Part shown: piece after piece, positions 1 to 64,000 of the stretch
Numbering within the stretch: the first letter of the stretch is position 1
Layout of the letters: each line of letters starts with the position of its first letter
Assembly (NCBI GenBank): GCA_025267735.1
Contig: CM046304.1
Location: 17,236,001-17,300,000 of the forward strand
Length of the DNA: 64,000 nt
Origin: Mactra quadrangularis
Lineage: Eukaryota > Mollusca > Bivalvia > Venerida > Mactridae
Direction: 5' to 3'
Translations under genes and position numbers: made by a program
The notes under the pieces: generated by a model
The model's input: the letters and a program-made list of their open reading frames with translations, nothing else
Database searches by the model: none
What the model was told of the DNA's origin: nothing

Positions 1-349
1 GTAAATTTTAGTATTTAAAAATAAATTTGTATACTCACAAGTTAGAAAGTTGATGCATGCGCATACTTCTTTTACTATTAGTACTCTCTTTAGACATTTA
101 GCGTTTATTATATTCTGTGCATTAATACGTACATTGCAAGTTAATTATTAGGATACATTAATAAAATATGCTTAAACTTACTAAATAATTCAAATGTTGT
201 AATTTTTTATTCCAAATGTTGTTTTTAATAGAAAGCCATGTGAATAATCGCAATATTTACAAAAACGAGTACTACCATTAATTTGACAACAATTACAACA
301 ATCGTAAGGAAAGGCACCATAGGTTACTTACCTGATACATGTCACTTAC

Positions 350-3300
350 CTTTTTTACATACCAATGGACCAATATGTATATTATAATTGTCATTGTAGG
401 AGTCTTTCTTTTTTAGTACTGGCCATCGGTAATTCCATTCATAAGTCACATGCATCAATGAATTCTTAAGCTTACGAGTAGTGTCATTACAAGCATGCAC
501 CCGTCTGAAATAAAATGAACATACTTTGCTTCAAACTATTCTATTCCCCGGTTCACATTACAAAGGGCAATAGTTGGTATTCGGCAATATCGTTTAAGTA
601 CATGTATTTGCTACATTTTCAGATCTGATTTGAGCTCTTAAACAGTTTCTGATGTCTTTAGTCAGTATGTTACAATAAAAATAAGAACTAGACTTTCTCA
701 AACACGAGTTTTAAAATAAATATTAAAAAACAAAACAAATACGTAATGGAATAACTGATGTTAACTGAAATGTTTTACCCAGGTTCAGCCTGGTATGGCT
801 TTGATAATGTTAATGCTACACATTTACAATGTTGATCAACGTATTTAGGAGACCCATTCTCTGTAACAAATACTTCATGAACAGCAAATTTGCAAGTCTG
901 TGTGAACTAAAAGAAATTAAGAACAACAATTACAAAAAAAACAGTATGTATCGTAAAATACTTATGGAAAATATATTTTTGTTAAATTTTAAAGTACAAA
1001 CTATGCAGCTAAACCAATGTTTGACAATACTTCAATAATGGTAGATTGACATTAAAAAGCTACATACGGCTTCACGGACATACAACATACAACACATACA
1101 AACAAAAGCAACGACGCAAAAGCAGTTTCTACCTTGCACCTCTCTGTAATTGTTTCGTAAATTTATAAAAGGATGTAATTGTTATAAATATACCAAAACA
1201 ACATCTAATTGCGTCAACATGTGCAATATTTTTGCATGAAAAATACAAGATCTTTGGCAAATTTGACCTATCTAATAAAAATGTGCAGTCATTAATGATT
1301 CTGACTAATAAAAGGTTTACCATGAGAAACAGGTCGTATGTAATAGCTTTATCTTATATGTCGATTCTTACACTGCTATTAGGCAAGTTCTGGTACCAGT
1401 AAGAAATCAACGTACTGCAAGTACTGTTGGAAGGAATTTTTGAAGGATTTTATCATTTTTAAAGTTCAAAGATACTATTTCGATATTCCTCATTATCTCT
1501 TCTTCATTCACAGTCAACTGTGTTTCATATTTCATTTTACATGCCCATTATTCTACTGATCGAGGGGTCGTAGGTTTGATTCCCGGGCCAGGCATACTTT
1601 CATGGAGCTTAGTTATGAAAACATTTCTACGGTCATTCTCCTCCTACCACTGATTCTAAATCATGTATTTCAATGTCAAACACGTTCTCCTTGACTGTCA
1701 GGATCTAAAAGACATCCGTGACAAACATTTTAAAGTTAACTCACTTGAAGAACTTTTTGAGTCTGTACCATCATATGCGATACTTAACTTTTTGAAGGAA
1801 ATAAATGTTTATAATAAAATATAGAGCTTTACATCAATAATATCGTTTGAAATAATAGTATCATTGATTGCTTTCGGTGCGATATGACCTTTTTGTGTTG
1901 GTGCGCCGTAAAACCCAAACAAACAAACAAACAAACAAACAAACAAACAAACTAAATCATGTAGAGCAGTAGTTAGTCACTGATGCGCCTTCTTGTTGGT
2001 TAACAGCTAAATCCAGAAATTTAGCCTTTTTAGGAACAATGAGTGGATGGACTGATCTCCGTGATATAACATATACAATATGTGTTGCTATGGCGTTAAG
2101 GCCACAACAAATTGATCATATGTTCTATGAGTTTTGTCTTTAAAAAATGGAGAGAGCCAGCGAAAAAATTTTCTCCATTTTGAGAAGCGACCGACAAGGC
2201 GAGGAATAAACTTGTGATATTTTCATGAACATTTATATACCATATGTAAAATACATGTTAAATATGAACTTTTTACAGAAAACCACATTATAAGTGTAGT
2301 TCAGATAATCATTATAAGTAACATTTTAGTGTTTATACTAGTTGGTCATTTATTCAGCATATTGATGTGATACAATAGTGTACATTTAAAGATAAAAAAT
2401 GTCAAAATCTTTCTTACTTGAACTTTATTATTTTGATATTAGGGTACAGGGTATATAGTTCTAATTATTTTGCAGGTTGTTGTGTGAAAGATGACTTGGT
2501 GTTAACATGCGTAAATGCTTTTAATATGGTACATACATCATAAATGACGGTATTGTGTTCCATTTGCATTAACTATTCTTTATTGTTTTACTGCATAGCT
2601 AATACATTAGGTGAATTCATTCAATATTAATCTTCAATTAAATACTTCAAATATTTCTGTATAATTTAGAATCAGCCAAGCGAGCTAACATCATGATGGA
2701 TCAAACCTGTTGATTTTGGTGTTTAAGTAAAGTCTTAATGTTATTGGGTAAATGAGAGATGGACTCAACAACATGCAACTGCGCAATATAATTAAGTAAT
2801 CAAGAATGAGTACTAGCTGAGCACCCCTGTAAAATATAGATAGATGAGTTCTGTTGACTTTTTGAGTATAAATAAAGTTATATTATTTTGATAATATTGG
2901 AATGACTCAACAACAAACAACTACTCAGAGCACTTAAGTCAACATGTATGAGAATTTTAGAGTCAGCATCCCTATAAAATAACAAGAGCTGTCATAGGTG
3001 ACAGCATGCTCGACGTTTCTCAGTTAATCGGTGAATGGGTTTTAATAGTAAGAAGGAAGTAGTAATGATTAAAAAGTTATCCAAGTTTGACTTGAAAATC
3101 TTTCATAGTATTGAAGTTTGTTAAAATTTTAACCTTGATTTTGAATGTTTTCTAAGTAAAAAAGGAGAATAACTCCTAAAAAAGTATGCCAGGGTTATGG
3201 GCCTTTATGGTAAGGTGGGGTAGTGATGATAAATAAGTATTCCAAGTTTGAGTTGAATGTCTTTGACAGTATTGAAGTTATTTAAATTTGTAAAAACCTT

Positions 3301-4158
3301 AATCCTTGATTTTGGATGTTTTCTAAGTAAAAAAGGGGCATAACTCCTAAAACAGTGGAGCCAGGATTATTGGCCTTAATAGTTAGGTGAAGGTTGTGAT
3401 GATAAATAAGTATTCCAAGTTTGAGTAGAATATCTTTGACAGTATTGAAGTTATTTAAATTACAAGAAAGGCTACACCAAAATCTGATGTTCATTGTAAG
3501 AAATAAATAGACAAACCGTTTGGGAGCAGTCGTATTCATAAAGCCATTCGTTCAAGAAGTTTCGACCAGTGTCAGGGATGAAGATGTTCACATCCCTATA
3601 AATACAAAAACATTTTGACGTGCAACTAAGTTGCAACTAAGAGTTTAAAGCCCACTCAAACAGTTTATATTGGTTTAAGTTTAATTACATCAGAGGCGTC
3701 AATATAAAAACTAATAATAAGGTTGACCAAAGTAGCAACAGATATACATTAAAAAAGCAAATGAAAAACTAGTGATTTAAATGTATTTGCTAAAGTAATA
3801 TATAATAATGATTTTATAATAAAAACGACATAGGAGACTTGACACATCCATAATATGTGTAAACACTTATAATTACAGTTCACTATTGCACCTTAAATCA
3901 ACTACTTACTTAATTTAGTCTTCATTGGTATTTCCAACACAATTTGATTTAAATTGATGTGCGTATCTTAAAGTGAGACAATCGATTTCTATTAACGTAT
4001 AGTTAAATGATTTTATGGTAAATTTATTTTTGGTTACGAGCAATAAAAAATGAAATCTTATTACATATTATCTCCAGGAATTTCGACCGCATTAAATATT
4101 GTAGAAATATTGCTGAGCTCTTTTACATCGTCATAAATACATTCAGCAAGCGCCCATT
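350..4158 (-). CDS. Exons 35-37: unassigned region after vWA, continuing off the window
   Basis: Exon 35 (4158-4065) codes for [20 protein letters not shown] and ends at AT|gtaata in phase 2. Exon 36 (3595-3476) gives [20 protein letters not shown], a DCSQTVC motif and YNEHQIL. Exon 37 (504-350) gives [20 protein letters not shown] and ends ...CKK at G|gtaagt. The phases fit (1-2, 2-2, 2-1). The donor of exon 36 (gtagcc) is weak. If the exon-35 donor is not used, the frame stops at TAA 4063-4061. I prefer continuation because exon 37 has excellent splice sites and coding sequence. No family recognised. Confidence 0.5.
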
Positions 4159-7100
4159 CTGAAACAAATGCAAACAAAACTATTGTTGATAATAACTCCA
4201 CAAATCAATTGTTTTTGACAATTCTATATATAGCACAAAAATTGAAAACAAAATACGACAAAATACGACAAGGTGTTATCGTGGTTCTATGAAACTATGC
4301 TCCCCCTGGCAGCTTAGTAAATACACTGCAGTTTTTTACGAAAAAAGTGAACGAGAGTGAAAGTCAGCCAATGTGTAGGAGAGTACTATGAGACTAGCTA
4401 TGAGACTTGCTGATCAATGCTATTCAAAAGGAAAAGGGTTCTTAAAAATCATAGCATTAATGGATTATTGTAAGTTTCAATTGTTTAAGAGAAATATAAG
4501 CTTGATAATGATTTGTATGTTCCACATTTTTAAGAGAAAATTTGATAACAAAAGAAGTCGTACGCCAGCTTATCCATATACATCGGCTTTATCCAAATGT
4601 CTAATTTTATAAAGAATCCGTTATATATTACACTATATAATTAAGACTTTGGTTTGAAATAAGTTAAAAGACAAAGTATCTTCAATATAAGCTTTGAATA
4701 ATTAAACTCAATTTATATATCACTGTATCACTACATTGACCTCGTTTTAACTACGGTCATTTGAATAAGGGAATTCAGAAGTTTAACAACAGACTTGCGC
4801 TGGCACTAACTGATTAAACTTTTAATGATATAACTCTAGTCTGACGGCTACTAATTAAACTAACATGAAAACTCATGAGCCAAATAGTTAAATTTGTACA
4901 CGGTTTTTATAACAAAAGTTTAAAAAAACTAAAACTATCTCCCTGTTTGCATTTTGTCAGTATTGTTTTTGATTTTGTAGTAGTTCCTGATGTATCTAAA
5001 ACTCATTTCGTTTAATGTGTAGGTTTGCTATGAGAAATGACATTTTAGATTTCTATAACATTTGTTATACATGTATCATAGAACTCGTTTTGTCCTTGTT
5101 AAAAATTTACTCATTACCAATTAGACACTGTGGTACATGTGTTGATGTGTTGCATTATAGTAATTTTGAGACGAATGTGTCCGATTTTAAAGCAGTGATA
5201 TAGAAAAAAGAAATTAACCCTCAGCATAAGTACACGTGTTAAATAAAAAAAATAACTATTTTATTTACAGCAAGTATAATAATCTTACCTTGACAATTGT
5301 TACTGAATATTTTCTTATCAAGACCTTCAAGCTCATCGAAGCTTTTAATGGAATACAAATATTTGTCTATTGGCTTTGATGCAATAGCTTCTACTTCTAT
5401 GGTTGACTCTAAGCCTATACTTATTACGTAAATACGTATATTCTGGTTATAGAAATCATAAAACGAAATTAAAAAAGATAACTCTCAGTGATTATTTTAA
5501 CTACATTGTATTATGAAAAAGTAATTTCCTTATATGTAAGTATCTATACAGTAACTTATATTATCAAAAATTAATATTACTTCATGCAGATGCTCTTATA
5601 ACTTTGAACTTTTGATCTCTTTGACGACCAAGTCCCTTTACACTTAATTCTACTTATTCACATAGTTTAAGTTCGCGTTATTTATTATCATGTATGAAGG
5701 ATATAACGAATCCTATAAGCAGTCAGTTTCATTCCTGCTACGATGTCACTTGAATAAACTCTCATGGAATTGACTAATTGACTAACTACGAACCAATATA
5801 GTATCATTTCCAACTATATTAATAGATTTATTAATTTAAAGATTCAATAGAACATGGCTTTTGGTGCCGGGATTTTAATCTTCAGACATAACGGTTTGTT
5901 CGTTGTAAATATCAATTGTACTTAAATGTGTTTAAATTTATCACTAGATAGTTTTTAATATGTTTTAGAAATATAACAATATACCTTATTTCTGGCTTGT
6001 ATAGCCTCGGGTATAGTTCTTCCAAAGTTGATATTAGACAGACCGTCAGTAATTAAGACAGCAATATTAGAAGCATCAGCACGATCACCATTAGCTAGAG
6101 TAAACATAACCTGTGACATTGTTCGTAGAGCATCGGCAGTGTTTGTAGAACCATACATGTGTTGTAATTTATCAATAGCATTATAAACATCTTTCTCTGA
6201 CGAATAACTGAATTAATATAAAGAAAAGGATCACTTGTTTAAACATACAACCAGTTTGCTGATTGCTATATGAGCCGATATTCTCATGTTAACAAACAAT
6301 GTTTTTGTTTATTAAAAACACACCACTTTATAACATATTTCGTGATATTTTATATGTAATTAAAACTATTTTTGCTGGTGTATACACTTTCAACAAAGAC
6401 CATGTTATCTACCTATTTCATATGGCAAATCGTATTTACGTTTTGATTAAGGCTTACGACTTTTTTACTCATAACTTTTGAAACTAATAATTTGTAATTG
6501 TTGGCATAGTTGTTCTTCAGTCATTACGTAAATAAGAGTGGAAATGTATTTATGTATTTTGTGTTGGATTCACTCGCTTCTGCTCTTTCCATACATACAA
6601 AGTTAGAATGTGACTCAAAATCTATAAAAAACAGTATTTTGTAGGGAGCGCCATATTATACAAGATTTGTCTACACTGCTTACTTTTCCCTCTAACAAAA
6701 ACAGGTTACGGTTCTTGAATATTTATCAGAAAGAGACCAAAGGTATTTAACGTGTGTCCCTATATTTTATTTATGTTGCAAAATTCAATCGTTCAAAAGT
6801 AATTGATAAAAGTGAATAATTGCAAATATGTTGTTAATGGCTTAAATGCAAACACTTTTAATAGCTTATTCATTACGTACGTTATGTCACACATGGCGCA
6901 TTATCTTGTAAAAAATCTACCATATAGTGTGTATTGCTATGTTTAGCGAATTAATTATATATTGTCATGTGTTTTGCCCTTTTGAACATTAAACATTTTC
7001 AAAAAGCATTTCGTGTTTTTCTTAACATTGAAATTTTAAATACAAAAAAAACGATAAGTTTGATTGCGAAATTGCTTAAAAATTTGCTCTTTTTAGAGTG

Positions 7101-10100
7101 TCCGGTTTATTGAACAGTCCGGCAAATACATGTGCGGGGAGTGTATAATACTGATGTTTTCAAATCAAAATATAAATAATTTAATAAGTTCTTATAAACA
7201 GAGATTTACTACTTTTATGTAAATAACACAATTAGTATCATTGGTACATATGTTTACTTTAATATTCCCTTATATAAGTTTATATTCGGTATTAAGACAT
7301 AATTCCTTTCACTCTTCCGTCTACGCTAACAAACAGGTTGTAAATGTCTAATGATAAAATATACCGGAACATTTGTTATTACAACATTGTAAAACTTTTC
7401 ATTTACATTAGTAGTGTCAATTCTTATTTGTTTGTTAGTTTGTAAGTTTAAAGTTTAACGCTGTAGCAACACATTATATAGGTCATATAACGGCGGTCAG
7501 TCAACCTACCTACTCCTCCTGGAAATGATAAATCTCTTGATTTAGCTGTTAACCAACTACTAAGCGCATACTTTCGTCAGTGACTGACAACTGCCCTACA
7601 TAATTAAAAATCATTGGTAGGAGGGAGAATGGGAGTAGAAATAATTTCATGACCAAGCTCCACGAAAGTATACCCCGCTCGGGAATTCTTAAGCAGGGTC
7701 TGCGAATTCAACTATACTCAGTTTGAATGTATAAAAATCTTTTTTTAAATTCCTTAGACATCTAATGTCGTCCTTAATTGTATCAGGGTAGATATAATAT
7801 ATTAAAGCTCTTACGCGTTCAGGTGAAAAATAACATGTACTTCTGTACTGTAAATAACAATTCCCACACGTACTGACCCAGAGTCAATATCAGCGTTGCG
7901 TAAAAAATCTGCCAAGAATTTACGTAACTGGTCGAAGCTTTCGATAGACACACTGGAACTGGAATCCAATATGAAGATCAAATCTGTCTTTCGTAGTCTA
8001 CATTCTGATAAAAATCAAATTATTGAGTTCAAATACTTATCAAAGTTAAAACATTTACAATAAAGGATGAAAAGCATTTATGCTGCTACATGTATAAGCC
8101 ACTTTCGACACTCAGTTTTATTTCGAAGGACAGCCGACCTACTCACTACCTTAAGTATAAGTTAACTACGCAAATATCTTCGCCAATAAATGTTGATTGC
8201 GAAATAAAATAAAGCGCTAATAATAGCGCTGTCCTGACATGGGTCCATTAGGGCACCAAACAATGTTGTCCGATATTGTTAATAATTAGACTATTTTCAC
8301 GAAAAAAAGTAAGTGTAAACCTAAATAGACATCACTGCTATTAAGCAGACAGTGCATAACCGAATGTAATTTTCTGCGACATTTTTGTAATACGTTTCAA
8401 TAGTTGTTGTATCCGAGACTTAAGTTACAAAAAACGCATGTCAAAAAAATCAAGAGGTAAAGTGACCGCTGCAAAAATAGTTCGAGATTAAACTAACAAA
8501 ACCATCAAACCTTAAAGGCATAAAAATAACAAGTTGAACAAGCTATAACCGACGACTTATTATTAGGTTATTTCACAATATGAGACTTTTTTGCTACAGG
8601 GCCAATTTGTGGGTTAATGACCAATAGATTGGCACTCGCGGTGGCTTATATATGAAGTTTCATTAAAAGTACCAAAATAAAAAATGACAATTTTTCAAAA
8701 CATATGGACAATCTAAACCAAACTAAATCATAATGCGTCCTTGTCAGACAATTACAATTGGCATTTTTGTGTAGTTCTAGGATGGATCTGTATAAAAACA
8801 AATAATTTTTGCTGGTATCTGGCATTTTATTTTCTTAGCAAATTAGGACCATTTTACGGGGTTCTTGAACCATATCTTTTTATATTGTATAGATCTTCAT
8901 CAGTCACTCATTCTTGATAAGAAATTTGTACAGAAGGTCTTTGACACTGATATTCACAGATGATCATGTCAAAATAACAAGCCACTGCACACTATAAACA
9001 ATTTTCTCGTATGAAAGAAATACATAAAACATGTTATAAATACGTTCAATACGTGTGTATAGCAAAAATGATGACGGTACGGATTGTGTATTGATTATAT
9101 TTGACCTCGATTAAGGCTTTCTGAAACTATCATAATTTATATACAATATACAATGTATTAAAATATTTTAATAGATTTAAATAAATTATACACTTTTAAG
9201 TGAAACATGAAAAAATCTTATCTATCCTAGTGTTTTATCCAATAAAAAGTAAAATACCATCTTGAGAAATGGCATCATTGACGAGAGGCACTATAATAAT
9301 GAGTATTACATGCTCTAAATTGCTCAAAAGATAATAAAATACTTACGAGGAGTGGACGTTGTTGTCAGCAATGTTGTTATTGAAGAGGAAGGATGTGTTG
9401 ATTTTTCTAATGAACAAAATAAATGTCATTAACCACAAGTTTTAAAGTGAAATAAAAGATAATAGTAAAAGTTCCAAATATGCATTAGGATAACAATTCT
9501 CTTTCGAAACGAGCAAAACACTTAAGTTTTCGCCAACTTAAGCGACGTTAAAAAGTAAAGATTGTGAAACTTTGTTATTGTTTTATATAAATCTAAAGAT
9601 GTGTGGATGATATAGTGTCCTCCGATCAAATTTCTTGCAAATTCGGGACAGGAAAGATAAACAATGCTTAACATATTTTTTCTAACAAGCAAAAGAGATA
9701 CTTTGGCGATTTCTGTGCATCTTCTGAATTACTTATCACAGTATATTGATGTTGGGACATTCTCGTGCATTCACGAGACAGAAAAGAACAACTATGATGG
9801 GTATACGTTTCAATTACGTAATAAAGGATTATCATTTTGCATGATTTATAGTAAGTGATATAAAGCCATTTCTTAGATGAGAAATGTCCTTTAATAAAAG
9901 CATTACGACTACCGATGCATGACTGTTATTATTGTCTCCGTCTGTTGCTTGTGTTTTATTTACTTCTTTTAATTGCAGAATGAAATTCCATACATGTTAA
10001 TTCTTTTATTCATCGCTTAAAATGTAATCGTTTTAAAAGGACAAATGTACATATTATTTTAAACATGCAATTTGAGACAAAAAATACCGCTAATTTTATA

Positions 10101-13100
10101 TCTCCCTTTTCTGTCCAACCCTTTCATCCATTTCTCATCGCATTTTAAATGATCAGTGTTAGAACATGCCATTTCATCTTGTTCGTCATCACAGTCAAAA
10201 AATCCATCACAAACCAGCCGTTTTGGAATGCATCTTGTTGTATCACAATGAAAAGCATCGCTACTTTGACATGTATCTGCAAGAGATTATTTGAATAAAA
10301 ATGTACAGATAAAAACCGGCAGACTTAGGTACAAGTACAAATATGATAAGTATTTTGTTAGTTGGATCTAAGTACACCATTTTGATATATTCTCATAGCA
10401 TCTATTTTAACAGAAACCTTTTCAAACCTTGCATATATTCTATTGTATGAAAATTATCTTAATATAGCTCAATGATTAACTGACGATGAGCCATTTTCTA
10501 GTCATCTAGTCATACAATACATTAATAGAGTAATTTAAGGTAACAAATCTCCCCCGGGGGCCATATATAACGCATTTTTATAACAGAACTACAATAGTAT
10601 AAAGAGAATACAAGTATATCAGGTAGGTGGTATAAACAATGTTGATATTTGGTAAATGCTGATTTTGAATGTTCAAAAAAATATTTTCCTGTTACCTAAA
10701 TAACATATCATAACATATTCTTTATTTGGCGAAATGCACCAAGTCTGTAACTAAGCAACCATATTTACCCTGTTAAAATCTTATTTCACAATATTTTCTC
10801 GTCGATATATAATGAAATAGTCGTGTTTTGAGGCATTGAAAATGGAAACCTTGACAGTCTAAAAACTGCCTGCTACATAATTATATGTATTTTTCACTTT
10901 TTTTGTAGTCATCCTTTAGCCGTTTTGAATTAACGCTATATATCCAAACAGACTGGCGTCTGTAATAATGTATATTGCAAACTTAAATTTACAATATGAA
11001 CTATGTTGACTATAGCTTGAATCTACAAAAGATCATTTTGACATACACTGATAGGGCAGGAATTTTCTGACACGCACTTCTTTTAGATTTTTTTTCCGGA
11101 AGATGGAACATGGAAGATGTTTACTTTTAATATAAGATAAATGTTATAATTACCGCACGATTTCTCATCTGAACCATCAAGACAGTCTTTGTAACCATTG
11201 CACTTTTCTTTTAATAAAATACATTGACCATTTTCACATTCAAAGTCATTGCATTTTGGATATTCTGAAATACATTATGCATTAGACATCGCATTGTAAA
11301 AGTCACCATAGTTTTGTAAAAAGAAATATTAAACATGTCAGAAACAACAACAAATAAAACAGATCTCCTACACAGTCAAGCAGCAAAATGACACTCATTT
11401 TAAAGATTTTTCAAACCTTTTGATACACAACCAAGAAACTAAGGGGCTGCAGGCCTAGAACTGATAATGGTTGAAATGCTGGAGGGGTTTCAACCAGATT
11501 CTATAGTTCACCAACCTCATCCATGCCCAAAACAGGTACATGCAAGAACAAAAATTTAACAAATTGTTTTAGATATCAAAACTTCAAACACCCATCTAAG
11601 CAGAATTTAGCGATGAAATTAGCCTAACTATTACATAAATGAGGAAGTGTGAATGCACAAGGACAAAGTTTTTATTAGAAAGAAGTAACAAGTACATACC
11701 ACAGAACTCATCGGAATGATCGTTACAATGTGGAATGAAATCACAAACTAAACTGACAGATATACATCTTCCATCACCACACATAAATTCATTCACTGAG
11801 CATCCTTTATAATAATATAAAATGTAAAAACATCAATCAGCTAGACAAAATGGACACGAATTGGTTATTGCTAAATTTACTTAATTGGAATTTATGTATA
11901 TGAAATTAAACACTGTGTTAAACGCTTTGATTACCTCGAGTTGTGGCGAGAGCATTATGAAGCTTTTGTGGTATAATTTTCTTCACATGGGTCAATAAGT
12001 GCAATCAAGTCCTGTCGTGTATCACCCTCTAAATATATATTTGCAATAATGGAAGCCTACATTTCTTAATCAAATAAACATACTCGACACTAACAAAAGT
12101 CAACTATTCTTATATTACAACAAACATAAAAACCTGGAATCAATTTGATCGATTGCAAATATACTGACTCGTCAAATGTGTGCACAGGTTTAAACATTCG
12201 CCAATCAATAACAACATTGCCGTATCACGCTAGTCCAAATTTTCGAAATGTTTTAACTGTTTATTCTTTATACAATCTAAATATCGCATTAATCGCGCCT
12301 TTTCTTTGTTATAAATACTATTGCACTTCTATAAAAGTTAACTTGTAACAGTTCTGCGTTGAAATATGGTTTGAATGATAGGGTTTAAAGTGAATATTGG
12401 CTCATCAGATTACTTAATGCATTCACATTACAGCCTACGCCGATCACTAACCCGTATATCCCGAAATGCATGAACTTATTAAAAAAACCAACACATGGTT
12501 CAACTGAGACGGTCTTTTAATTGCACAATTTTATACATGCCCTTAGGACTAACATACATTTTTAAAACAAACTAATGAAAATAAATTACCTAGTGTCTCT
12601 CTTTCACAATGAGTTTCATCCGATCCATCTATGCAATCAACTACATCGTCGCATATAGCAATCATTGAAATGATTTCATTGTTATTACATTTGAATCGCA
12701 TGTGTGAAGGAGTAAGCCGACTTTGTATAAACTCTTTTTTTAAAGTTTGTGACAAATTTCGTTATGAAAAAATGCATATAATAATGAAGGCACATATTGA
12801 TAAAATAGGCAATGAAATAACAGAAACACACGGATAAAAAACTATTTTTGATGAAAACAAATTAATTCTCCTGTACTATTTATAATTCATCGCTAAAAAC
12901 CATCCAATCTAATGGAACTTGTTTTTAAATCAATGATAATAAAAAATCTTCATACTTATGTTTTTTTTGACAAATTGACGCTTCTTTTGTTCGATTGATA
13001 CACTAAAATAAAAACATCATCAATAAATGTTATTATAAATTCATAACTATCAACGATGGATTGACCTGTGTACATCTAATGTAAAACAAGTGTGCAAAAC

Positions 13101-16100
13101 ATAAAAGAAAAGAACTTATATTTACCTCTATAGTTACAATTAATTTCATCTAAAGCATCTATACAATCTACGATACCATTACACACATTTCGAAAAGATA
13201 TTCGTCTTCCATTATCACATGCAAATGAGTCTTCAATGTCGACATAACTATGATTACTGGCTTTAATTTGAAATAATAATAAAACATTTTGATATCTGCT
13301 ATACAACTCATTACTTCATTATTCTGTTTCGTAAATAGAAATACAATATAATTTGACAATGTATACTTTACTAAATAAATCTATCGCATTCATCCACCCA
13401 AAACACTATCCAACTCCTCTGTTTGAAAGAGTTCACTAAAATAATCTTTCTGTAATGCTTATAAAACAATTTTTTATAGACAAATTAAAACGAAAAAAAA
13501 ATATAACGTAGTAATAACATCGCAACAACTTTTTGCCATAATTCAAGTAAAAATTCATAATTAACGGCCGATATTGAATAATTTGATCACATTGCTGACA
13601 GTATTTATGATATACTTCACCATTAGTTTAAATTACATATTTTTGCGTATTAAATCATATCTCTGAAATACCTCTTTCATAAACGCAACTTTCCCATATG
13701 ACATTTGGGTCCATAGTGTAACACCATAGAAAACCATCGTTCATTGGATCCAGGCAATAATTTTCAAACCGGCTCATATTTCCTATATTAAATTGATGCG
13801 GTGTATGAGGGTATGATGCATCCCAATGTTGACAAGCGATACCAGAGTATGTGACATTCAATGTTCCAGAATATATTGAATGTGTTTGGTAGCATCTGTC
13901 AGATACAATATCTGAATTATAAAACAAAACAAATGTATTTTATTAACGATTACTGAAACGATGACTGCATCGGTTCAAAATAAAATGAAACTGCCTTAAA
14001 CTGATTTTAAGTTTATTTAAACAAGAATTAAGTAAAATTAATTACGTCTGTATGATGACAATTGAAATTCAGACAAGAGCGCTAATCTCTAGGAAGTTTA
14101 TTTAGTTTAATCACAATGACGGCGTACGATAAATTACAGCGTACTATAAGGATTTTTAAACACCACTCATTACAAGCAATGTTAACTGTCATTTGCAACA
14201 TGTTTTATATTAAAATATTATATCATACATAGGATTCTCACATGTTCACACGTTTGAGAGCTTATATTTTATGGACGCATAATGACGCAATGTATAAGCA
14301 TTTTCAAATGGACAGTTTACAATCTTAGACGTGAGTTAAATTGGAATTTGTTAATATTAACTCATATTTTGTTCATAAAAGACAATGTAACCAGGTAAAA
14401 AATCAGTATGCTCCAGTAAATATGAAACATGCTGTCAATGGTAACAAAGATGGAACTACAAAGATGTCTAAGATTGCACTCATAAAAAAAGTTTTACACA
14501 ATGCACAAATATGCTTGTGGCAAAAAGAGCCTACCTTTCAATTTACAATACTCCCATGTTTTTTCTGGATCGGTTGAGTAGCACCACAAAGTTTTTTCCT
14601 CACCATGACGATTATTCGATGGATCACGACAAAAATTTGCGGCATCTGTGATACTTTCATCTGGAAATTGACTGTCGTCTTCTGCAAAATGCTGTGAATC
14701 CCATCGTTTACATGTTTGACCTGTTATTGTTGTGCTTAGATATCCAGTATACATACTTGGATTCCATTCGCCCACAGCTGTAAAACATGGAAGTAATTCG
14801 TGCAAAAAGCCACCGGTTAACTCAAACGGCAGTACACAAGTCTACTGATCGATCAGGCCTTTTTTTCCTTATGTAACAGGGGCCGTTAACAGGCGCCTTC
14901 CCCTCTTGAAATCTCTTTAAAATCATGCAGTTTTCCCCAAATGTGGAGTTTACCTTGGATATTTTGTTCCCCTTTCTATGAAATTGCAATAACTTTTCCC
15001 CAAATGTTCTATATATAAAATGGCCCCTTCCCTAAGTACTGAAAAAAAGCTCTGTCGATGGTTGGTAGTTTCGATTCAACATTTTACTCTTCAAGTCATA
15101 TCAAATACATTTTAAAGTTTTGTTTTTTAAGCTCGTACACGTGTAATAATTATTTCTTCAAATTTATTTTTGACGAAAATTAAAAAACGGACGTTGAGTA
15201 GTTAACGGGCGAATATGATCAACATTATTTCCTTATCTTCTATTACCTGCAACATAGACTGTAATTAAAACCGAGTAACGGTAATGTCGGTTGTAATATA
15301 AATTATTTAATCTGTTTATGCCTATTGTAAAGATAATTGCTCCAATAAACTAAAGATGTAAAAACTAAAAATGTTAGTGTTCAATTTGTACAAATATTGT
15401 TTGAAATAGATTCGATATCTGACAAAGTAAACATTTACATGTAATCATTCACATAATAACATTTAAGTAAGCTAAGCACAAACCTTTCAACGGTTCCTCA
15501 CACATGTAAAATAAAGATAGTTGTTTCACACAGTCTTCTACTTCCCATGTATTTTTCTTGTTTGCAAAATAGAAACTTGTCCGTACACAATCACCATCTT
15601 GCTTAGGTTGATCTTTATTCCTAAAATACCAGTTTACATTATAGAATGTTTTGTGATTCAAAAATGCTAAACACAACAATAATAACAACAAGTAACAAAA
15701 CATAATAATGTGAAAGCTTTAAAGTTGGAAATGCGGAATGGCTGTGCTAATCTTAACGTAGGATATTTTGCCAGTGGATAAGTTTGAACTTATTTTTCGT
15801 CCAATATGTCCTTCCCTTGAAAAAATAGCTCTCGTATCAATAATGTCTACATTTAAAAGATTCGAAAATATAAAAGTAAAATTGTGAAATCAGTTATTTA
15901 ATGAAATAATTATATTCCTATACCAAAATATTAAACTGGACAACCGTCTGTCTAAAAAATTATAGCTATCGTATCAATAATGTCTATATTTTAAAGATAC
16001 GTAAATATAAAAGTGAAATTATGAATGCAGATATTTAATGAAATAATAATGTTACCATGCATAATATTGAACTGGGGAACCATCTATCCAAACAAATTCT

Positions 16101-19100
16101 CTGATTCCATGTTTGTTAATTTTCCTCATCAAACCTGCAAAAACCAAACATACTACATATGAAGAGAAACAAGCATGTTTGCTTTTATACATTATACGCC
16201 GCCAATCGACATTGAATATTTCCTACAGCCAGTTTTGACCAAATCTTCCCCTTAGCATATTCTAACAGTTTTAAGAAAGAACGCCAAGCCATTAATACAT
16301 AACCATGCCAACTGTGGAAGCAATTTGTCTCATGGTTTAGAAGAATTTTTCGAAAGTCTAACATACCTTCTCGTAAACTTGTTATCACCAAGCAGAATGT
16401 ACAATTGACCATTAAATTCTATCTATTAAAATATTTGATAAAAGTATACATAAGTAGTTACCTATATGACAAAAGTAAGACGGGTCCACAGTATCACTAT
16501 AAAATGGTGAGGGGATAGTTCCATACTCAACTAGCACATTCAAAAAGAATCTAAGTATGTAATATATCACTTCTTGTTTTTCCTTAGATTTGATTGAAAC
16601 TAGTCTCTTTCGTCTTGTCCAACAGTCTTCACTTGCTAAAGTCCAAGACATAGGGTTGCCGGAAAATATACTGTAACATTCTTTTAAAGACTCTGAGCAT
16701 GCTAAAGAAAAAAATAAGCAATTCGTTACTTACAGTAATACACCTAACAAATTAGACACATACACACTTTTTATTTTTTACGAACTTGTATATCCTTGCA
16801 GTTTAAAAAATAAAACAGAATACTTTTGTCATGGCAACAATACTATATATTTGCCATATGCGGAAGCTGTATGTGTTTAAGCTATATGATATTAGGAATA
16901 AATATATTGCTGTAACACAGCTCAGACACTTAAATGGGTGTTTGAGTAACGTCACGTGATATCAATTTAATCATCATTCATTAAATAGATTGATAAATGC
17001 TTTAAGATATGGGCGAATTAGTTATACATATAATTCCTTACAATTTTAATATTTTTCTTTGGCATGGATGTTTGTATAAAAATTAGATATTCCGTAAAAC
17101 GTAAACAACTTTTATAGTTTTATTTCAAATTCGGATGTTCTTGATACGCGTCTATGTATAAATTGTATATAAAAATGATACCAGTGATTATGAAGTAAGC
17201 GAATCACGAGATTTAACGGTATATTTTGTAGAATTATTTCGCCTTGTGATGCTCCCGGCATTAAACTTTTTTTTAATTCTTGCTACCACTCATCCAAAGA
17301 GAAATATGTATTGGTTTGAATTCTGCAAACATTGATAAATATTACATTGTCAACAACGATACTCTGGTTATATTCAAAAAAGGCCTCGGCTTCATACTTT
17401 AGTCTTGGCTGGTGACTGATTAGGAAAACTCTTCAGCTACATGTAAATGTATTGGAGTTTTAACGGAACACTCGCATCATGTTAGTAGTTTTGCTATTAA
17501 TTTTAAAGCATTGTTATACAAACGTAGGAAATAAATACAACAAAGTTGTTCTCACCTTTGAACACCAGGAAAGTTGTTCCATTACTTATGGCCTCTACAA
17601 AAAAGAGACAAAACATTTATATAATAGGTACATTCACATTAATTATGTTTAATATTTTAAATAAGAAAATGCGATTCTGTATTTTAAGAGAGAACTGTTA
17701 AGAACGTATGATATCCATCTTTGAACTGTACAGATTATACCAGGTAAAATTATAACCGATAATTGGCTCAGTCGTGGTATACCAAACTTGCGTATATTTC
17801 TTGTTCGGGAGTAGCTGTGTCGCTAACAGAATTTTACTTTGAAATCATTTAACTTTTCTATTATTTCTTAAAGGAGTCATTTACTACATGTATCTCACCT
17901 GAGTTATCATAATCAAATCGTATTTTTTCATATCCTGAAACAAAAAATGTAAACATTTTATACATATATTCTAGACAAGTAAGCGTAAACAAAAATTTGA
18001 CTGGTTTAATCCTGGCAGAACCGACGAACTTGCATCATTAATTTTTTATGACTATGACGTATACCACAAATATTTACAAAGTATTGTATCAGGGGTATCC
18101 GAATATGGTAATCCGCCGATACTAAGATGATGCGACTATATTCAAGCTTGATAATGTTACTTATAAAATCCAGGATCAGTTATAGAATTAACCATCACAA
18201 TGTCGTTAAAATAATATAGTAGATTAAATAGAAAGAGACAAATACTTGACATGTATGATAAGCTTTGATTAAGTTAGAAATTAGTTTATACCATAATATT
18301 GGTCGTAAGTGTCTATGAGATTGTTGTGGATTTCATTTGATGTGGTATATATAGCTGTGAATCCAAACTCTGACAAACTATTAGTAGTTTCACGAATATC
18401 AAGAGTCAGTGTTATAATGTCGGATTCAGAAATAATTACTGATGGTGGAGGCTCACAGTTGGAGTAAGATATGACATCAGAATAACGATTCTTTACCTCA
18501 AACTTCACTGCAATAGATATAAATATAAATATGATAATGAATGTTAAAATGTGCTAAATCAATCCTGTTCACAGAATACAGAATGAAGATGATATAAAAA
18601 AAACTTTATCAAATTGTTAATCTACTGCTTATAACTAGTCCCACGATAATTTCCGTAAATTATTTTCTTGCAAACAAATGGTTCATCGATGACAGCGATT
18701 TGTTGAACAACAGTTAGAAAGCAATTACTCTTATATTTATGTAACTGCCTTACAAAATGAATAAACGGCGATATATGAGTATGCTTTTAAAACAGATCCG
18801 AATGTCTTAAACGCTGATTGGATGCCAATTTATGCCTTAATTTTGAAAATGGTGTTTGTCAGAAGTTAAAAAAAATGGAATTAAAAAAAAGATCAACATA
18901 CTGATAAGTGCATCACAGTGAACATGAAAATATGTGAAAGTGACATTTATGACATGTTTTAAAACTTTGATCTGCCAAGATTCCTTGCTTTCGGCTCTAG
19001 GAATGTTTTTCATTGACATTGATGACAAAAGCATAGTACTAAGTGAACATTTCTGATGGGTAATTTTTTGATCAGTGAATGAGCAGGTAGGCAGATCTGA

Positions 19101-22100
19101 AATACAAATGTTTACATATAAATATTTTGAAATTACGTACAATAAACAAATCAAGAAATATAATATGCTGATTTAAATAACCTTTCTAGATTATTATGAA
19201 TGCCATAACAACATACTCAATGATTTAAAACAATATAGTCCTTAGGTATCTCTTTATTAAAAAGTAGTAATATACACGAAATATTAGCAGTACAGACTTG
19301 CTGTTAACATCATTCTGTTTTTGAAGAGATTTACCCAGCTCTATTATAATTCCGCTTTATTTTTCGTTACAAATAGTATTCAAATTGTATAAGTAAAAAG
19401 TCTTGTATGTCATGAAATGTACATGTTCAAGTGGTAGGTATTCTAGACCCAGATCATTTTCACATTCAGATGAAAAAGATGACACAACTCAATTTTTTCC
19501 ACCACGGAACCAACTCGCATTTATCACGAACAATTCTACTAACCCCAGTCATTTAACGAGAACAGTATTAATAACTAATCATTTCTACTTTCTGGCTAAT
19601 TATTGGCATGTGGTTTGATTAAAACATAATAAATAAAGAATTTAATACAGACCCGTAACTAACACAGAAATAGAAAATTGTCCACTAGATTTGGTTCTTT
19701 GATAATATTGTTTACAAGCATTGAATTCAATGACTAAATATTTTTCTTGTGTAGCCAAGATAACATTTGTTAGTTCGCTAGGTGATGGTAAAGTCCAGAA
19801 AGTTCTCTTTAGGTCTAAAACTTGAATTTTATCCTCACAAAAATACAATGAAGCTGGATGACTTCGGTACTGAAAGTAAGAACAAAGAGTTATACTTGTT
19901 AATTTGTTTCCGAATGATACCGAGTCATGCTTAGACATAACGTTTAAAATAACATTTCAACACATATAAATGTACATTACTGAGCGTGTGTCCTAGCGAT
20001 AAATGTTTCACAATGCATGAGTTTTCACTTCCTATGGCAATACGATCGGTCCCAGTGAACATTAAAAACGTGCTTCCTACCTGGTATGCTTGTAGCAAGA
20101 TTTTATTGAATATCAGTTTGATATATCCAATATTTCTGAAGTCAATGATCCAACTGTATGAAGTGCCTTCACGGTATGAATCAGGGTAACCTACATTTGT
20201 GATCATCTCAGGTAATGTCAATTTCTGGACAGCACCAGTTACTATATCCTCATCTATGTTACTGGATATTATCACAGGATTGTCGATAAAACCTGGAAAA
20301 AGGTTATTTCTCTATTAATTCTTTTACACCTTTTTTATCCTGGAACCAATGTTACAGGTTTTATAAAAAATTAACCTTTAAGGTACTTGTTCACAGATTT
20401 GGTTTATTTTTTCTATAATTTCAAATAACCGTTCAGTGTCTGTAATAGTATAAAAATAAGTTATTATTCTCAGACAAACTGATATATAGACTGCAAGAAA
20501 TATACCATAGAGGTCACAATAATGCACTAAAAGTGTCGCAACCGCGACATACGGGGTAGATATTTACTCCAGGAAACGCCATCATTTGTAGTTGTATGTC
20601 AATTTGCACTAAACGTGTCATTATCAGAACACTACTTTTCTTCTTTCAATTCCATACAATTTTCTTTTTTTAGAAAAAACTGATATTTAAGCTGAAATCT
20701 GTAAAAAAGAACCTTAAAAACCATTTTTTAAGATCAATACATTTGTTTGTTACTCAAGTTATATCCTAGAGAAATAGAGTGTTCAATATAACAACTGTAC
20801 TACAACTATGAGATAAACAAAATTAGGATTTAGCATTGCAGTTACACTCAGGTATACATGTTATAGACAATATTGCCCCAGTAAGGGAATTAAGAATCAA
20901 ACAGAGAACAGCACCCTGGATCACAAGTGAAATTTTAAGTGGCATACAAGATAGGGATAAAGCATTTCAAACTTTCATTAAGGATAAAACTGATGAAAAT
21001 TTTAATAAATTTAAACAATTGAGAAATGCTACACAATATCAAATTAGTTCAGCTAAAAAAGATTATTACAAGAAATCTATTATTGATAATCAAAATGATT
21101 CAAAATCTTTGTGGAAATCTCTCAAAGATCTTGGAATGCCTTCTAAGAAAAATAACAAATCTACTTCTAATATTGCACTTAATATTGATAATAATATTAG
21201 TTTCAACAAATTAGATGTTGCAAACCATTTTAATAAGTTTTTCACCACAGTGGCTTCTGTCCTAGTTACAAAATTACCGACTGCATTGGGTCAATATGGC
21301 AGAAAATTTGTGGCTTCATTCTATAGAGACCAAGGTGTTGTTCTCAACAGTTACTCTTTTTCCTTAATTACTGAAAATGGTGTTTTTAAACATTTGAATA
21401 GACTGAGCTCTAGCAAAGCAACTGGCCTAGATAATATTCCTTGTCGTTTTATTAAAGATGGTGCTTCAGTCATTGCTTGTCCTCTATCTCATATTATCAA
21501 TTTGTCATTAATCCAAGGGGTAGTACCTGATGATCTTAAATCTGCCCGGGTTGTACCAATATATAAGAAAAATGATAAAACTAATGTCTCGAATTACAGA
21601 CCAGTATCAATTTTAAGTATTGTTTCAAAATTTTTTGAAATAATTGTTTATGAACAAGTAGAAATGTATCTAAATGATAAAAATCTTTTATACAAGTTTC
21701 AATCTGGGTTCAGATCGTCATATTCTACTGATACATGTTTATTGCATTTAACTGATTTTATCAGGTTTAAGTTGGACAAAGGTTTTTATGTAGGGATGGC
21801 TTTGCTTGATCTACAGAAGGCCTTTGATACTGTAGATCATTCTATTCTATTAAGCAAATTAGGGCTTATAGGTTTTAACATTGATGTAGTTAATTGGTTT
21901 AGATCATATCTATCTGGTCGTGTTCAATACACTGACATTAATCATACTCTGTCATCCCCTTCTACTGTAACCTGTGGGGTACCACAAGGCTCTATACTAG
22001 GACCTCTATTGTTTTTAATTTATATTAATGATATGGCTGGTACTGTTAAAAGTAAACTTTTATTGTATGCAGATGATTCTGCCATCTTAGTGTCCAGTAA

Positions 22101-25100
22101 ATGCAAATTTGAAATTGAAAGACTATTGTCCAATGACATGCAAACTGTGAGTAATTGGCTGGTTGATAATAAATTGTCATTACACCTTGGGAAAACAGAA
22201 ACTATTTTATTTGGCTCTAAACCAAGGTTAAAGAAATGTTCTGAACTTGATATTTTTTGCAATGGTATAAAACTTAAAACAACCAACTCAGTTAAATATC
22301 TTGGTGTGTTATTGGACCAGTCTTTAAACTTTGACATGATGGTAGTTTCAATTATTAAAAAAGTCAATGCTAGGCTTAAATTTTTACACAGAAAAAGTAA
22401 ATTTTTATCACTTTATGCTAAAAAGCTCTTGGTTATGTCTCTATTGCAATGCCATTTGGATTATGCTTGCTCTGTCTGGTATTTCAGTATTTCACAGCAT
22501 CTTAAGAACAGACTCCAAATTACTCAAAATAAAATTATTAGATTTGTTCTTAACTTAGATTGCAGACAGCACATATCTCAAGATCATTTTGTTGAGCTAA
22601 ATTGGTTACCTGTTGAAAAAAGAGTAAATCAGATTGTTTTAAACAATGTTTTTAAAATATTTATTGATATATCTCCTTCTTATTTACATGAACATTTTAT
22701 TCAGGCCAGTTCAGTTCATAATCATAACACTAGATTTAGCTCTGAATCTTGTTTTAAAATTCCATCTGTCAAAGGTTTTGGAAAGAAGTCATTTGTATAC
22801 AATGGCTGTTACCTGTGGAACCAGCTACCAACTGAAATTAAACATACCACCAATACTGAAACTTTTAAAAAACTAGTAAAAAAACATTATTTTACCAAGT
22901 TGTAATAAATTCTGTGATATTTCATGCCTTTTGTTGCCTGTGATAATCTTAATTTTGATCTCTTATAGTCCCTTATTTTAACTTATTTTAGTATTTAGTA
23001 ATGTTTTATGATAATTGGAAGTAAATTTAGTGTGTGCCTTGCTAGGACATGTATTCATTTATTTAAGGACCACAATGGAACCAAGGAAATTTATATTTCC
23101 TTTTTTGTGCTATCCTTAATAGATGGAAATATGTCCTAGTACAATGAATGTAATATAATACATGTACAGTATTATTTATATTATTTGTTTTTACTGTTTT
23201 AATCATTCTTGTGCTATGTATGTTATTTTCATTTATTGAATAAACTCTATCTATCTATCTATCTACATGTCCCTTATCTTTAAGAGATAGATTGTTTTGA
23301 ACATTATTCAGTTTTACAGTAAGTGAATCATAAGCAAATTATTCCTGATGATATTACATATATTTCGACTCGTTTTAACCACTTTAGTTATTTATTTTAT
23401 TTAGCATTGCCATATGATCATATGAGTGTTTATCCGACGTTTTAGTAACATAGTGAGATGAAATTATATAGAATGTAAACAATATTTATTAGTTAGGTAC
23501 GTAACTGCATGTACTTAGTTAGTAATTTGTATTCTAATGACTAAGTACTGATACGATACAGCATCTTTTGATGTACATTGTAGTTATAATGTCAGAAAAC
23601 GTTTCAGAAAGGCCAATTTTTAATTAAACAATATTGTAATCTCTAAATTCATTTTGACGCCCTATTAGTCGGACCGCGCGTATTTTGGTCTAGAAGGTGA
23701 AATGTAATACCTTTATGTCTACATCCGTGCAGTTCAAAACTTAAACATAAATACCCAGGTGTCATTGGTTCAAGTAGATGTATCTTTATATACCTAGCTT
23801 TTACTTGTTTCAGAAATATGAAAGTTTGTGGCTCATCCGCACGACGAAATAAGTCTAAATTAAATGTCTGAAATAATGAATAAACATATTATGAAATAAA
23901 AGAAATTGGCTATTGCCAATTTGCTATCTTTTCAATTTTAAATACACTTAGAATATATACGTTCAATCTTTATATATACTAAGAAGAGTGTTCGGAAAGT
24001 GTTAATGTTTATGAAATATTTTCGATTAAAATATAAATAAATTGTGTATCATATAGCCTTGGTAATATACATGATTTAATATCATCAAATGCGAAATTAT
24101 TCAATCCAGGTGCTTGTTAGCTTGGAAAATTACATATAAAATTCAATAATACTTACTAAGTTGTTATATACTTCATATTCATGTCTGTCTGTTGAAAATG
24201 AGACCATAAATGATTTAATTCCCATCCGTAAGGTGGATTTCATAAATTCCCCATCAGTCATCGCCTCAACTGTTTTATACCAATTAAATATTGTTATACC
24301 ATCAAGAGACACATCGTGTTTTAAGTCAACCTTTAAAATCAATAAATAACATTAAGTCTGTAAGGTGTAGGAGTTGTTTCTCTTTCAACATGCAACAAAG
24401 TCTTTTCAATACCAAATGTAATAACAATTCAAGGAAATGAATACGACTGTACTCGATGGGCATTAAGTATAACATAGTTACAAATATCTACATATCTGCC
24501 ACATTCACATTTCTTCATACAATGTAGAGTTAGCAGTGACAGTAGTAACTGCAGGATCTGCATTAAGACCAGCCGCCCGGCTAGCTCAGATGATAGCACT
24601 CAAGTCTACTGATCAAGGGGTCGTAGGTTTGATTCCCAGGCGGGGCATACTTTCGTGGAGCTTGGTCATGAAATTCTTTTTACGGTCATTCTCCCTCCTA
24701 CCAATGATTCTTAATCATGTAAGGCAGTTGTCAGTTACTGACGAAAGTATGTGCCTAGTAGTTGGTTTACAGGTAAGTCTAGAGATGTAGCCTTTCCAGG
24801 AACACTGAGTAGGTTGACTGACCGCTGTTATATGACTTATACAATGTGTTGCTACGGCGTTAAATCCAACAAAAACAAAATACAAACGGCATTAAGACCA
24901 CATACATAAAAAAATATGTTAACATAATGATAGTATGATTGATTTTTATATTAAGCTTACTCCGTTTCAATTTGATTTTTTAAATATGGAACTGCTATTT
25001 CAATGTTACTATCGATTATACTGCTAGCCGGTTAAACTGGAAGATGGAACTTACTGCTAAAGTGTTCATCATTCTGCTTGCAGCGCAGCAGTGCGATAGA

Positions 25101-28100
25101 TGTAATATGCTCCTGTTGTTATAGCTAACTTAACAATTACTTTCACCCTTCAGTATTTTGCTAAATAAAGGTTCAACTGTTCAGCCAAGATATCGTCCAA
25201 TTTTATAAGCAATTAAATAAAACGTTAAATTCTTTTCCTGACCTGTACGTATGGAATGAAGTTTTCATCATTGTCTTTGATACACCAGCCCGTCCTATTC
25301 AAACCCAACACAGTGGAAACGTATTCATATTGGTGTGATACCGATATTAGTTTCCTAGTTATGCTACCATCCACTATCCCAAGATCGACCATACACATGT
25401 GGTACTGGGGACCTATATTTGAAAACAACTATCTGGTACATGCACAATGAATACTTTAAAATGATGAAAAGTCAGTTTCTCTGTCAGAATATTAAAACTT
25501 TGACCTATGAATTTACACAAACAAGTGGAAAAAAACATTATCCTGATTAATCTGTGTGGACTGTAGAAATTTGATTTAAGTTTTGAAATTTGTAGAATGT
25601 TTGTCTAGATGTCATAATTTATACATATGACGCAGCTCTCAAATCTTACTAGTGCACACCAGAACGATACAGGTCGACATATACAAACCAAGCTGTCTCA
25701 AGAGAGAGAGAAAGTATATAATCACAGATCATCATCTTGTGATCAAAATGGTTATGAACGTTTTACGTGCAGGCGCGAAAAGGACGCCTCATCAACATTT
25801 GGTTGTATTTTTACCGTTTTAATGAACGTTAGCAAACTAGCGATTGGTTATTATGAAAAAGAAATTTCTCCAACATGGTAATAAAAATTCTTGTTTTAGC
25901 ATTCTGCCACAATAATACCTTTTAAATGACCACAAACTGTATAAAATAAAAAAACTGTATACAATAATAAGAATTCTTGTTTTAGCATTCTGCAACAATA
26001 ATACCTTTTGAATGACCACAAACTGTATAAAATAATCCAATTTGCAAATGTAAATGTTTTATGTAGTTTTGAACTACGAATAGTAAAGAAATAGATATCG
26101 AATTGGGATGAGGTATTTCTTTTTAGCATCAGTTCATATGTATTGGTTGAGTACATCCTATGAAAGACTATTATTTCAGAATATTACAGAAATACAATCG
26201 TAATGATAAGTTGGAGATATATCTACGTAATAGTGCATTTCCAAACAAACTTGCATGGAAAGGAATTATCCATAAAGCGGTATTAATGTCTGAAAAGCAG
26301 AATCGTTATCAAAATTTACTTGCATCTGAGCTGTCATCAATAATATCGTTAGTACTAAACACAGACAGCCTTTTAATTTATTGTCATTATCTATTGATAA
26401 ACCGGAAGTATTTAGACTTTGCAAATAATATGCCTATGGGGTCGCGGAATTGGGTAAGGTATTGTAACCAGTGTAACAAATTGACAAATGACATATTTAC
26501 TCATAGAGTTATGTACTGTCAGAAAGTAGACGAAGTGCGAAAAAAACTATGGTTTTGTATTATGAGTACAGATGGTAGTGACATTTATAAAGTACTAATA
26601 AGTAATTCAGTTTTGAACAATGTAAATGGATTATAGAACACACTGTCATGCAAGTGATGCATGATAATAATCAATGTATGGGTATTCCTGTGAATAAGTT
26701 GTTTGACTTACTATATTGAAAACTTATACATTGATAAATGGTGGCACTTTAAGATAAGCGTTTTTAACTAATAACATGTTAGTTGATTCATGCACATGTA
26801 TTTATTGTTCTCTGTAATATTTTCATGCATGTATACAATTATATGATGTAATATTTGGTATTTTGCACTCTTCATATATGGAGGAATAAAAGTAAAAGTA
26901 ATATAATCCAATAGACGATTGTGAAATTTAGTTGATATACAGAAATAGTATACATATAAATCTCTACATATAAAGAAGTTTCTATTATAAGAACACAAAG
27001 TTATTTGAGGTTATCAAAAATAATAATATTTAATCAATTAGATATAGGTGATTGGAATGTAATCGGACAATTAAGGTGGGTCGGTACCTTACTCGGAGGG
27101 AAAAACGAAAAAAATATTTTGTTCACCGATTATAATAAAAGTTGGCAGGCAGATACCGTCATGCTTCTTGTTTGTTTTTCAGGTAACCTTAGCGACGTTG
27201 TCGTTTTTTTCACGACGTCATGGACGTCACAATGGTTCGCGCCAAAAATAAGCATGCAAGTACATTAAACCCACGTATTTGAGATATTAGATGTCCGAGG
27301 TCAATGATTATTATACCGAAACGACAGACGTGATATTTAGATAATCGGAACAAAATGATTGTATGCAACAACATTTCAGAAACATTTTGGTATAATTATC
27401 TTTGTCCTCGGACATTCAATACTTTAAATATATGGGTTTAATGTACTTTCATGCCTGTTTTTAGCGCGAACCAATGTGACGTCCGTGACGTCGTGAAAAA
27501 AAAGACCACGTCGCTAAGGTTACCAGAAAAACAAATAGGAAGCATGAAGGTATCTGCCTGCCAACTTTTATCATAATCGGTAAACATAATATTTTTTTCG
27601 TTTTTCCCTCCGAGTAAGGTACCGACCCACCTTAAGTATTTGTTGCTCATTTAAGTTCGTTTATCATCACTTTTTATAAGTTTATGTACGGTGGGTAATT
27701 CAGTCTTAGTGAACAAAACAGACGGGGCCATAGATTAATTATAGAACTTATGGCTCAACCCATTTGCTGTAAGTACATATATATTTTCATTATAGTTATT
27801 ACTCTAGATGTTTATCTGTTTTGTAAAACATTATTTAAGTATGGGAGAAAGAATATGCTCTAACAAAACAGCATCATGTGAAATTTAGCTTTTAATTGTA
27901 TATTCATTGAAACTCGCGATACACGTTTTACCCTTACATATGTTTGCTTATAATATCAACTACTTCAAGCATTCCACTAGACGTATAAAACAGAAGTTCG
28001 AACTGATTGATTATAGAAATATTTACAACATCAAAGCATCATGATTTATCATCATATAATGTTAACTTACTTTTTACTGATACTTTAACTGTGAAAAGAG

Positions 28101-31100
28101 TGGTTTTCGAACTGTAATGTGGTATTGCCAATAAAACATATCTCCCGAATCTGTAAATTAAGCAATGTTTAATTACAATGTATTATAAATATATTACGAA
28201 TTAGCAATTCGGAAATTTATCACTTATTTCCTTAGGTACCATGTTATCCTTGGGTTATGTTAAACTTGATGCTTTGTCAACCAATATGTATCAAATACCT
28301 AGTTTGACTGGTGTAAATCGAACAGCCAAACATAGATAAAAGTATATATTGGGCTGACTCTAATTCCTAATCCTCTGTATGAATCCTAGACCTTGTATAA
28401 ACAGTCCGTCATCCTTATACTCCTCATGTTTGAACTGTTAAGTCTGTTTCCTAGTTTCACTCCTTATTACCATGCTTACATTTAACCCAATTAATAATTA
28501 CATCCTGAAAATGATGACCGGTATGAAGTATTTAAATCAATGAAGTGCATCCTTACATCGCATTAACCATTCATAAATGAATAAAAATTTAAATTATTAT
28601 TGTACTCATTCTACTAAATTCGATGTTTGGTATGTTTATATTATCAGAATCATAAGACGCTCGCAACAAAATCCATATATCAAGCGTCTATGTGTAAAAA
28701 TTCCATTTTCCGGTACAGTTCCGGTAAATATACTAATACATGTAAAAGTTGTGGTTCTTTGACACTCAAATGTTTAACTTTCTTATCGCCCCCCCTCTCT
28801 CTCTCTCTCTCTCTTTCCCCTCTAGAAATGTTAATATTTCTTATATTTATATATATGTATTTTTTTTTCTTTTCTTTTCTTATATTTATATTGATAAAAT
28901 GTACATATTACTCATGTATCATGTATCATGATTTGAGAAAATAAAGGTTTGTTCTGTTCTGTTCTGTTCAGCAAGGGATATTTAAACAAGTTTGTCATTA
29001 GATCTTATTTCCCAGAAGTGTCGTGCAAAACACGATTACGTTTGTCATCGGTGGTGATCCCTACATGTTTAATTGCACCGGTGGTGGTTTCAAGTACGTC
29101 TTCATCGGTGGTGTTATCTCATATTCATATGTTTACACCGGTGGTGCTAATTAAGTAAAATGTTTTGCACCGGTGGTGCTGTTGTTCACATATATATATA
29201 TATATATATATATATACGTTTGAAACTTTTGTTATATGGTTATTTTAGAAAGAAGAATTAAATTAAATTCATGACAAAATTCTTAGTTTTATCTTTTTAT
29301 ATCCAATGTAAAGGTTGCTACATTGTATGGTCCCGCGAGCCGGATTAGATCGAGTGAAATAGAAATTAATTTAAAAATGTGGATTTACTTATTTATTCTT
29401 TTAAACAGTGAAAACTTGGATTCATTGAACAACAAACAACTTCATCCATCGGAATTTATTCATACTTAGTTTGGAAATAAAGGAAATTGGATTTATTTAA
29501 CATTAACAATGGCGAATATTACGACGATGAAATCGGTACGTACTAGATTCAGAAACTCTTTATCAACAGAAATAAGCAAAGCTAAAGGCTATATTAATGA
29601 TGAAATACCCTTTGGTAATGAAATTGAAAGGATCAAATTTGGAAATAAATGTGCAAAAATGTTAAACTGTTACAAACAAAAAGTAGAAATTCAAATGGAA
29701 AAACTCACAAATGCTATTGCAGAGAATGATCCTAGCCTGGTCGAAAACATAGTTGACCAAGATTATGAACTGTTACAAGAAGCTGAAAACAGTTTGATTG
29801 ACTTGGAACAGTTCTTGGAAAATATGAAATTAAATGAAAAAAGAGAAAAGGATGCGTTTAATGAAGAAAGCGATAAAGTTCGTGAGCTACAACAAAACAT
29901 GCAAGAGTTTCTTGCAATGCAGATACATCAACAAAGGTTATTCATGCAACGTCAAGTCGAAAGGGAAAATATACAAAAGTGTTCAGTGAAACTTCCAAAA
30001 TTGGACTTATGTTCTTTTGATGGAAATAAAATGAATTGTCGAAGTTTTGGGATGCCTTTGAGTGTACGGTGCATAACAATAAATCGTTATCACCTCTTGA
30101 ACAGTTTAACTACTTACAAACAAAGGTAGTGGGAGAGGCTCGTAATGCCATTGATGGATTAGCACTCTCAAACGAAAATTATGGAGTTGCAGTGAATATT
30201 TTAAAGGAAAGATTCGGTAACATCCAAGAAGCCGTAGATCTTCACTATAAGACGTTGATCAATATTGCAGCCCAAAGTAGTCGAGTCAATAGTTTGAGAA
30301 CATTCATTAATACTGTCGAACGACATTTGCGTAGTCTTGAAGTGTTAAATGAAAACGTAGATCAGCAAGTCTTTTTGTCAATTATAAGATCTAAACTACC
30401 ATCTGAAGTGTTGAAACAACTTGAACTGAACAATGGCTCAAAAACAAAATGGACTGTCACGAAAATGCGAAAGATGATACTATTTCATTGAAAAGTACAG
30501 CAAATTGTCACTCTGAAATTCCAACAAAAAGGATTGTACTAAAAGATATAGCTTCACACTTTGATCCATTAGGAATGTTTATACCCGTTCTTTTACCAGG
30601 AAAGCTATTAATGCAACGTTTATGGAAGAAAGGTATTAACTGGGATGATAAACTTGAAATTGAAGATGAAACAGAATGGAACAAAATTAAGACTGAATTG
30701 CGCTTCTTACATACAATCACAATACCAAGTTGTGTATCCGAGAAAACTGACAAATCGGACGAAACAGAATATGGACTTATATGCTTTTGTGATTCATCAA
30801 GTTTTGCCTTTGCTACAGCTATATACTTACATCAAGTAAAAGACAAAAAAGCTAGCGTAAATTTGATATTCGCAAAGTCTAGATTAGCTCCTGTTAACGG
30901 ATTAACCATACCTAGATTAGAATTATTAGCAATTCTGATTGGGGTTCGAGGTATGAAACTTGTTCAAAACCAATTAGACGTTCATTTGAAGTTTATGCGT
31001 CTCTACACAGACTCACAATGTGTATTGGCATGGTTAAAGTCTGAAAAGACTTTGCCAGTTTTCGTGAAAAACAGGGTGACAGAAATAAGGAAGCATAATC

Positions 31101-34100
31101 AAATTGGGTTTGATTTCGTGAATACTAATGAAAATCCAGCGGACATAGCAACTCGTGGATGCACAGCTCAGCAACTTTCAAGTAATAAATTGTGGTGGAA
31201 TGGGGCAGATTGGCTTACACAATCAAGCTTCATTGATGATCATGGCAAAGAAATGAAATTAAAAGGCACACAATGTGCAATTCAGAAAATAACTAAAAAG
31301 GAAGAAACAGTGCTGGAAATTTCTGAACACAAAACAGATTTTCCATTTGAATCCCCATTTGGTATTAATTGTGAACACTATTCGTCATTTAACAAGTTGA
31401 TACGCATAACAGCTTATGTACATTGGTTTATATACAATCTTAGAAACCCGGAAATAAAGAAAACAGGGTTCTTAACGTGCTCAGAATTAAGAAAAAACTG
31501 AACTACTTTTGTTAGTTAACATTCAAAATAAACACTACTTTCAAGTCAAACAAGACATAATTGATGGTAAACCAAACTTAATACAACGACAACTTAACTT
31601 GTTCTTTGACGACAGTGGACTTTTACGTTGCAGGGGAAGGTTGCAATTTGCAGAAATTGTGAAGGGTCACGTTATCCAATACTCTTACCTAAACAAGACA
31701 TTCTTTCAAAAATGCTTATAAAGAAATTTCATATCGAGAATTTACACTGTGGTGCGTCTCAAACATTATGTGCCTTACGACATAGATTTTGGATACCAAA
31801 GGGTAGGGCAGGAGTGAAGTCCGTATTACATCGAAGTGGTGTATGTCGTCGTAATGAAGGTGGTCCCTACCGTTTACCATACATGCCTCCGTTATCAAAG
31901 ATGCGAGTTACCTCATCGCCACCATTTTCGCACACAGGACTAGACTACATGGGTCCACTATACGTTAAAACAGAACAAGAAATCAAAACTATGATATGGG
32001 CGTGTTTATTTACGTGCTTAGTTACACGTGCTATTCATCTAGAGGTTGTATATGATATGTCGGCTCAAGAATTTATTTTGGCATTCAAAAGCTTTATGGC
32101 ACAACGAGGAGTGCCAGAGTGTGTTATTTCAAACAACGCTAAACAGTTCAAGTTAACAAGCGAGACTATGGATGTACTGTGGTCACGTATTCTTCATTGT
32201 GAAAATGTTGTGTCTTTCGTTGCCAATAAGAATGTTAAGTGGCATTTTATAGTAGAAAGGGCCCCCTGGTTTGGTGGATTTTATGAAAGAATGGTTGGCT
32301 TAGCTAAACGTTGTGTACGCAAAACACTAGGTCGACGATTGTTTTCAATGTCTTAGATGGTAACGTTGTTAAAAGAAGCAGAAAGTGTAGTAAACAGCAG
32401 ACCTCTTGTTTACATAAGCGATGATATGAACTCAAATTTAGCCTTGACTCCAAACCATTTTTTGATGCTTAATCCTCGTATCGGGTATCCGGATATTGAA
32501 AGTGACGATCAGGTTAAGACATATAACCCCCAAGAAAGCTCTGCTGAGAAACTTCTATCAGTTTGAGAGAAGGGTCAAAATATTTTGAACCAGTTTTGGA
32601 AAATGTGGAGGGATGAGTTAATTGTTGATTTAGTTAAGGACGATATACCACGCACTTGTTGGAAAATAGGACGAATAACAAAATTAAATGTGAGCAGCGA
32701 CAAAAACATTCGGTCCGCCGATGTGAAATTGACTTCTCAGAACACCATCAGAAGATCTCTAGCACAACTGTTTCCGATCGAAACATCCAATCAACAAATT
32801 CCGAATCAACCAACAAAGGACGATACCATAAATGAATTACCCTTAAATTTAAACCGAATACAACGGAAAAGTGCAAAACGGGCTTTAGTTCGAATATATT
32901 TCATCTTCAAAAAACCCTCATAAAGTTAATTAGTTGATTTAAATAAGATCAAGGAAGCCTACTACTACTGTAAGAGTTCACTCCCTTGATGTCTTGTGTA
33001 GACTTCGGATTAATTCAACGGTGTATAATAAAAGTACCCAAAAGTGTACACGTGAACAGGCCACGCTTCAAGAATTATAAACCATCATATCACTATACAC
33101 CGTCGGTGCACATAATATTTCACACGTGGTGTTAAAACGCTTGATGAATTTAACCATTTTTTGGGTGGAGTCATAGAAGTTTGCACGAGAATTCGTTACC
33201 AAAGAAACCCTGTTTTTAACTGGACTGGCTTATACGGTCATTTTATAGTTTGCATTCAATAAGTTCAGAACAAGATGACTTCCACTTGTGAACATTGTGG
33301 GAAAACTTATAAACATAAACGAAGTTTGAATAGACATGTAAAGGAAAAACACAGTAACATTGAGTACTTCAAATGTTGTTTTGAAGCTTGTAAATCGACA
33401 TTTATACGAAGGAGTTATCTTTGCCAACATCTCATTATGAAACATCAACTGACCAGTTACGATGTATTGTTTAAATCACTCCAACAGAATACAGAAGGGG
33501 GAAACCAGAATGAATACTATGAAGATATTAGTGAAGATGAATCGAATTTGGACTTACTTAGTGAATTGTGAAACGTTAATGAAGATCAAAGACACATAGA
33601 ATCTGTTGAATCATTTGATACATCTCTATTTGGTAACGATGAAACCTACATTAGTATAGAGAGTTGGGGTTTTGATGACATTGAAGATAATGCTGTTAGT
33701 GCTGAATTTGATGTTGTTATTGAGAATGAAAATTGTAATATTGGTGCTGAGTGTGATGTTGTGAATAATAATGAAAATTATGGTGTTAGTGCTGAGAATG
33801 ATGGCGTGATTGATAGTGAAACTAATGCTCTTGTTACTCAATGTGATGATGTTGTGAATGAAGAAACGTCTGATGATATTAGTGTTTTTACTGCAATGAT
33901 GTGATAGATTGTGATGATTGTGTTGTGAATGATGATAATGATGTTAGCTTGGATCGATACGGATTACAATGATAATATTAATGAACTTGATTGAGACAAT
34001 ACGGCTACGAGAAGAGTGGTGGAATACCAAACAATAACATCAAGAACACTTTATACTTATGTTGGTGAAGAGGTTGTTCACCGGGACAATATTATATTTA

Positions 34101-37100
34101 GTGACTCGTGGTATTACAAAATGGATTGAATTTATTAATTTCTGGCGGGAATGTCGTGAAACACACGATTACGTTTGTCACCGATGGTGATCCCTACATG
34201 TTTAATTGCACCGGTGGTGGTTTCAAGTACGTGTTCACCGGTGGTGTTATTTCATATTCATATGTTTACACCGGTGGTGCTAATTGAGTAAAATGTTTTG
34301 CACCGGTGGTGCTGTTGTTTACATATATATATATATACGTTTGAAACTTTTGTTATATGGTTATTTTAGAAAGAAGAATTAAATTAAATTCATGACAGAA
34401 TTCTTAGTTTTATCTTATTATATCCAATGTAAAGGTTGCTACAAGAAGATAGAAAGTAATAGGAATTGAAATTAATACAGTTGAATACTCTAAATTATAC
34501 AGACAAAACAAAAACAATTCACATTTGCATTATTTCAAAATAAATTGTTCACTTCTGTTCCTGGAAAATTTATACGAATACAATTATAAAATTGTAATAA
34601 ATGCATGCAAAGCACCTGTTTTGATAAAGATATATGGCTAACTCTGATAAGACAAGCTTATGTACTAACCAAAGTTTAAACATCAGATCCGCAATTTTGA
34701 TTTTACCGATGTGAGTGCAGCAATTTTTAGGCGTAATACTTCAAGTCATTTAGAACTAGTATATATAAGTAAAAGTCATCATAATTTCATCATAATTTAT
34801 TGCGATATTTGAGGCCACGGGCCCATTCACATATAACAGTACAAACATACAAATACAAATCAGTGTGGCGGAGATACATTTTAACAATACATTTAAGATA
34901 TATTAATGATAGGCTATCATACATAAATGCAACCTAATATTCATGTAAAGAATGTACATATTTTTTAACAGGAGAAGTAAATGTCAACAAGCAGACTCGT
35001 TGGATTTAACCCCAAATCAGTTAGTAGCAGTTAGAACCTTTTCTGTAGCTAATTAGGAAATTTTAGGCTATTCGCAAATGTATTTAGCCTTGACACAAAC
35101 ATCTCGAGAAATGCTATGTGCAATCTTCTCACTGCAATAAAAGGGTAGGTGAGTACTGGTTATAGACAATGGTCCAGGAAAGCTAGGTTAGGTGCGCTGG
35201 ACGCCGTGAAATGACCTAAATTGTGTTGATACGGCGTTAACTCCAATAAACAAACTCACTGCAATAATGTCTTAATCCTACAGATAATACAATCAAAACT
35301 AACTTCATAAGAGGAATAACACTTAAAAGTGTCAAATGTACTTAAACCGAGGATGGACAATAAAAGAAGAAGAAATAAAAAGACTATGTTCGAACAACAG
35401 TGTTTCTGTACGATTTATAAAATACATTGCTGAATGAAAGTGGGTGACACACAACTCGATGGAACTTGTAGCCTAAACATGGTTAATATCTTATTCTAAT
35501 TGTACTTACGCCGTATATTGGTTCTTGAAGATTTCGATTCCACCGTATTTAATCAACGACCATTTGTCATTACTAATATGAGCTGTATATGGAATTTCTG
35601 TTATAATAAAAGGAAATCGCAAAATAATTTCTAGGTGATTATGTAGATCATTATGAATAAATATGGCTAAATGAAATGTCAATAAATACTTATTGTGTTG
35701 ACGAAACACCCGATACTCTACTAAGAACTTTTTTGCCATTAACAACTTTCTATTTAAACCGCTTATGATTTTCATAGCTTGACTTAAAAACTATCTTTCC
35801 TATTTAACTTATATTACAAAGGGCATCTTCGCCTGTACGCGGAAATGATATTGCAAGGCTACGCATAACTTTATGTAAATAAAATAATTAGATATAGTTC
35901 ATAAACACCAATTGCAGATTATTTTGCAATTAAAGCAATTAAGTTGTAACATTTGCTCGAAAATTTGTTCTGTTTCAGATAACGTTACTGATGAAAACAA
36001 ATTTGATATGCCTAAAGAAAAACCTATCTATCATTTTATTCATAGCATACATACGAGTACTACAAGATAGCTGTGTTCCGCAAATTATTATTAGTGTTAA
36101 GCATATACAAAATTAACGGTATTATAGTAAAATACATAATTTCATGATACCAACCATCATTGAGAATCACTTCAGATACCGGCAATGTCCTTCCTGTATC
36201 AATTACTATCCAGCATATTGTGTTTTCTGTACAATACATTTCATAAGCGTGGACACGATCACCATCACTATCTGTCGTTAAAGAAGGCAAATTAGACATT
36301 ATGTATGTCACAATGAATAAAATAACAAGACAAATAATAAGACATTCGACAAATCATTTTACTTTGTGATTTAATCATACGATAAATTGAATTTTCGTCG
36401 TTTTAAATGTTGAATTAGACGAAAAATACTTTTTCTTGATTGAAAGCTCCGATAGGAAGCGTAAATGTAGAACGAGTTTTCGCGCTAAATTGATGAAGCG
36501 GTTTGGTCATTCAGCCTTGGGACATTGAAAGGTTAAACATCTGCAAGTTTTATTTATTTACTTTTTATTGTTTTATGTGAACGAGTTGTAGTTAAAATGT
36601 TAAGTTTGTAAATATATATGCATGATGCCATTAAAATGCAATATATAGTAGGAATTAAGTGAATAATTTAACTCTTATGTTTATGTATGTAATAGAGACA
36701 TATCAATACTTAGTATGTTGATACACAGTAGCAGATCGTTGGTCTCCCAAAGGCTTGTAACCAAAAGATATATTTTTTTGTTTGTTGTTTATTACGAAAG
36801 TAATGATCTATTGGAAGTGATGGTTATTAAGGGAAGCACATATTATATAACCTGTATAATTGTATCCATTTTCGTACCCAGAGGTTATCACGATTCTGGA
36901 ACTAACTAGATGGAGAATCTTGATAGCCTCTGGGCACGATTATGAAATATATCAAGTATATCTTCTATTTAATTCCATTTTACATACTCGTAAAGCATAC
37001 ATCTTTCATATATTATCGAATATTGTAATACCGTGAATTTGCATTTGAAGGCGAAGAGGAAATAAAGATAACGTTGACAACAAAACCTTACCTTGGTCTG

Positions 37101-40100
37101 CATTGTGGTCTGCTGTACCAATATACTTTATTTTAAATGTAGGTAGCTCATATCCTGAAGTATAGGTACATAATGTAAGTATTGCTATTAGTTTTCAGAC
37201 AACTTTTTAATATGAATTTATGTTTGTCGTAGTATAAGTTGATCTGTCTGCATTACATAAACCTCACCGATTTTTATCTTTATATTATCATAGAGCCAAT
37301 GTGACATTAATTATTTCTGTTAAATCATTTTCTGAAACCGACCATCTTAGTCTCTAAAGGGTTGCTACTTTTCACTATTTGTGCTGATCAAGACAAACGA
37401 GTTGTTACACACTTGGTATAAACCTTAAAGAAATTTATTGAATTTGCAGTTTATAAGTCTAATGCACATTTTCTTGTTAAAATATTTGAGACATGTTCTT
37501 ACAAATAAAGATAATGCTATACTACCGTCAAAGTCGTTGTTGTACTCCTCTGGATCTGTAATGAAAAGAAGTGTAATAGTGAAAATAGTCTTAGAATGAT
37601 AATCTACGTAACATACAAAAATATTTAATGAAAATTTAACAGAAGTTTTGTCAGCATTTACATATTTTTCTTGATATAGAATTGACTTCGCATCGCTATC
37701 CTTATCAAAATATTTAACCGAATGTAAAGTCGGGCGATGAGAGTAAATCACATTTAAATAATATGTTACAGGTTCGTTCACAATTGCAAGCCATGAAAAA
37801 AACATCCATAAAAATTAAATATATCTTACCATACTCTGGATGATAAAAACAAAATTGGAATAAAATCGTTACATTTTCTTTTGCATTATTGTCATCCGCC
37901 AGTGATATTATCTCTATTGTAACATTATAGGCACTAATATATGGACATTGTGTATCTCCGTCCTACAAATAAATTCATAAGATGACAATGCAGTGAATAA
38001 AACAAAGTTGATTTAATTCATATAGGTTGTGACCATGTTCAGTATACTTGGATTTAGTTTTAACATTACAAACTTCAATACAATAAACTGGACTACGTTG
38101 GTAAATGTCACGACGAACAGTGAAGGATAAGCAATGCATACTTCTTACATAACTCGATTATTAATACTTTTGCAATAAAACATGCTTCAATCACAAAAAG
38201 TGCTATGCATAAAAGTGATGACTCGGGTATATATTTGTCAAGACTTTATTATCTGACGAGTCGTACAGTGTAACAACAGTTTGTGTGGACATCCTTTCCG
38301 AATTATCACTTTTCGTCGCCCGAAATCAAACGATATGTTTATAATTAAAAAATCTGTCGGAATAAAGAATATAATTAGTTTTGTTATAATTTTTAAATTC
38401 AATCATAGAAAATCATATATTTCAATTTATTCAAATAACCGGTCTTCATAATCATTTACCTTAAGAAGAATGAAAGCTGATTTGATTGGTTTGAAAAAGT
38501 CCCTTGACAAATCATCAGCTGAATGATGAGTGTCATTAACGGTAGTTGAAAAAATGTCATTTAAATCACTGGAGGTTGAATTTTCTTCATAATTTAACAC
38601 TCGCACACAAACCGTAAGGGTCACTACAGCTGAAAATTATAAGACAAACTTGTTGGAGGGCGTCGTAGGACACAATAAAGACACAGAGAACAACTGTAAT
38701 GACACATTGACATATGATGTTACAACAAAAGACGATGGTACAACTATGAAATTCAAACTTATAAGTATTTATAGTTTTATTATATAGATTTGTAAGAAAC
38801 TAAATTGTCGTTTGGTAATTTTAGTTTGCTCATAATGCGATATGAATATTTTTGGCATATTTGCGTCATTTAGCAACGTAACATATCTTGAACAGACGCT
38901 TAAAACAAATATAGATTACCATTTTAGACAGCTCACAGTAAAACAGGAATCAACTTAATAGACAAAATTACTTACTATGGTAACTTCCATTAGCCACAAT
39001 TTCAAAACTCGGCAAAAATCCATTTGATGTCCATTTTCTAGTTGATGGTAACGTAAGGACAAGACTATCATTGTAGAAGCCTAAAAGATAAAGAATAAAC
39101 CTGTTCATTTTAAAGTTCTCCCTTTACGCTTTCCTTATATTTTTTAAAACCTTATTTTATAGTGTTTGTTTTGGTGTGTATTGGTCATAGCTGAATTGAT
39201 GATATCTGAACGGTGAAATAATAGACTGTATATTGTGATTATTGTAGTTGTATTCCGCTGTAACATTTCAGCATTTGTTGAAAGGGTTTGCAAAATAAGA
39301 CATTTAAATATTATAGGTAAAATATAAAAATCTACTGAGTTGAAAGTTTTAATTTGATTATTATAAATACTAATGGCATCTGTCCGTAATGACTGTTTAT
39401 GGAGAGATGAATGTAACAGTAAATTATTTATGAAACATCGGTTAGAATTATAAATACCTTCTGGACAAGTAGCATTTGCATCAAATAAACGGAATGTTTC
39501 TCGAGGCCATGGATTGTTAGCAGCATTACTTGCTGAAGTATTTGATCTCTGACAGAAATTTAGCGTCATTTTATATGGATGATATGGTCCATACAAGTTA
39601 CTGGGAGAGATTGGCCAAGATTCCTCTGAGAGAAGACGACGACATCCAGTGTTGTTTCTATGTAGATTGATGTAATCATTACATTGTTCCTTGTCATCAT
39701 GAGAGAAGATGATATGAGAAGTTTTCCAAGTAAAAGACAAATAACCCATGTTCCATTTTCCTGCTGGACAGCCATGTTTTGACATCAATAATGTATAAGA
39801 ACCATCTGGCCAGTCATCTGGTTCTAAAGTGAAACAAAATATTAATAAAATGATGACATTAACAAATCTAAACATTGATAATTATATACAAGTACCCAAT
39901 AAAACATACATTTAATTGATATCAGCATATAATTTGAACGAACGGACAGTTTGGAAGCGAATAAGGTCAGTATACTGTTAACAAAGTATAATGAAAATAG
40001 ACATTGCTATCATTAATTCGTGTTGAATCAAACTATTGTGTATGTAAATCGTTATGACCACAGGCCGTTAGCTCGGTGATTCTCTAATTCATTTACCGCC

Positions 40101-43100
40101 GGCCTGAAGGCGACCAAATAGGGACCAAATTATCTTGCGTCAAAATTCCGATTGATACCCATTTAAACAAAAATGTTATCTCTGAAAATGCCCATAAAAC
40201 GTCTGATAGTAATGTATGGAGTACATGGTTTCCCATTTAGTAAAAGCTTAGGTAATTTTTCACTTTTTTTGTTAATACACGAATTCCTGTATGCTTTTCA
40301 ATTAGCATGTGATTCGTGGTTCGATTCGTGAATCGCTACACATGAATCGTGGTTCGGATCGGATTGCCACTTGCTAAACGATCCACAGCATAGAATTGAA
40401 CCTATTCCTTTGGAACCCAACTTAACATGGTTACGTATTGATACAACAGCAATTATGTTTAGTAATTCAAGTAATTCAGTTGACAACAAACCTTCTGTTA
40501 GCTCTGGAACTTCAGTCGTTATCCATTCTTCACCATTAAATCTTCTTTCAAGATACTCGAAGTCTTTCTCCACAGTATAACATGTAACTAAATAGAAAAA
40601 GAACACTGAATTGATACTTTAAGGAGCGGGCGTTGCCGAACGGTTAAGACGTCGGACTGCAAATCATTGGATCACCATTGCCAGTCCACGTCGGTTCGAA
40701 TCTCATCCAAAACCAACACCGTTGTTTCCTTGAGCAAAAAGCTTTATCAAACCAGCTCAGTATTGGGGGTACCAGGAAGCGGACTCAAAATGACTAATCT
40801 AAGTTGTAATAACTAGTTTCACAATCGAGCTTATACTAACTTGATACTAGTAGACATCGTCAATTCCGAAACTACGAGCAAAGTGGTTCATTCTGCCTTT
40901 TTCGGGAAAGCATACGCGCCGTTTTTATTCTAGAGCATTATCGTCGGTCCTGACCGACGATATAGACACTTATCAAGATTTGAGCACTTTTGTGTCGACA
41001 CCGGTTGCCTTAAGCCAATCAAAACGATACATTGAAACGTGATGAAAAAATAGGGGTGCGTGTATGAACTCGTCGACGCTGTGTTTTGTCGGGTTACCTG
41101 TTTGTATTACCAGAAAATACCATTATTGATATATGAACGAGTACCAGTTTCAAGAAAGTTGCAATATAAGACCAAAAAAAACATGCATAACTAATTGTAA
41201 CATGTTCATTTCTTAAAAAAAGCTTGCATTTGTTAAAACAAAACAAACAGTTCTTCCCTACTTCCGAGCGAGTTAATTAATAAATAAATATGAACGTTCG
41301 ATTAGCTGCCGGAATGTGGGCAGAACATGGTCTTAAATAGAATAATCCGGCTTTTTAATCAAATGAATTTAGTTTAAATGCCAAAATGAACAGGTGAATT
41401 GTGAAATCTACCATAAAAATTCTTTTGTATGTGCGCAGTCGGAACATGTCTGGACAGCACATGTTCATTCGATGGTTTTAATCTGGTCTTTCAGTGTGTA
41501 GAATTAATGAAACGCTCTGTATTCTATAAATGGATTTGGGACGGTTTTAAACGCTGACGCATATTACTTGAATCTTTTTACTCAAAGGAGAATACACGGC
41601 TAAACGACGATTTCAAGCATTTTTGGAAATGCTGATACTTGTTTTACATACAGTACCAATAACAGTACATGTATGTCTCGCCTCTATACATGATTTCAAA
41701 TTTACAGCTAATATTTTGTTGCAATGTTCAAAGAGACGGAGTGGAATAGGCAAATTAATTGTTTTTGATCTACTAACAAAAATGGTTGCGATTAATTACT
41801 AACAATTGCTTCTCTATTAAGTATGAAATCAATTGAGTACGTAGGACTGTAGGCCTATGTATATAAAAGAATGGTTGAATATCTTTCTACCGTAAATTGT
41901 TAACATAGTTTTTTAAAACACATTGAATAATGCACATATGACATAGTTATTGGGTTTTAACATGAAACTGTTAGATGAACATTTAACAAGATCAATTTTT
42001 AAAATGAGACTGAAAACATTTGAGGAACAGCAACAGTCAAAAAGACAGACTTCCTACACTGTCGAAAAGCCACGAGGGAGATGTTTTCAGGTTATTTTTT
42101 GTTATGGGACGCTACAAACAAATGACAAAAAGAAATTAACGGTGTTAAACGGACGGAGTGGTACATATGACATTTCTGTCTATTCATACCACAGATGGTA
42201 AATAATGTTATGGATTGCGTCATTTGCTGAGAATACATGTGATATAATGACATTAATTGAAGCAATTATTTCATTACATACGTGTTTCATGACATAAAAC
42301 CACATGTATTTATACGTAATGTATTTCGATATTTTATCTCTATTACCAACACTGTTGAGTTTGTGAATATTTACAATAATGAACAATTAATGCAACGTTT
42401 ATACCCAGTACTATATATTATATACTTTATACTTTACTGCGATCTGATTAAACCCCGATCTAACATTTTCCGTTCGCCAACTCGCTAATTTAGATCTGGC
42501 CTTTTTCTAATGAGGGTCACGTTCATGTGACCTTTTCTCACTATAATATTCATGACGAAATCGTTATGTTTAGTAACTTGTTTACAATCGCATACTGTGA
42601 ATAATACCGCTGTCAAATTAGCTCGCAAACCTTGGTATAAAAATAGAAATACAAAATCAGAATGCTATTAATAGTGTTTCGTCTAGATGAAATTTACGCA
42701 ATGATTGGTCAACATAAAGGTCATCTCGACGTGACCCTCCATGCGAACCTTAGAGATCCTGACAACGCTCTACAGGATATCTGTTTACGGAGATTTACTT
42801 TAGTGCTGATGCATAATACAAAGTTCTGATATTCATAATATGCATTTTATTTATTTATTTCCTCTATTAGAGCAGAGCATACCAAATACATTTACTTACA
42901 ATATTACAATTACACATACCATACATATAAATATCACAGGCGCGTAGGAGCAAGGGCCGCAGGGGCCGCAAGGGCCGCGGCCCCAATATTCTGGCAAGCA
43001 GCTGCAATGGGAGCGTGAGTTAATTTTTCATGACACCTATTGAACATCTTGAGGTTTCGTTATAATACAAAAATTTGTTCTTAAACAGGTGGTGCTGAAA

Positions 43101-46100
43101 GAGCTGGAAATCAAGTGTCAGAGGCTTACATTCAGAGAAAACTTCGACCGGCAGGAGGGCACACCCCTCCCGTACCCACCACATCTGCGGACCATATATT
43201 CAGATACTTCTTACGCGCAGGATATGCATAATAATAGTATAAAAATGATAATATGAATATTACCAAAAAGTATGTTCATGTACTACATGAATGACGTTTA
43301 CAATGTACAGTCCAACCTGTGAACAACGGCCGGCCAAGGGAAAAGAAAAAAGTGGCCTTTGTTCACATGTGGCCTTGGTTCGGATGGAGGAACAAACGGG
43401 CCATGTTTGGTCAGACTAGAGAGACAGAGTTCATAATTAACATGAATTAATAATCAAGAATTAAAAGTGAGTTTATTTTCAATCATAATTCATTATTTGC
43501 ATTGTCATTATTGAAAGTGTGACAATAAATGAATAAAACAACATTTTGAACAAAGAATGACTAAAACAAAGAAATCAGTGATTTTTTGTTTGCAGCAACA
43601 TTTAATGCTATACCCTCAACATTAACGAATGCACTCTACAAATTCTCATTACTGTGACCTTTGGTATAGTATTTCAATCTTATCCCAGTTGTCAATTTAT
43701 CTGTATACAGCGGTCACAGTTGAACGAATTTAGGAATTAACAGTGTGTCACAAACATTTATCTTACTGCCGAACGTGTGAAAAACAAACCTAGTGGAGTC
43801 TCCAAACATTCAAAACTAATTAACAAAGTGTCATCACATGACGTAATTTACTCCCGATTTACAAAAAAATAACAATAAAGGGATACATTATTTTATAATG
43901 TGGTGATGCGAAAATTGTCTACAGCTTGATTATAACTAATAAAATCGTACTCGAGATGGTTTGTTTACGAAAAATACGGAAAACATCGGATTACGGGTTT
44001 TTAGCTTAACTTTAACAAAAATGACGGCCTGCTTTCGAAATCGCCTTTACACGAAAGACTATCTTCAACCAATCATCTGGCCGTTGTTCACAGTTCTAAA
44101 CTGGCCGCGGGGATGGTTTCGACTGGCCGCTGGTCGCAGTCGACAGGTGGCAGTTATTCACGGCCTTTTTAAGAGCGTTTTCGGTCGGGGCAAATAGGAA
44201 TGGCCACTGTCCGCAGGTGCCCGCTATTCGGAGATGGCCGTTAGCACAAGTTGGACTGTACGTGTAAATAGACGTATAATTGACAACATCATATTATGAA
44301 TACACTATGGGATAAATCATAAAGTGGAAGTTGTAAAGTAAAATTAATTCTTATCCTGTGACATTTGGTGCACAACATGGGAAGGTGACAATTACTTGGT
44401 CAGTTAAGAAACGCTTTTAATGAAATAACTGCTTCTTAAACGGCCTGGTGATCTGAAATTCGAGACGCGTTTCCAGTTCGTGGAGGAGTATGTAACGGCA
44501 CTCACCTGTTCACATTATGGGGAGAAGGGTATGTAAGCAGCCGGATAGCTCAGTCGGGAGAGCACTTGCCCTGTAAGCGAGAGGTCCTGGGTTAGAGTCC
44601 CGGTCAGACTGCATATTTTTCTTACCCTGTAACATTAATTCAGATATTTCTCATACAACACTGTAAAGGTTTGCCGAATGAATCAAAATCGTGCTGAGTT
44701 TATTCTGAATGTGATATTTATAAGGCGTCAACGGAGAATACCAAGCTGGTATAACCTTCCTATGTAAAAAGTTCATTGTGTCGGTGTATTCAAAATGCCA
44801 GTCGCCATAATGACAAAAATAAAGGCAATAAAATACATCATTTGGAAATGTCAAATAAGAGTCAACAAATCGTTAGCATTTATACATGTATCTATAATAT
44901 CACTAATGGAATAATTCCGATTAAAGCTTGGCAACCAGTAAAGGCAATTAGATAATAAATTAGTTAATCCAAAAATCCATCATCTATGAATTTGCTATAC
45001 TTCATAAATGATAATTATTGTTTCAACTAATATGATTATGTTGATAATAGCTGACCTTTAATCAGACGTATTTATGATATTATGATCAATGAATAATATC
45101 TAGTTACAAATCAAACACAGTAGTAACGTCCGTAATTCCCTGTATGTTAGTTTAAGTTCATTTTTACCATACACTCAAAATGCGACTCGTATTTTACGTT
45201 ACAGTGTAACTCGAGGTAGATTTCGAGTCCCGTCCATTATAAATTCAAGTACGCGATTTCTATTGAAGTATTGATTTTTGAAAATTTTCACACCTTTCAC
45301 GGCCAGATATCATTATCCGATGAATAGCCTTTTGTTTGACGGGTCACTAGCCATTATATTGAAAACTTATCAAAATAACTCAAACTGTGAAAATGTAGAA
45401 GCCAAGATTTGTTAACAAATCTTGTTTAATTTATACGTGTCACAATGTGTAAAATCTAATTTAAGTGAATCTATATACGTACTATCGTTATTAGTGACGG
45501 ATTCGAACCTGACAGCCTTTAACAGGTTTAAGATGATGACTTTGAATTTTGACCCCTGCGAAAATCTTACTTACCTGTAGCCTGTTCAATTACACAAAAC
45601 GCTACAGCTACTGTGTCAATTTGGTGTGAGTGCCCAAACTATACGGAACCGCCTTAAGCAATCTCATGTTCCAATTCGTGCCGTCAGGCCTTATACTGGG
45701 CAGATAATGAGACCCCGCCATAGGGTCGCCAGGTTGGCATGGGCACAACGTCACGAACGCTGGACACGTAACCAGTGGGGAAGAGTTATTTTCAGTGACG
45801 AATCTCGCTTCAGAATTAGCCATGCCGACGGAAGGGTGCGAATTTATCGTCGCAGAAATGAAAGATTCGCACAATGTTGCATCAGGGAAAGGGACAGGTT
45901 TGGTGGGGGAAGTGTGTTGGTATGGGGTGGAATTATGGGGGATCAAAGGACACAACTTCATGTAGTCCCCGGTAATCTGAATGCACAAGGTTACGTGAAT
46001 ATTCTCACGAATACTCTAGTACCTTTCATGCAGGCTCATGGTCCTGGACTAACCTTCCAGCATGACAATGCAAGGCCACATACTGCCCGCTTGACAACCA

Positions 46101-48422
46101 ATTTTCTGGCGCGTAACAACGTCAACGTCTTGCCATGGCCCGCTCTTTCCCCAGATATGAATCCCATTGAACATATCTGGGATGAACTTGGACGAAGAGT
46201 AAGGGCTAACCACCATATAAACAGCGTGAACGACCTCACTAATGCACTGCCGGTGGAATGGCAGGCGTTGCCTAACGTCCTAATTAGACGTTACGTACGC
46301 TCCATGAGGCGGAGAGTTAGAGCGTGTATTGCCAGATATGGGGGCACACACGTTACTGAGGTGTTCTAAACAACATTAAGGACTCAAATAAAAATAATCA
46401 ACGCATCCAAACTTTTGTTCATCATCACCTTTAATTCCTGTATTTTTCATTCTGACCCCTAGGTTAAACTCTTACGTCGTATTCATGGTTCGTACAAGTT
46501 ATATCAACAAAAATGTAACTAAAGTGATGCAATGTCTTCAAGGAATAAAATGCATTAATTTTTTTTAGATATTCCGACGGAAACTCAAATTATGCCCACT
46601 TAAACACCATGTAAAGTTTTTTTATTTTGCTGAGTATATAACACAGGGATTTGTAACGAGAAGTAAATGTAATAGATTTTCATCAAATTTCACTGTCGTC
46701 GCTATTATTTCGGCCAATACAAAAACAAGTATAACAAGCTTGAATAAAGATATTCATATGAAATGTTGTACCAGTACCATTAAAATTGACATAAATGTTA
46801 GAAAAAACGTGTTTCTAGATGATTTTAAGGTAAATAACACTCACAGACTGTTTAATAAAATAATGCATTTTTCCGCCGATCTGCCATTTTTAGGCCCATT
46901 TTACATTCCTAAAGTCAAATTTTCGGTCATAATTGCAACAGTTTTTTGTCAAAAAATTCAGAAACAGTTGCATGGAAGACATGTACAAAAACATAAATCA
47001 AGTATTTAAAGTCTGGAATAGTTTGTACAGCCTGCTTCAGTCAGTTATAGACAGTGACGGCCGAGAAAATTAAAAAAGCACTTCGTTACAAATCCCTGTT
47101 ATATAGAATCCTTGGTAATATTCATATAAGAACGATAGCAGAAACAAAATGAGATTTTAAAGAAAATGTATTTAAACAAAGAATGGTCAAATTTGAGGAC
47201 ATTGACATAATGAAATTCAATCATATTGATAACTTCATTTTATGTTAAATACACATAATACATAAAATAAGAAAAATAATGCCAGTGAAATAATACATGT
47301 CTATGAGTCAAACTCAAAATTAGAGTACAAAACATCTAATATAGTAATAATGCGAGACGTCACGATGAAAGTGAATATCACGATGTGGAAAAAGTACAGA
47401 GAAAACAAGATGACACGTTCATTCGAAATCGCGTTCGCTCGACCTATTTTGGAGGTCCCGTCCGAATTCGAATGAACGCAAATGGACTGTATCATGTTCT
47501 ATCATGTCACCAAACAACAACAACATTGATCATATACAGGTACACTCATCAGTGAGTCAGATGAATGAGGGAGAAATCAATATTTCAAACCATTCATCTA
47601 AACCATTCAAACATTCCAAATATTAATCATGGATATTTTAAACCTGTAATTCTAGAAAAGTTACAGTACAATTTCTGCAACCAGAACCATTAAAATAAAT
47701 GGTATTGGGTTTAAAACACAGGTACCCTTTTTCTATCTAAGTATTTGGGACTTCAAAAGTCTTCTATCACTAAGGAGGCCTATATAACAGATCTCTGCTA
47801 TATCACACACAAGAATACAGACTGTCACTGTGTGCGGTAGCTTAACTTTCCATCAATCAAGTTCAAATTCTACACTTGCCGTTTCCAGATTTTTCAAGTA
47901 TTTTTTTGCATAACAATAAGTCAAAACTAGTCAACACCCTCCTTTATTTACTCTTAGTTAGACTAGTTTTGCACTAACCCATCAATTTGAATGTTCAAAA
48001 AGAGATCAGGTAGTGATTATTTTAGAAATAAAAACAGAAAATTCCGGATTCATATTTTTGAGGTTATACATTACTAGAACAATATCCCTGTATCCAGACC
48101 TCCACTACAGTGATTAATTTACAGAGATAATTTTTGAAATATTGATGAAAAACAAGTTTTATCAGAACTTTCATCTGAATATAGATACATGTTATTGAAT
48201 AATATTCGAGCACACCCATGTGCATATGCAAGTATAGATAACAAAGATACAAACATATTAATACCTTTTGCAATAATTTTCTTATTTATGATATTATCTT
48301 ATTATTTTTCAATAAATTTAAGTTTTATACTGCATACGAGTAAATCAAATCAAATTAAAAAGAGAAAAAAACGTACCTGCACTGATGACAAATATACATA
48401 ATAAAGCCAAATTATTCATCAT
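350..48422 (-). CDS. Giant multi-exon mosaic gene for a secreted lectin/adhesion-type protein (whole gene span, 3' end outside window)
   Basis: I rebuilt this gene from GT/AG splice sites and phase continuity. Exons, in transcript order: 48422-48377, 40587-40492, 39823-39458, 39080-38976, 38629-38460, 37962-37830, 37555-37526, 37154-37092, 36271-36155, 35597-35510, 28150-28071, 25412-25243, 24330-24157, 23867-23711, 20292-19976, 19869-19653, 19096-18902, 18507-18292, 17934-17899, 17594-17556, 16701-16462, 16134-16056, 15620-15484, 14777-14535, 13911-13672, 13260-13126, 12733-12590, 11804-11700, 11264-11154, 10276-10088, 9406-9347, 8004-7815, 6207-5985, 5442-5289, 4158-4065, 3595-3476, 504-350. 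Every junction keeps one open frame, about 1,810 codons. Order of domains: signal peptide, ApeC-like, galactose-binding-like, F5/8C, CUB-like, C-type lectin, kringle x2, LDLa x5, vWA. The chain is inferred; some weak splice sites (exons 27, 36) could differ. The last visible exon ends phase 1, so the gene continues left of the window. Confidence 0.8.
1668..1951 (+). mobile_element. 5'-truncated LINE 3' end nested in the SINE, with 12-bp target duplication
   Basis: The insert opens in an ORF that reads [17 protein letters not shown] and ends [16 protein letters not shown] then a stop at about 1822-1824. That is the C-terminal end of a non-LTR reverse transcriptase protein with the H...C of a zinc-binding tail. 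The 3' UTR ends gtgcgccgtaaaacccaaac followed by an (aaac)n tail. It is flanked by the direct repeat ctaaatcatgta at 1656-1667 and 1952-1963, which is also the SINE's own sequence, so the target site is exact. Confidence 0.75.
1917..1951 (+). repeat. (AAAC)n microsatellite tail
   Basis: About eight copies of aaac form the poly-A-like 3' tail of the LINE fragment at 1668-1951. Confidence 0.85.
2989..3475 (+). repeat. Dispersed repeat with about 165-bp tandem units
   Basis: It begins caagagctgtcataggtgac and runs into two full and one partial units. The phrase tccaagtttga recurs at about 3081, 3241 and 3413, with ttttctaagtaaaaaagg at about 3147 and 3313. Head gctgtcataggtgacagc is itself an inverted repeat. 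Short head plus roughly 165-bp tandem units recalls pearl/Helitron-like non-autonomous elements of bivalves, but I can only suggest that. It ends against exon 36. Confidence 0.6.
5289..8004 (-). CDS. Exons 32-34: von Willebrand factor A domain
   Basis: Exon 32 (8004-7815), exon 33 (6207-5985) and exon 34 (5442-5289) encode residues about 1500-1688. The MIDAS metal site is complete: [12 protein letters not shown] (DxSxS) in exon 32, then [10 protein letters not shown] (Thr) and VLITDGLSN (Asp) in exon 33. Exon 34 gives [10 protein letters not shown] and the closing helix. This is the vWA layout of collagen- and matrix-binding proteins. The domain is split by phase 2 and phase 0 introns inside but entered at phase 1. 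A SINE in reverse orientation sits in the intron between exons 32 and 33. Confidence 0.87.
7425..7692 (-). mobile_element. SINE copy, reverse orientation, in the intron between vWA exons 32 and 33
   Basis: The reverse complement of the 24572-24888 family: its 3' end is at about 7455 (aacgctgtagcaacac) with a tail of caaac-type repeats at 7425-7450. Body motifs ggtaggagggagaatg and gaccaagctccacgaaagta are exact family landmarks. It is truncated at the B box, so the tRNA head is missing. No clear target duplication found. Confidence 0.7.
9347..9406 (-). CDS. Exon 31: Ser/Thr-rich linker exon
   Basis: A 60-bp phase 1-1 exon coding for [20 protein letters not shown]. Such stretches are typical O-glycosylated spacers that extend the next domain from the stalk. 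It lies between the LDLa array and the vWA domain. Donor gtaagt is perfect and the acceptor ttttgttcattag is good. Confidence 0.65.
10088..10276 (-). CDS. Exon 30: LDL-receptor class A module 5 with a basic tail
   Basis: The exon starts after tctcttgcag and shows six cysteines: [20 protein letters not shown], then [17 protein letters not shown]. After the module, the frame stays open through a basic tail to a donor at G|gtattt, giving a phase 1-1 exon of 189 bp. A nearer GT would leave phase 2 and break the next junctions, which is why I chose the longer exon. One extra cysteine (LKCDEKW) lies in the tail. Confidence 0.78.
11154..11264 (-). CDS. Exon 29: LDL-receptor class A module 4
   Basis: A 111-bp phase 1-1 exon with the full six-cysteine pattern: [19 protein letters not shown], then [15 protein letters not shown]. 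The acidic DGSDE calcium site is intact. Acceptor tgtatttcag and donor gtaatt are both good. Confidence 0.87.
11700..11804 (-). CDS. Exon 28: LDL-receptor class A module 3
   Basis: A 105-bp phase 1-1 exon with all six cysteines: [20 protein letters not shown], then [15 protein letters not shown]. This is a canonical LDLa repeat with the F.C..G.CI and D..D.SDE motifs. LDLa modules bind calcium and basic ligand surfaces. Confidence 0.85.
12590..12733 (-). CDS. Exon 27: LDL-receptor class A module 2 (four-cysteine variant)
   Basis: A 144-bp phase 1-1 exon. The core [20 protein letters not shown] is followed by [11 protein letters not shown]. As in module 1, C1 and C3 are both absent while C2, C4, C5 and C6 remain, and the calcium-binding DGSDE is intact. 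The acceptor I chose (aaaaaaag) has a poor pyrimidine tract, so the exact start is less certain than the core. Confidence 0.75.
13126..13260 (-). CDS. Exon 26: LDL-receptor class A module 1 (four-cysteine variant)
   Basis: A 135-bp phase 1-1 exon. The LDLa core is [20 protein letters not shown] followed by [10 protein letters not shown]. Cysteines C2, C4, C5 and C6 are present; C1 and C3, which pair in the family, are both missing. The acidic calcium cage is partly changed (ALDE in place of GSDE). Position next to four more LDLa exons supports the call. Confidence 0.78.
13672..13911 (-). CDS. Exon 25: kringle domain 2
   Basis: A 240-bp phase 1-1 exon right after kringle 1. Motifs: [12 protein letters not shown] with C1 present, [37 protein letters not shown]. 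No clear C6 follows the fifth cysteine, so C1 may be unpaired or bond elsewhere. A single kringle per exon with phase 1 at both ends agrees with tandem duplication by exon shuffling, but the two copies are quite different in sequence, so any duplication is old. Residues about 1172-1251. Confidence 0.82.
14535..14777 (-). CDS. Exon 24: kringle domain 1, lacking the first and last cysteines
   Basis: A single 243-bp phase 1-1 exon. Motifs: [20 protein letters not shown] (Y.G......G..C..W), [11 protein letters not shown] (NYCR.P), TLWCYSTDP and TWEYCKL, all kringle hallmarks in order. The residue where C1 should be is Trp (GEWNPSMY) and no C6 follows WEYC. Kringles pair C1-C6, C2-C4 and C3-C5, so exactly one disulfide is missing as a pair. 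Kringles act as protein or lysine-binding modules, for example in coagulation and growth-factor proteins. Residues about 1091-1171. Confidence 0.82.
15484..16701 (-). CDS. Exons 21-23: C-type lectin-like domain (CTLD)
   Basis: Exon 21 (16701-16462), exon 22 (16134-16056) and exon 23 (15620-15484) encode residues about 939-1090. Seen: CSESLKECY at the start, then [20 protein letters not shown] (the W..A...C...L.SI.S helix), [13 protein letters not shown], and finally [20 protein letters not shown] with the closing MCEEP. This is a complete long-form CTLD with the expected cysteines. The sugar/calcium loop reads QPK instead of QPD or EPN, and WEV replaces WND, so classical Ca-dependent sugar binding is doubtful. 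Exon 22 is partly duplicated in the adjoining intron. Confidence 0.8.
15830..16095 (-). repeat. About 130-bp tandem duplication covering the 3' part of exon 22
   Basis: Units 15830-15957 and 15966-16095 both begin gct(c/a)tcgtatcaataatgtc and share the following bases through gaactgg/aaactgg with moderate divergence. The right unit contains the last third of lectin exon 22 and its donor. The left unit is a decayed copy with a GT-like site but no open lectin frame and no acceptor. It lies in the intron just after exon 22. Confidence 0.65.
17556..17934 (-). CDS. Exons 19-20: two micro-exons between CUB and lectin domains
   Basis: Exon 19 (17934-17899, 36 bp) codes for [11 protein letters not shown], and exon 20 (17594-17556, 39 bp) codes for [13 protein letters not shown]. 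Both are phase 1-1, with acceptors gtttcag and cttttttgtag and donors gtgaga. NGT is a possible N-glycosylation site. They are linker exons; calls this short rest on splice signals and phase alone. Confidence 0.45.
18292..19096 (-). CDS. Exons 17-18: second CUB-like domain
   Basis: Exon 17 (19096-18902) and exon 18 (18507-18292) are both phase 1-1 and encode residues about 777-913. Visible motifs are [20 protein letters not shown] in the middle, a C...C pair in YSNCEPPP, and [12 protein letters not shown] at the end, which matches the closing CUB strand (GF.A.Y). This is the standard CUB end signature. The start of the domain, LPTCSF, supplies a likely first cysteine. Confidence 0.6.
19653..20292 (-). 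CDS. Exons 15-16: first CUB-like region
   Basis: Exon 15 (20292-19976, phase 1 to 0) and exon 16 (19869-19653, phase 0 to 1) encode residues about 599-776. Motifs include [18 protein letters not shown], matching the CUB pattern P.xY.....C.W.I, and a following hydrophobic strand IKLIFNKI. Exon 16 gives [19 protein letters not shown] and ends [10 protein letters not shown]. Canonical CUB cysteines are only partly present, so these are divergent CUB domains. CUB modules usually mediate protein-protein or ligand recognition outside the cell. Confidence 0.6.
20830..23263 (+). mobile_element. 5'-truncated Jockey/CR1-group LINE with open RT frame and (TCTA)n tail
   Basis: A non-LTR retrotransposon in the intron between exons 14 and 15, opposite to the gene. 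It starts just before the RT domain; the endonuclease part is missing. After the stop at 22905 a 3' UTR of about 350 bp ends aataaactctatctatctatctatc. The truncated 5' end plus simple-repeat tail is typical target-primed insertion. A clear target duplication was not found. Confidence 0.85.
20836..22905 (+). CDS. Non-LTR reverse transcriptase, C-terminal part (about 689 aa)
   Basis: The frame is open for about 690 codons with no stop, so the insertion is fairly young. Domain order: leader with [20 protein letters not shown] fingers ([34 protein letters not shown]), palm [46 protein letters not shown], and the catalytic [11 protein letters not shown]. After that come the thumb and a conserved C-terminal block ending [11 protein letters not shown]. 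These are the standard RT motifs of Jockey/CR1/L2-type elements. The first codon given is a non-ATG and marks the truncation edge rather than a true start. Confidence 0.9.
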   Translation: MQLHSGIHVIDNIAPVRELRIKQRTAPWITSEILSGIQDRDKAFQTFIKDKTDENFNKFKQLRNATQYQISSAKKDYYKKSIIDNQNDSKSLWKSLKDLGMPSKKNNKSTSNIALNIDNNISFNKLDVANHFNKFFTTVASVLVTKLPTALGQYGRKFVASFYRDQGVVLNSYSFSLITENGVFKHLNRLSSSKATGLDNIPCRFIKDGASVIACPLSHIINLSLIQGVVPDDLKSARVVPIYKKNDKTNVSNYRPVSILSIVSKFFEIIVYEQVEMYLNDKNLLYKFQSGFRSSYSTDTCLLHLTDFIRFKLDKGFYVGMALLDLQKAFDTVDHSILLSKLGLIGFNIDVVNWFRSYLSGRVQYTDINHTLSSPSTVTCGVPQGSILGPLLFLIYINDMAGTVKSKLLLYADDSAILVSSKCKFEIERLLSNDMQTVSNWLVDNKLSLHLGKTETILFGSKPRLKKCSELDIFCNGIKLKTTNSVKYLGVLLDQSLNFDMMVVSIIKKVNARLKFLHRKSKFLSLYAKKLLVMSLLQCHLDYACSVWYFSISQHLKNRLQITQNKIIRFVLNLDCRQHISQDHFVELNWLPVEKRVNQIVLNNVFKIFIDISPSYLHEHFIQASSVHNHNTRFSSESCFKIPSVKGFGKKSFVYNGCYLWNQLPTEIKHTTNTETFKKLVKKHYFTKL
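23711..25412 (-). CDS. Exons 12-14: F5/8 type C (discoidin) domain
   Basis: Exon 12 (25412-25243), exon 13 (24330-24157) and exon 14 (23867-23711) encode residues about 432-598. Seen in order: [12 protein letters not shown] (start with the first Cys), [25 protein letters not shown] (the surface-strand core), [15 protein letters not shown] (Y.V.YS.D..W-like), then [11 protein letters not shown] and CLSFELHGC at the C-terminus. This is the standard F5/8C layout with terminal cysteines that should pair. These domains bind glycans or phospholipid surfaces. Introns between the exons are phase 0, unlike the phase-1 joints between domains. A full-length SINE sits in the intron between exons 12 and 13. 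Confidence 0.78.
24560..24900 (+). mobile_element. Full-length tRNA-derived SINE (24572-24888) with 12-bp target duplication
   Basis: The head has an A-box-like ggctagctcagatgatagc and B box ggtttgattcc, as in a tRNA promoter. A conserved body follows (gcatactttcgtggagcttg, gacgaaagtatg), and the 3' end is tgttgctacggcgttaaatc plus an A-rich tail. Exact direct repeats gcattaagacca flank it at 24560-24571 and 24889-24900. It sits in the intron between F5/8C exons 12 and 13. This is the reference copy for the other SINEs here. Confidence 0.87.
25885..26040 (+). repeat. Direct repeat of about 83 bp, two units
   Basis: ttcttgttttagcattctgc and accttttaaatgaccacaaa recur with few changes in units beginning about 25890 and 25973. 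They lie just 5' of the LINE fragment at 26160. Reverse-strand ORFs there are artefacts of the repeat. Confidence 0.75.
26160..26905 (+). mobile_element. LINE 3' end: C-terminal zinc-binding part of an RT protein plus 3' UTR
   Basis: An open frame (26160-26636, about 158 codons) ends in a [19 protein letters not shown] motif (C-x2-C...H-x4-C), the zinc-binding tail seen after many LINE reverse transcriptases. About 260 bp of 3' UTR then end at ggaggaataaaagtaaaagt. A second fragment near 63 kb shows the same motif and the same 3' end, so both are 5'-truncated copies of one family. No RT catalytic motifs remain. Confidence 0.65.
27075..27631. mobile_element. Foldback/MITE with about 250-bp inverted arms flanked by TTAA
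   Basis: The left arm begins ggtgggtcggtaccttactc and the right arm ends with its exact reverse complement. Arms run about 27075-27325 and 27385-27631 around a short unique centre. Both ends abut TTAA (27071-27074 and 27632-27635), the piggyBac target. Two mirror-image ORFs in the arms ([17 protein letters not shown] on both) only reflect the arm symmetry. It codes for no transposase. Confidence 0.8.
28071..36271 (-). CDS. Exons 9-11: galactose-binding-like (discoidin/F-type lectin-like) fold
   Basis: Exon 9 is 36271-36155, exon 10 is 35597-35510 and exon 11 is 28150-28071 (phases 1-1, 1-2, 2-1). The spliced product contains [18 protein letters not shown], which looks like the W-x-V-D-L-G strand of galactose-binding-like jelly rolls. 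It ends with GRYVLL followed by LFTVKVSV, resembling the closing strands (ARYVRI...L.L.EV.V) of F5/8C and fucolectin-type domains. Residues about 337-431. Exons 10 and 11 are separated by a 7.4-kb intron holding the BEL/Pao element. The fold is an inference from short motifs. Confidence 0.55.
28600..28975 (+). mobile_element. Probable 3' tail of a LINE-like element with (CT)n and (GTTCT)n repeats
   Basis: A region with a Cys-rich short frame ([11 protein letters not shown]), a (CT)n run at 28790-28815, then aataaaggtttgttctgttc repeated at its end. An AATAAA-like signal followed by a short simple-repeat tail recalls the LINE tails elsewhere in the window. Evidence is weak; the Cys-rich frame may be chance. 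Confidence 0.3.
29019..29322 (+). repeat. 5' LTR of the BEL/Pao element
   Basis: 304 bp, TG...CA ends. It carries five copies of c(a)(c/t)cggtggtg (29046, 29076, 29103, 29136, 29168) and a (ta)n run at about 29192-29215. A promoter and polyadenylation role is expected for the LTR, not shown. Confidence 0.93.
29328..29344 (+). other. Primer-binding site, tRNA-Tyr-like
   Basis: tggtcccgcgagccgga starts five bases after the LTR. Its complement ends ...CCGGCTCG..GGACCA, resembling the 3' end of a tRNA-Tyr. The first positions TGG fit the CCA tail. Identity of the tRNA is inferred from memory of typical animal sequences. Confidence 0.6.
29509..30491 (+). pseudogene. BEL/Pao gag (DUF1759-type), frameshifted
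   Basis: Translation starts at ATG 29509 and gives an acidic, coiled-coil-like N-terminus rich in Glu/Lys ([20 protein letters not shown]). The frame breaks near 30040: the reading shifts to a second frame, 30036-30491, that continues with the gag core motif [24 protein letters not shown] and [12 protein letters not shown]. The gag then runs into a deletion edge near 30470. Gag would package the RNA into particles; here the frameshift prevents a full product. Confidence 0.85.
30449..31501 (+). pseudogene. BEL/Pao RNase H / Peptidase_A17-type region, fused to the deletion junction
   Basis: The frame resumes at [16 protein letters not shown], which in intact Pao elements lies downstream of the reverse transcriptase. 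RNase H-like motifs follow ([58 protein letters not shown]). Protease and RT catalytic segments that belong between gag and this point are absent. The first part of this ORF is the shifted reading of the gag end. It stops at 31501 before the integrase N-terminus. Confidence 0.85.
31509..32923 (+). pseudogene. BEL/Pao integrase and DUF5641 region, broken into several frames
   Basis: An N-terminal piece (31509-31721) has the zinc-binding-side motif [14 protein letters not shown]. The core (31628-32356) shows [12 protein letters not shown] (first Asp), [12 protein letters not shown] (second catalytic position, Asp seems replaced by Asn) and [13 protein letters not shown] (Glu). DUF5641 is in two pieces, [13 protein letters not shown] (32357-32566) and [11 protein letters not shown] (32585-32923). 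Breaks: frame change near 31700, stops at 32354-32356 and 32564-32566. This copy's integrase cannot be functional. Confidence 0.85.
33275..33904 (+). pseudogene. C2H2 zinc-finger ORF with acidic tail inside the BEL/Pao element
   Basis: An ATG at 33275 opens two C2H2 fingers: [17 protein letters not shown] (C-x2-C, H-x4-H) and [18 protein letters not shown] (C-x4-C, H-x4-H). An acidic stretch ([17 protein letters not shown]) follows and the frame stops at TGA 33569-33571. Beyond that stop the same frame stays open to 33902-33904 and is strikingly acidic and Asn/Val-rich with a gat/gtt/gaa-type repeat pattern, so the stop looks secondary. Such a gene is not part of the usual BEL gag-pol set; it sits where envelope genes occur in some elements. 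Function unknown; DNA or RNA binding is likely from the fingers. Confidence 0.75.
34152..34443 (+). repeat. 3' LTR of the BEL/Pao element
   Basis: 292 bp, same TG...CA ends and five c(a)ccg(g/a)tggtg motifs as the 5' LTR, with a shorter (ta)n run. About a dozen base differences from the 5' LTR. Confidence 0.93.
35128..35267 (+). mobile_element. Short 5'-truncated SINE/LINE-tail insertion with 13-bp target duplication
   Basis: The insert 35141-35254 keeps only the 3' end (ttgtgttgatacggcgttaa, A-rich tail). Direct repeats ctcactgcaataa at 35128-35140 and 35255-35267 flank it exactly. It uses the same 3' tail as the other SINE and LINE copies here. Confidence 0.8.
36877..36945. repeat. Imperfect hairpin of about 27-bp arms
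   Basis: cgtacccagaggttatcacg... on the left pairs with ...cttgatagcctctgggcacg on the right with about five mismatches around a short loop. Lies in the intron between exons 8 and 9; no further evidence of function. Confidence 0.5.
37092..37555 (-). CDS. Exons 7-8: two tiny phase 1-1 linker exons
   Basis: Exon 7 (37555-37526) is only 30 bp and codes for about ten residues, [10 protein letters not shown]. Exon 8 (37154-37092) is 63 bp and codes for [20 protein letters not shown]. Both have good acceptors (tttcattacag, ctatacttcag) and phase 1 at each end. The first is strongly acidic. Similar acidic or short linker exons recur at 17934-17899 and 17594-17556, so such micro-exons seem to be a feature of this gene. 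Each could be skipped without frame loss. Confidence 0.55.
37830..38629 (-). CDS. Exons 5-6: unassigned extracellular region after the ApeC-like module
   Basis: Exon 5 (38629-38460, phase 1 to 0) begins with a beta-like strand, [12 protein letters not shown], followed by an acidic, Ser/Thr-rich stretch. Exon 6 (37962-37830, phase 0 to 1) contains [14 protein letters not shown] and ends [10 protein letters not shown]. Both have clean acceptors (ttataattttcag, tttatttgtag). Possible N-glycosylation sites (NST, NVT) fit an extracellular product. It may be the second half of the ApeC-like fold, but I cannot assign a family. Residues about 205-305. Confidence 0.6.
38976..39823 (-). CDS. Exons 3-4: ApeC-like (apextrin C-terminal-like) module
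   Basis: Exon 3 (39823-39458, 366 bp) and exon 4 (39080-38976, 105 bp) are both phase 1-1. Exon 3 has two matching half-repeats: [20 protein letters not shown] near its start and [20 protein letters not shown] at its end. They are separated by a Cys/Trp-rich middle with LNFCQRSN. The W-P-x-G/E-x-Y/F-x-L...C-P-x-G pattern, followed by F and an LP motif in exon 4, resembles the ApeC domain of apextrins and related invertebrate proteins. Some ApeC proteins are known to bind microbial wall components. The match is by eye and divergent; a novel Cys-rich module is possible. Predicted residues are about 48-204. Confidence 0.6.
40492..40587 (-). CDS. Exon 2: N-terminal linker of the mature protein
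   Basis: This 96-bp phase 1-1 exon follows a strong acceptor (ttctttttctatttag) and ends at G|gtttgt. It codes for about 32 residues beginning [12 protein letters not shown] and ending with an acidic stretch, TEVPELTE. No domain is recognised. It joins the signal peptide to the ApeC-like module. An apparent ORF start here is a GTG inside the polypyrimidine tract, not a real initiator. Confidence 0.65.
40620..40800 (+). mobile_element. tRNA-Ser/Leu-like SINE head in intron 1
   Basis: ggcgttgccgaacggttaag looks like the D arm and A box of a class-II tRNA, and cggttcgaatctcatc is a good B box. A long variable-arm-like spacer lies between. The anticodon stem is mismatched, so it is not a working tRNA. 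The downstream ~90 bp (accaacaccgttgtttcctt...) is likely SINE body. Different family from the 24572 SINE. Confidence 0.5.
42441..42795 (+). repeat. MITE-like dispersed repeat, copy 1
   Basis: Matches 61466-61860 along its length. Inner inverted repeats: agggtcacgttcatgtgacc on the left and ggtcatctcgacgtgaccct on the right. A hairpin-prone start (cccgatctaa...ttagatctgg) and end (acaacgctctacaggatat). No coding capacity. Copy 1 lacks about 35 bp present in copy 2. Confidence 0.72.
42970..43000 (+). repeat. GC-rich 9-bp minisatellite
   Basis: gggccgca(g/a) repeats about three to four times (caagggccgcaggggccgcaagggccgcggcc) in otherwise AT-rich DNA; probably part of an older dispersed repeat. 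Confidence 0.5.
43306..44260. mobile_element. pogo/Tigger-like MITE with TA target duplication
   Basis: The element (43308-44258, 951 bp) begins CAGTCCAACCTGTGAAC and ends with the near reverse complement ...CACAAGTTGGACTG, flanked by TA on each side. TA target sites and CAGT-starting ends fit the Tc1/mariner-pogo group. Subterminal GGCC-rich sequence occurs at both ends (aacggccggcc; gatggccgtt). Interior has no transposase; it is a non-autonomous copy in intron 1. Confidence 0.72.
44537..44613 (+). repeat. tRNA-like SINE head (Thr-TGT-like)
   Basis: gccggatagctcagtcggga is an A-box arm, cttgccctgtaagcgag an anticodon arm with a TGT-like loop, and gggttagagtcccgg the T arm. The T loop is ttagagt instead of ttcgaat, and the acceptor arms mismatch at two places, so this is a SINE head or decayed tRNA, not a functional gene. 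Confidence 0.6.
45581..46369 (+). mobile_element. Tc1-like transposase fragment, DDE core intact, N-terminus lost
   Basis: An open frame to 46369 (last residues VTEVF) carries the whole catalytic core: [11 protein letters not shown] (first Asp), [11 protein letters not shown] (second Asp), and [20 protein letters not shown] (Glu), with the spacing of a DD34E transposase. The open frame begins inside the helix-turn-helix part ([15 protein letters not shown]); just upstream the related reading is in another frame, suggesting a one-base shift, and further N-terminal sequence is gone. I found no terminal inverted repeats, so it is a dead fragment in intron 1. Richer in GC than its surroundings. 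Confidence 0.88.
48377..48422 (-). CDS. Exon 1: start codon and signal peptide
   Basis: Two consecutive ATG codons open a 15-codon hydrophobic stretch, [15 protein letters not shown], which then reaches a donor (G|gtacgt) in phase 1. This is a typical short, h-region-rich secretory signal. The phase matches exon 2 (40587), giving a junction valine just before [13 protein letters not shown] box lies 42-49 bp upstream of the first ATG. The exon was chosen because the exon-2 block has a clear acceptor (ttctttttctatttag) and no ATG of its own, so it needs an upstream phase-1 donor. The intron between them is about 7.8 kb. I am fairly sure of the pairing, but a transcript would be needed to exclude an extra small exon inside this intron. 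Confidence 0.72.
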
Positions 48423-48463
48423 GGAACGGTATTGTAGAATCATTGTTAGAAACAATGTGACAG

Positions 48464-48471
48464 TTTATATA
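48464..48471 (-). promoter_or_regulatory. TATA box of the mosaic gene
   Basis: On the minus strand the sequence reads gtgtatataaactg, with TATATAAA at 48471-48464. It is 42-49 bp before the first ATG, so initiation about 25-30 bp downstream would leave a very short 5' leader. Its match in position and strand to exon 1 supports both calls. Confidence 0.6.
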
Positions 48472-48539
48472 CACTCGTTCAGTATGCTTCTTGTATTGAT
48501 TCGACATCCCCGGATACAATCATAGGTTCATATCATAAT

Positions 48540-48930
48540 CATAATCGGTTTCGTTAAGCATCAGTCCGTGGCTTGTTGTGGACCCGTACGTGCATACAGT
48601 CGTAGGCTGTGGGAAGCCTTGCATTTGTACGGTCTCTCCACGGGTTTTTGGTCACATAAATTTTAGAGTCGTGCGGTCAATCGTAAGAGCGGCAGTACGG
48701 GCATCGTACGGGCTATTTACGGATGTAGAAGACTCGGCCGCCGCAAGGACGATGTGCGTATACATTTTGTCTGATAAGATGATGACGTAAAGCCTGTTAA
48801 GAGAACAAAGAGGAACAGAATACGTATCGTATGACCCGTACGAATGCCACGTGAGACCCGTGCGTCACTCGTAACGAACCGTACGACTGAAAGCGATTTC
48901 ATTATAAGCCGTAAGTCCACTTGCGGGGTA
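48540..48930. promoter_or_regulatory. CpG/CGTACG-rich stretch upstream of exon 1
   Basis: It has many cgtacg/gtacgg words (acccgtacgtgcatac, gcagtacgggcatcgtacgg, acccgtacgaatgcc, aaccgtacgactg) and dense CpG in AT-rich surroundings. It starts about 70-120 bp above the TATA box. It may be a CpG-rich upstream promoter region, or a piece of a dispersed repeat with similar words at 54840 and 56850. Not testable by eye. Confidence 0.35.
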
Positions 48931-49548
48931 CGAACGACACATTAGCGCAACAACGGCACATTAATTTAGTAGGTTTCAAGATTGTAAAAAAATTATTGTT
49001 GACTAGTTGAGTTAAATATGACACGAATCCGCACTTTACGCTTGTTTGTTTTGTTGAATGTTCAAATGGGAAAAGTTGAGAAAAGCAATAGAGCAGTTCT
49101 ATCTTGTCTGATTAGGTGGAGATTCCTGTAATACTGGTGTTTATTGTTTAAGGTTCTATCTCCCCACCTGACACGTTCTACTGAGTAGAAGACTCGGTGA
49201 TGGTAGTTTTTGCCTCTCGCCTTTCCTTTCTTTGGCCCTATATGTAATTATAAACGACTCTACAACTTTAAAATTTCTATAAGCAATAATAGAAACGTTG
49301 ACGATTTTCTCATTTATGTCAGCGAATGGCATAGAACCGGTTATATGCTACTTTTCATACAGGGTAAAACAGAAGTTGCGCATCGTCCATGTCTCAATAC
49401 ATCATAACCAAGAAAAGTGATCAAAGCTCGTTCCTGCCATAAATAACGCATGAAATCTCTTCATCTAACTTCAATTTACTGTCATAAAGAGTTTTGTAGC
49501 AATCCTTTGGTAATTAAAAAAGTGATGCCTTCTTTTTTTACTCACAGA

Positions 49549-49613
49549 TAACAGACCCAAATTTTCCTTATTATAGTATACATGTATATAGAGAAATTTG
49601 GGTCTGTCACCTG
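49549..49613. repeat. Hairpin with about 18-bp arms
   Basis: aacagacccaaattttcc (left) and gagaaatttgggtctgtc (right) are near-complementary around a 28-bp loop. Possibly the remnant of a small foldback; no further support. Confidence 0.5.
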
Positions 49614-49984
49614 TGGTTTGACTACCTTGAGGATGATCTCTTTTAAAAGTGGACAACACAACCCTTTTTACCAACATGGAACTTCTCACCAATTTGTAAA
49701 TTGCGTTGTTAATTTCTTGAACCAGAAATTTGCTGCAAAATGGATTGGACGAAGAGGTTCAGTGGAGTTGCCACCAAGATTTTAAGATCTACCCTCTTGA
49801 AAAATTTCTATGGAAACGTTTTAACTAACTTTTCACTAAATTGTTGGATCATTGTTGATGAAATTACATCCGAAACGGCATCACCGTAGCAACTAAGAGA
49901 GTGTGGGGGAGAGCAATATAAGCCATCAATATTATGATATGCAGTGATGTTCGTCCATCGGTTGTCGATGATGACCATTTGACT

Positions 49985-50630
49985 TCAAGCAGTTAACTGT
50001 GTTCTGTGTGTCCGGAGATGACTTAGGAGTCCAATCCGAGCACGGAAATAACGACCGCATGTTGCGCATTGGTGGTCTGTTGGGGATGTATCGCTACTTG
50101 CTGCCGGGGTTTTCCTTAGTTGGCGTTTTTCCATGGCTACACTGGTACGCATTGTCTCTGCATGTTTGGCTCCTCTGCTAATTTGGGCTCTCCAGGAAAG
50201 TCGGTTTTGAGCTTGAGATTCCCAAGTGTCTGAGTCTATGTTGAGGCATTTCAAAGATACTTTGAGACTGTCTTTAAACCTCTTCTTTTTCCCACCTACA
50301 GACCTGCTACCTGATGAGAGCTCGCCATAGAGGAGTTGCTTAGGAAGGCGATCGTCAGACATTCGAGCAACGTGGCCGGCCCATCGTACCTGGCTTTTCT
50401 GTAGAAGTGTGTAGATGGATGGAAGGTTTGCCCTTGCTAGGACGTCAGTTTCCGGCACTTTGTCCTGCCAGCGGATGTGAAGAAGCTTACGTAGGCATGA
50501 TGTATGGAAATGGTTGAGTCTGCGCGCATGTCTACTGTATATAGTCCAGGCCTCACAAGCATACAGTAAAGTAGTGATAATTACCGCTCTATAGACCTTC
50601 AGTTTCGTTGACAGCTTGATGCCTCGACGC
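49985..50630 (-). pseudogene. LINE C-terminal region with C2H2 zinc finger
   Basis: Right after the stop at 50633 the same frame continues. It carries QVRWAGHVARMSDDRLPKQL, then GGKKKRFKDSLKVSLKCLN, and near its end HQCATCGRYFRARIGLLSH with LRTH, a C-x2-C...H-x3-H finger. This finger at the very C-terminus is a known feature of an RTE-like group of LINEs common in molluscs and other invertebrates. It ends at the stop near 49985, followed by about 60 bp of 3' UTR. Confidence 0.82.
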
Positions 50631-50632
50631 TC

Positions 50633-51947
50633 TCATACAGTGGCCCGAAGTCTACCAAAGTTTGCACTGGCTTTGGAGATTCTAAGGTTGATCTCATCGT
50701 CAATGTGTACACATCTGGACAAGGTACTCCCAAGGTAAGTAAACTTGTCAACAGCCTGGAGTTGTACACCCTTTACTTGAATGTTGGGCTTGGAGTAGAC
50801 TTTCCCTGGCGCTGGCTGGTGCATGACCTCAGTCTTTTTTGTACTGATCGTTAGGCCAAAGTTGTCGCATGCTGCTGTCAGTTTATCCATGCTGCGCTGC
50901 ATTTGGTTTTCGGAGTTTGCGTTGAGGGCACAATCGTCTGCGAACAGCAACTCACGAATGATCGTATTTGTTACCTTGGTAACAGCCTTCAAGCGTCTTG
51001 GGTTGTATAGCTTGCCGTCCGTTCTGAAACGTATGTCTACACCTGGATCACTGCTTGTAAAGGCATCATTTAGCATCGCAGAGAACATCAAGGAGAAGAG
51101 TGTTGGTGCAAGGACGCAGCCCTGTTTGACGCCATTACTGACTGGGAAGTCGTCTGATACTTCACCATCATCTAGGACGCGAGCCATCATTCTATCGTGG
51201 AACTGTCGTACCATGCAGATGTAGTTTTCTGGGCAACCAAACTTGGACATGATGTTCCACAGACTCTGGCGACTAACAGTGTCAAAGGCTTTGGTCAGGT
51301 CGACAAAGGTGCTGTACAAGTCTTGGTGCTGTTCTTGGCACTTCTCTTGCAGTTGTCGAGCAGCAAAGATCATGTCAACTGTACCTCTTCCAGCTCTGAA
51401 GCCGCATTGACTCTCGGGTAGGAGGTCGTGCTCTAGATGTTTGATGAGCCGATTTAGTAATACTCTAGCTAGAATTTTGCCTGCGATTGATAACAGTGAT
51501 ATGCCTCTGTGGTTGTCACATAGCTGACGGTTACCTTTGCGTTTGTAGAGGTGAACAATGGAGGCATCTTTGAATTCCTGTGGAAGTGTTGTGCTTATTC
51601 CAGCAAGAAACAAAGAGTTCAGTTAGCTTCTCAGTAAGCATCTGACCTCCTGATTTGTAAATCTCTGCTGGAATAGCATCAGCACCTGGAGCCTTCCCAC
51701 ATGAGAGTTGCTTGATGGCTTTGGTGACCTCAGTACTACTTGGAGGCTGGTCCATTTCAGTGTTTATGTCAACTTGTGGTAGGCGTTCTATGGCCGCCTC
51801 ATTGATGGAAGAAGGGTGGTTGAGGACAGATTTAAAGTGTTCAGCCCATCTCTCTAGAATCTTTGAACGATCAGTGAGCAGTGTCGAACCGTCTGATGCT
51901 AGGACAGGCGCTGTGCCTGATGATGGAGGTCCGTAGACTGCCTTCAA
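50633..51947 (-). pseudogene. LINE reverse transcriptase domain, frameshifted
   Basis: The upstream piece (51947-51531) has LSCGKAPGADAIPAEIYKSG. The frame then shifts near 51610 and continues (51613-50633) as ASIVHLYKRKGNRQLCDNHR, GISLLSIAGKILARVLLNRL, CGFRAGRGTVDMIFAARQLQ, FVDLTKAFDTVSR, GVKQGCVLAPTLF, and LLFADDCALNA, the FADD catalytic box. These are standard non-LTR RT motifs. It ends at a TGA (50633) where related elements have Trp in a W/ERRGI-type sequence. Confidence 0.88.
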
Positions 51948-52414
51948 AGAGTCATAAAACCTCTTGCTGTCGTGCTGGTCTGCGTATGATTGGATTTCCT
52001 CTGCTTTGTTGCTGAGCCAGGTGTTCTGCAGAGCTCTTAACGACTTCTGAACTATTTGTCTGTTTCTGGTGAATGCATACTTCTTTGACGATGACGAAGG
52101 ATCGTTCTGATATGCGAGGTGAAGCCTGTTCTTTTCCTGCAGTAGGTCTTGTATGACATCGTCATTTTCATCAAACTAGTCCTGGTGTTTCCTGGTTGCA
52201 TGTCCTAGGTGCATCTGTGAGACGTTGTATACCAGATCTCTGAGGGCTGCCCACTCTTCCTCTACACTAGCATTGCCGAAACGAAGGTCGGATAATTTGC
52301 TGTTCAAGTCATTGATGAGATCGTCAACGGTGGTACCTACTTTCAGTTTTGATGTGTTTAGCCTCCTTGGGGGTTTCTTCCCTTGTGGTCGTCGTTTTTG
52401 CCTGACGTGTAGCC

Positions 52415-53200
52415 TTAGTTTGCTGACCACAAGCCTGTGGTCTGTCCAGCATTCTGCTCCACACATTGCTTTAGTGACACACACACATCCTGTCTGTCCC
52501 TCTTCCTGGTGATAACATAGTCCAGGAGGTGCCAGTGCTTGGATCTAGGGTGCATCCAGGTTGTCTTATTGCGGGTTGGGAGACGGAATAGCGAGTTTGT
52601 GATGACCAAGTCATAAGCGCTGCAGGTTTGGAGTAGTAGTAAACCATTGCTGTTACACTTCCCAATGCCATTTTGGCCAATAACTCCCTCCCATGCTTGG
52701 TTGTCAGATCCAACTCTAGCGTTGAAGTCCCCAAGGAGGATGAGTTTGTCCGTCCTGGGAACGCTTCTAATGGTGGAGTCAAGTTCCTCATAAAATCTGT
52801 CCTTAGCTTCATCAGAATTTGTCATGGTAGGAGCATAGGCACTTATGATGGTGGCTTGTCCGCTATACTTGAGGGGCAGTTTCATTACCATCAGCCTGTC
52901 ATTGATGCCCTTAGGTAAGCTTGTAAGGCTTCCTACTAATTGTGTTTTTATAGCAAATCCTACACCGGCTTCACGGCGCTCATCTGCCTTGCGACCACTC
53001 CAGTAGAAGGTGTAGCCAGCTCCTCTCTCTGTGAGATGGCCTTCTTCTGGGAGTCTTGTTTCTGATAAGGCAGCGATGTCTGTATTGTATCTGGCTAACT
53101 CTCTAGCAACCAGCGCAGTGCGTCTGTCTGGACGGTCTGCCTTGGCACTGTCGAGCAGAGTTCGTATGTTCCATGCACCTACGTTGAGCTTTGTAGCTTT
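52415..53200 (-). pseudogene. LINE APE-type endonuclease domain
   Basis: Reading leftward from about 53200, the frame opens with LNVGAWNIRTLLDSAK (catalytic Asn), then DIAALSETRLPEE (Glu), ATIISAYAPTMTNS, LILLGDFNARVGSDN (Asp, Asn), and HWHLLDYVITRKRD. The final WTDHRLV (Asp, His) lies in another frame (52484-52176), so a frameshift sits near 52480. No ATG lies near the start, so simple ORF callers begin inside it at 52891. All catalytic motifs are recognisable although split. Confidence 0.82.
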
Positions 53201-54837
53201 CTCTGTTTTTCTTAATCTTGTGTTTCGACCGCATGAACGGGATACTGGTCAGCCGCGGTAAAATGACCCGGGTTATGAGAGACAGGCAATGTTTATGGCA
53301 CCTTTTCTAGCCCCTTCCTCATACTACGGAGGTGAGCAGTGCAATCCTAGAGAGGGCTGCTCAGTCACTCAGGGTGCTGCCGGGTTCCACTGCTGTCTCA
53401 GTCAGTGGAAGACGACTAAAGTCCTGAGTCGCCTATGTGCAGATTCGCAACTACAGCTCCCAGTGTATCCACACCTACTGCTTCGCCGCTTGTCCATCGC
53501 CATAGGACTTTTGTGTTGAAGTTTCAACTGCTGAATGAAGTCATGACTTGCGCGTGACTTAGTTTATAGTGGGGAGAACTTGCGCAGCATCATCCACACT
53601 CTCTCGTCCTTAGACATCTGGGTCCAGTGGCAAGACATGGTCTAGACAACTGGAGATGAATCAGGATGCAGGAGTTGCCGGACGCTTGGCAGGGTTTGTC
53701 AAGTGACCGTCTACGGGGCTCCACTCCGAATTTTCTGTAGGGATTGTTTCTCTTAGCCTTTCACTATCCCTAGTTCACACAAGGCAGTGAGACTATTTAC
53801 CCATAGCTGGGACTATTTACCCATAGCTGGGAGCCTGTTCATGGGTATCAGGGCATGTCCACACGCCGGTGGGCCTGGCATACCGCATGTCTAGGGGCAG
53901 ACTACCTCCGAGTCCCTTGTAGTTCAGCCTGAGGCCGCGAGGTGCTCAGTTGACGTGTGTTGCCACGGGAAGGCACTACATAAGGGCTTGTCTACAGAGA
54001 GGCTATGTACCGGCAGGGAAGACTTACATGTTTTGCTTCCGTTTCACCTATTGCTAGGCTATCCAGCGGTGGAGATCTGAAAGCGGAAGGTGACAAGCAC
54101 ACAACACACAGTGGACCACACTTCGCATCAATAGACCAATAAACACACTGATATGCAGTACATGTGTGCTGAATGTACACACTGAGGGTACATGACTTTT
54201 GGTATACCCTGCACATTTGTGTAATAGTGACTACATATTCTTCGTTTTTCATTCAATTGAGAAAGTAAAAAACATATTCCAATTCACTAATTTGAGCGGT
54301 ATAAGTTATAAGTACATGCATAAAAAACGATACATTTATCTTAATTTTGACCATTAGCATCGGCCCCATGGAAGAAACATATATTGATATTTAAGTATAG
54401 GACTGTACATAATAAATGTATCATATGAAAACGAAATGTCGGGCAATTAAATTAATTTTTTACTTAATGCGACGTGGGCAAGAATAGGACATTTTTTACA
54501 TTAACGCGACAGGACATTTTCAAGATGTTCTTATTTCACTACTAAGTGACTGACATATATGCAGCATAGCAAAATTCTTCTCTTTTCAGTCAAACATTTG
54601 CATTTCATACATGCATTTTCTCAAAATGATGTGTTAAGTGCCAGTACTTTACAAAAGTTGAAAACATATTAACTCATCACCATTTTGCGTCATTCCTCTG
54701 CACTCGATAGCCCCGATTTTTATTCTGTGCATTTTCAAACCCCAGTGATAAAGTGGAGAATTCTAACAGATGCATGTGTAGTGCCTGTAATATTGGCGCA
54801 ATTGTAAAAAAGTGTTGTTTTAATTCAAATACATTCG

Positions 54838-54960
54838 CAGTATGTACGGATACTCAAGAGTTCGTACGGGGGCCTTACGATGCTTGGTCGCACGGCGCCC
54901 TTCCGTTCCCTTACGGCTATTTTTATGTTTATGAGACTGTAGCTGTATGCAAACATTGAT
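54838..54960 (+). repeat. CGTACG-type dispersed repeat, copy A
   Basis: Contains caagagttcgtacgggggcc, then ttacgatgcttggt, and gagactgtagct. Matches copy B at 56848-56925 in direct orientation; copy A has about 37 extra bases (cgcacggcgcccttccgttc...). Confidence 0.65.
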
Positions 54961-56847
54961 ATGCAGAAGTAAATCGATGAAAATCGATTTACACTTTTGA
55001 TTATCGGAACTATCGAACAAATTACTATCGACAGTTTTTCGATAGTAATATCGGTAGCAAGTATCTAAAGAACTTAACATATCATAAGAAAGTCAACTAA
55101 CAATTTAAACATTTAAAATCAATTTTAAGGAGTTTAATCACGTTCACAGATACTATTGCATGCGATATAATTGTATGTAGGACTGCAGGTATGAATAATT
55201 TATTGTAATGAAATACTGGGAAGTTCAACTAAAGTCTTAGAGACTGAAAATATTATTGAAGGAACCATTTTCTTCATAAATATGGCGAAATACTTGAATT
55301 TTCAGTAGCGGCTATCGATAGTTTTGAGTCATTATCGATATTCGGCGACTCCAATCAAAAATCGCGATTTTTTTTGAAAGTTTGATAAATGCAGGTTGTG
55401 GTTATGCAAGCTAGAAAACATAATTTATAGAGGTTGATGAACGGTAGCTGTTGTTATGTAAGCGAGAAACATAACTTAGAGAGGTTAATTAAATTTTAGT
55501 GCATTTATGCGAGCAAGAAACTTGATTTAAAAATTAAACGGGATGCTGAAACTGTCCATGGTTATGTTAGCAAGCAGCGTGATTTGAATGGACTAATAAA
55601 CAAAGCTTGCGATCATATTATCAGAAAAACTTACTTCAATATAAGTATAATTATGATATAAAGGATTAACATTGAAAATTTGATAATATTTGTACATGCT
55701 AATAATTTGGCCTTTGTCGAACTAAGGGAAGTAACACGGCATATACTTTATTTTTGTGCAAATTACCACCCTTGATGAACATTGAATTAATGAAATAAGA
55801 TTAATAATTACCAAGACCACTACATCACGTTTTATGAGGCATGCGCACTTATGTACTTTAAATAGTGGACTTACCCCTTCAATACGTATATATGGGGATG
55901 CAGGCTCCTTTGACTTTTAACATTTATTATTAATAGTGCATAATTTCATTGTTTATTTTATATGTTGATATTGCAATAAAAAGGTTTTTATCTAGCAAAA
56001 CAATAACAATGTGTACGTTTACCACTAAAAATTGTTTTAATGGAGCGATGGCTAGGTTTTAGTCAGATAGTCTACATAAACGATCGATCGCTGTTGTTCA
56101 CAATAATGGTAATTTTTATGGTGCTTTGCGCATATCTTTAAACTTTTTTCTGTCATATCAGTTTGATGAGTCGACATACATACCCATTCTCAATTGACAA
56201 AATTATATCTCTAGTCTTTGTTTTAATCAGTGCTAAGCACGTACCTTTGTCATTTGATAGCTACATATACCAACCTATTGATATAAAGGTAAGGTAGAGA
56301 ATGACCATACATGCATAGAAAATATTTCATAACCCAACTACATGAAAGTATGTACCGCTCAATATTAAAATCTTAGTTCTATGAAAAAATCAGTTGTCTG
56401 GTATATTGAGACACAGTTATCGTAAACCATCGGCTATATTCGTAATTGTCGTAAATCGAAAAATATAAGACCGCGACGCTCTGATATACATGTAGTATAA
56501 AGATATGGTGTAATTTATCTCCATTAAAGCATGTAAATTGTGTATATAATACATATACATGTACTTACTACTTATAAAATATCAAATTTAGTTAATACAA
56601 AAGTCATTTTGAAATATTAATTTCGGTATTAAATTAATTAAACGAAATTTAATTATACATAACAATGACGCACGTGATCATTTAGGTGACCGTCGAACAT
56701 GGCTTAAAACAACTCACCCGTACGGAGCCGTAGCTTGAAGATATGCAATTATATTCCATGGTTGGCCACGATTTTGTTCACGATTTGATTTTAAAACTGA
56801 TACGTGTATCCACAGCTCATCGCACGGACCCTGGTAAAAACTTTACA

Positions 56848-56925
56848 GTCCGTACGGGTACGCAAGAGTTCGTACGGGGCCTTACGATGCTTGGTTTATG
56901 GGACTGTAGCTTTACCTAAACATTA
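56848..56925 (+). repeat. CGTACG-type dispersed repeat, copy B
   Basis: Contains caagagttcgtacggggcct, then tacgatgcttggt, and gggactgtagct. Near-identical to copy A except for the internal deletion. Confidence 0.65.
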
Positions 56926-59900
56926 GATTAACACGAAGACAAATATTCAATAAAAATCGAGTTTTATCTCATTGTTTCACGTTTAAAACTTGTTAGACTT
57001 TGTATATTGCAGATATAGGCGGACGTGTTTTTCATCCAACCAAATGTTTTAGTGGAAACAGGCGCAAACATGGACATGCAGGTAATATCTTAAATATATT
57101 TTTCGACGGCGTGAGATTTACAAACAATCCATCCAACACGCATTAGATTTCATTAAATAGCACGTTCTTCAAAGCCATGTGTGCCATAAATGTAGTTTTA
57201 AAATGCATTTCCTCATTTAATAAGATAACGAAACTTGGTTGTGTACCAAAAAACGACAGGTGCCTACTATCAAGTTGTACTACGTAAACTGTTTGCTAAG
57301 CAAGCTTAGCAACTTTTACTTTCAAACTAAAACTTTTTGTTGATACTCTTCCTCCATTAAATTAAGATACAACTCAAACATCTACGTAATCTACGTATGT
57401 AATTTACTAATATAACCTATAGAAACGATGAAAGTGGCTTTAATTATAACTTAATGCTGAGATCCAGTATAACACCTTATATAGCTGAAAACATAACAAT
57501 TAACAAATCTTGCAAATTGCAAAAATAATGATTTTTAATGCGTAAGCGTCATTTACCGTCGAAATTTTAACAAGACATTTATCCATTTTATATGTGTATT
57601 TTAACCCATAACTAATTCTGACCTTGTCGAAAATTGACATTCTTTCCATTAATGTGATGACCATTCTTAGAGTACTTTCGTCAGTCTTGTCACTTTTTGT
57701 TTTAAAGAGATGCTAAACATCCATAGCCTACTATGACATGACTATGTTGCAATATTCTAAGCAGGAAGTGTGTGTTTATACATATATGACTCAACTCATA
57801 ATCAAATTAAAAATAAGTATTTTAAAACAACACGAATTCCAACTTCAATGATAATTACTTTATATGAAAGAGTGCATCATTGACGTCATTATGACATAAT
57901 TAAGGACTAGCAAGGGTTAAGCTAAGACAATAAAAAAAGAACAAGCATTCAGCAGAAAACAACTCGACGACTCCCTTGTCGATTTTCTGACACCTTTTCT
58001 CGGCGAGTTAATCTCCCAGCGTGTGACCGACAATAAGGTCTAATTGACACGTACGCGTAATTGACATTTATTATTGCCGCGGGTGGTCTCTCTTTTAACA
58101 ACTCTTATCTGGATTAACAATCGTCTGTCAATACAAATGGTACTTTATTTTAGTCTACTATGAAATATATGCTTATTTTTTTTAAAAAAAAGTTCGCCAC
58201 TTTCAATATTTTTTTCGCCATTTACGGAATTGGCGAATTGCAGCGGAAACCCTGCCTCTTATATAATGAATTTTAGTAGACAGTCATTAAAATTACTTTG
58301 ATAGTATGAAATTAATAAGTTTAAACGTACATGAATCGGTTAAAAGCAGTATTTTAGGACTTAAACGAGCAATTTCTTCAATTTTGAATTTTATTGCGAA
58401 CGTGCGTCTCCTGTAAAACGCAATTAAAAATAATTATCTATTGTTTTCGCTGCCTGTAGAAATATACGAGGGTAATATAAAGGAGAAGTTAGTTATTTTT
58501 CGAACGTCAAAGAAAATACTTTTCAACATCGTCTAGTTATTTATGAGATATAATATATATATATATAATTCAAAACAAAAAGTGTCTACAAAGGAAGATA
58601 TTAAATGTCGAGTGTGGGTGGGAAACAATATAACCTTGACGCAGAGGCACGGTTTTCATATTTAATCTATCGTAAGATAGCATTCACATATTTTTAAAAT
58701 ATTTCTGTACATTTGTTTGATACCAATTTCATTCGTAGTATAAATCATAAGAACTTCACATGAAAGTTTAATCAATTTGAACCATCCAATTAACCATTTT
58801 AATGGTATGTATATGAATGATAGGAATTTATGACCCAATATCGAACAGAGCTAGAAATATTGTAAGTGAAGTGTTTTGGATGTTCAATACAGTCATACAG
58901 ACTTCGACCAAATAAGGGTTAATGTTGAGTCTTCATGTATACAAAACGTAGGAGTTTTGCCTTTGGAAACAAAATGTTTGTCTGCTGGATTTAGTTATGT
59001 AAAAAAGTAATTGTTATTTTGATTAAAAAAAAATCTAGCTGTAACACTCAAAAATTTGTACTTAAATAAAGTTAGTTTATAAGATGGAACTAATTCTAAC
59101 ATGCTGATTATGGATCATATAAGTTGACTTGTTAAAACGGACTTTGGTAACTTCGATGCTTCCAAATGTCAGTTTGGAGCAATGTTAAAAAAATAATTTG
59201 AAATAAAAGATAAATTTGGGAATGATTCAAACAGGACCAACGAGCTCTTAATTCATTATTTAGATCACATTGGTTAAATGTAAATATCCGTTTCTATAGT
59301 CGAATTGTTATAAAATAAGCTGTTTGTATCATTATCCAGAACAATCACATAAACAATCATTACATTTTACCGTTCATATAGCTTACCAATTTTTGCGGGT
59401 TGAATAAGAGAATAAGTTTGAAAAACTCCTGCATGAATAATTGCACATACTGTTAATAGTATTTAAAGCAAAGAATATACATGAAATCACAGTCGTTATT
59501 CAATACAAACTCATGTAATGCTACTTTTATGGACCATATTCATTCATTGACTGAAGAAAATGGACAAAAATCTGGCCAAGAGTTATAAACAAATATGAAA
59601 GAAAATGAACCGTTATGGTATGACTTTCAAGAAATGAAAAGTGTAGATAACCAATCCGATGTATTACTCGTAGATGGTATACATATGTTAAGCTAAAAGA
59701 TATTCATTACGCTAGACTTATGGATTAAACATTATATAAACAATTAAATATTTTAAGAAGATTTAACAATTGTTCTATTTTACTACACATTTAAGCAAGG
59801 AACATAAAATTTAATTGCATATTTGTTCTTGGCTATGCAAAAGGAAATTGATTACATAAACATAAGGCGTATTTGTTTCATCCACGTGTTTGTTATACTA

Positions 59901-61465
59901 ATAGGTTTAAATTAATTTTGCATATGGAACCATCTATTTCAGATCATGATTAAACATAATTGGCACTAAATAATGAATGTATGTAATACTGTTGGAAAGT
60001 TATGTCCCAAAATGTCTGGCAGTATTGCAATTACTTGGCATAGAGAATAACGATAATGGCTATGTGTAGCAGATATACCAAAATAACGTTCTCTCGGAAA
60101 TGTTGTACAGACACATACTAAAACCATTTTATATAATAGCTCTCACAATGCATTATTTTGTCTGGATACGTAAAGCATCAATATGTCCAAACAGACTAAA
60201 GATAGAGAATTAGAGAGCGAGTATCAAGGGGCAATCCAGAGATAAGTAGAACATGAAGCATTTAGAAATATTTCGTTTGAAATTAAAATCGAAAAGGTAA
60301 CTGTTGTTCTTATCGTCTGTCTTAAAATGTTTTCCCCATTGTGTTTGTTAAATTTGTATGTATGTCCTGATAAACTACAGCACACTTACTTTTAAATAAA
60401 TGAAATATAAAAAGACGGTATATTGTTTTTTCTTTAAAATTAAGATACACTTATTACTATAATAAAACAAACATGTTACGGTTATCACTTAAACTATTGT
60501 AAAGTGATATATGTTTGATATTATTAGTTACTAGCTAATAGTGTTTTTATTTTTTTTCTAATATCTGTTAGTTATATCAATGATATATACTCATTAAAAT
60601 ATTTTTACGTTACAGGTTTTACGATTATTTCTCCACATGCTAGGGGTTACATAATAATTAGCCACAATAGAATTCTTTCATATAAGGTAAAGTAAGTAAT
60701 TTAATAGAACTATAAAATTAACTAGACTTCATAGAACTATGACTATCTACTGCTTGAAGTTGCTTTCAGAAAATTTGAAATAATTGAGAAACACAACAAT
60801 AACTATCCTTATGCAGATACTGTAAGTGAATTGAATTAGTTCGTTCTATATTTTCGTTAGGCAAAAGCTTCACATGCATTCAACAGGTGAAAAAATGATT
60901 GTTTAAATCACTCACACAAAGAATTCGATTTTCTTTACATTGCTAGCTGGAAGGATATTGGAATCACAAATGCAAGATTATGAGATAAGATCTTAAAAAT
61001 GAAAAATATGATTTGATTTTAGGTTCACTTTAGGAAAAACTGATCAAAGAAACCAAATTGCGAATTTGAAAACTGCATCTGTACAATATCAATGCGAAAA
61101 GAATGTATTATATCAAAGCTGGCCTTAACTTGAAAACAAACACATTTTTTTTATATGATTTATATCAAATGGAATAAACATAAAACCAACACTAATCAAA
61201 ATGGGACTTTATAGCCTGAGAATTTACAAAAATAAAAGAACCGACGTTTCTATAATACTCATCCAAATCCATTAATCTTAGATTAAGGTAAGGCATTATC
61301 TACATATCGTTGTTAAGCAACTTAATGTGCAATAATGCATTTTCAGCTACGTACTTTGTTTCTGATATAAGAATATTGGTCCATCAAGACTAGATACTTA
61401 TAACATCAGTATTTTTACTTAGTATACTGTCTGAATCGTTTAGGTTAAATGCTTGTAGCACGACG

Positions 61466-61860
61466 GTCTGATAAAAACCCGATCTAAAGTTTTCCGTTCG
61501 CCTACTCACCAATTTAGATCTGGCCGTTTTCAAACAAGGGTCACGTTGAGGTGACCTTTTTCTCATCATAATATTCATGACGAAATTGTTATGATTAGTA
61601 ACTTGTTTACATCGTCTACGTCACGCAATTTGAAACAAGCCGTCCAATCGCAAACTGTGAACAGTACCGCTGTTAAATTAGCTCGCAAACATTGGTCTAG
61701 AAATATAATTTACGAAATTAAAATGTAATTAATAGTGTTTCGTCTAGATGAAAGCTACGCATTGATTGGCCGACATAAAGGTCATCTCGACGTGACCCTC
61801 CATTAAGATCTTAGAGATCCTGTACGACAACGCTCTACAGGATATATGTTTACGGAAATT
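61466..61860 (+). repeat. MITE-like dispersed repeat, copy 2
   Basis: Same order and orientation as 42441-42795. The inner inverted repeat is better preserved: agggtcacgttgaggtgacc and ggtcatctcgacgtgaccct. It has about 35 extra bases (ctacgtcacgcaatttgaaa...). Right end atcctgtacgacaacgctct pairs with its own tacaggat. Not coding. Confidence 0.72.
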
Positions 61861-62974
61861 GGTAGCACGTTTTATATAACATCAATGATAACATGTACCA
61901 AAGTTGATGGAAACTAATCATTATACCTAATATTTGATAAACATATTCATGCTGCTTATGCCTTTTTTAAATGTGACAATGAAACTCTTTCTGACAAAAT
62001 GGCAGTTGTTCTTATGTTTTGTGCACATTTAATTGGTAAACGGTGGTCTAACATCCTAAAAAAATAACCATGTTGTTTTTGTTCGTGCAATTTGTAACTT
62101 TCACTTCATGAAACCCACATGAAGCTAAGTACATGCAGCGTTATATTCTGTTTGTCTCAAATCTCACATGAACTTTAAAAATAACCACAACACTTTGTAA
62201 CCAAGAATAATCTTAGAGCTATACTTACCAATAATGATTATAATTTGTGTAAGGGTATGTTGCTTCAATTTAGACATTCTCTTTAATAACTACAGAACTT
62301 TTAGTCCTCTTCTTTATTTGAATTGTAAGTAGTAGATTTATGACCTCATTTAATTGCCTTCTTTTATGTTCTACTTTACCCACGACAAATTGCTTAAGCC
62401 ATCAAAGCAAAATTACAAATAAATATAGAAACTACGTCAGCAGCCACTTTCAAAAATAATAATACATTACCACGCAATAATACTTGTAGTTAAATAATCC
62501 ACTATGATGTCTACATTGAACGGTAATGCTAGACAAGATGAAGGATAGAGGGCAAGTGAAGTCGTTAACTTATATGCTTTTCAAACCATGTTTATAACTT
62601 CATAATCTGTTGTATTCCACCAGGTATTCATGGCTGCATAATGCACAACCTCAGTTGTCTTGCTATAAATGACACAATTTAAAAATATAGCATGAAGAAC
62701 ATATCGGGTGATTCTGAATAGCATGTGGGATAAACTCTGATAATAATTGATTATTCAACATAAAACGATCATTCCAAATAAACCTGATCCCTTACTTTTG
62801 CCAATAGTTATTTCCTGTCAATAAAAACAAACCTTTTATGACCGAAACTTAATGAGGACAGTATTTGTTGTTCTATGCGCAGTCAAATTGCACCGCTTGA
62901 TTAATATTTAGTTACACTTGTATAAATAAGTTTCCCTTCTAAGTACCAGTGGAAATCAGTGTTAACTCGCAATG
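61861..62974. other. Stretch with nothing recognised
   Basis: AT-rich, many stops in all frames, no repeat of the families listed here. Confidence 0.5.
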
Positions 62975-63615
62975 TTATAAATGCAGAATATGACAAAGTT
63001 AGGCAAACTATTCAAGATAAACATCCTTGGATAAATACGGATATGTTACTTATACGTAAACACTAAACAGCCATGTTCATTATGGCAAATTGATAAACAT
63101 AATCCAATGTACAAATATCATGAGGTTGCTATACAAACTTTAATAAAATTAGCCTCAATACCAATACTTACTAAGTGTAGTAAATGTGACTTTTACACTG
63201 AAACAATTACTTTACATCGTGTATTTCATTGTCAGTACTTTAATACTGAACGTAACAATGTCTGGGCTGATTTATTTTCAGTTTTGGGATTAAGTGAGTA
63301 CAGATACATGATAAGGCTGTCCTGTCTTGAACAGTGCAATCATTTATTTTTGGCAGCACTTACAGGTTCTGCCGCTTTTAGATTATTTGTAAAGTATGTG
63401 AACAAAGCCACTCATTGTTGAATTGTGTATCTATGTTTTGTTTATATTTACATGCTCGTATATATAACATGATTTATGTTTTCTGTTCTTTATGTTCTTT
63501 TTGTCTATAATTATGTACATGTACTTGTTTAATTTTGTTTATTAACTCATACATTGTCTGTAAATATGTAACTTATGTAACTCTCCAAAACTGGAGGTAA
63601 TAAAAGTATATAATT
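62975..63615 (+). mobile_element. LINE 3' end, second copy of the 26160 family
   Basis: In one frame EYDKVRQTIQDKHPWINTDM appears at about 62987; after a frame change near 63027 the protein continues QPCSLWQIDKHNPMYKYHEV and then ILTKCSKCDFYTETITLHRV with FHC. The C-x2-C...H-x4-C tail is that of the 26160 fragment. Its 3' UTR ends aactggaggtaataaaagta, like the other copy. No RT catalytic motif remains. The right-end 350 bp of the window (63650-64000) hold nothing recognised. Confidence 0.6.
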
Positions 63616-64000
63616 TTCACTACTATCCATTTTATTGTGACATGGTTCTACTAAGTATGCTGTGTTGTTGTTTTAACAATCTACAAATTAGACGTCACGG
63701 AATAGTGTTATCACGCAATGTACTTGATTAAGCTTTTATCCCGTTGTATTTTGTCCTCATTTCATTACGTTATTGTTCTTTATTGATAAAACTCTAGTTT
63801 GTAAAAAAAATTACTCGATGTCATTTGTTTTGTTTTATTTTACGCTCTTATTTAAGTAGTTTGGTGTGGAATGTTAAGCTTTACGCTTTTTAAAAGGCTC
63901 AAATTCCTGTTTTTTTTCTGCGGTGGCTGCGATTCGTGTGCAATTTTGTTCGCGGTAAAAATCGTACAACAAGAAAAGTCGCACGACTGATGTGAAACTA

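Follow-up and report, generated by a model that had tools for sequence, protein, structure and literature searches.

A predicted relaxin-receptor-like GPCR with a mosaic ectodomain and a candidate captured VWA cassette in the clam Mactra quadrangularis

Molluscs recognise many microbes without vertebrate-type adaptive immunity. The human relaxin receptor RXFP1, a G-protein-coupled receptor (GPCR), possesses a single LDLa module and is not known to carry lectin-type or other mosaic modules. Activation of RXFP1 requires this LDLa module, and its leucine-rich repeats (LRRs) are thought to bind relaxin, according to PMC8286064. In snails, SudRes2, which is linked to schistosome resistance, is described in excerpts of PMC12297450 as holding ten GRL101-like genes with LDL, CTL and LRR; the same excerpts place the validated and top variants of SudRes2 in a neighbouring Zn-RING-IAP gene and not in the GRL101 genes. 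PMC9585378 states that ApeC proteins of amphioxus bind peptidoglycan, and the title of that paper names two mollusc ApeC proteins as peptidoglycan recognisers. The locus analysed here lies in a window of 64,000 nucleotides of Mactra quadrangularis (C12:17236001-17300000, within a genome of 979 Mb), which appears to contain the first 37 of the 45 exons of a GRL101-type, relaxin-receptor-like GPCR with a mosaic ectodomain. Such a receptor would likely capture microbial or tissue ligands and signal to G protein, and we place the probability of this reading at about 0.8.

The predicted gene and its extent

On the minus strand of the window, 37 exons running from 48419 to 350 form a single open frame with no internal stop. 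This agrees with a preliminary description of the same DNA, which had joined 37 exons into one open frame, and the rebuilt chain recurs in two paralogs. The chain was rebuilt from DNA using splice-site scoring and frame constraints, and all of its exons are predictions. An unconstrained gene finder over-predicts in this region (152 and 169 exons per strand, and 94, 43 or 30 depending on the penalty), and for this reason homologous segments served as anchors for the final model, in which donors had to be GT or GC, acceptors AG, and phases had to match. The first methionine falls at 48419 or 48422, and the 5' boundaries of exons 26, 27 and 36 could each shift by a few residues. Two assignments were dropped along the way: the end of exon 14 at 23675, where a donor is absent in both paralogs, was moved to 23711, and positions 20080-20029 were removed from exon 15, as this stretch is skipped by a hypothetical protein of Mactra antiquata (ACF0H5_003596, 2791 aa; hereafter P0122).

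Past 350 the frame continues beyond the left edge of the window, in exon 38 (from C12:17235944 downward). The flank was found in a genome search with the best homolog, whose LRR and 7TM segments match directly to the left of the window on the same strand. Eight further exons on that strand occupy the 10.3 kb left of the window, ending in a stop at C12:17225724, and they encode two LDLa modules, a segment resembling VWA, leucine-rich repeats, a complete 7TM of the rhodopsin type and a short tail that is kinase-like. With exon 14 corrected, the complete predicted gene has 45 exons and extends from ATG to TAA over 2738 aa without an internal stop, with a mosaic ectodomain predicted at about 2,300 residues. 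On the DNA alone, exons 1-45 thus read as one predicted gene with a full open frame. The earlier wording of one chain and a "receptor" is borne out in the same way, since the frame runs on to LRRs and a 7TM and the paralogs are collinear.

C12:13229566-13293105 and C17:43769816-43824015 (the C12:13.23M and C17:43.77M paralogs) each contain the complete set of 45 exons, collinear and on a single strand. Because the exons recur in order and frame at these two loci, and because P0122 is collinear, the 37-exon chain is not a product of chance. Before the donor of exon 14 was shifted, 43 of the 45 exons in each paralog were open with AG/GT sites, with exon 14 failing in both; in the C12:13.23M paralog the donor of exon 20 is GC, and no AG is present at the homologous place for exon 26 in the C17:43.77M paralog. 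After the shift the three frames are open at 2738, 2738 and 2743 aa.

Most of the introns (31/44) are in phase 1. Introns 1, 10 and 43 are long, at 4-8 kb, with intron 1 measuring 7.8 kb here and 8.4 and 6.4 kb in the C12:13.23M and C17:43.77M paralogs, respectively. These long introns, together with the transposon frames in introns 1, 10 and 14, would be compatible with two or more genes, that is, a secreted mosaic protein neighbouring a separate GPCR. However, order, strand and phase are the same in the two paralogs, and single protein models with this order exist in many bivalves, although these are themselves models. Since the paralogs and the homolog models keep one chain, separate genes were rejected as highly improbable. 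The mobile-element frames of the region are listed at the foot of Table 1; the frames upstream of the gene fall in a stretch of raised GC (0.42 vs about 0.31 at most other places in the window).

Table 1. Predicted features of the receptor gene in the window, and mobile-element frames in and around it. Positions are those of the window; exon limits are given in brackets.
Feature	Position	Strand	Evidence
Exon 1: start codon and likely signal peptide	48377..48419	-	14/14 identical in C12:13.23M and C17:43.77M
Exon 2: N-terminal segment ahead of ApeC	40492..40587	-	P0122 71% identical over residues 19-52
Exons 3-5: ApeC domain and its downstream part	38460..39823 (39823-39458, 39080-38976, 38629-38460)	-	PF16977 4.6e-6 on ORF, 5e-7 spliced; 59% identical to P0122
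Exons 6-11: segment between ApeC and discoidin	28071..37962 (37962-37830, 37555-37526, 37154-37092, 36271-36155, 35597-35510, 28150-28071)	-	55% identical to P0122
Exons 12-14: F5/8 type C (discoidin)	23711..25412 (25412-25243, 24330-24157, 23867-23711)	-	PF00754 5.7e-9
Exons 15-16: CUB-like unit 1	19653..20292 (20292-20081, 19869-19653)	-	CUB 13.4 bits, cut-off 21.4; relatives pass at same place
Exons 17-18: CUB-like unit 2	18292..19096 (19096-18902, 18507-18292)	-	In-family profile
Exons 19-20: short linker exons	17556..17934 (17934-17899, 17594-17556)	-	Splice-constrained chain and paralogs
Exons 21-23: C-type lectin	15484..16701 (16701-16462, 16134-16056, 15620-15484)	-	PF00059 1.9e-9
Exon 24: kringle 1	14535..14777	-	PF00051 4.3e-14
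Exon 25: kringle 2	13672..13911	-	PF00051 5.2e-14
Exons 26-30: LDLa 1-5 and fibrinogen-like module, first part	10088..13260 (13260-13126, 12733-12590, 11804-11700, 11264-11154, 10276-10088)	-	Five LDLa by reading
Exons 31-33: VWA cassette	5289..8004 (8004-7815, 6207-5985, 5442-5289)	-	PF00092 3.8e-36
Exons 34-37: fibrinogen-like module, remainder	350..4158 (4158-4065, 3595-3517, 897 or 906 to 779, 504-350)	-	Splice-constrained chain and P0122
Intron 14: non-LTR retrotransposon reverse transcriptase frame	20827-22905	+	RVT_1 2.3e-32
Intron 10: BEL/Pao-type pieces in several separate frames	29470-32923	+	Peptidase_A17 1.9e-47, Integrase_H2C2 7.5e-7
Short C2H2 zinc-finger frame beside BEL/Pao pieces	33263-33568	+	24.7 bits, cut-off 25.2
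Intron 1: Tc1-like transposase frame	45581-46366	+	DDE_3 1.1e-14
Upstream of gene: non-LTR retrotransposon frames	49985-53248	-	RVT_1 1.6e-36, Exo_endo_phos 8e-14

GPCR core, ectodomain modules and related proteins

The 7TM encoded in the left flank matches the rhodopsin-type profile over its full length (PF00001 4.1e-30, aligned 1-260 of 260) and carries CWFP, NPIIY and DRV, which we take to be the GPCR motifs of this 7TM. An LRR ectodomain (LRR_8 2e-15) and a hinge adjoin it, in a chain that also holds seven LDLa modules. The PDB chain best matching the LRR and 7TM together is human RXFP1 (7tmw, 2.4e-58), with the FSH receptor at 1.1e-32, and the alignment to RXFP1 spans LRR, hinge and 7TM; RXFP1 also shares the presence of an LDLa module. 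Searched alone, the 7TM again matches RXFP1 (1.8e-46; next chain 4.4e-26). All four elements of the snail form of the GRL101-like domain set (LDLa, LRR, 7TM and CTL) occur in one chain. The gene is therefore predicted to encode a relaxin-receptor-like class A GPCR, the window covering exons of its ectodomain. The core of adhesion GPCRs consists of GAIN/GPS and 7tm_2, for which no Pfam match was found at E<=1 in the full-length chain; an adhesion-class GPCR was rejected on the absence of a GPS/GAIN match.

The receptor chain appears to be under selective constraint, with an overall dN/dS of 0.34-0.35 in three comparisons (bootstrap intervals 0.25-0.45, 0.29-0.44 and 0.29-0.42). Values vary widely by segment, from the 7TM, one of the most tightly constrained regions (w 0.11-0.21), to LDLa 1-2, which reach 1.23 in one of the three comparisons, a value that was not bootstrapped. 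No bootstrapped part has a dN/dS above 1, so an arms race is not favoured.

The preliminary description had listed ApeC-like, discoidin, CUB, C-type lectin, VWA, two kringle and five LDLa modules, and this list stands in part. A full-length Pfam scan, made on a 2750-aa version that precedes the exon 14 correction, recovered seven LDLa modules, VWA, 7tm_1, two kringles, LRR and F5_F8 (E-values as given above and in Table 1), but neither ApeC, Lectin_C nor CUB appeared in that scan of the spliced chain. ApeC passes its Pfam cut-off on a separate spliced segment only (30.2 bits against a cut-off of 26.5), and Lectin_C likewise passes on a separate spliced segment. The CUB entry gives way to two CUB-like units. 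The segment of exons 15-16 scores under the CUB cut-off, and it is read as CUB because the relatives P0124 (22.0 bits) and P0129 (32.9 bits) pass at the corresponding place. An in-family profile of the second unit matches 55 of 62 relatives, partly at the places of the first unit, and the second unit alone gave no CUB Pfam match. ApeC and CUB are thus weak matches in the predicted gene.

Exons 6-11 gave no Pfam match near the cut-off, a PDB profile search returned only one hit at E=0.53 and another, to an F-type-lectin-like platelet aggregation factor, at E=1.3, and the predicted structure of the P0122 counterpart has a pLDDT of 37; this segment is possibly a divergent galactose-binding-like domain. 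LDLa 1 and 2 (exons 26-27, 13260-12590) are without cysteines 1 and 3, the two partners of one pair in the LDLa fold, and the P0122 counterparts lack them likewise. The lectin domain reads DQPK and presumably does without the usual EPN/QPD triplet. Exons 30 and 34-38 are taken here to be a Caspr/fibrinogen-like module, a label that received no Pfam support on the spliced segments, and the second, degenerate VWA-like segment left of the window gave no Pfam match.

A first protein search covering 139 proteins found the Mactra antiquata receptor P0007, and the homologs taken for comparison are P0122, P0121, P0007 and P0123. P0122 is collinear over the whole chain, being 54-82% identical in 15 of 16 segments, of which the sixteenth is the missing VWA, and shares the kringles, seven LDLa modules, LRR and 7TM as well as a similar tail. 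This unnamed protein differs in having no VWA at the place of the cassette and in possessing three kringles, with the extra one directly after the lectin. For a wider comparison, domains were counted in 62 proteins (P0007 and P0121-P0181) of a list of 101, for which the 7980 candidates sharing most words were scored, with the lower 39 rows (P0182-P0220) left out. The domain and tail counts among relatives use profiles built from the same family and are therefore not independent. A 7TM match is present in 61 of the 62 selected relatives, and among these 61 the ApeC domain is found in 31, discoidin in 42, CUB-like units in 55, the lectin in 54 and window-like kringles in 15. ApeC, discoidin, CUB-like, lectin, fibrinogen-like and 7TM are all present in 30/61 and occur in that order in 28/61, two spider proteins differing.

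Because 28 of 61 relatives share the module order, the base architecture appears to be that of an existing, mostly unnamed family, and the basic plan is not unique. The earlier statement that no standard animal protein has this order is partly wrong: window-like kringles too are present in seven of the 28 same-order relatives, and only a VWA after the fifth LDLa is found in none of the 62 proteins. In the Mercenaria proteins P0124-P0126 a kringle lies inside the unassigned ApeC-discoidin segment, so that here, as with the VWA cassette, one module interrupts another. The Mactra model P0162 (3040 aa) is a receptor that also carries PLAT and P450 domains and is probably a fused gene model.

The VWA cassette

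The VWA cassette consists of three exons with phase 1 at both ends, and it splits a module that is continuous in homologs. The metal site is present as DSSSS, which we take to be the DxSxS motif. In P0122, P0121 and P0007 the absence of the VWA is a gap of 189/190 residues, and in P0123 of 190; no match to the cassette was found in the 62 related proteins at E<=10. A genome search with exon 32 returned at least 37 matches, four of which, at 81-100% identity, lie in receptor loci. With a receptor locus defined by a 7TM exon that is full-length, free of stops and at least 73% identical, the cassette occurs in 4 of 11 close receptor loci, exactly those whose 7TM exons are 94-100% identical; such genome counts are lower bounds. 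A twelfth 7TM match (84%) is partial and stands outside the 11, and none of the other 33 exon 32 matches falls in the remaining seven.

The next best exon 32 match, at 69%, lies in an array of VWA exons at C5:27729836-27788345, and this array keeps the same three-exon split (71, 69 and 72% identity). Six tandem-VWA proteins match the cassette strongly, and the proteins nearest to the VWA bear the name collagen-VI-like. The C5 array is perhaps the counterpart of a tandem-VWA CO6A3-like protein of Mya. On the simplest reading, we infer that the cassette was captured from this C5 array or from a related one. Phase-1 introns would let whole modules join without a break in frame, a route by which the VWA may have entered and kringle numbers may have changed. 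The event looks like clean exon shuffling, with an identifiable likely source array, phase, point of insertion and set of four descendants.

The constraint on the VWA is weaker than that on the chain overall, with dN/dS of 0.94 (0.21-3.81), 0.62 (0.36-1.14) and 0.56 (0.34-0.96). This looser constraint could instead indicate that the VWA exons, lying between exons 30 and 34, form a nested unit or one that is mostly skipped, outside the mature chain; homolog proteins pass directly from exon-30 to exon-34 residues, and skipping an insert that divides a module would preserve the frame. Against this, all four copies of the cassette keep an open frame and their AG and GT sites, and the cassette is in phase 1 at both ends. 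We regard a skipped or nested unit as improbable and favour a VWA that forms part of the receptor.

Kinase-like tail, proposed function and comparison with known receptors

Exons 44-45 (C12:17225724-17226397) encode a 123-aa tail. When a profile of 13 family tails, its own included, was compared with PDB chains, the best 60 of 1406 chains at E<=10 were all kinases (best 8e-9). For a structure model of the P0122 tail (pLDDT 86), the 50 Foldseek matches listed are all kinase-fold, none of them at E<=0.001. Pfam on the tail itself placed the kinase family at 0.044 and the unrelated family SRAP slightly better at 0.017, both under cut-off. The tail reads IEN at the HRD position, only L, H and G are invariant among the 13 tails, and the kinase motifs HRD and DFG are presumably not kept. 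Lacking HRD, DFG and the full length of an active protein kinase, the predicted tail resembles a degenerate kinase C-lobe, and it may act as a non-catalytic docking piece. The in-family profile finds the tail in 48 of 61 relatives; a separate search of tails covered 44 of the 62, namely those left after 13 without an NPxxY and 5 with tails shorter than 60 aa. In the coral relative P0177 the tail is longer and matches PK_Tyr_Ser-Thr at 4.6e-6.

In the proposed mechanism, the receptor would sit at the plasma membrane and expose ApeC, discoidin, CUB-like, lectin, kringle and VWA modules as its outermost part. These outer modules would catch a ligand, the LRR and hinge would relay the event to the 7TM, and the 7TM would pass it to G protein, with the LDLa/LRR/hinge part acting as in RXFP1. 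Microbial or damaged-tissue patterns are favoured as ligands because ApeC proteins bind peptidoglycan and GRL101-like genes lie in SudRes2, and we give a microbe-sensing, pattern-recognition ligand class roughly even odds. The "recognition or adhesion factor" of the preliminary description missed the LRRs and 7TM outside the window, which make the predicted product a relaxin-receptor-like GPCR; its innate recognition role is still a matter of deduction, for which the available part of PMC12297450 supplies a snail precedent.

As RXFP1 is the closest solved relative, the LRRs might instead bind an insulin/IGF-like peptide as a hormone, the outer mosaic tuning access or serving as an anchor. The available text of PMC8286064 posits GRL101 as a second IGF receptor, with its LRRs binding the insulin core and its LDLa a positive tail, and the strong constraint on the 7TM would be in keeping with such a role. 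Eleven close loci with changing outer modules fit a single hormone less well, however, and the same text gives one GRL101 per ambulacrarian species; a hormone receptor is thus considered unlikely. It is also conceivable that the receptor serves adhesion, self-recognition or chemosensation, with the VWA, discoidin, kringle and fibrinogen-like modules holding matrix or cell and tension or contact opening the 7TM. The likeness of the VWA to collagen-VI-like-named proteins would suit this, as would the higher level of starfish GRL101 in sensory tentacles vs tube feet (PMC6267866, in part), but the lack of any GAIN/GPS or 7tm_2 match at E<=1 speaks against it and we judge it unlikely. The GRL101-type receptor with ligand-catching outer modules remains the preferred reading. 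A bolder extension of that reading, less likely than not, is that these are a germline family of cassette-exchange pattern-recognition GPCRs on a relaxin-receptor chassis, whose phase-1 introns take up whole modules (here the VWA from a collagen-VI-like gene, in other cases kringles) and which carry a pseudokinase relic inside.

A GPCR with lectin-, ApeC-, kringle- and VWA-type modules would link the recognition of patterns straight to rapid signalling through G protein, and SudRes2 suggests that such receptors can matter in parasite resistance. Among the open-licence papers listed on GRL101, ApeC and kringle/VWA GPCRs we found no description of this receptor architecture. What appears to be new is the combination of a captured VWA and a kinase-like relic on a relaxin-receptor-type family with a little-documented module set.

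Compared with described systems, the clam receptor shares parts with each. The Biomphalaria SudRes2 GRL101-like receptors are also clustered GPCRs with LRR, LDLa and C-type lectin; they are defined by LRR, LDL and CTL, and the word "kringle" is absent from the available text of PMC12297450. Amphioxus Adhesion GPCRs possess the same kinds of modules (Kringle, Lectin C, LDLa, CUB and discoidin), as listed in the accessible portion of PMC2246102, but belong to the Adhesion family, while the clam receptor has 7tm_1 and no GPS/GAIN match. Mollusc ApeC-containing proteins share the ApeC domain and include two groups with complex architectures; in the mollusc ApeC text of PMC9585378, as far as it is available, GPCR, 7tm, transmembrane, kringle and LDL are all absent. 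No report of a bilaterian GPCR-kinase fusion line was found in the open-licence literature, and the kinase-like tail, if confirmed, would extend such fusions to bilaterians. The choanoflagellate and sponge GPCR-TK and GPCR-TKL/K proteins likewise have a 7TM joined to a C-terminal kinase-type domain, according to the available part of PMC12716839; unlike these, the clam receptor is predicted to have a 7TM of the relaxin-receptor type, followed by no more than a degenerate stretch resembling a C-lobe.
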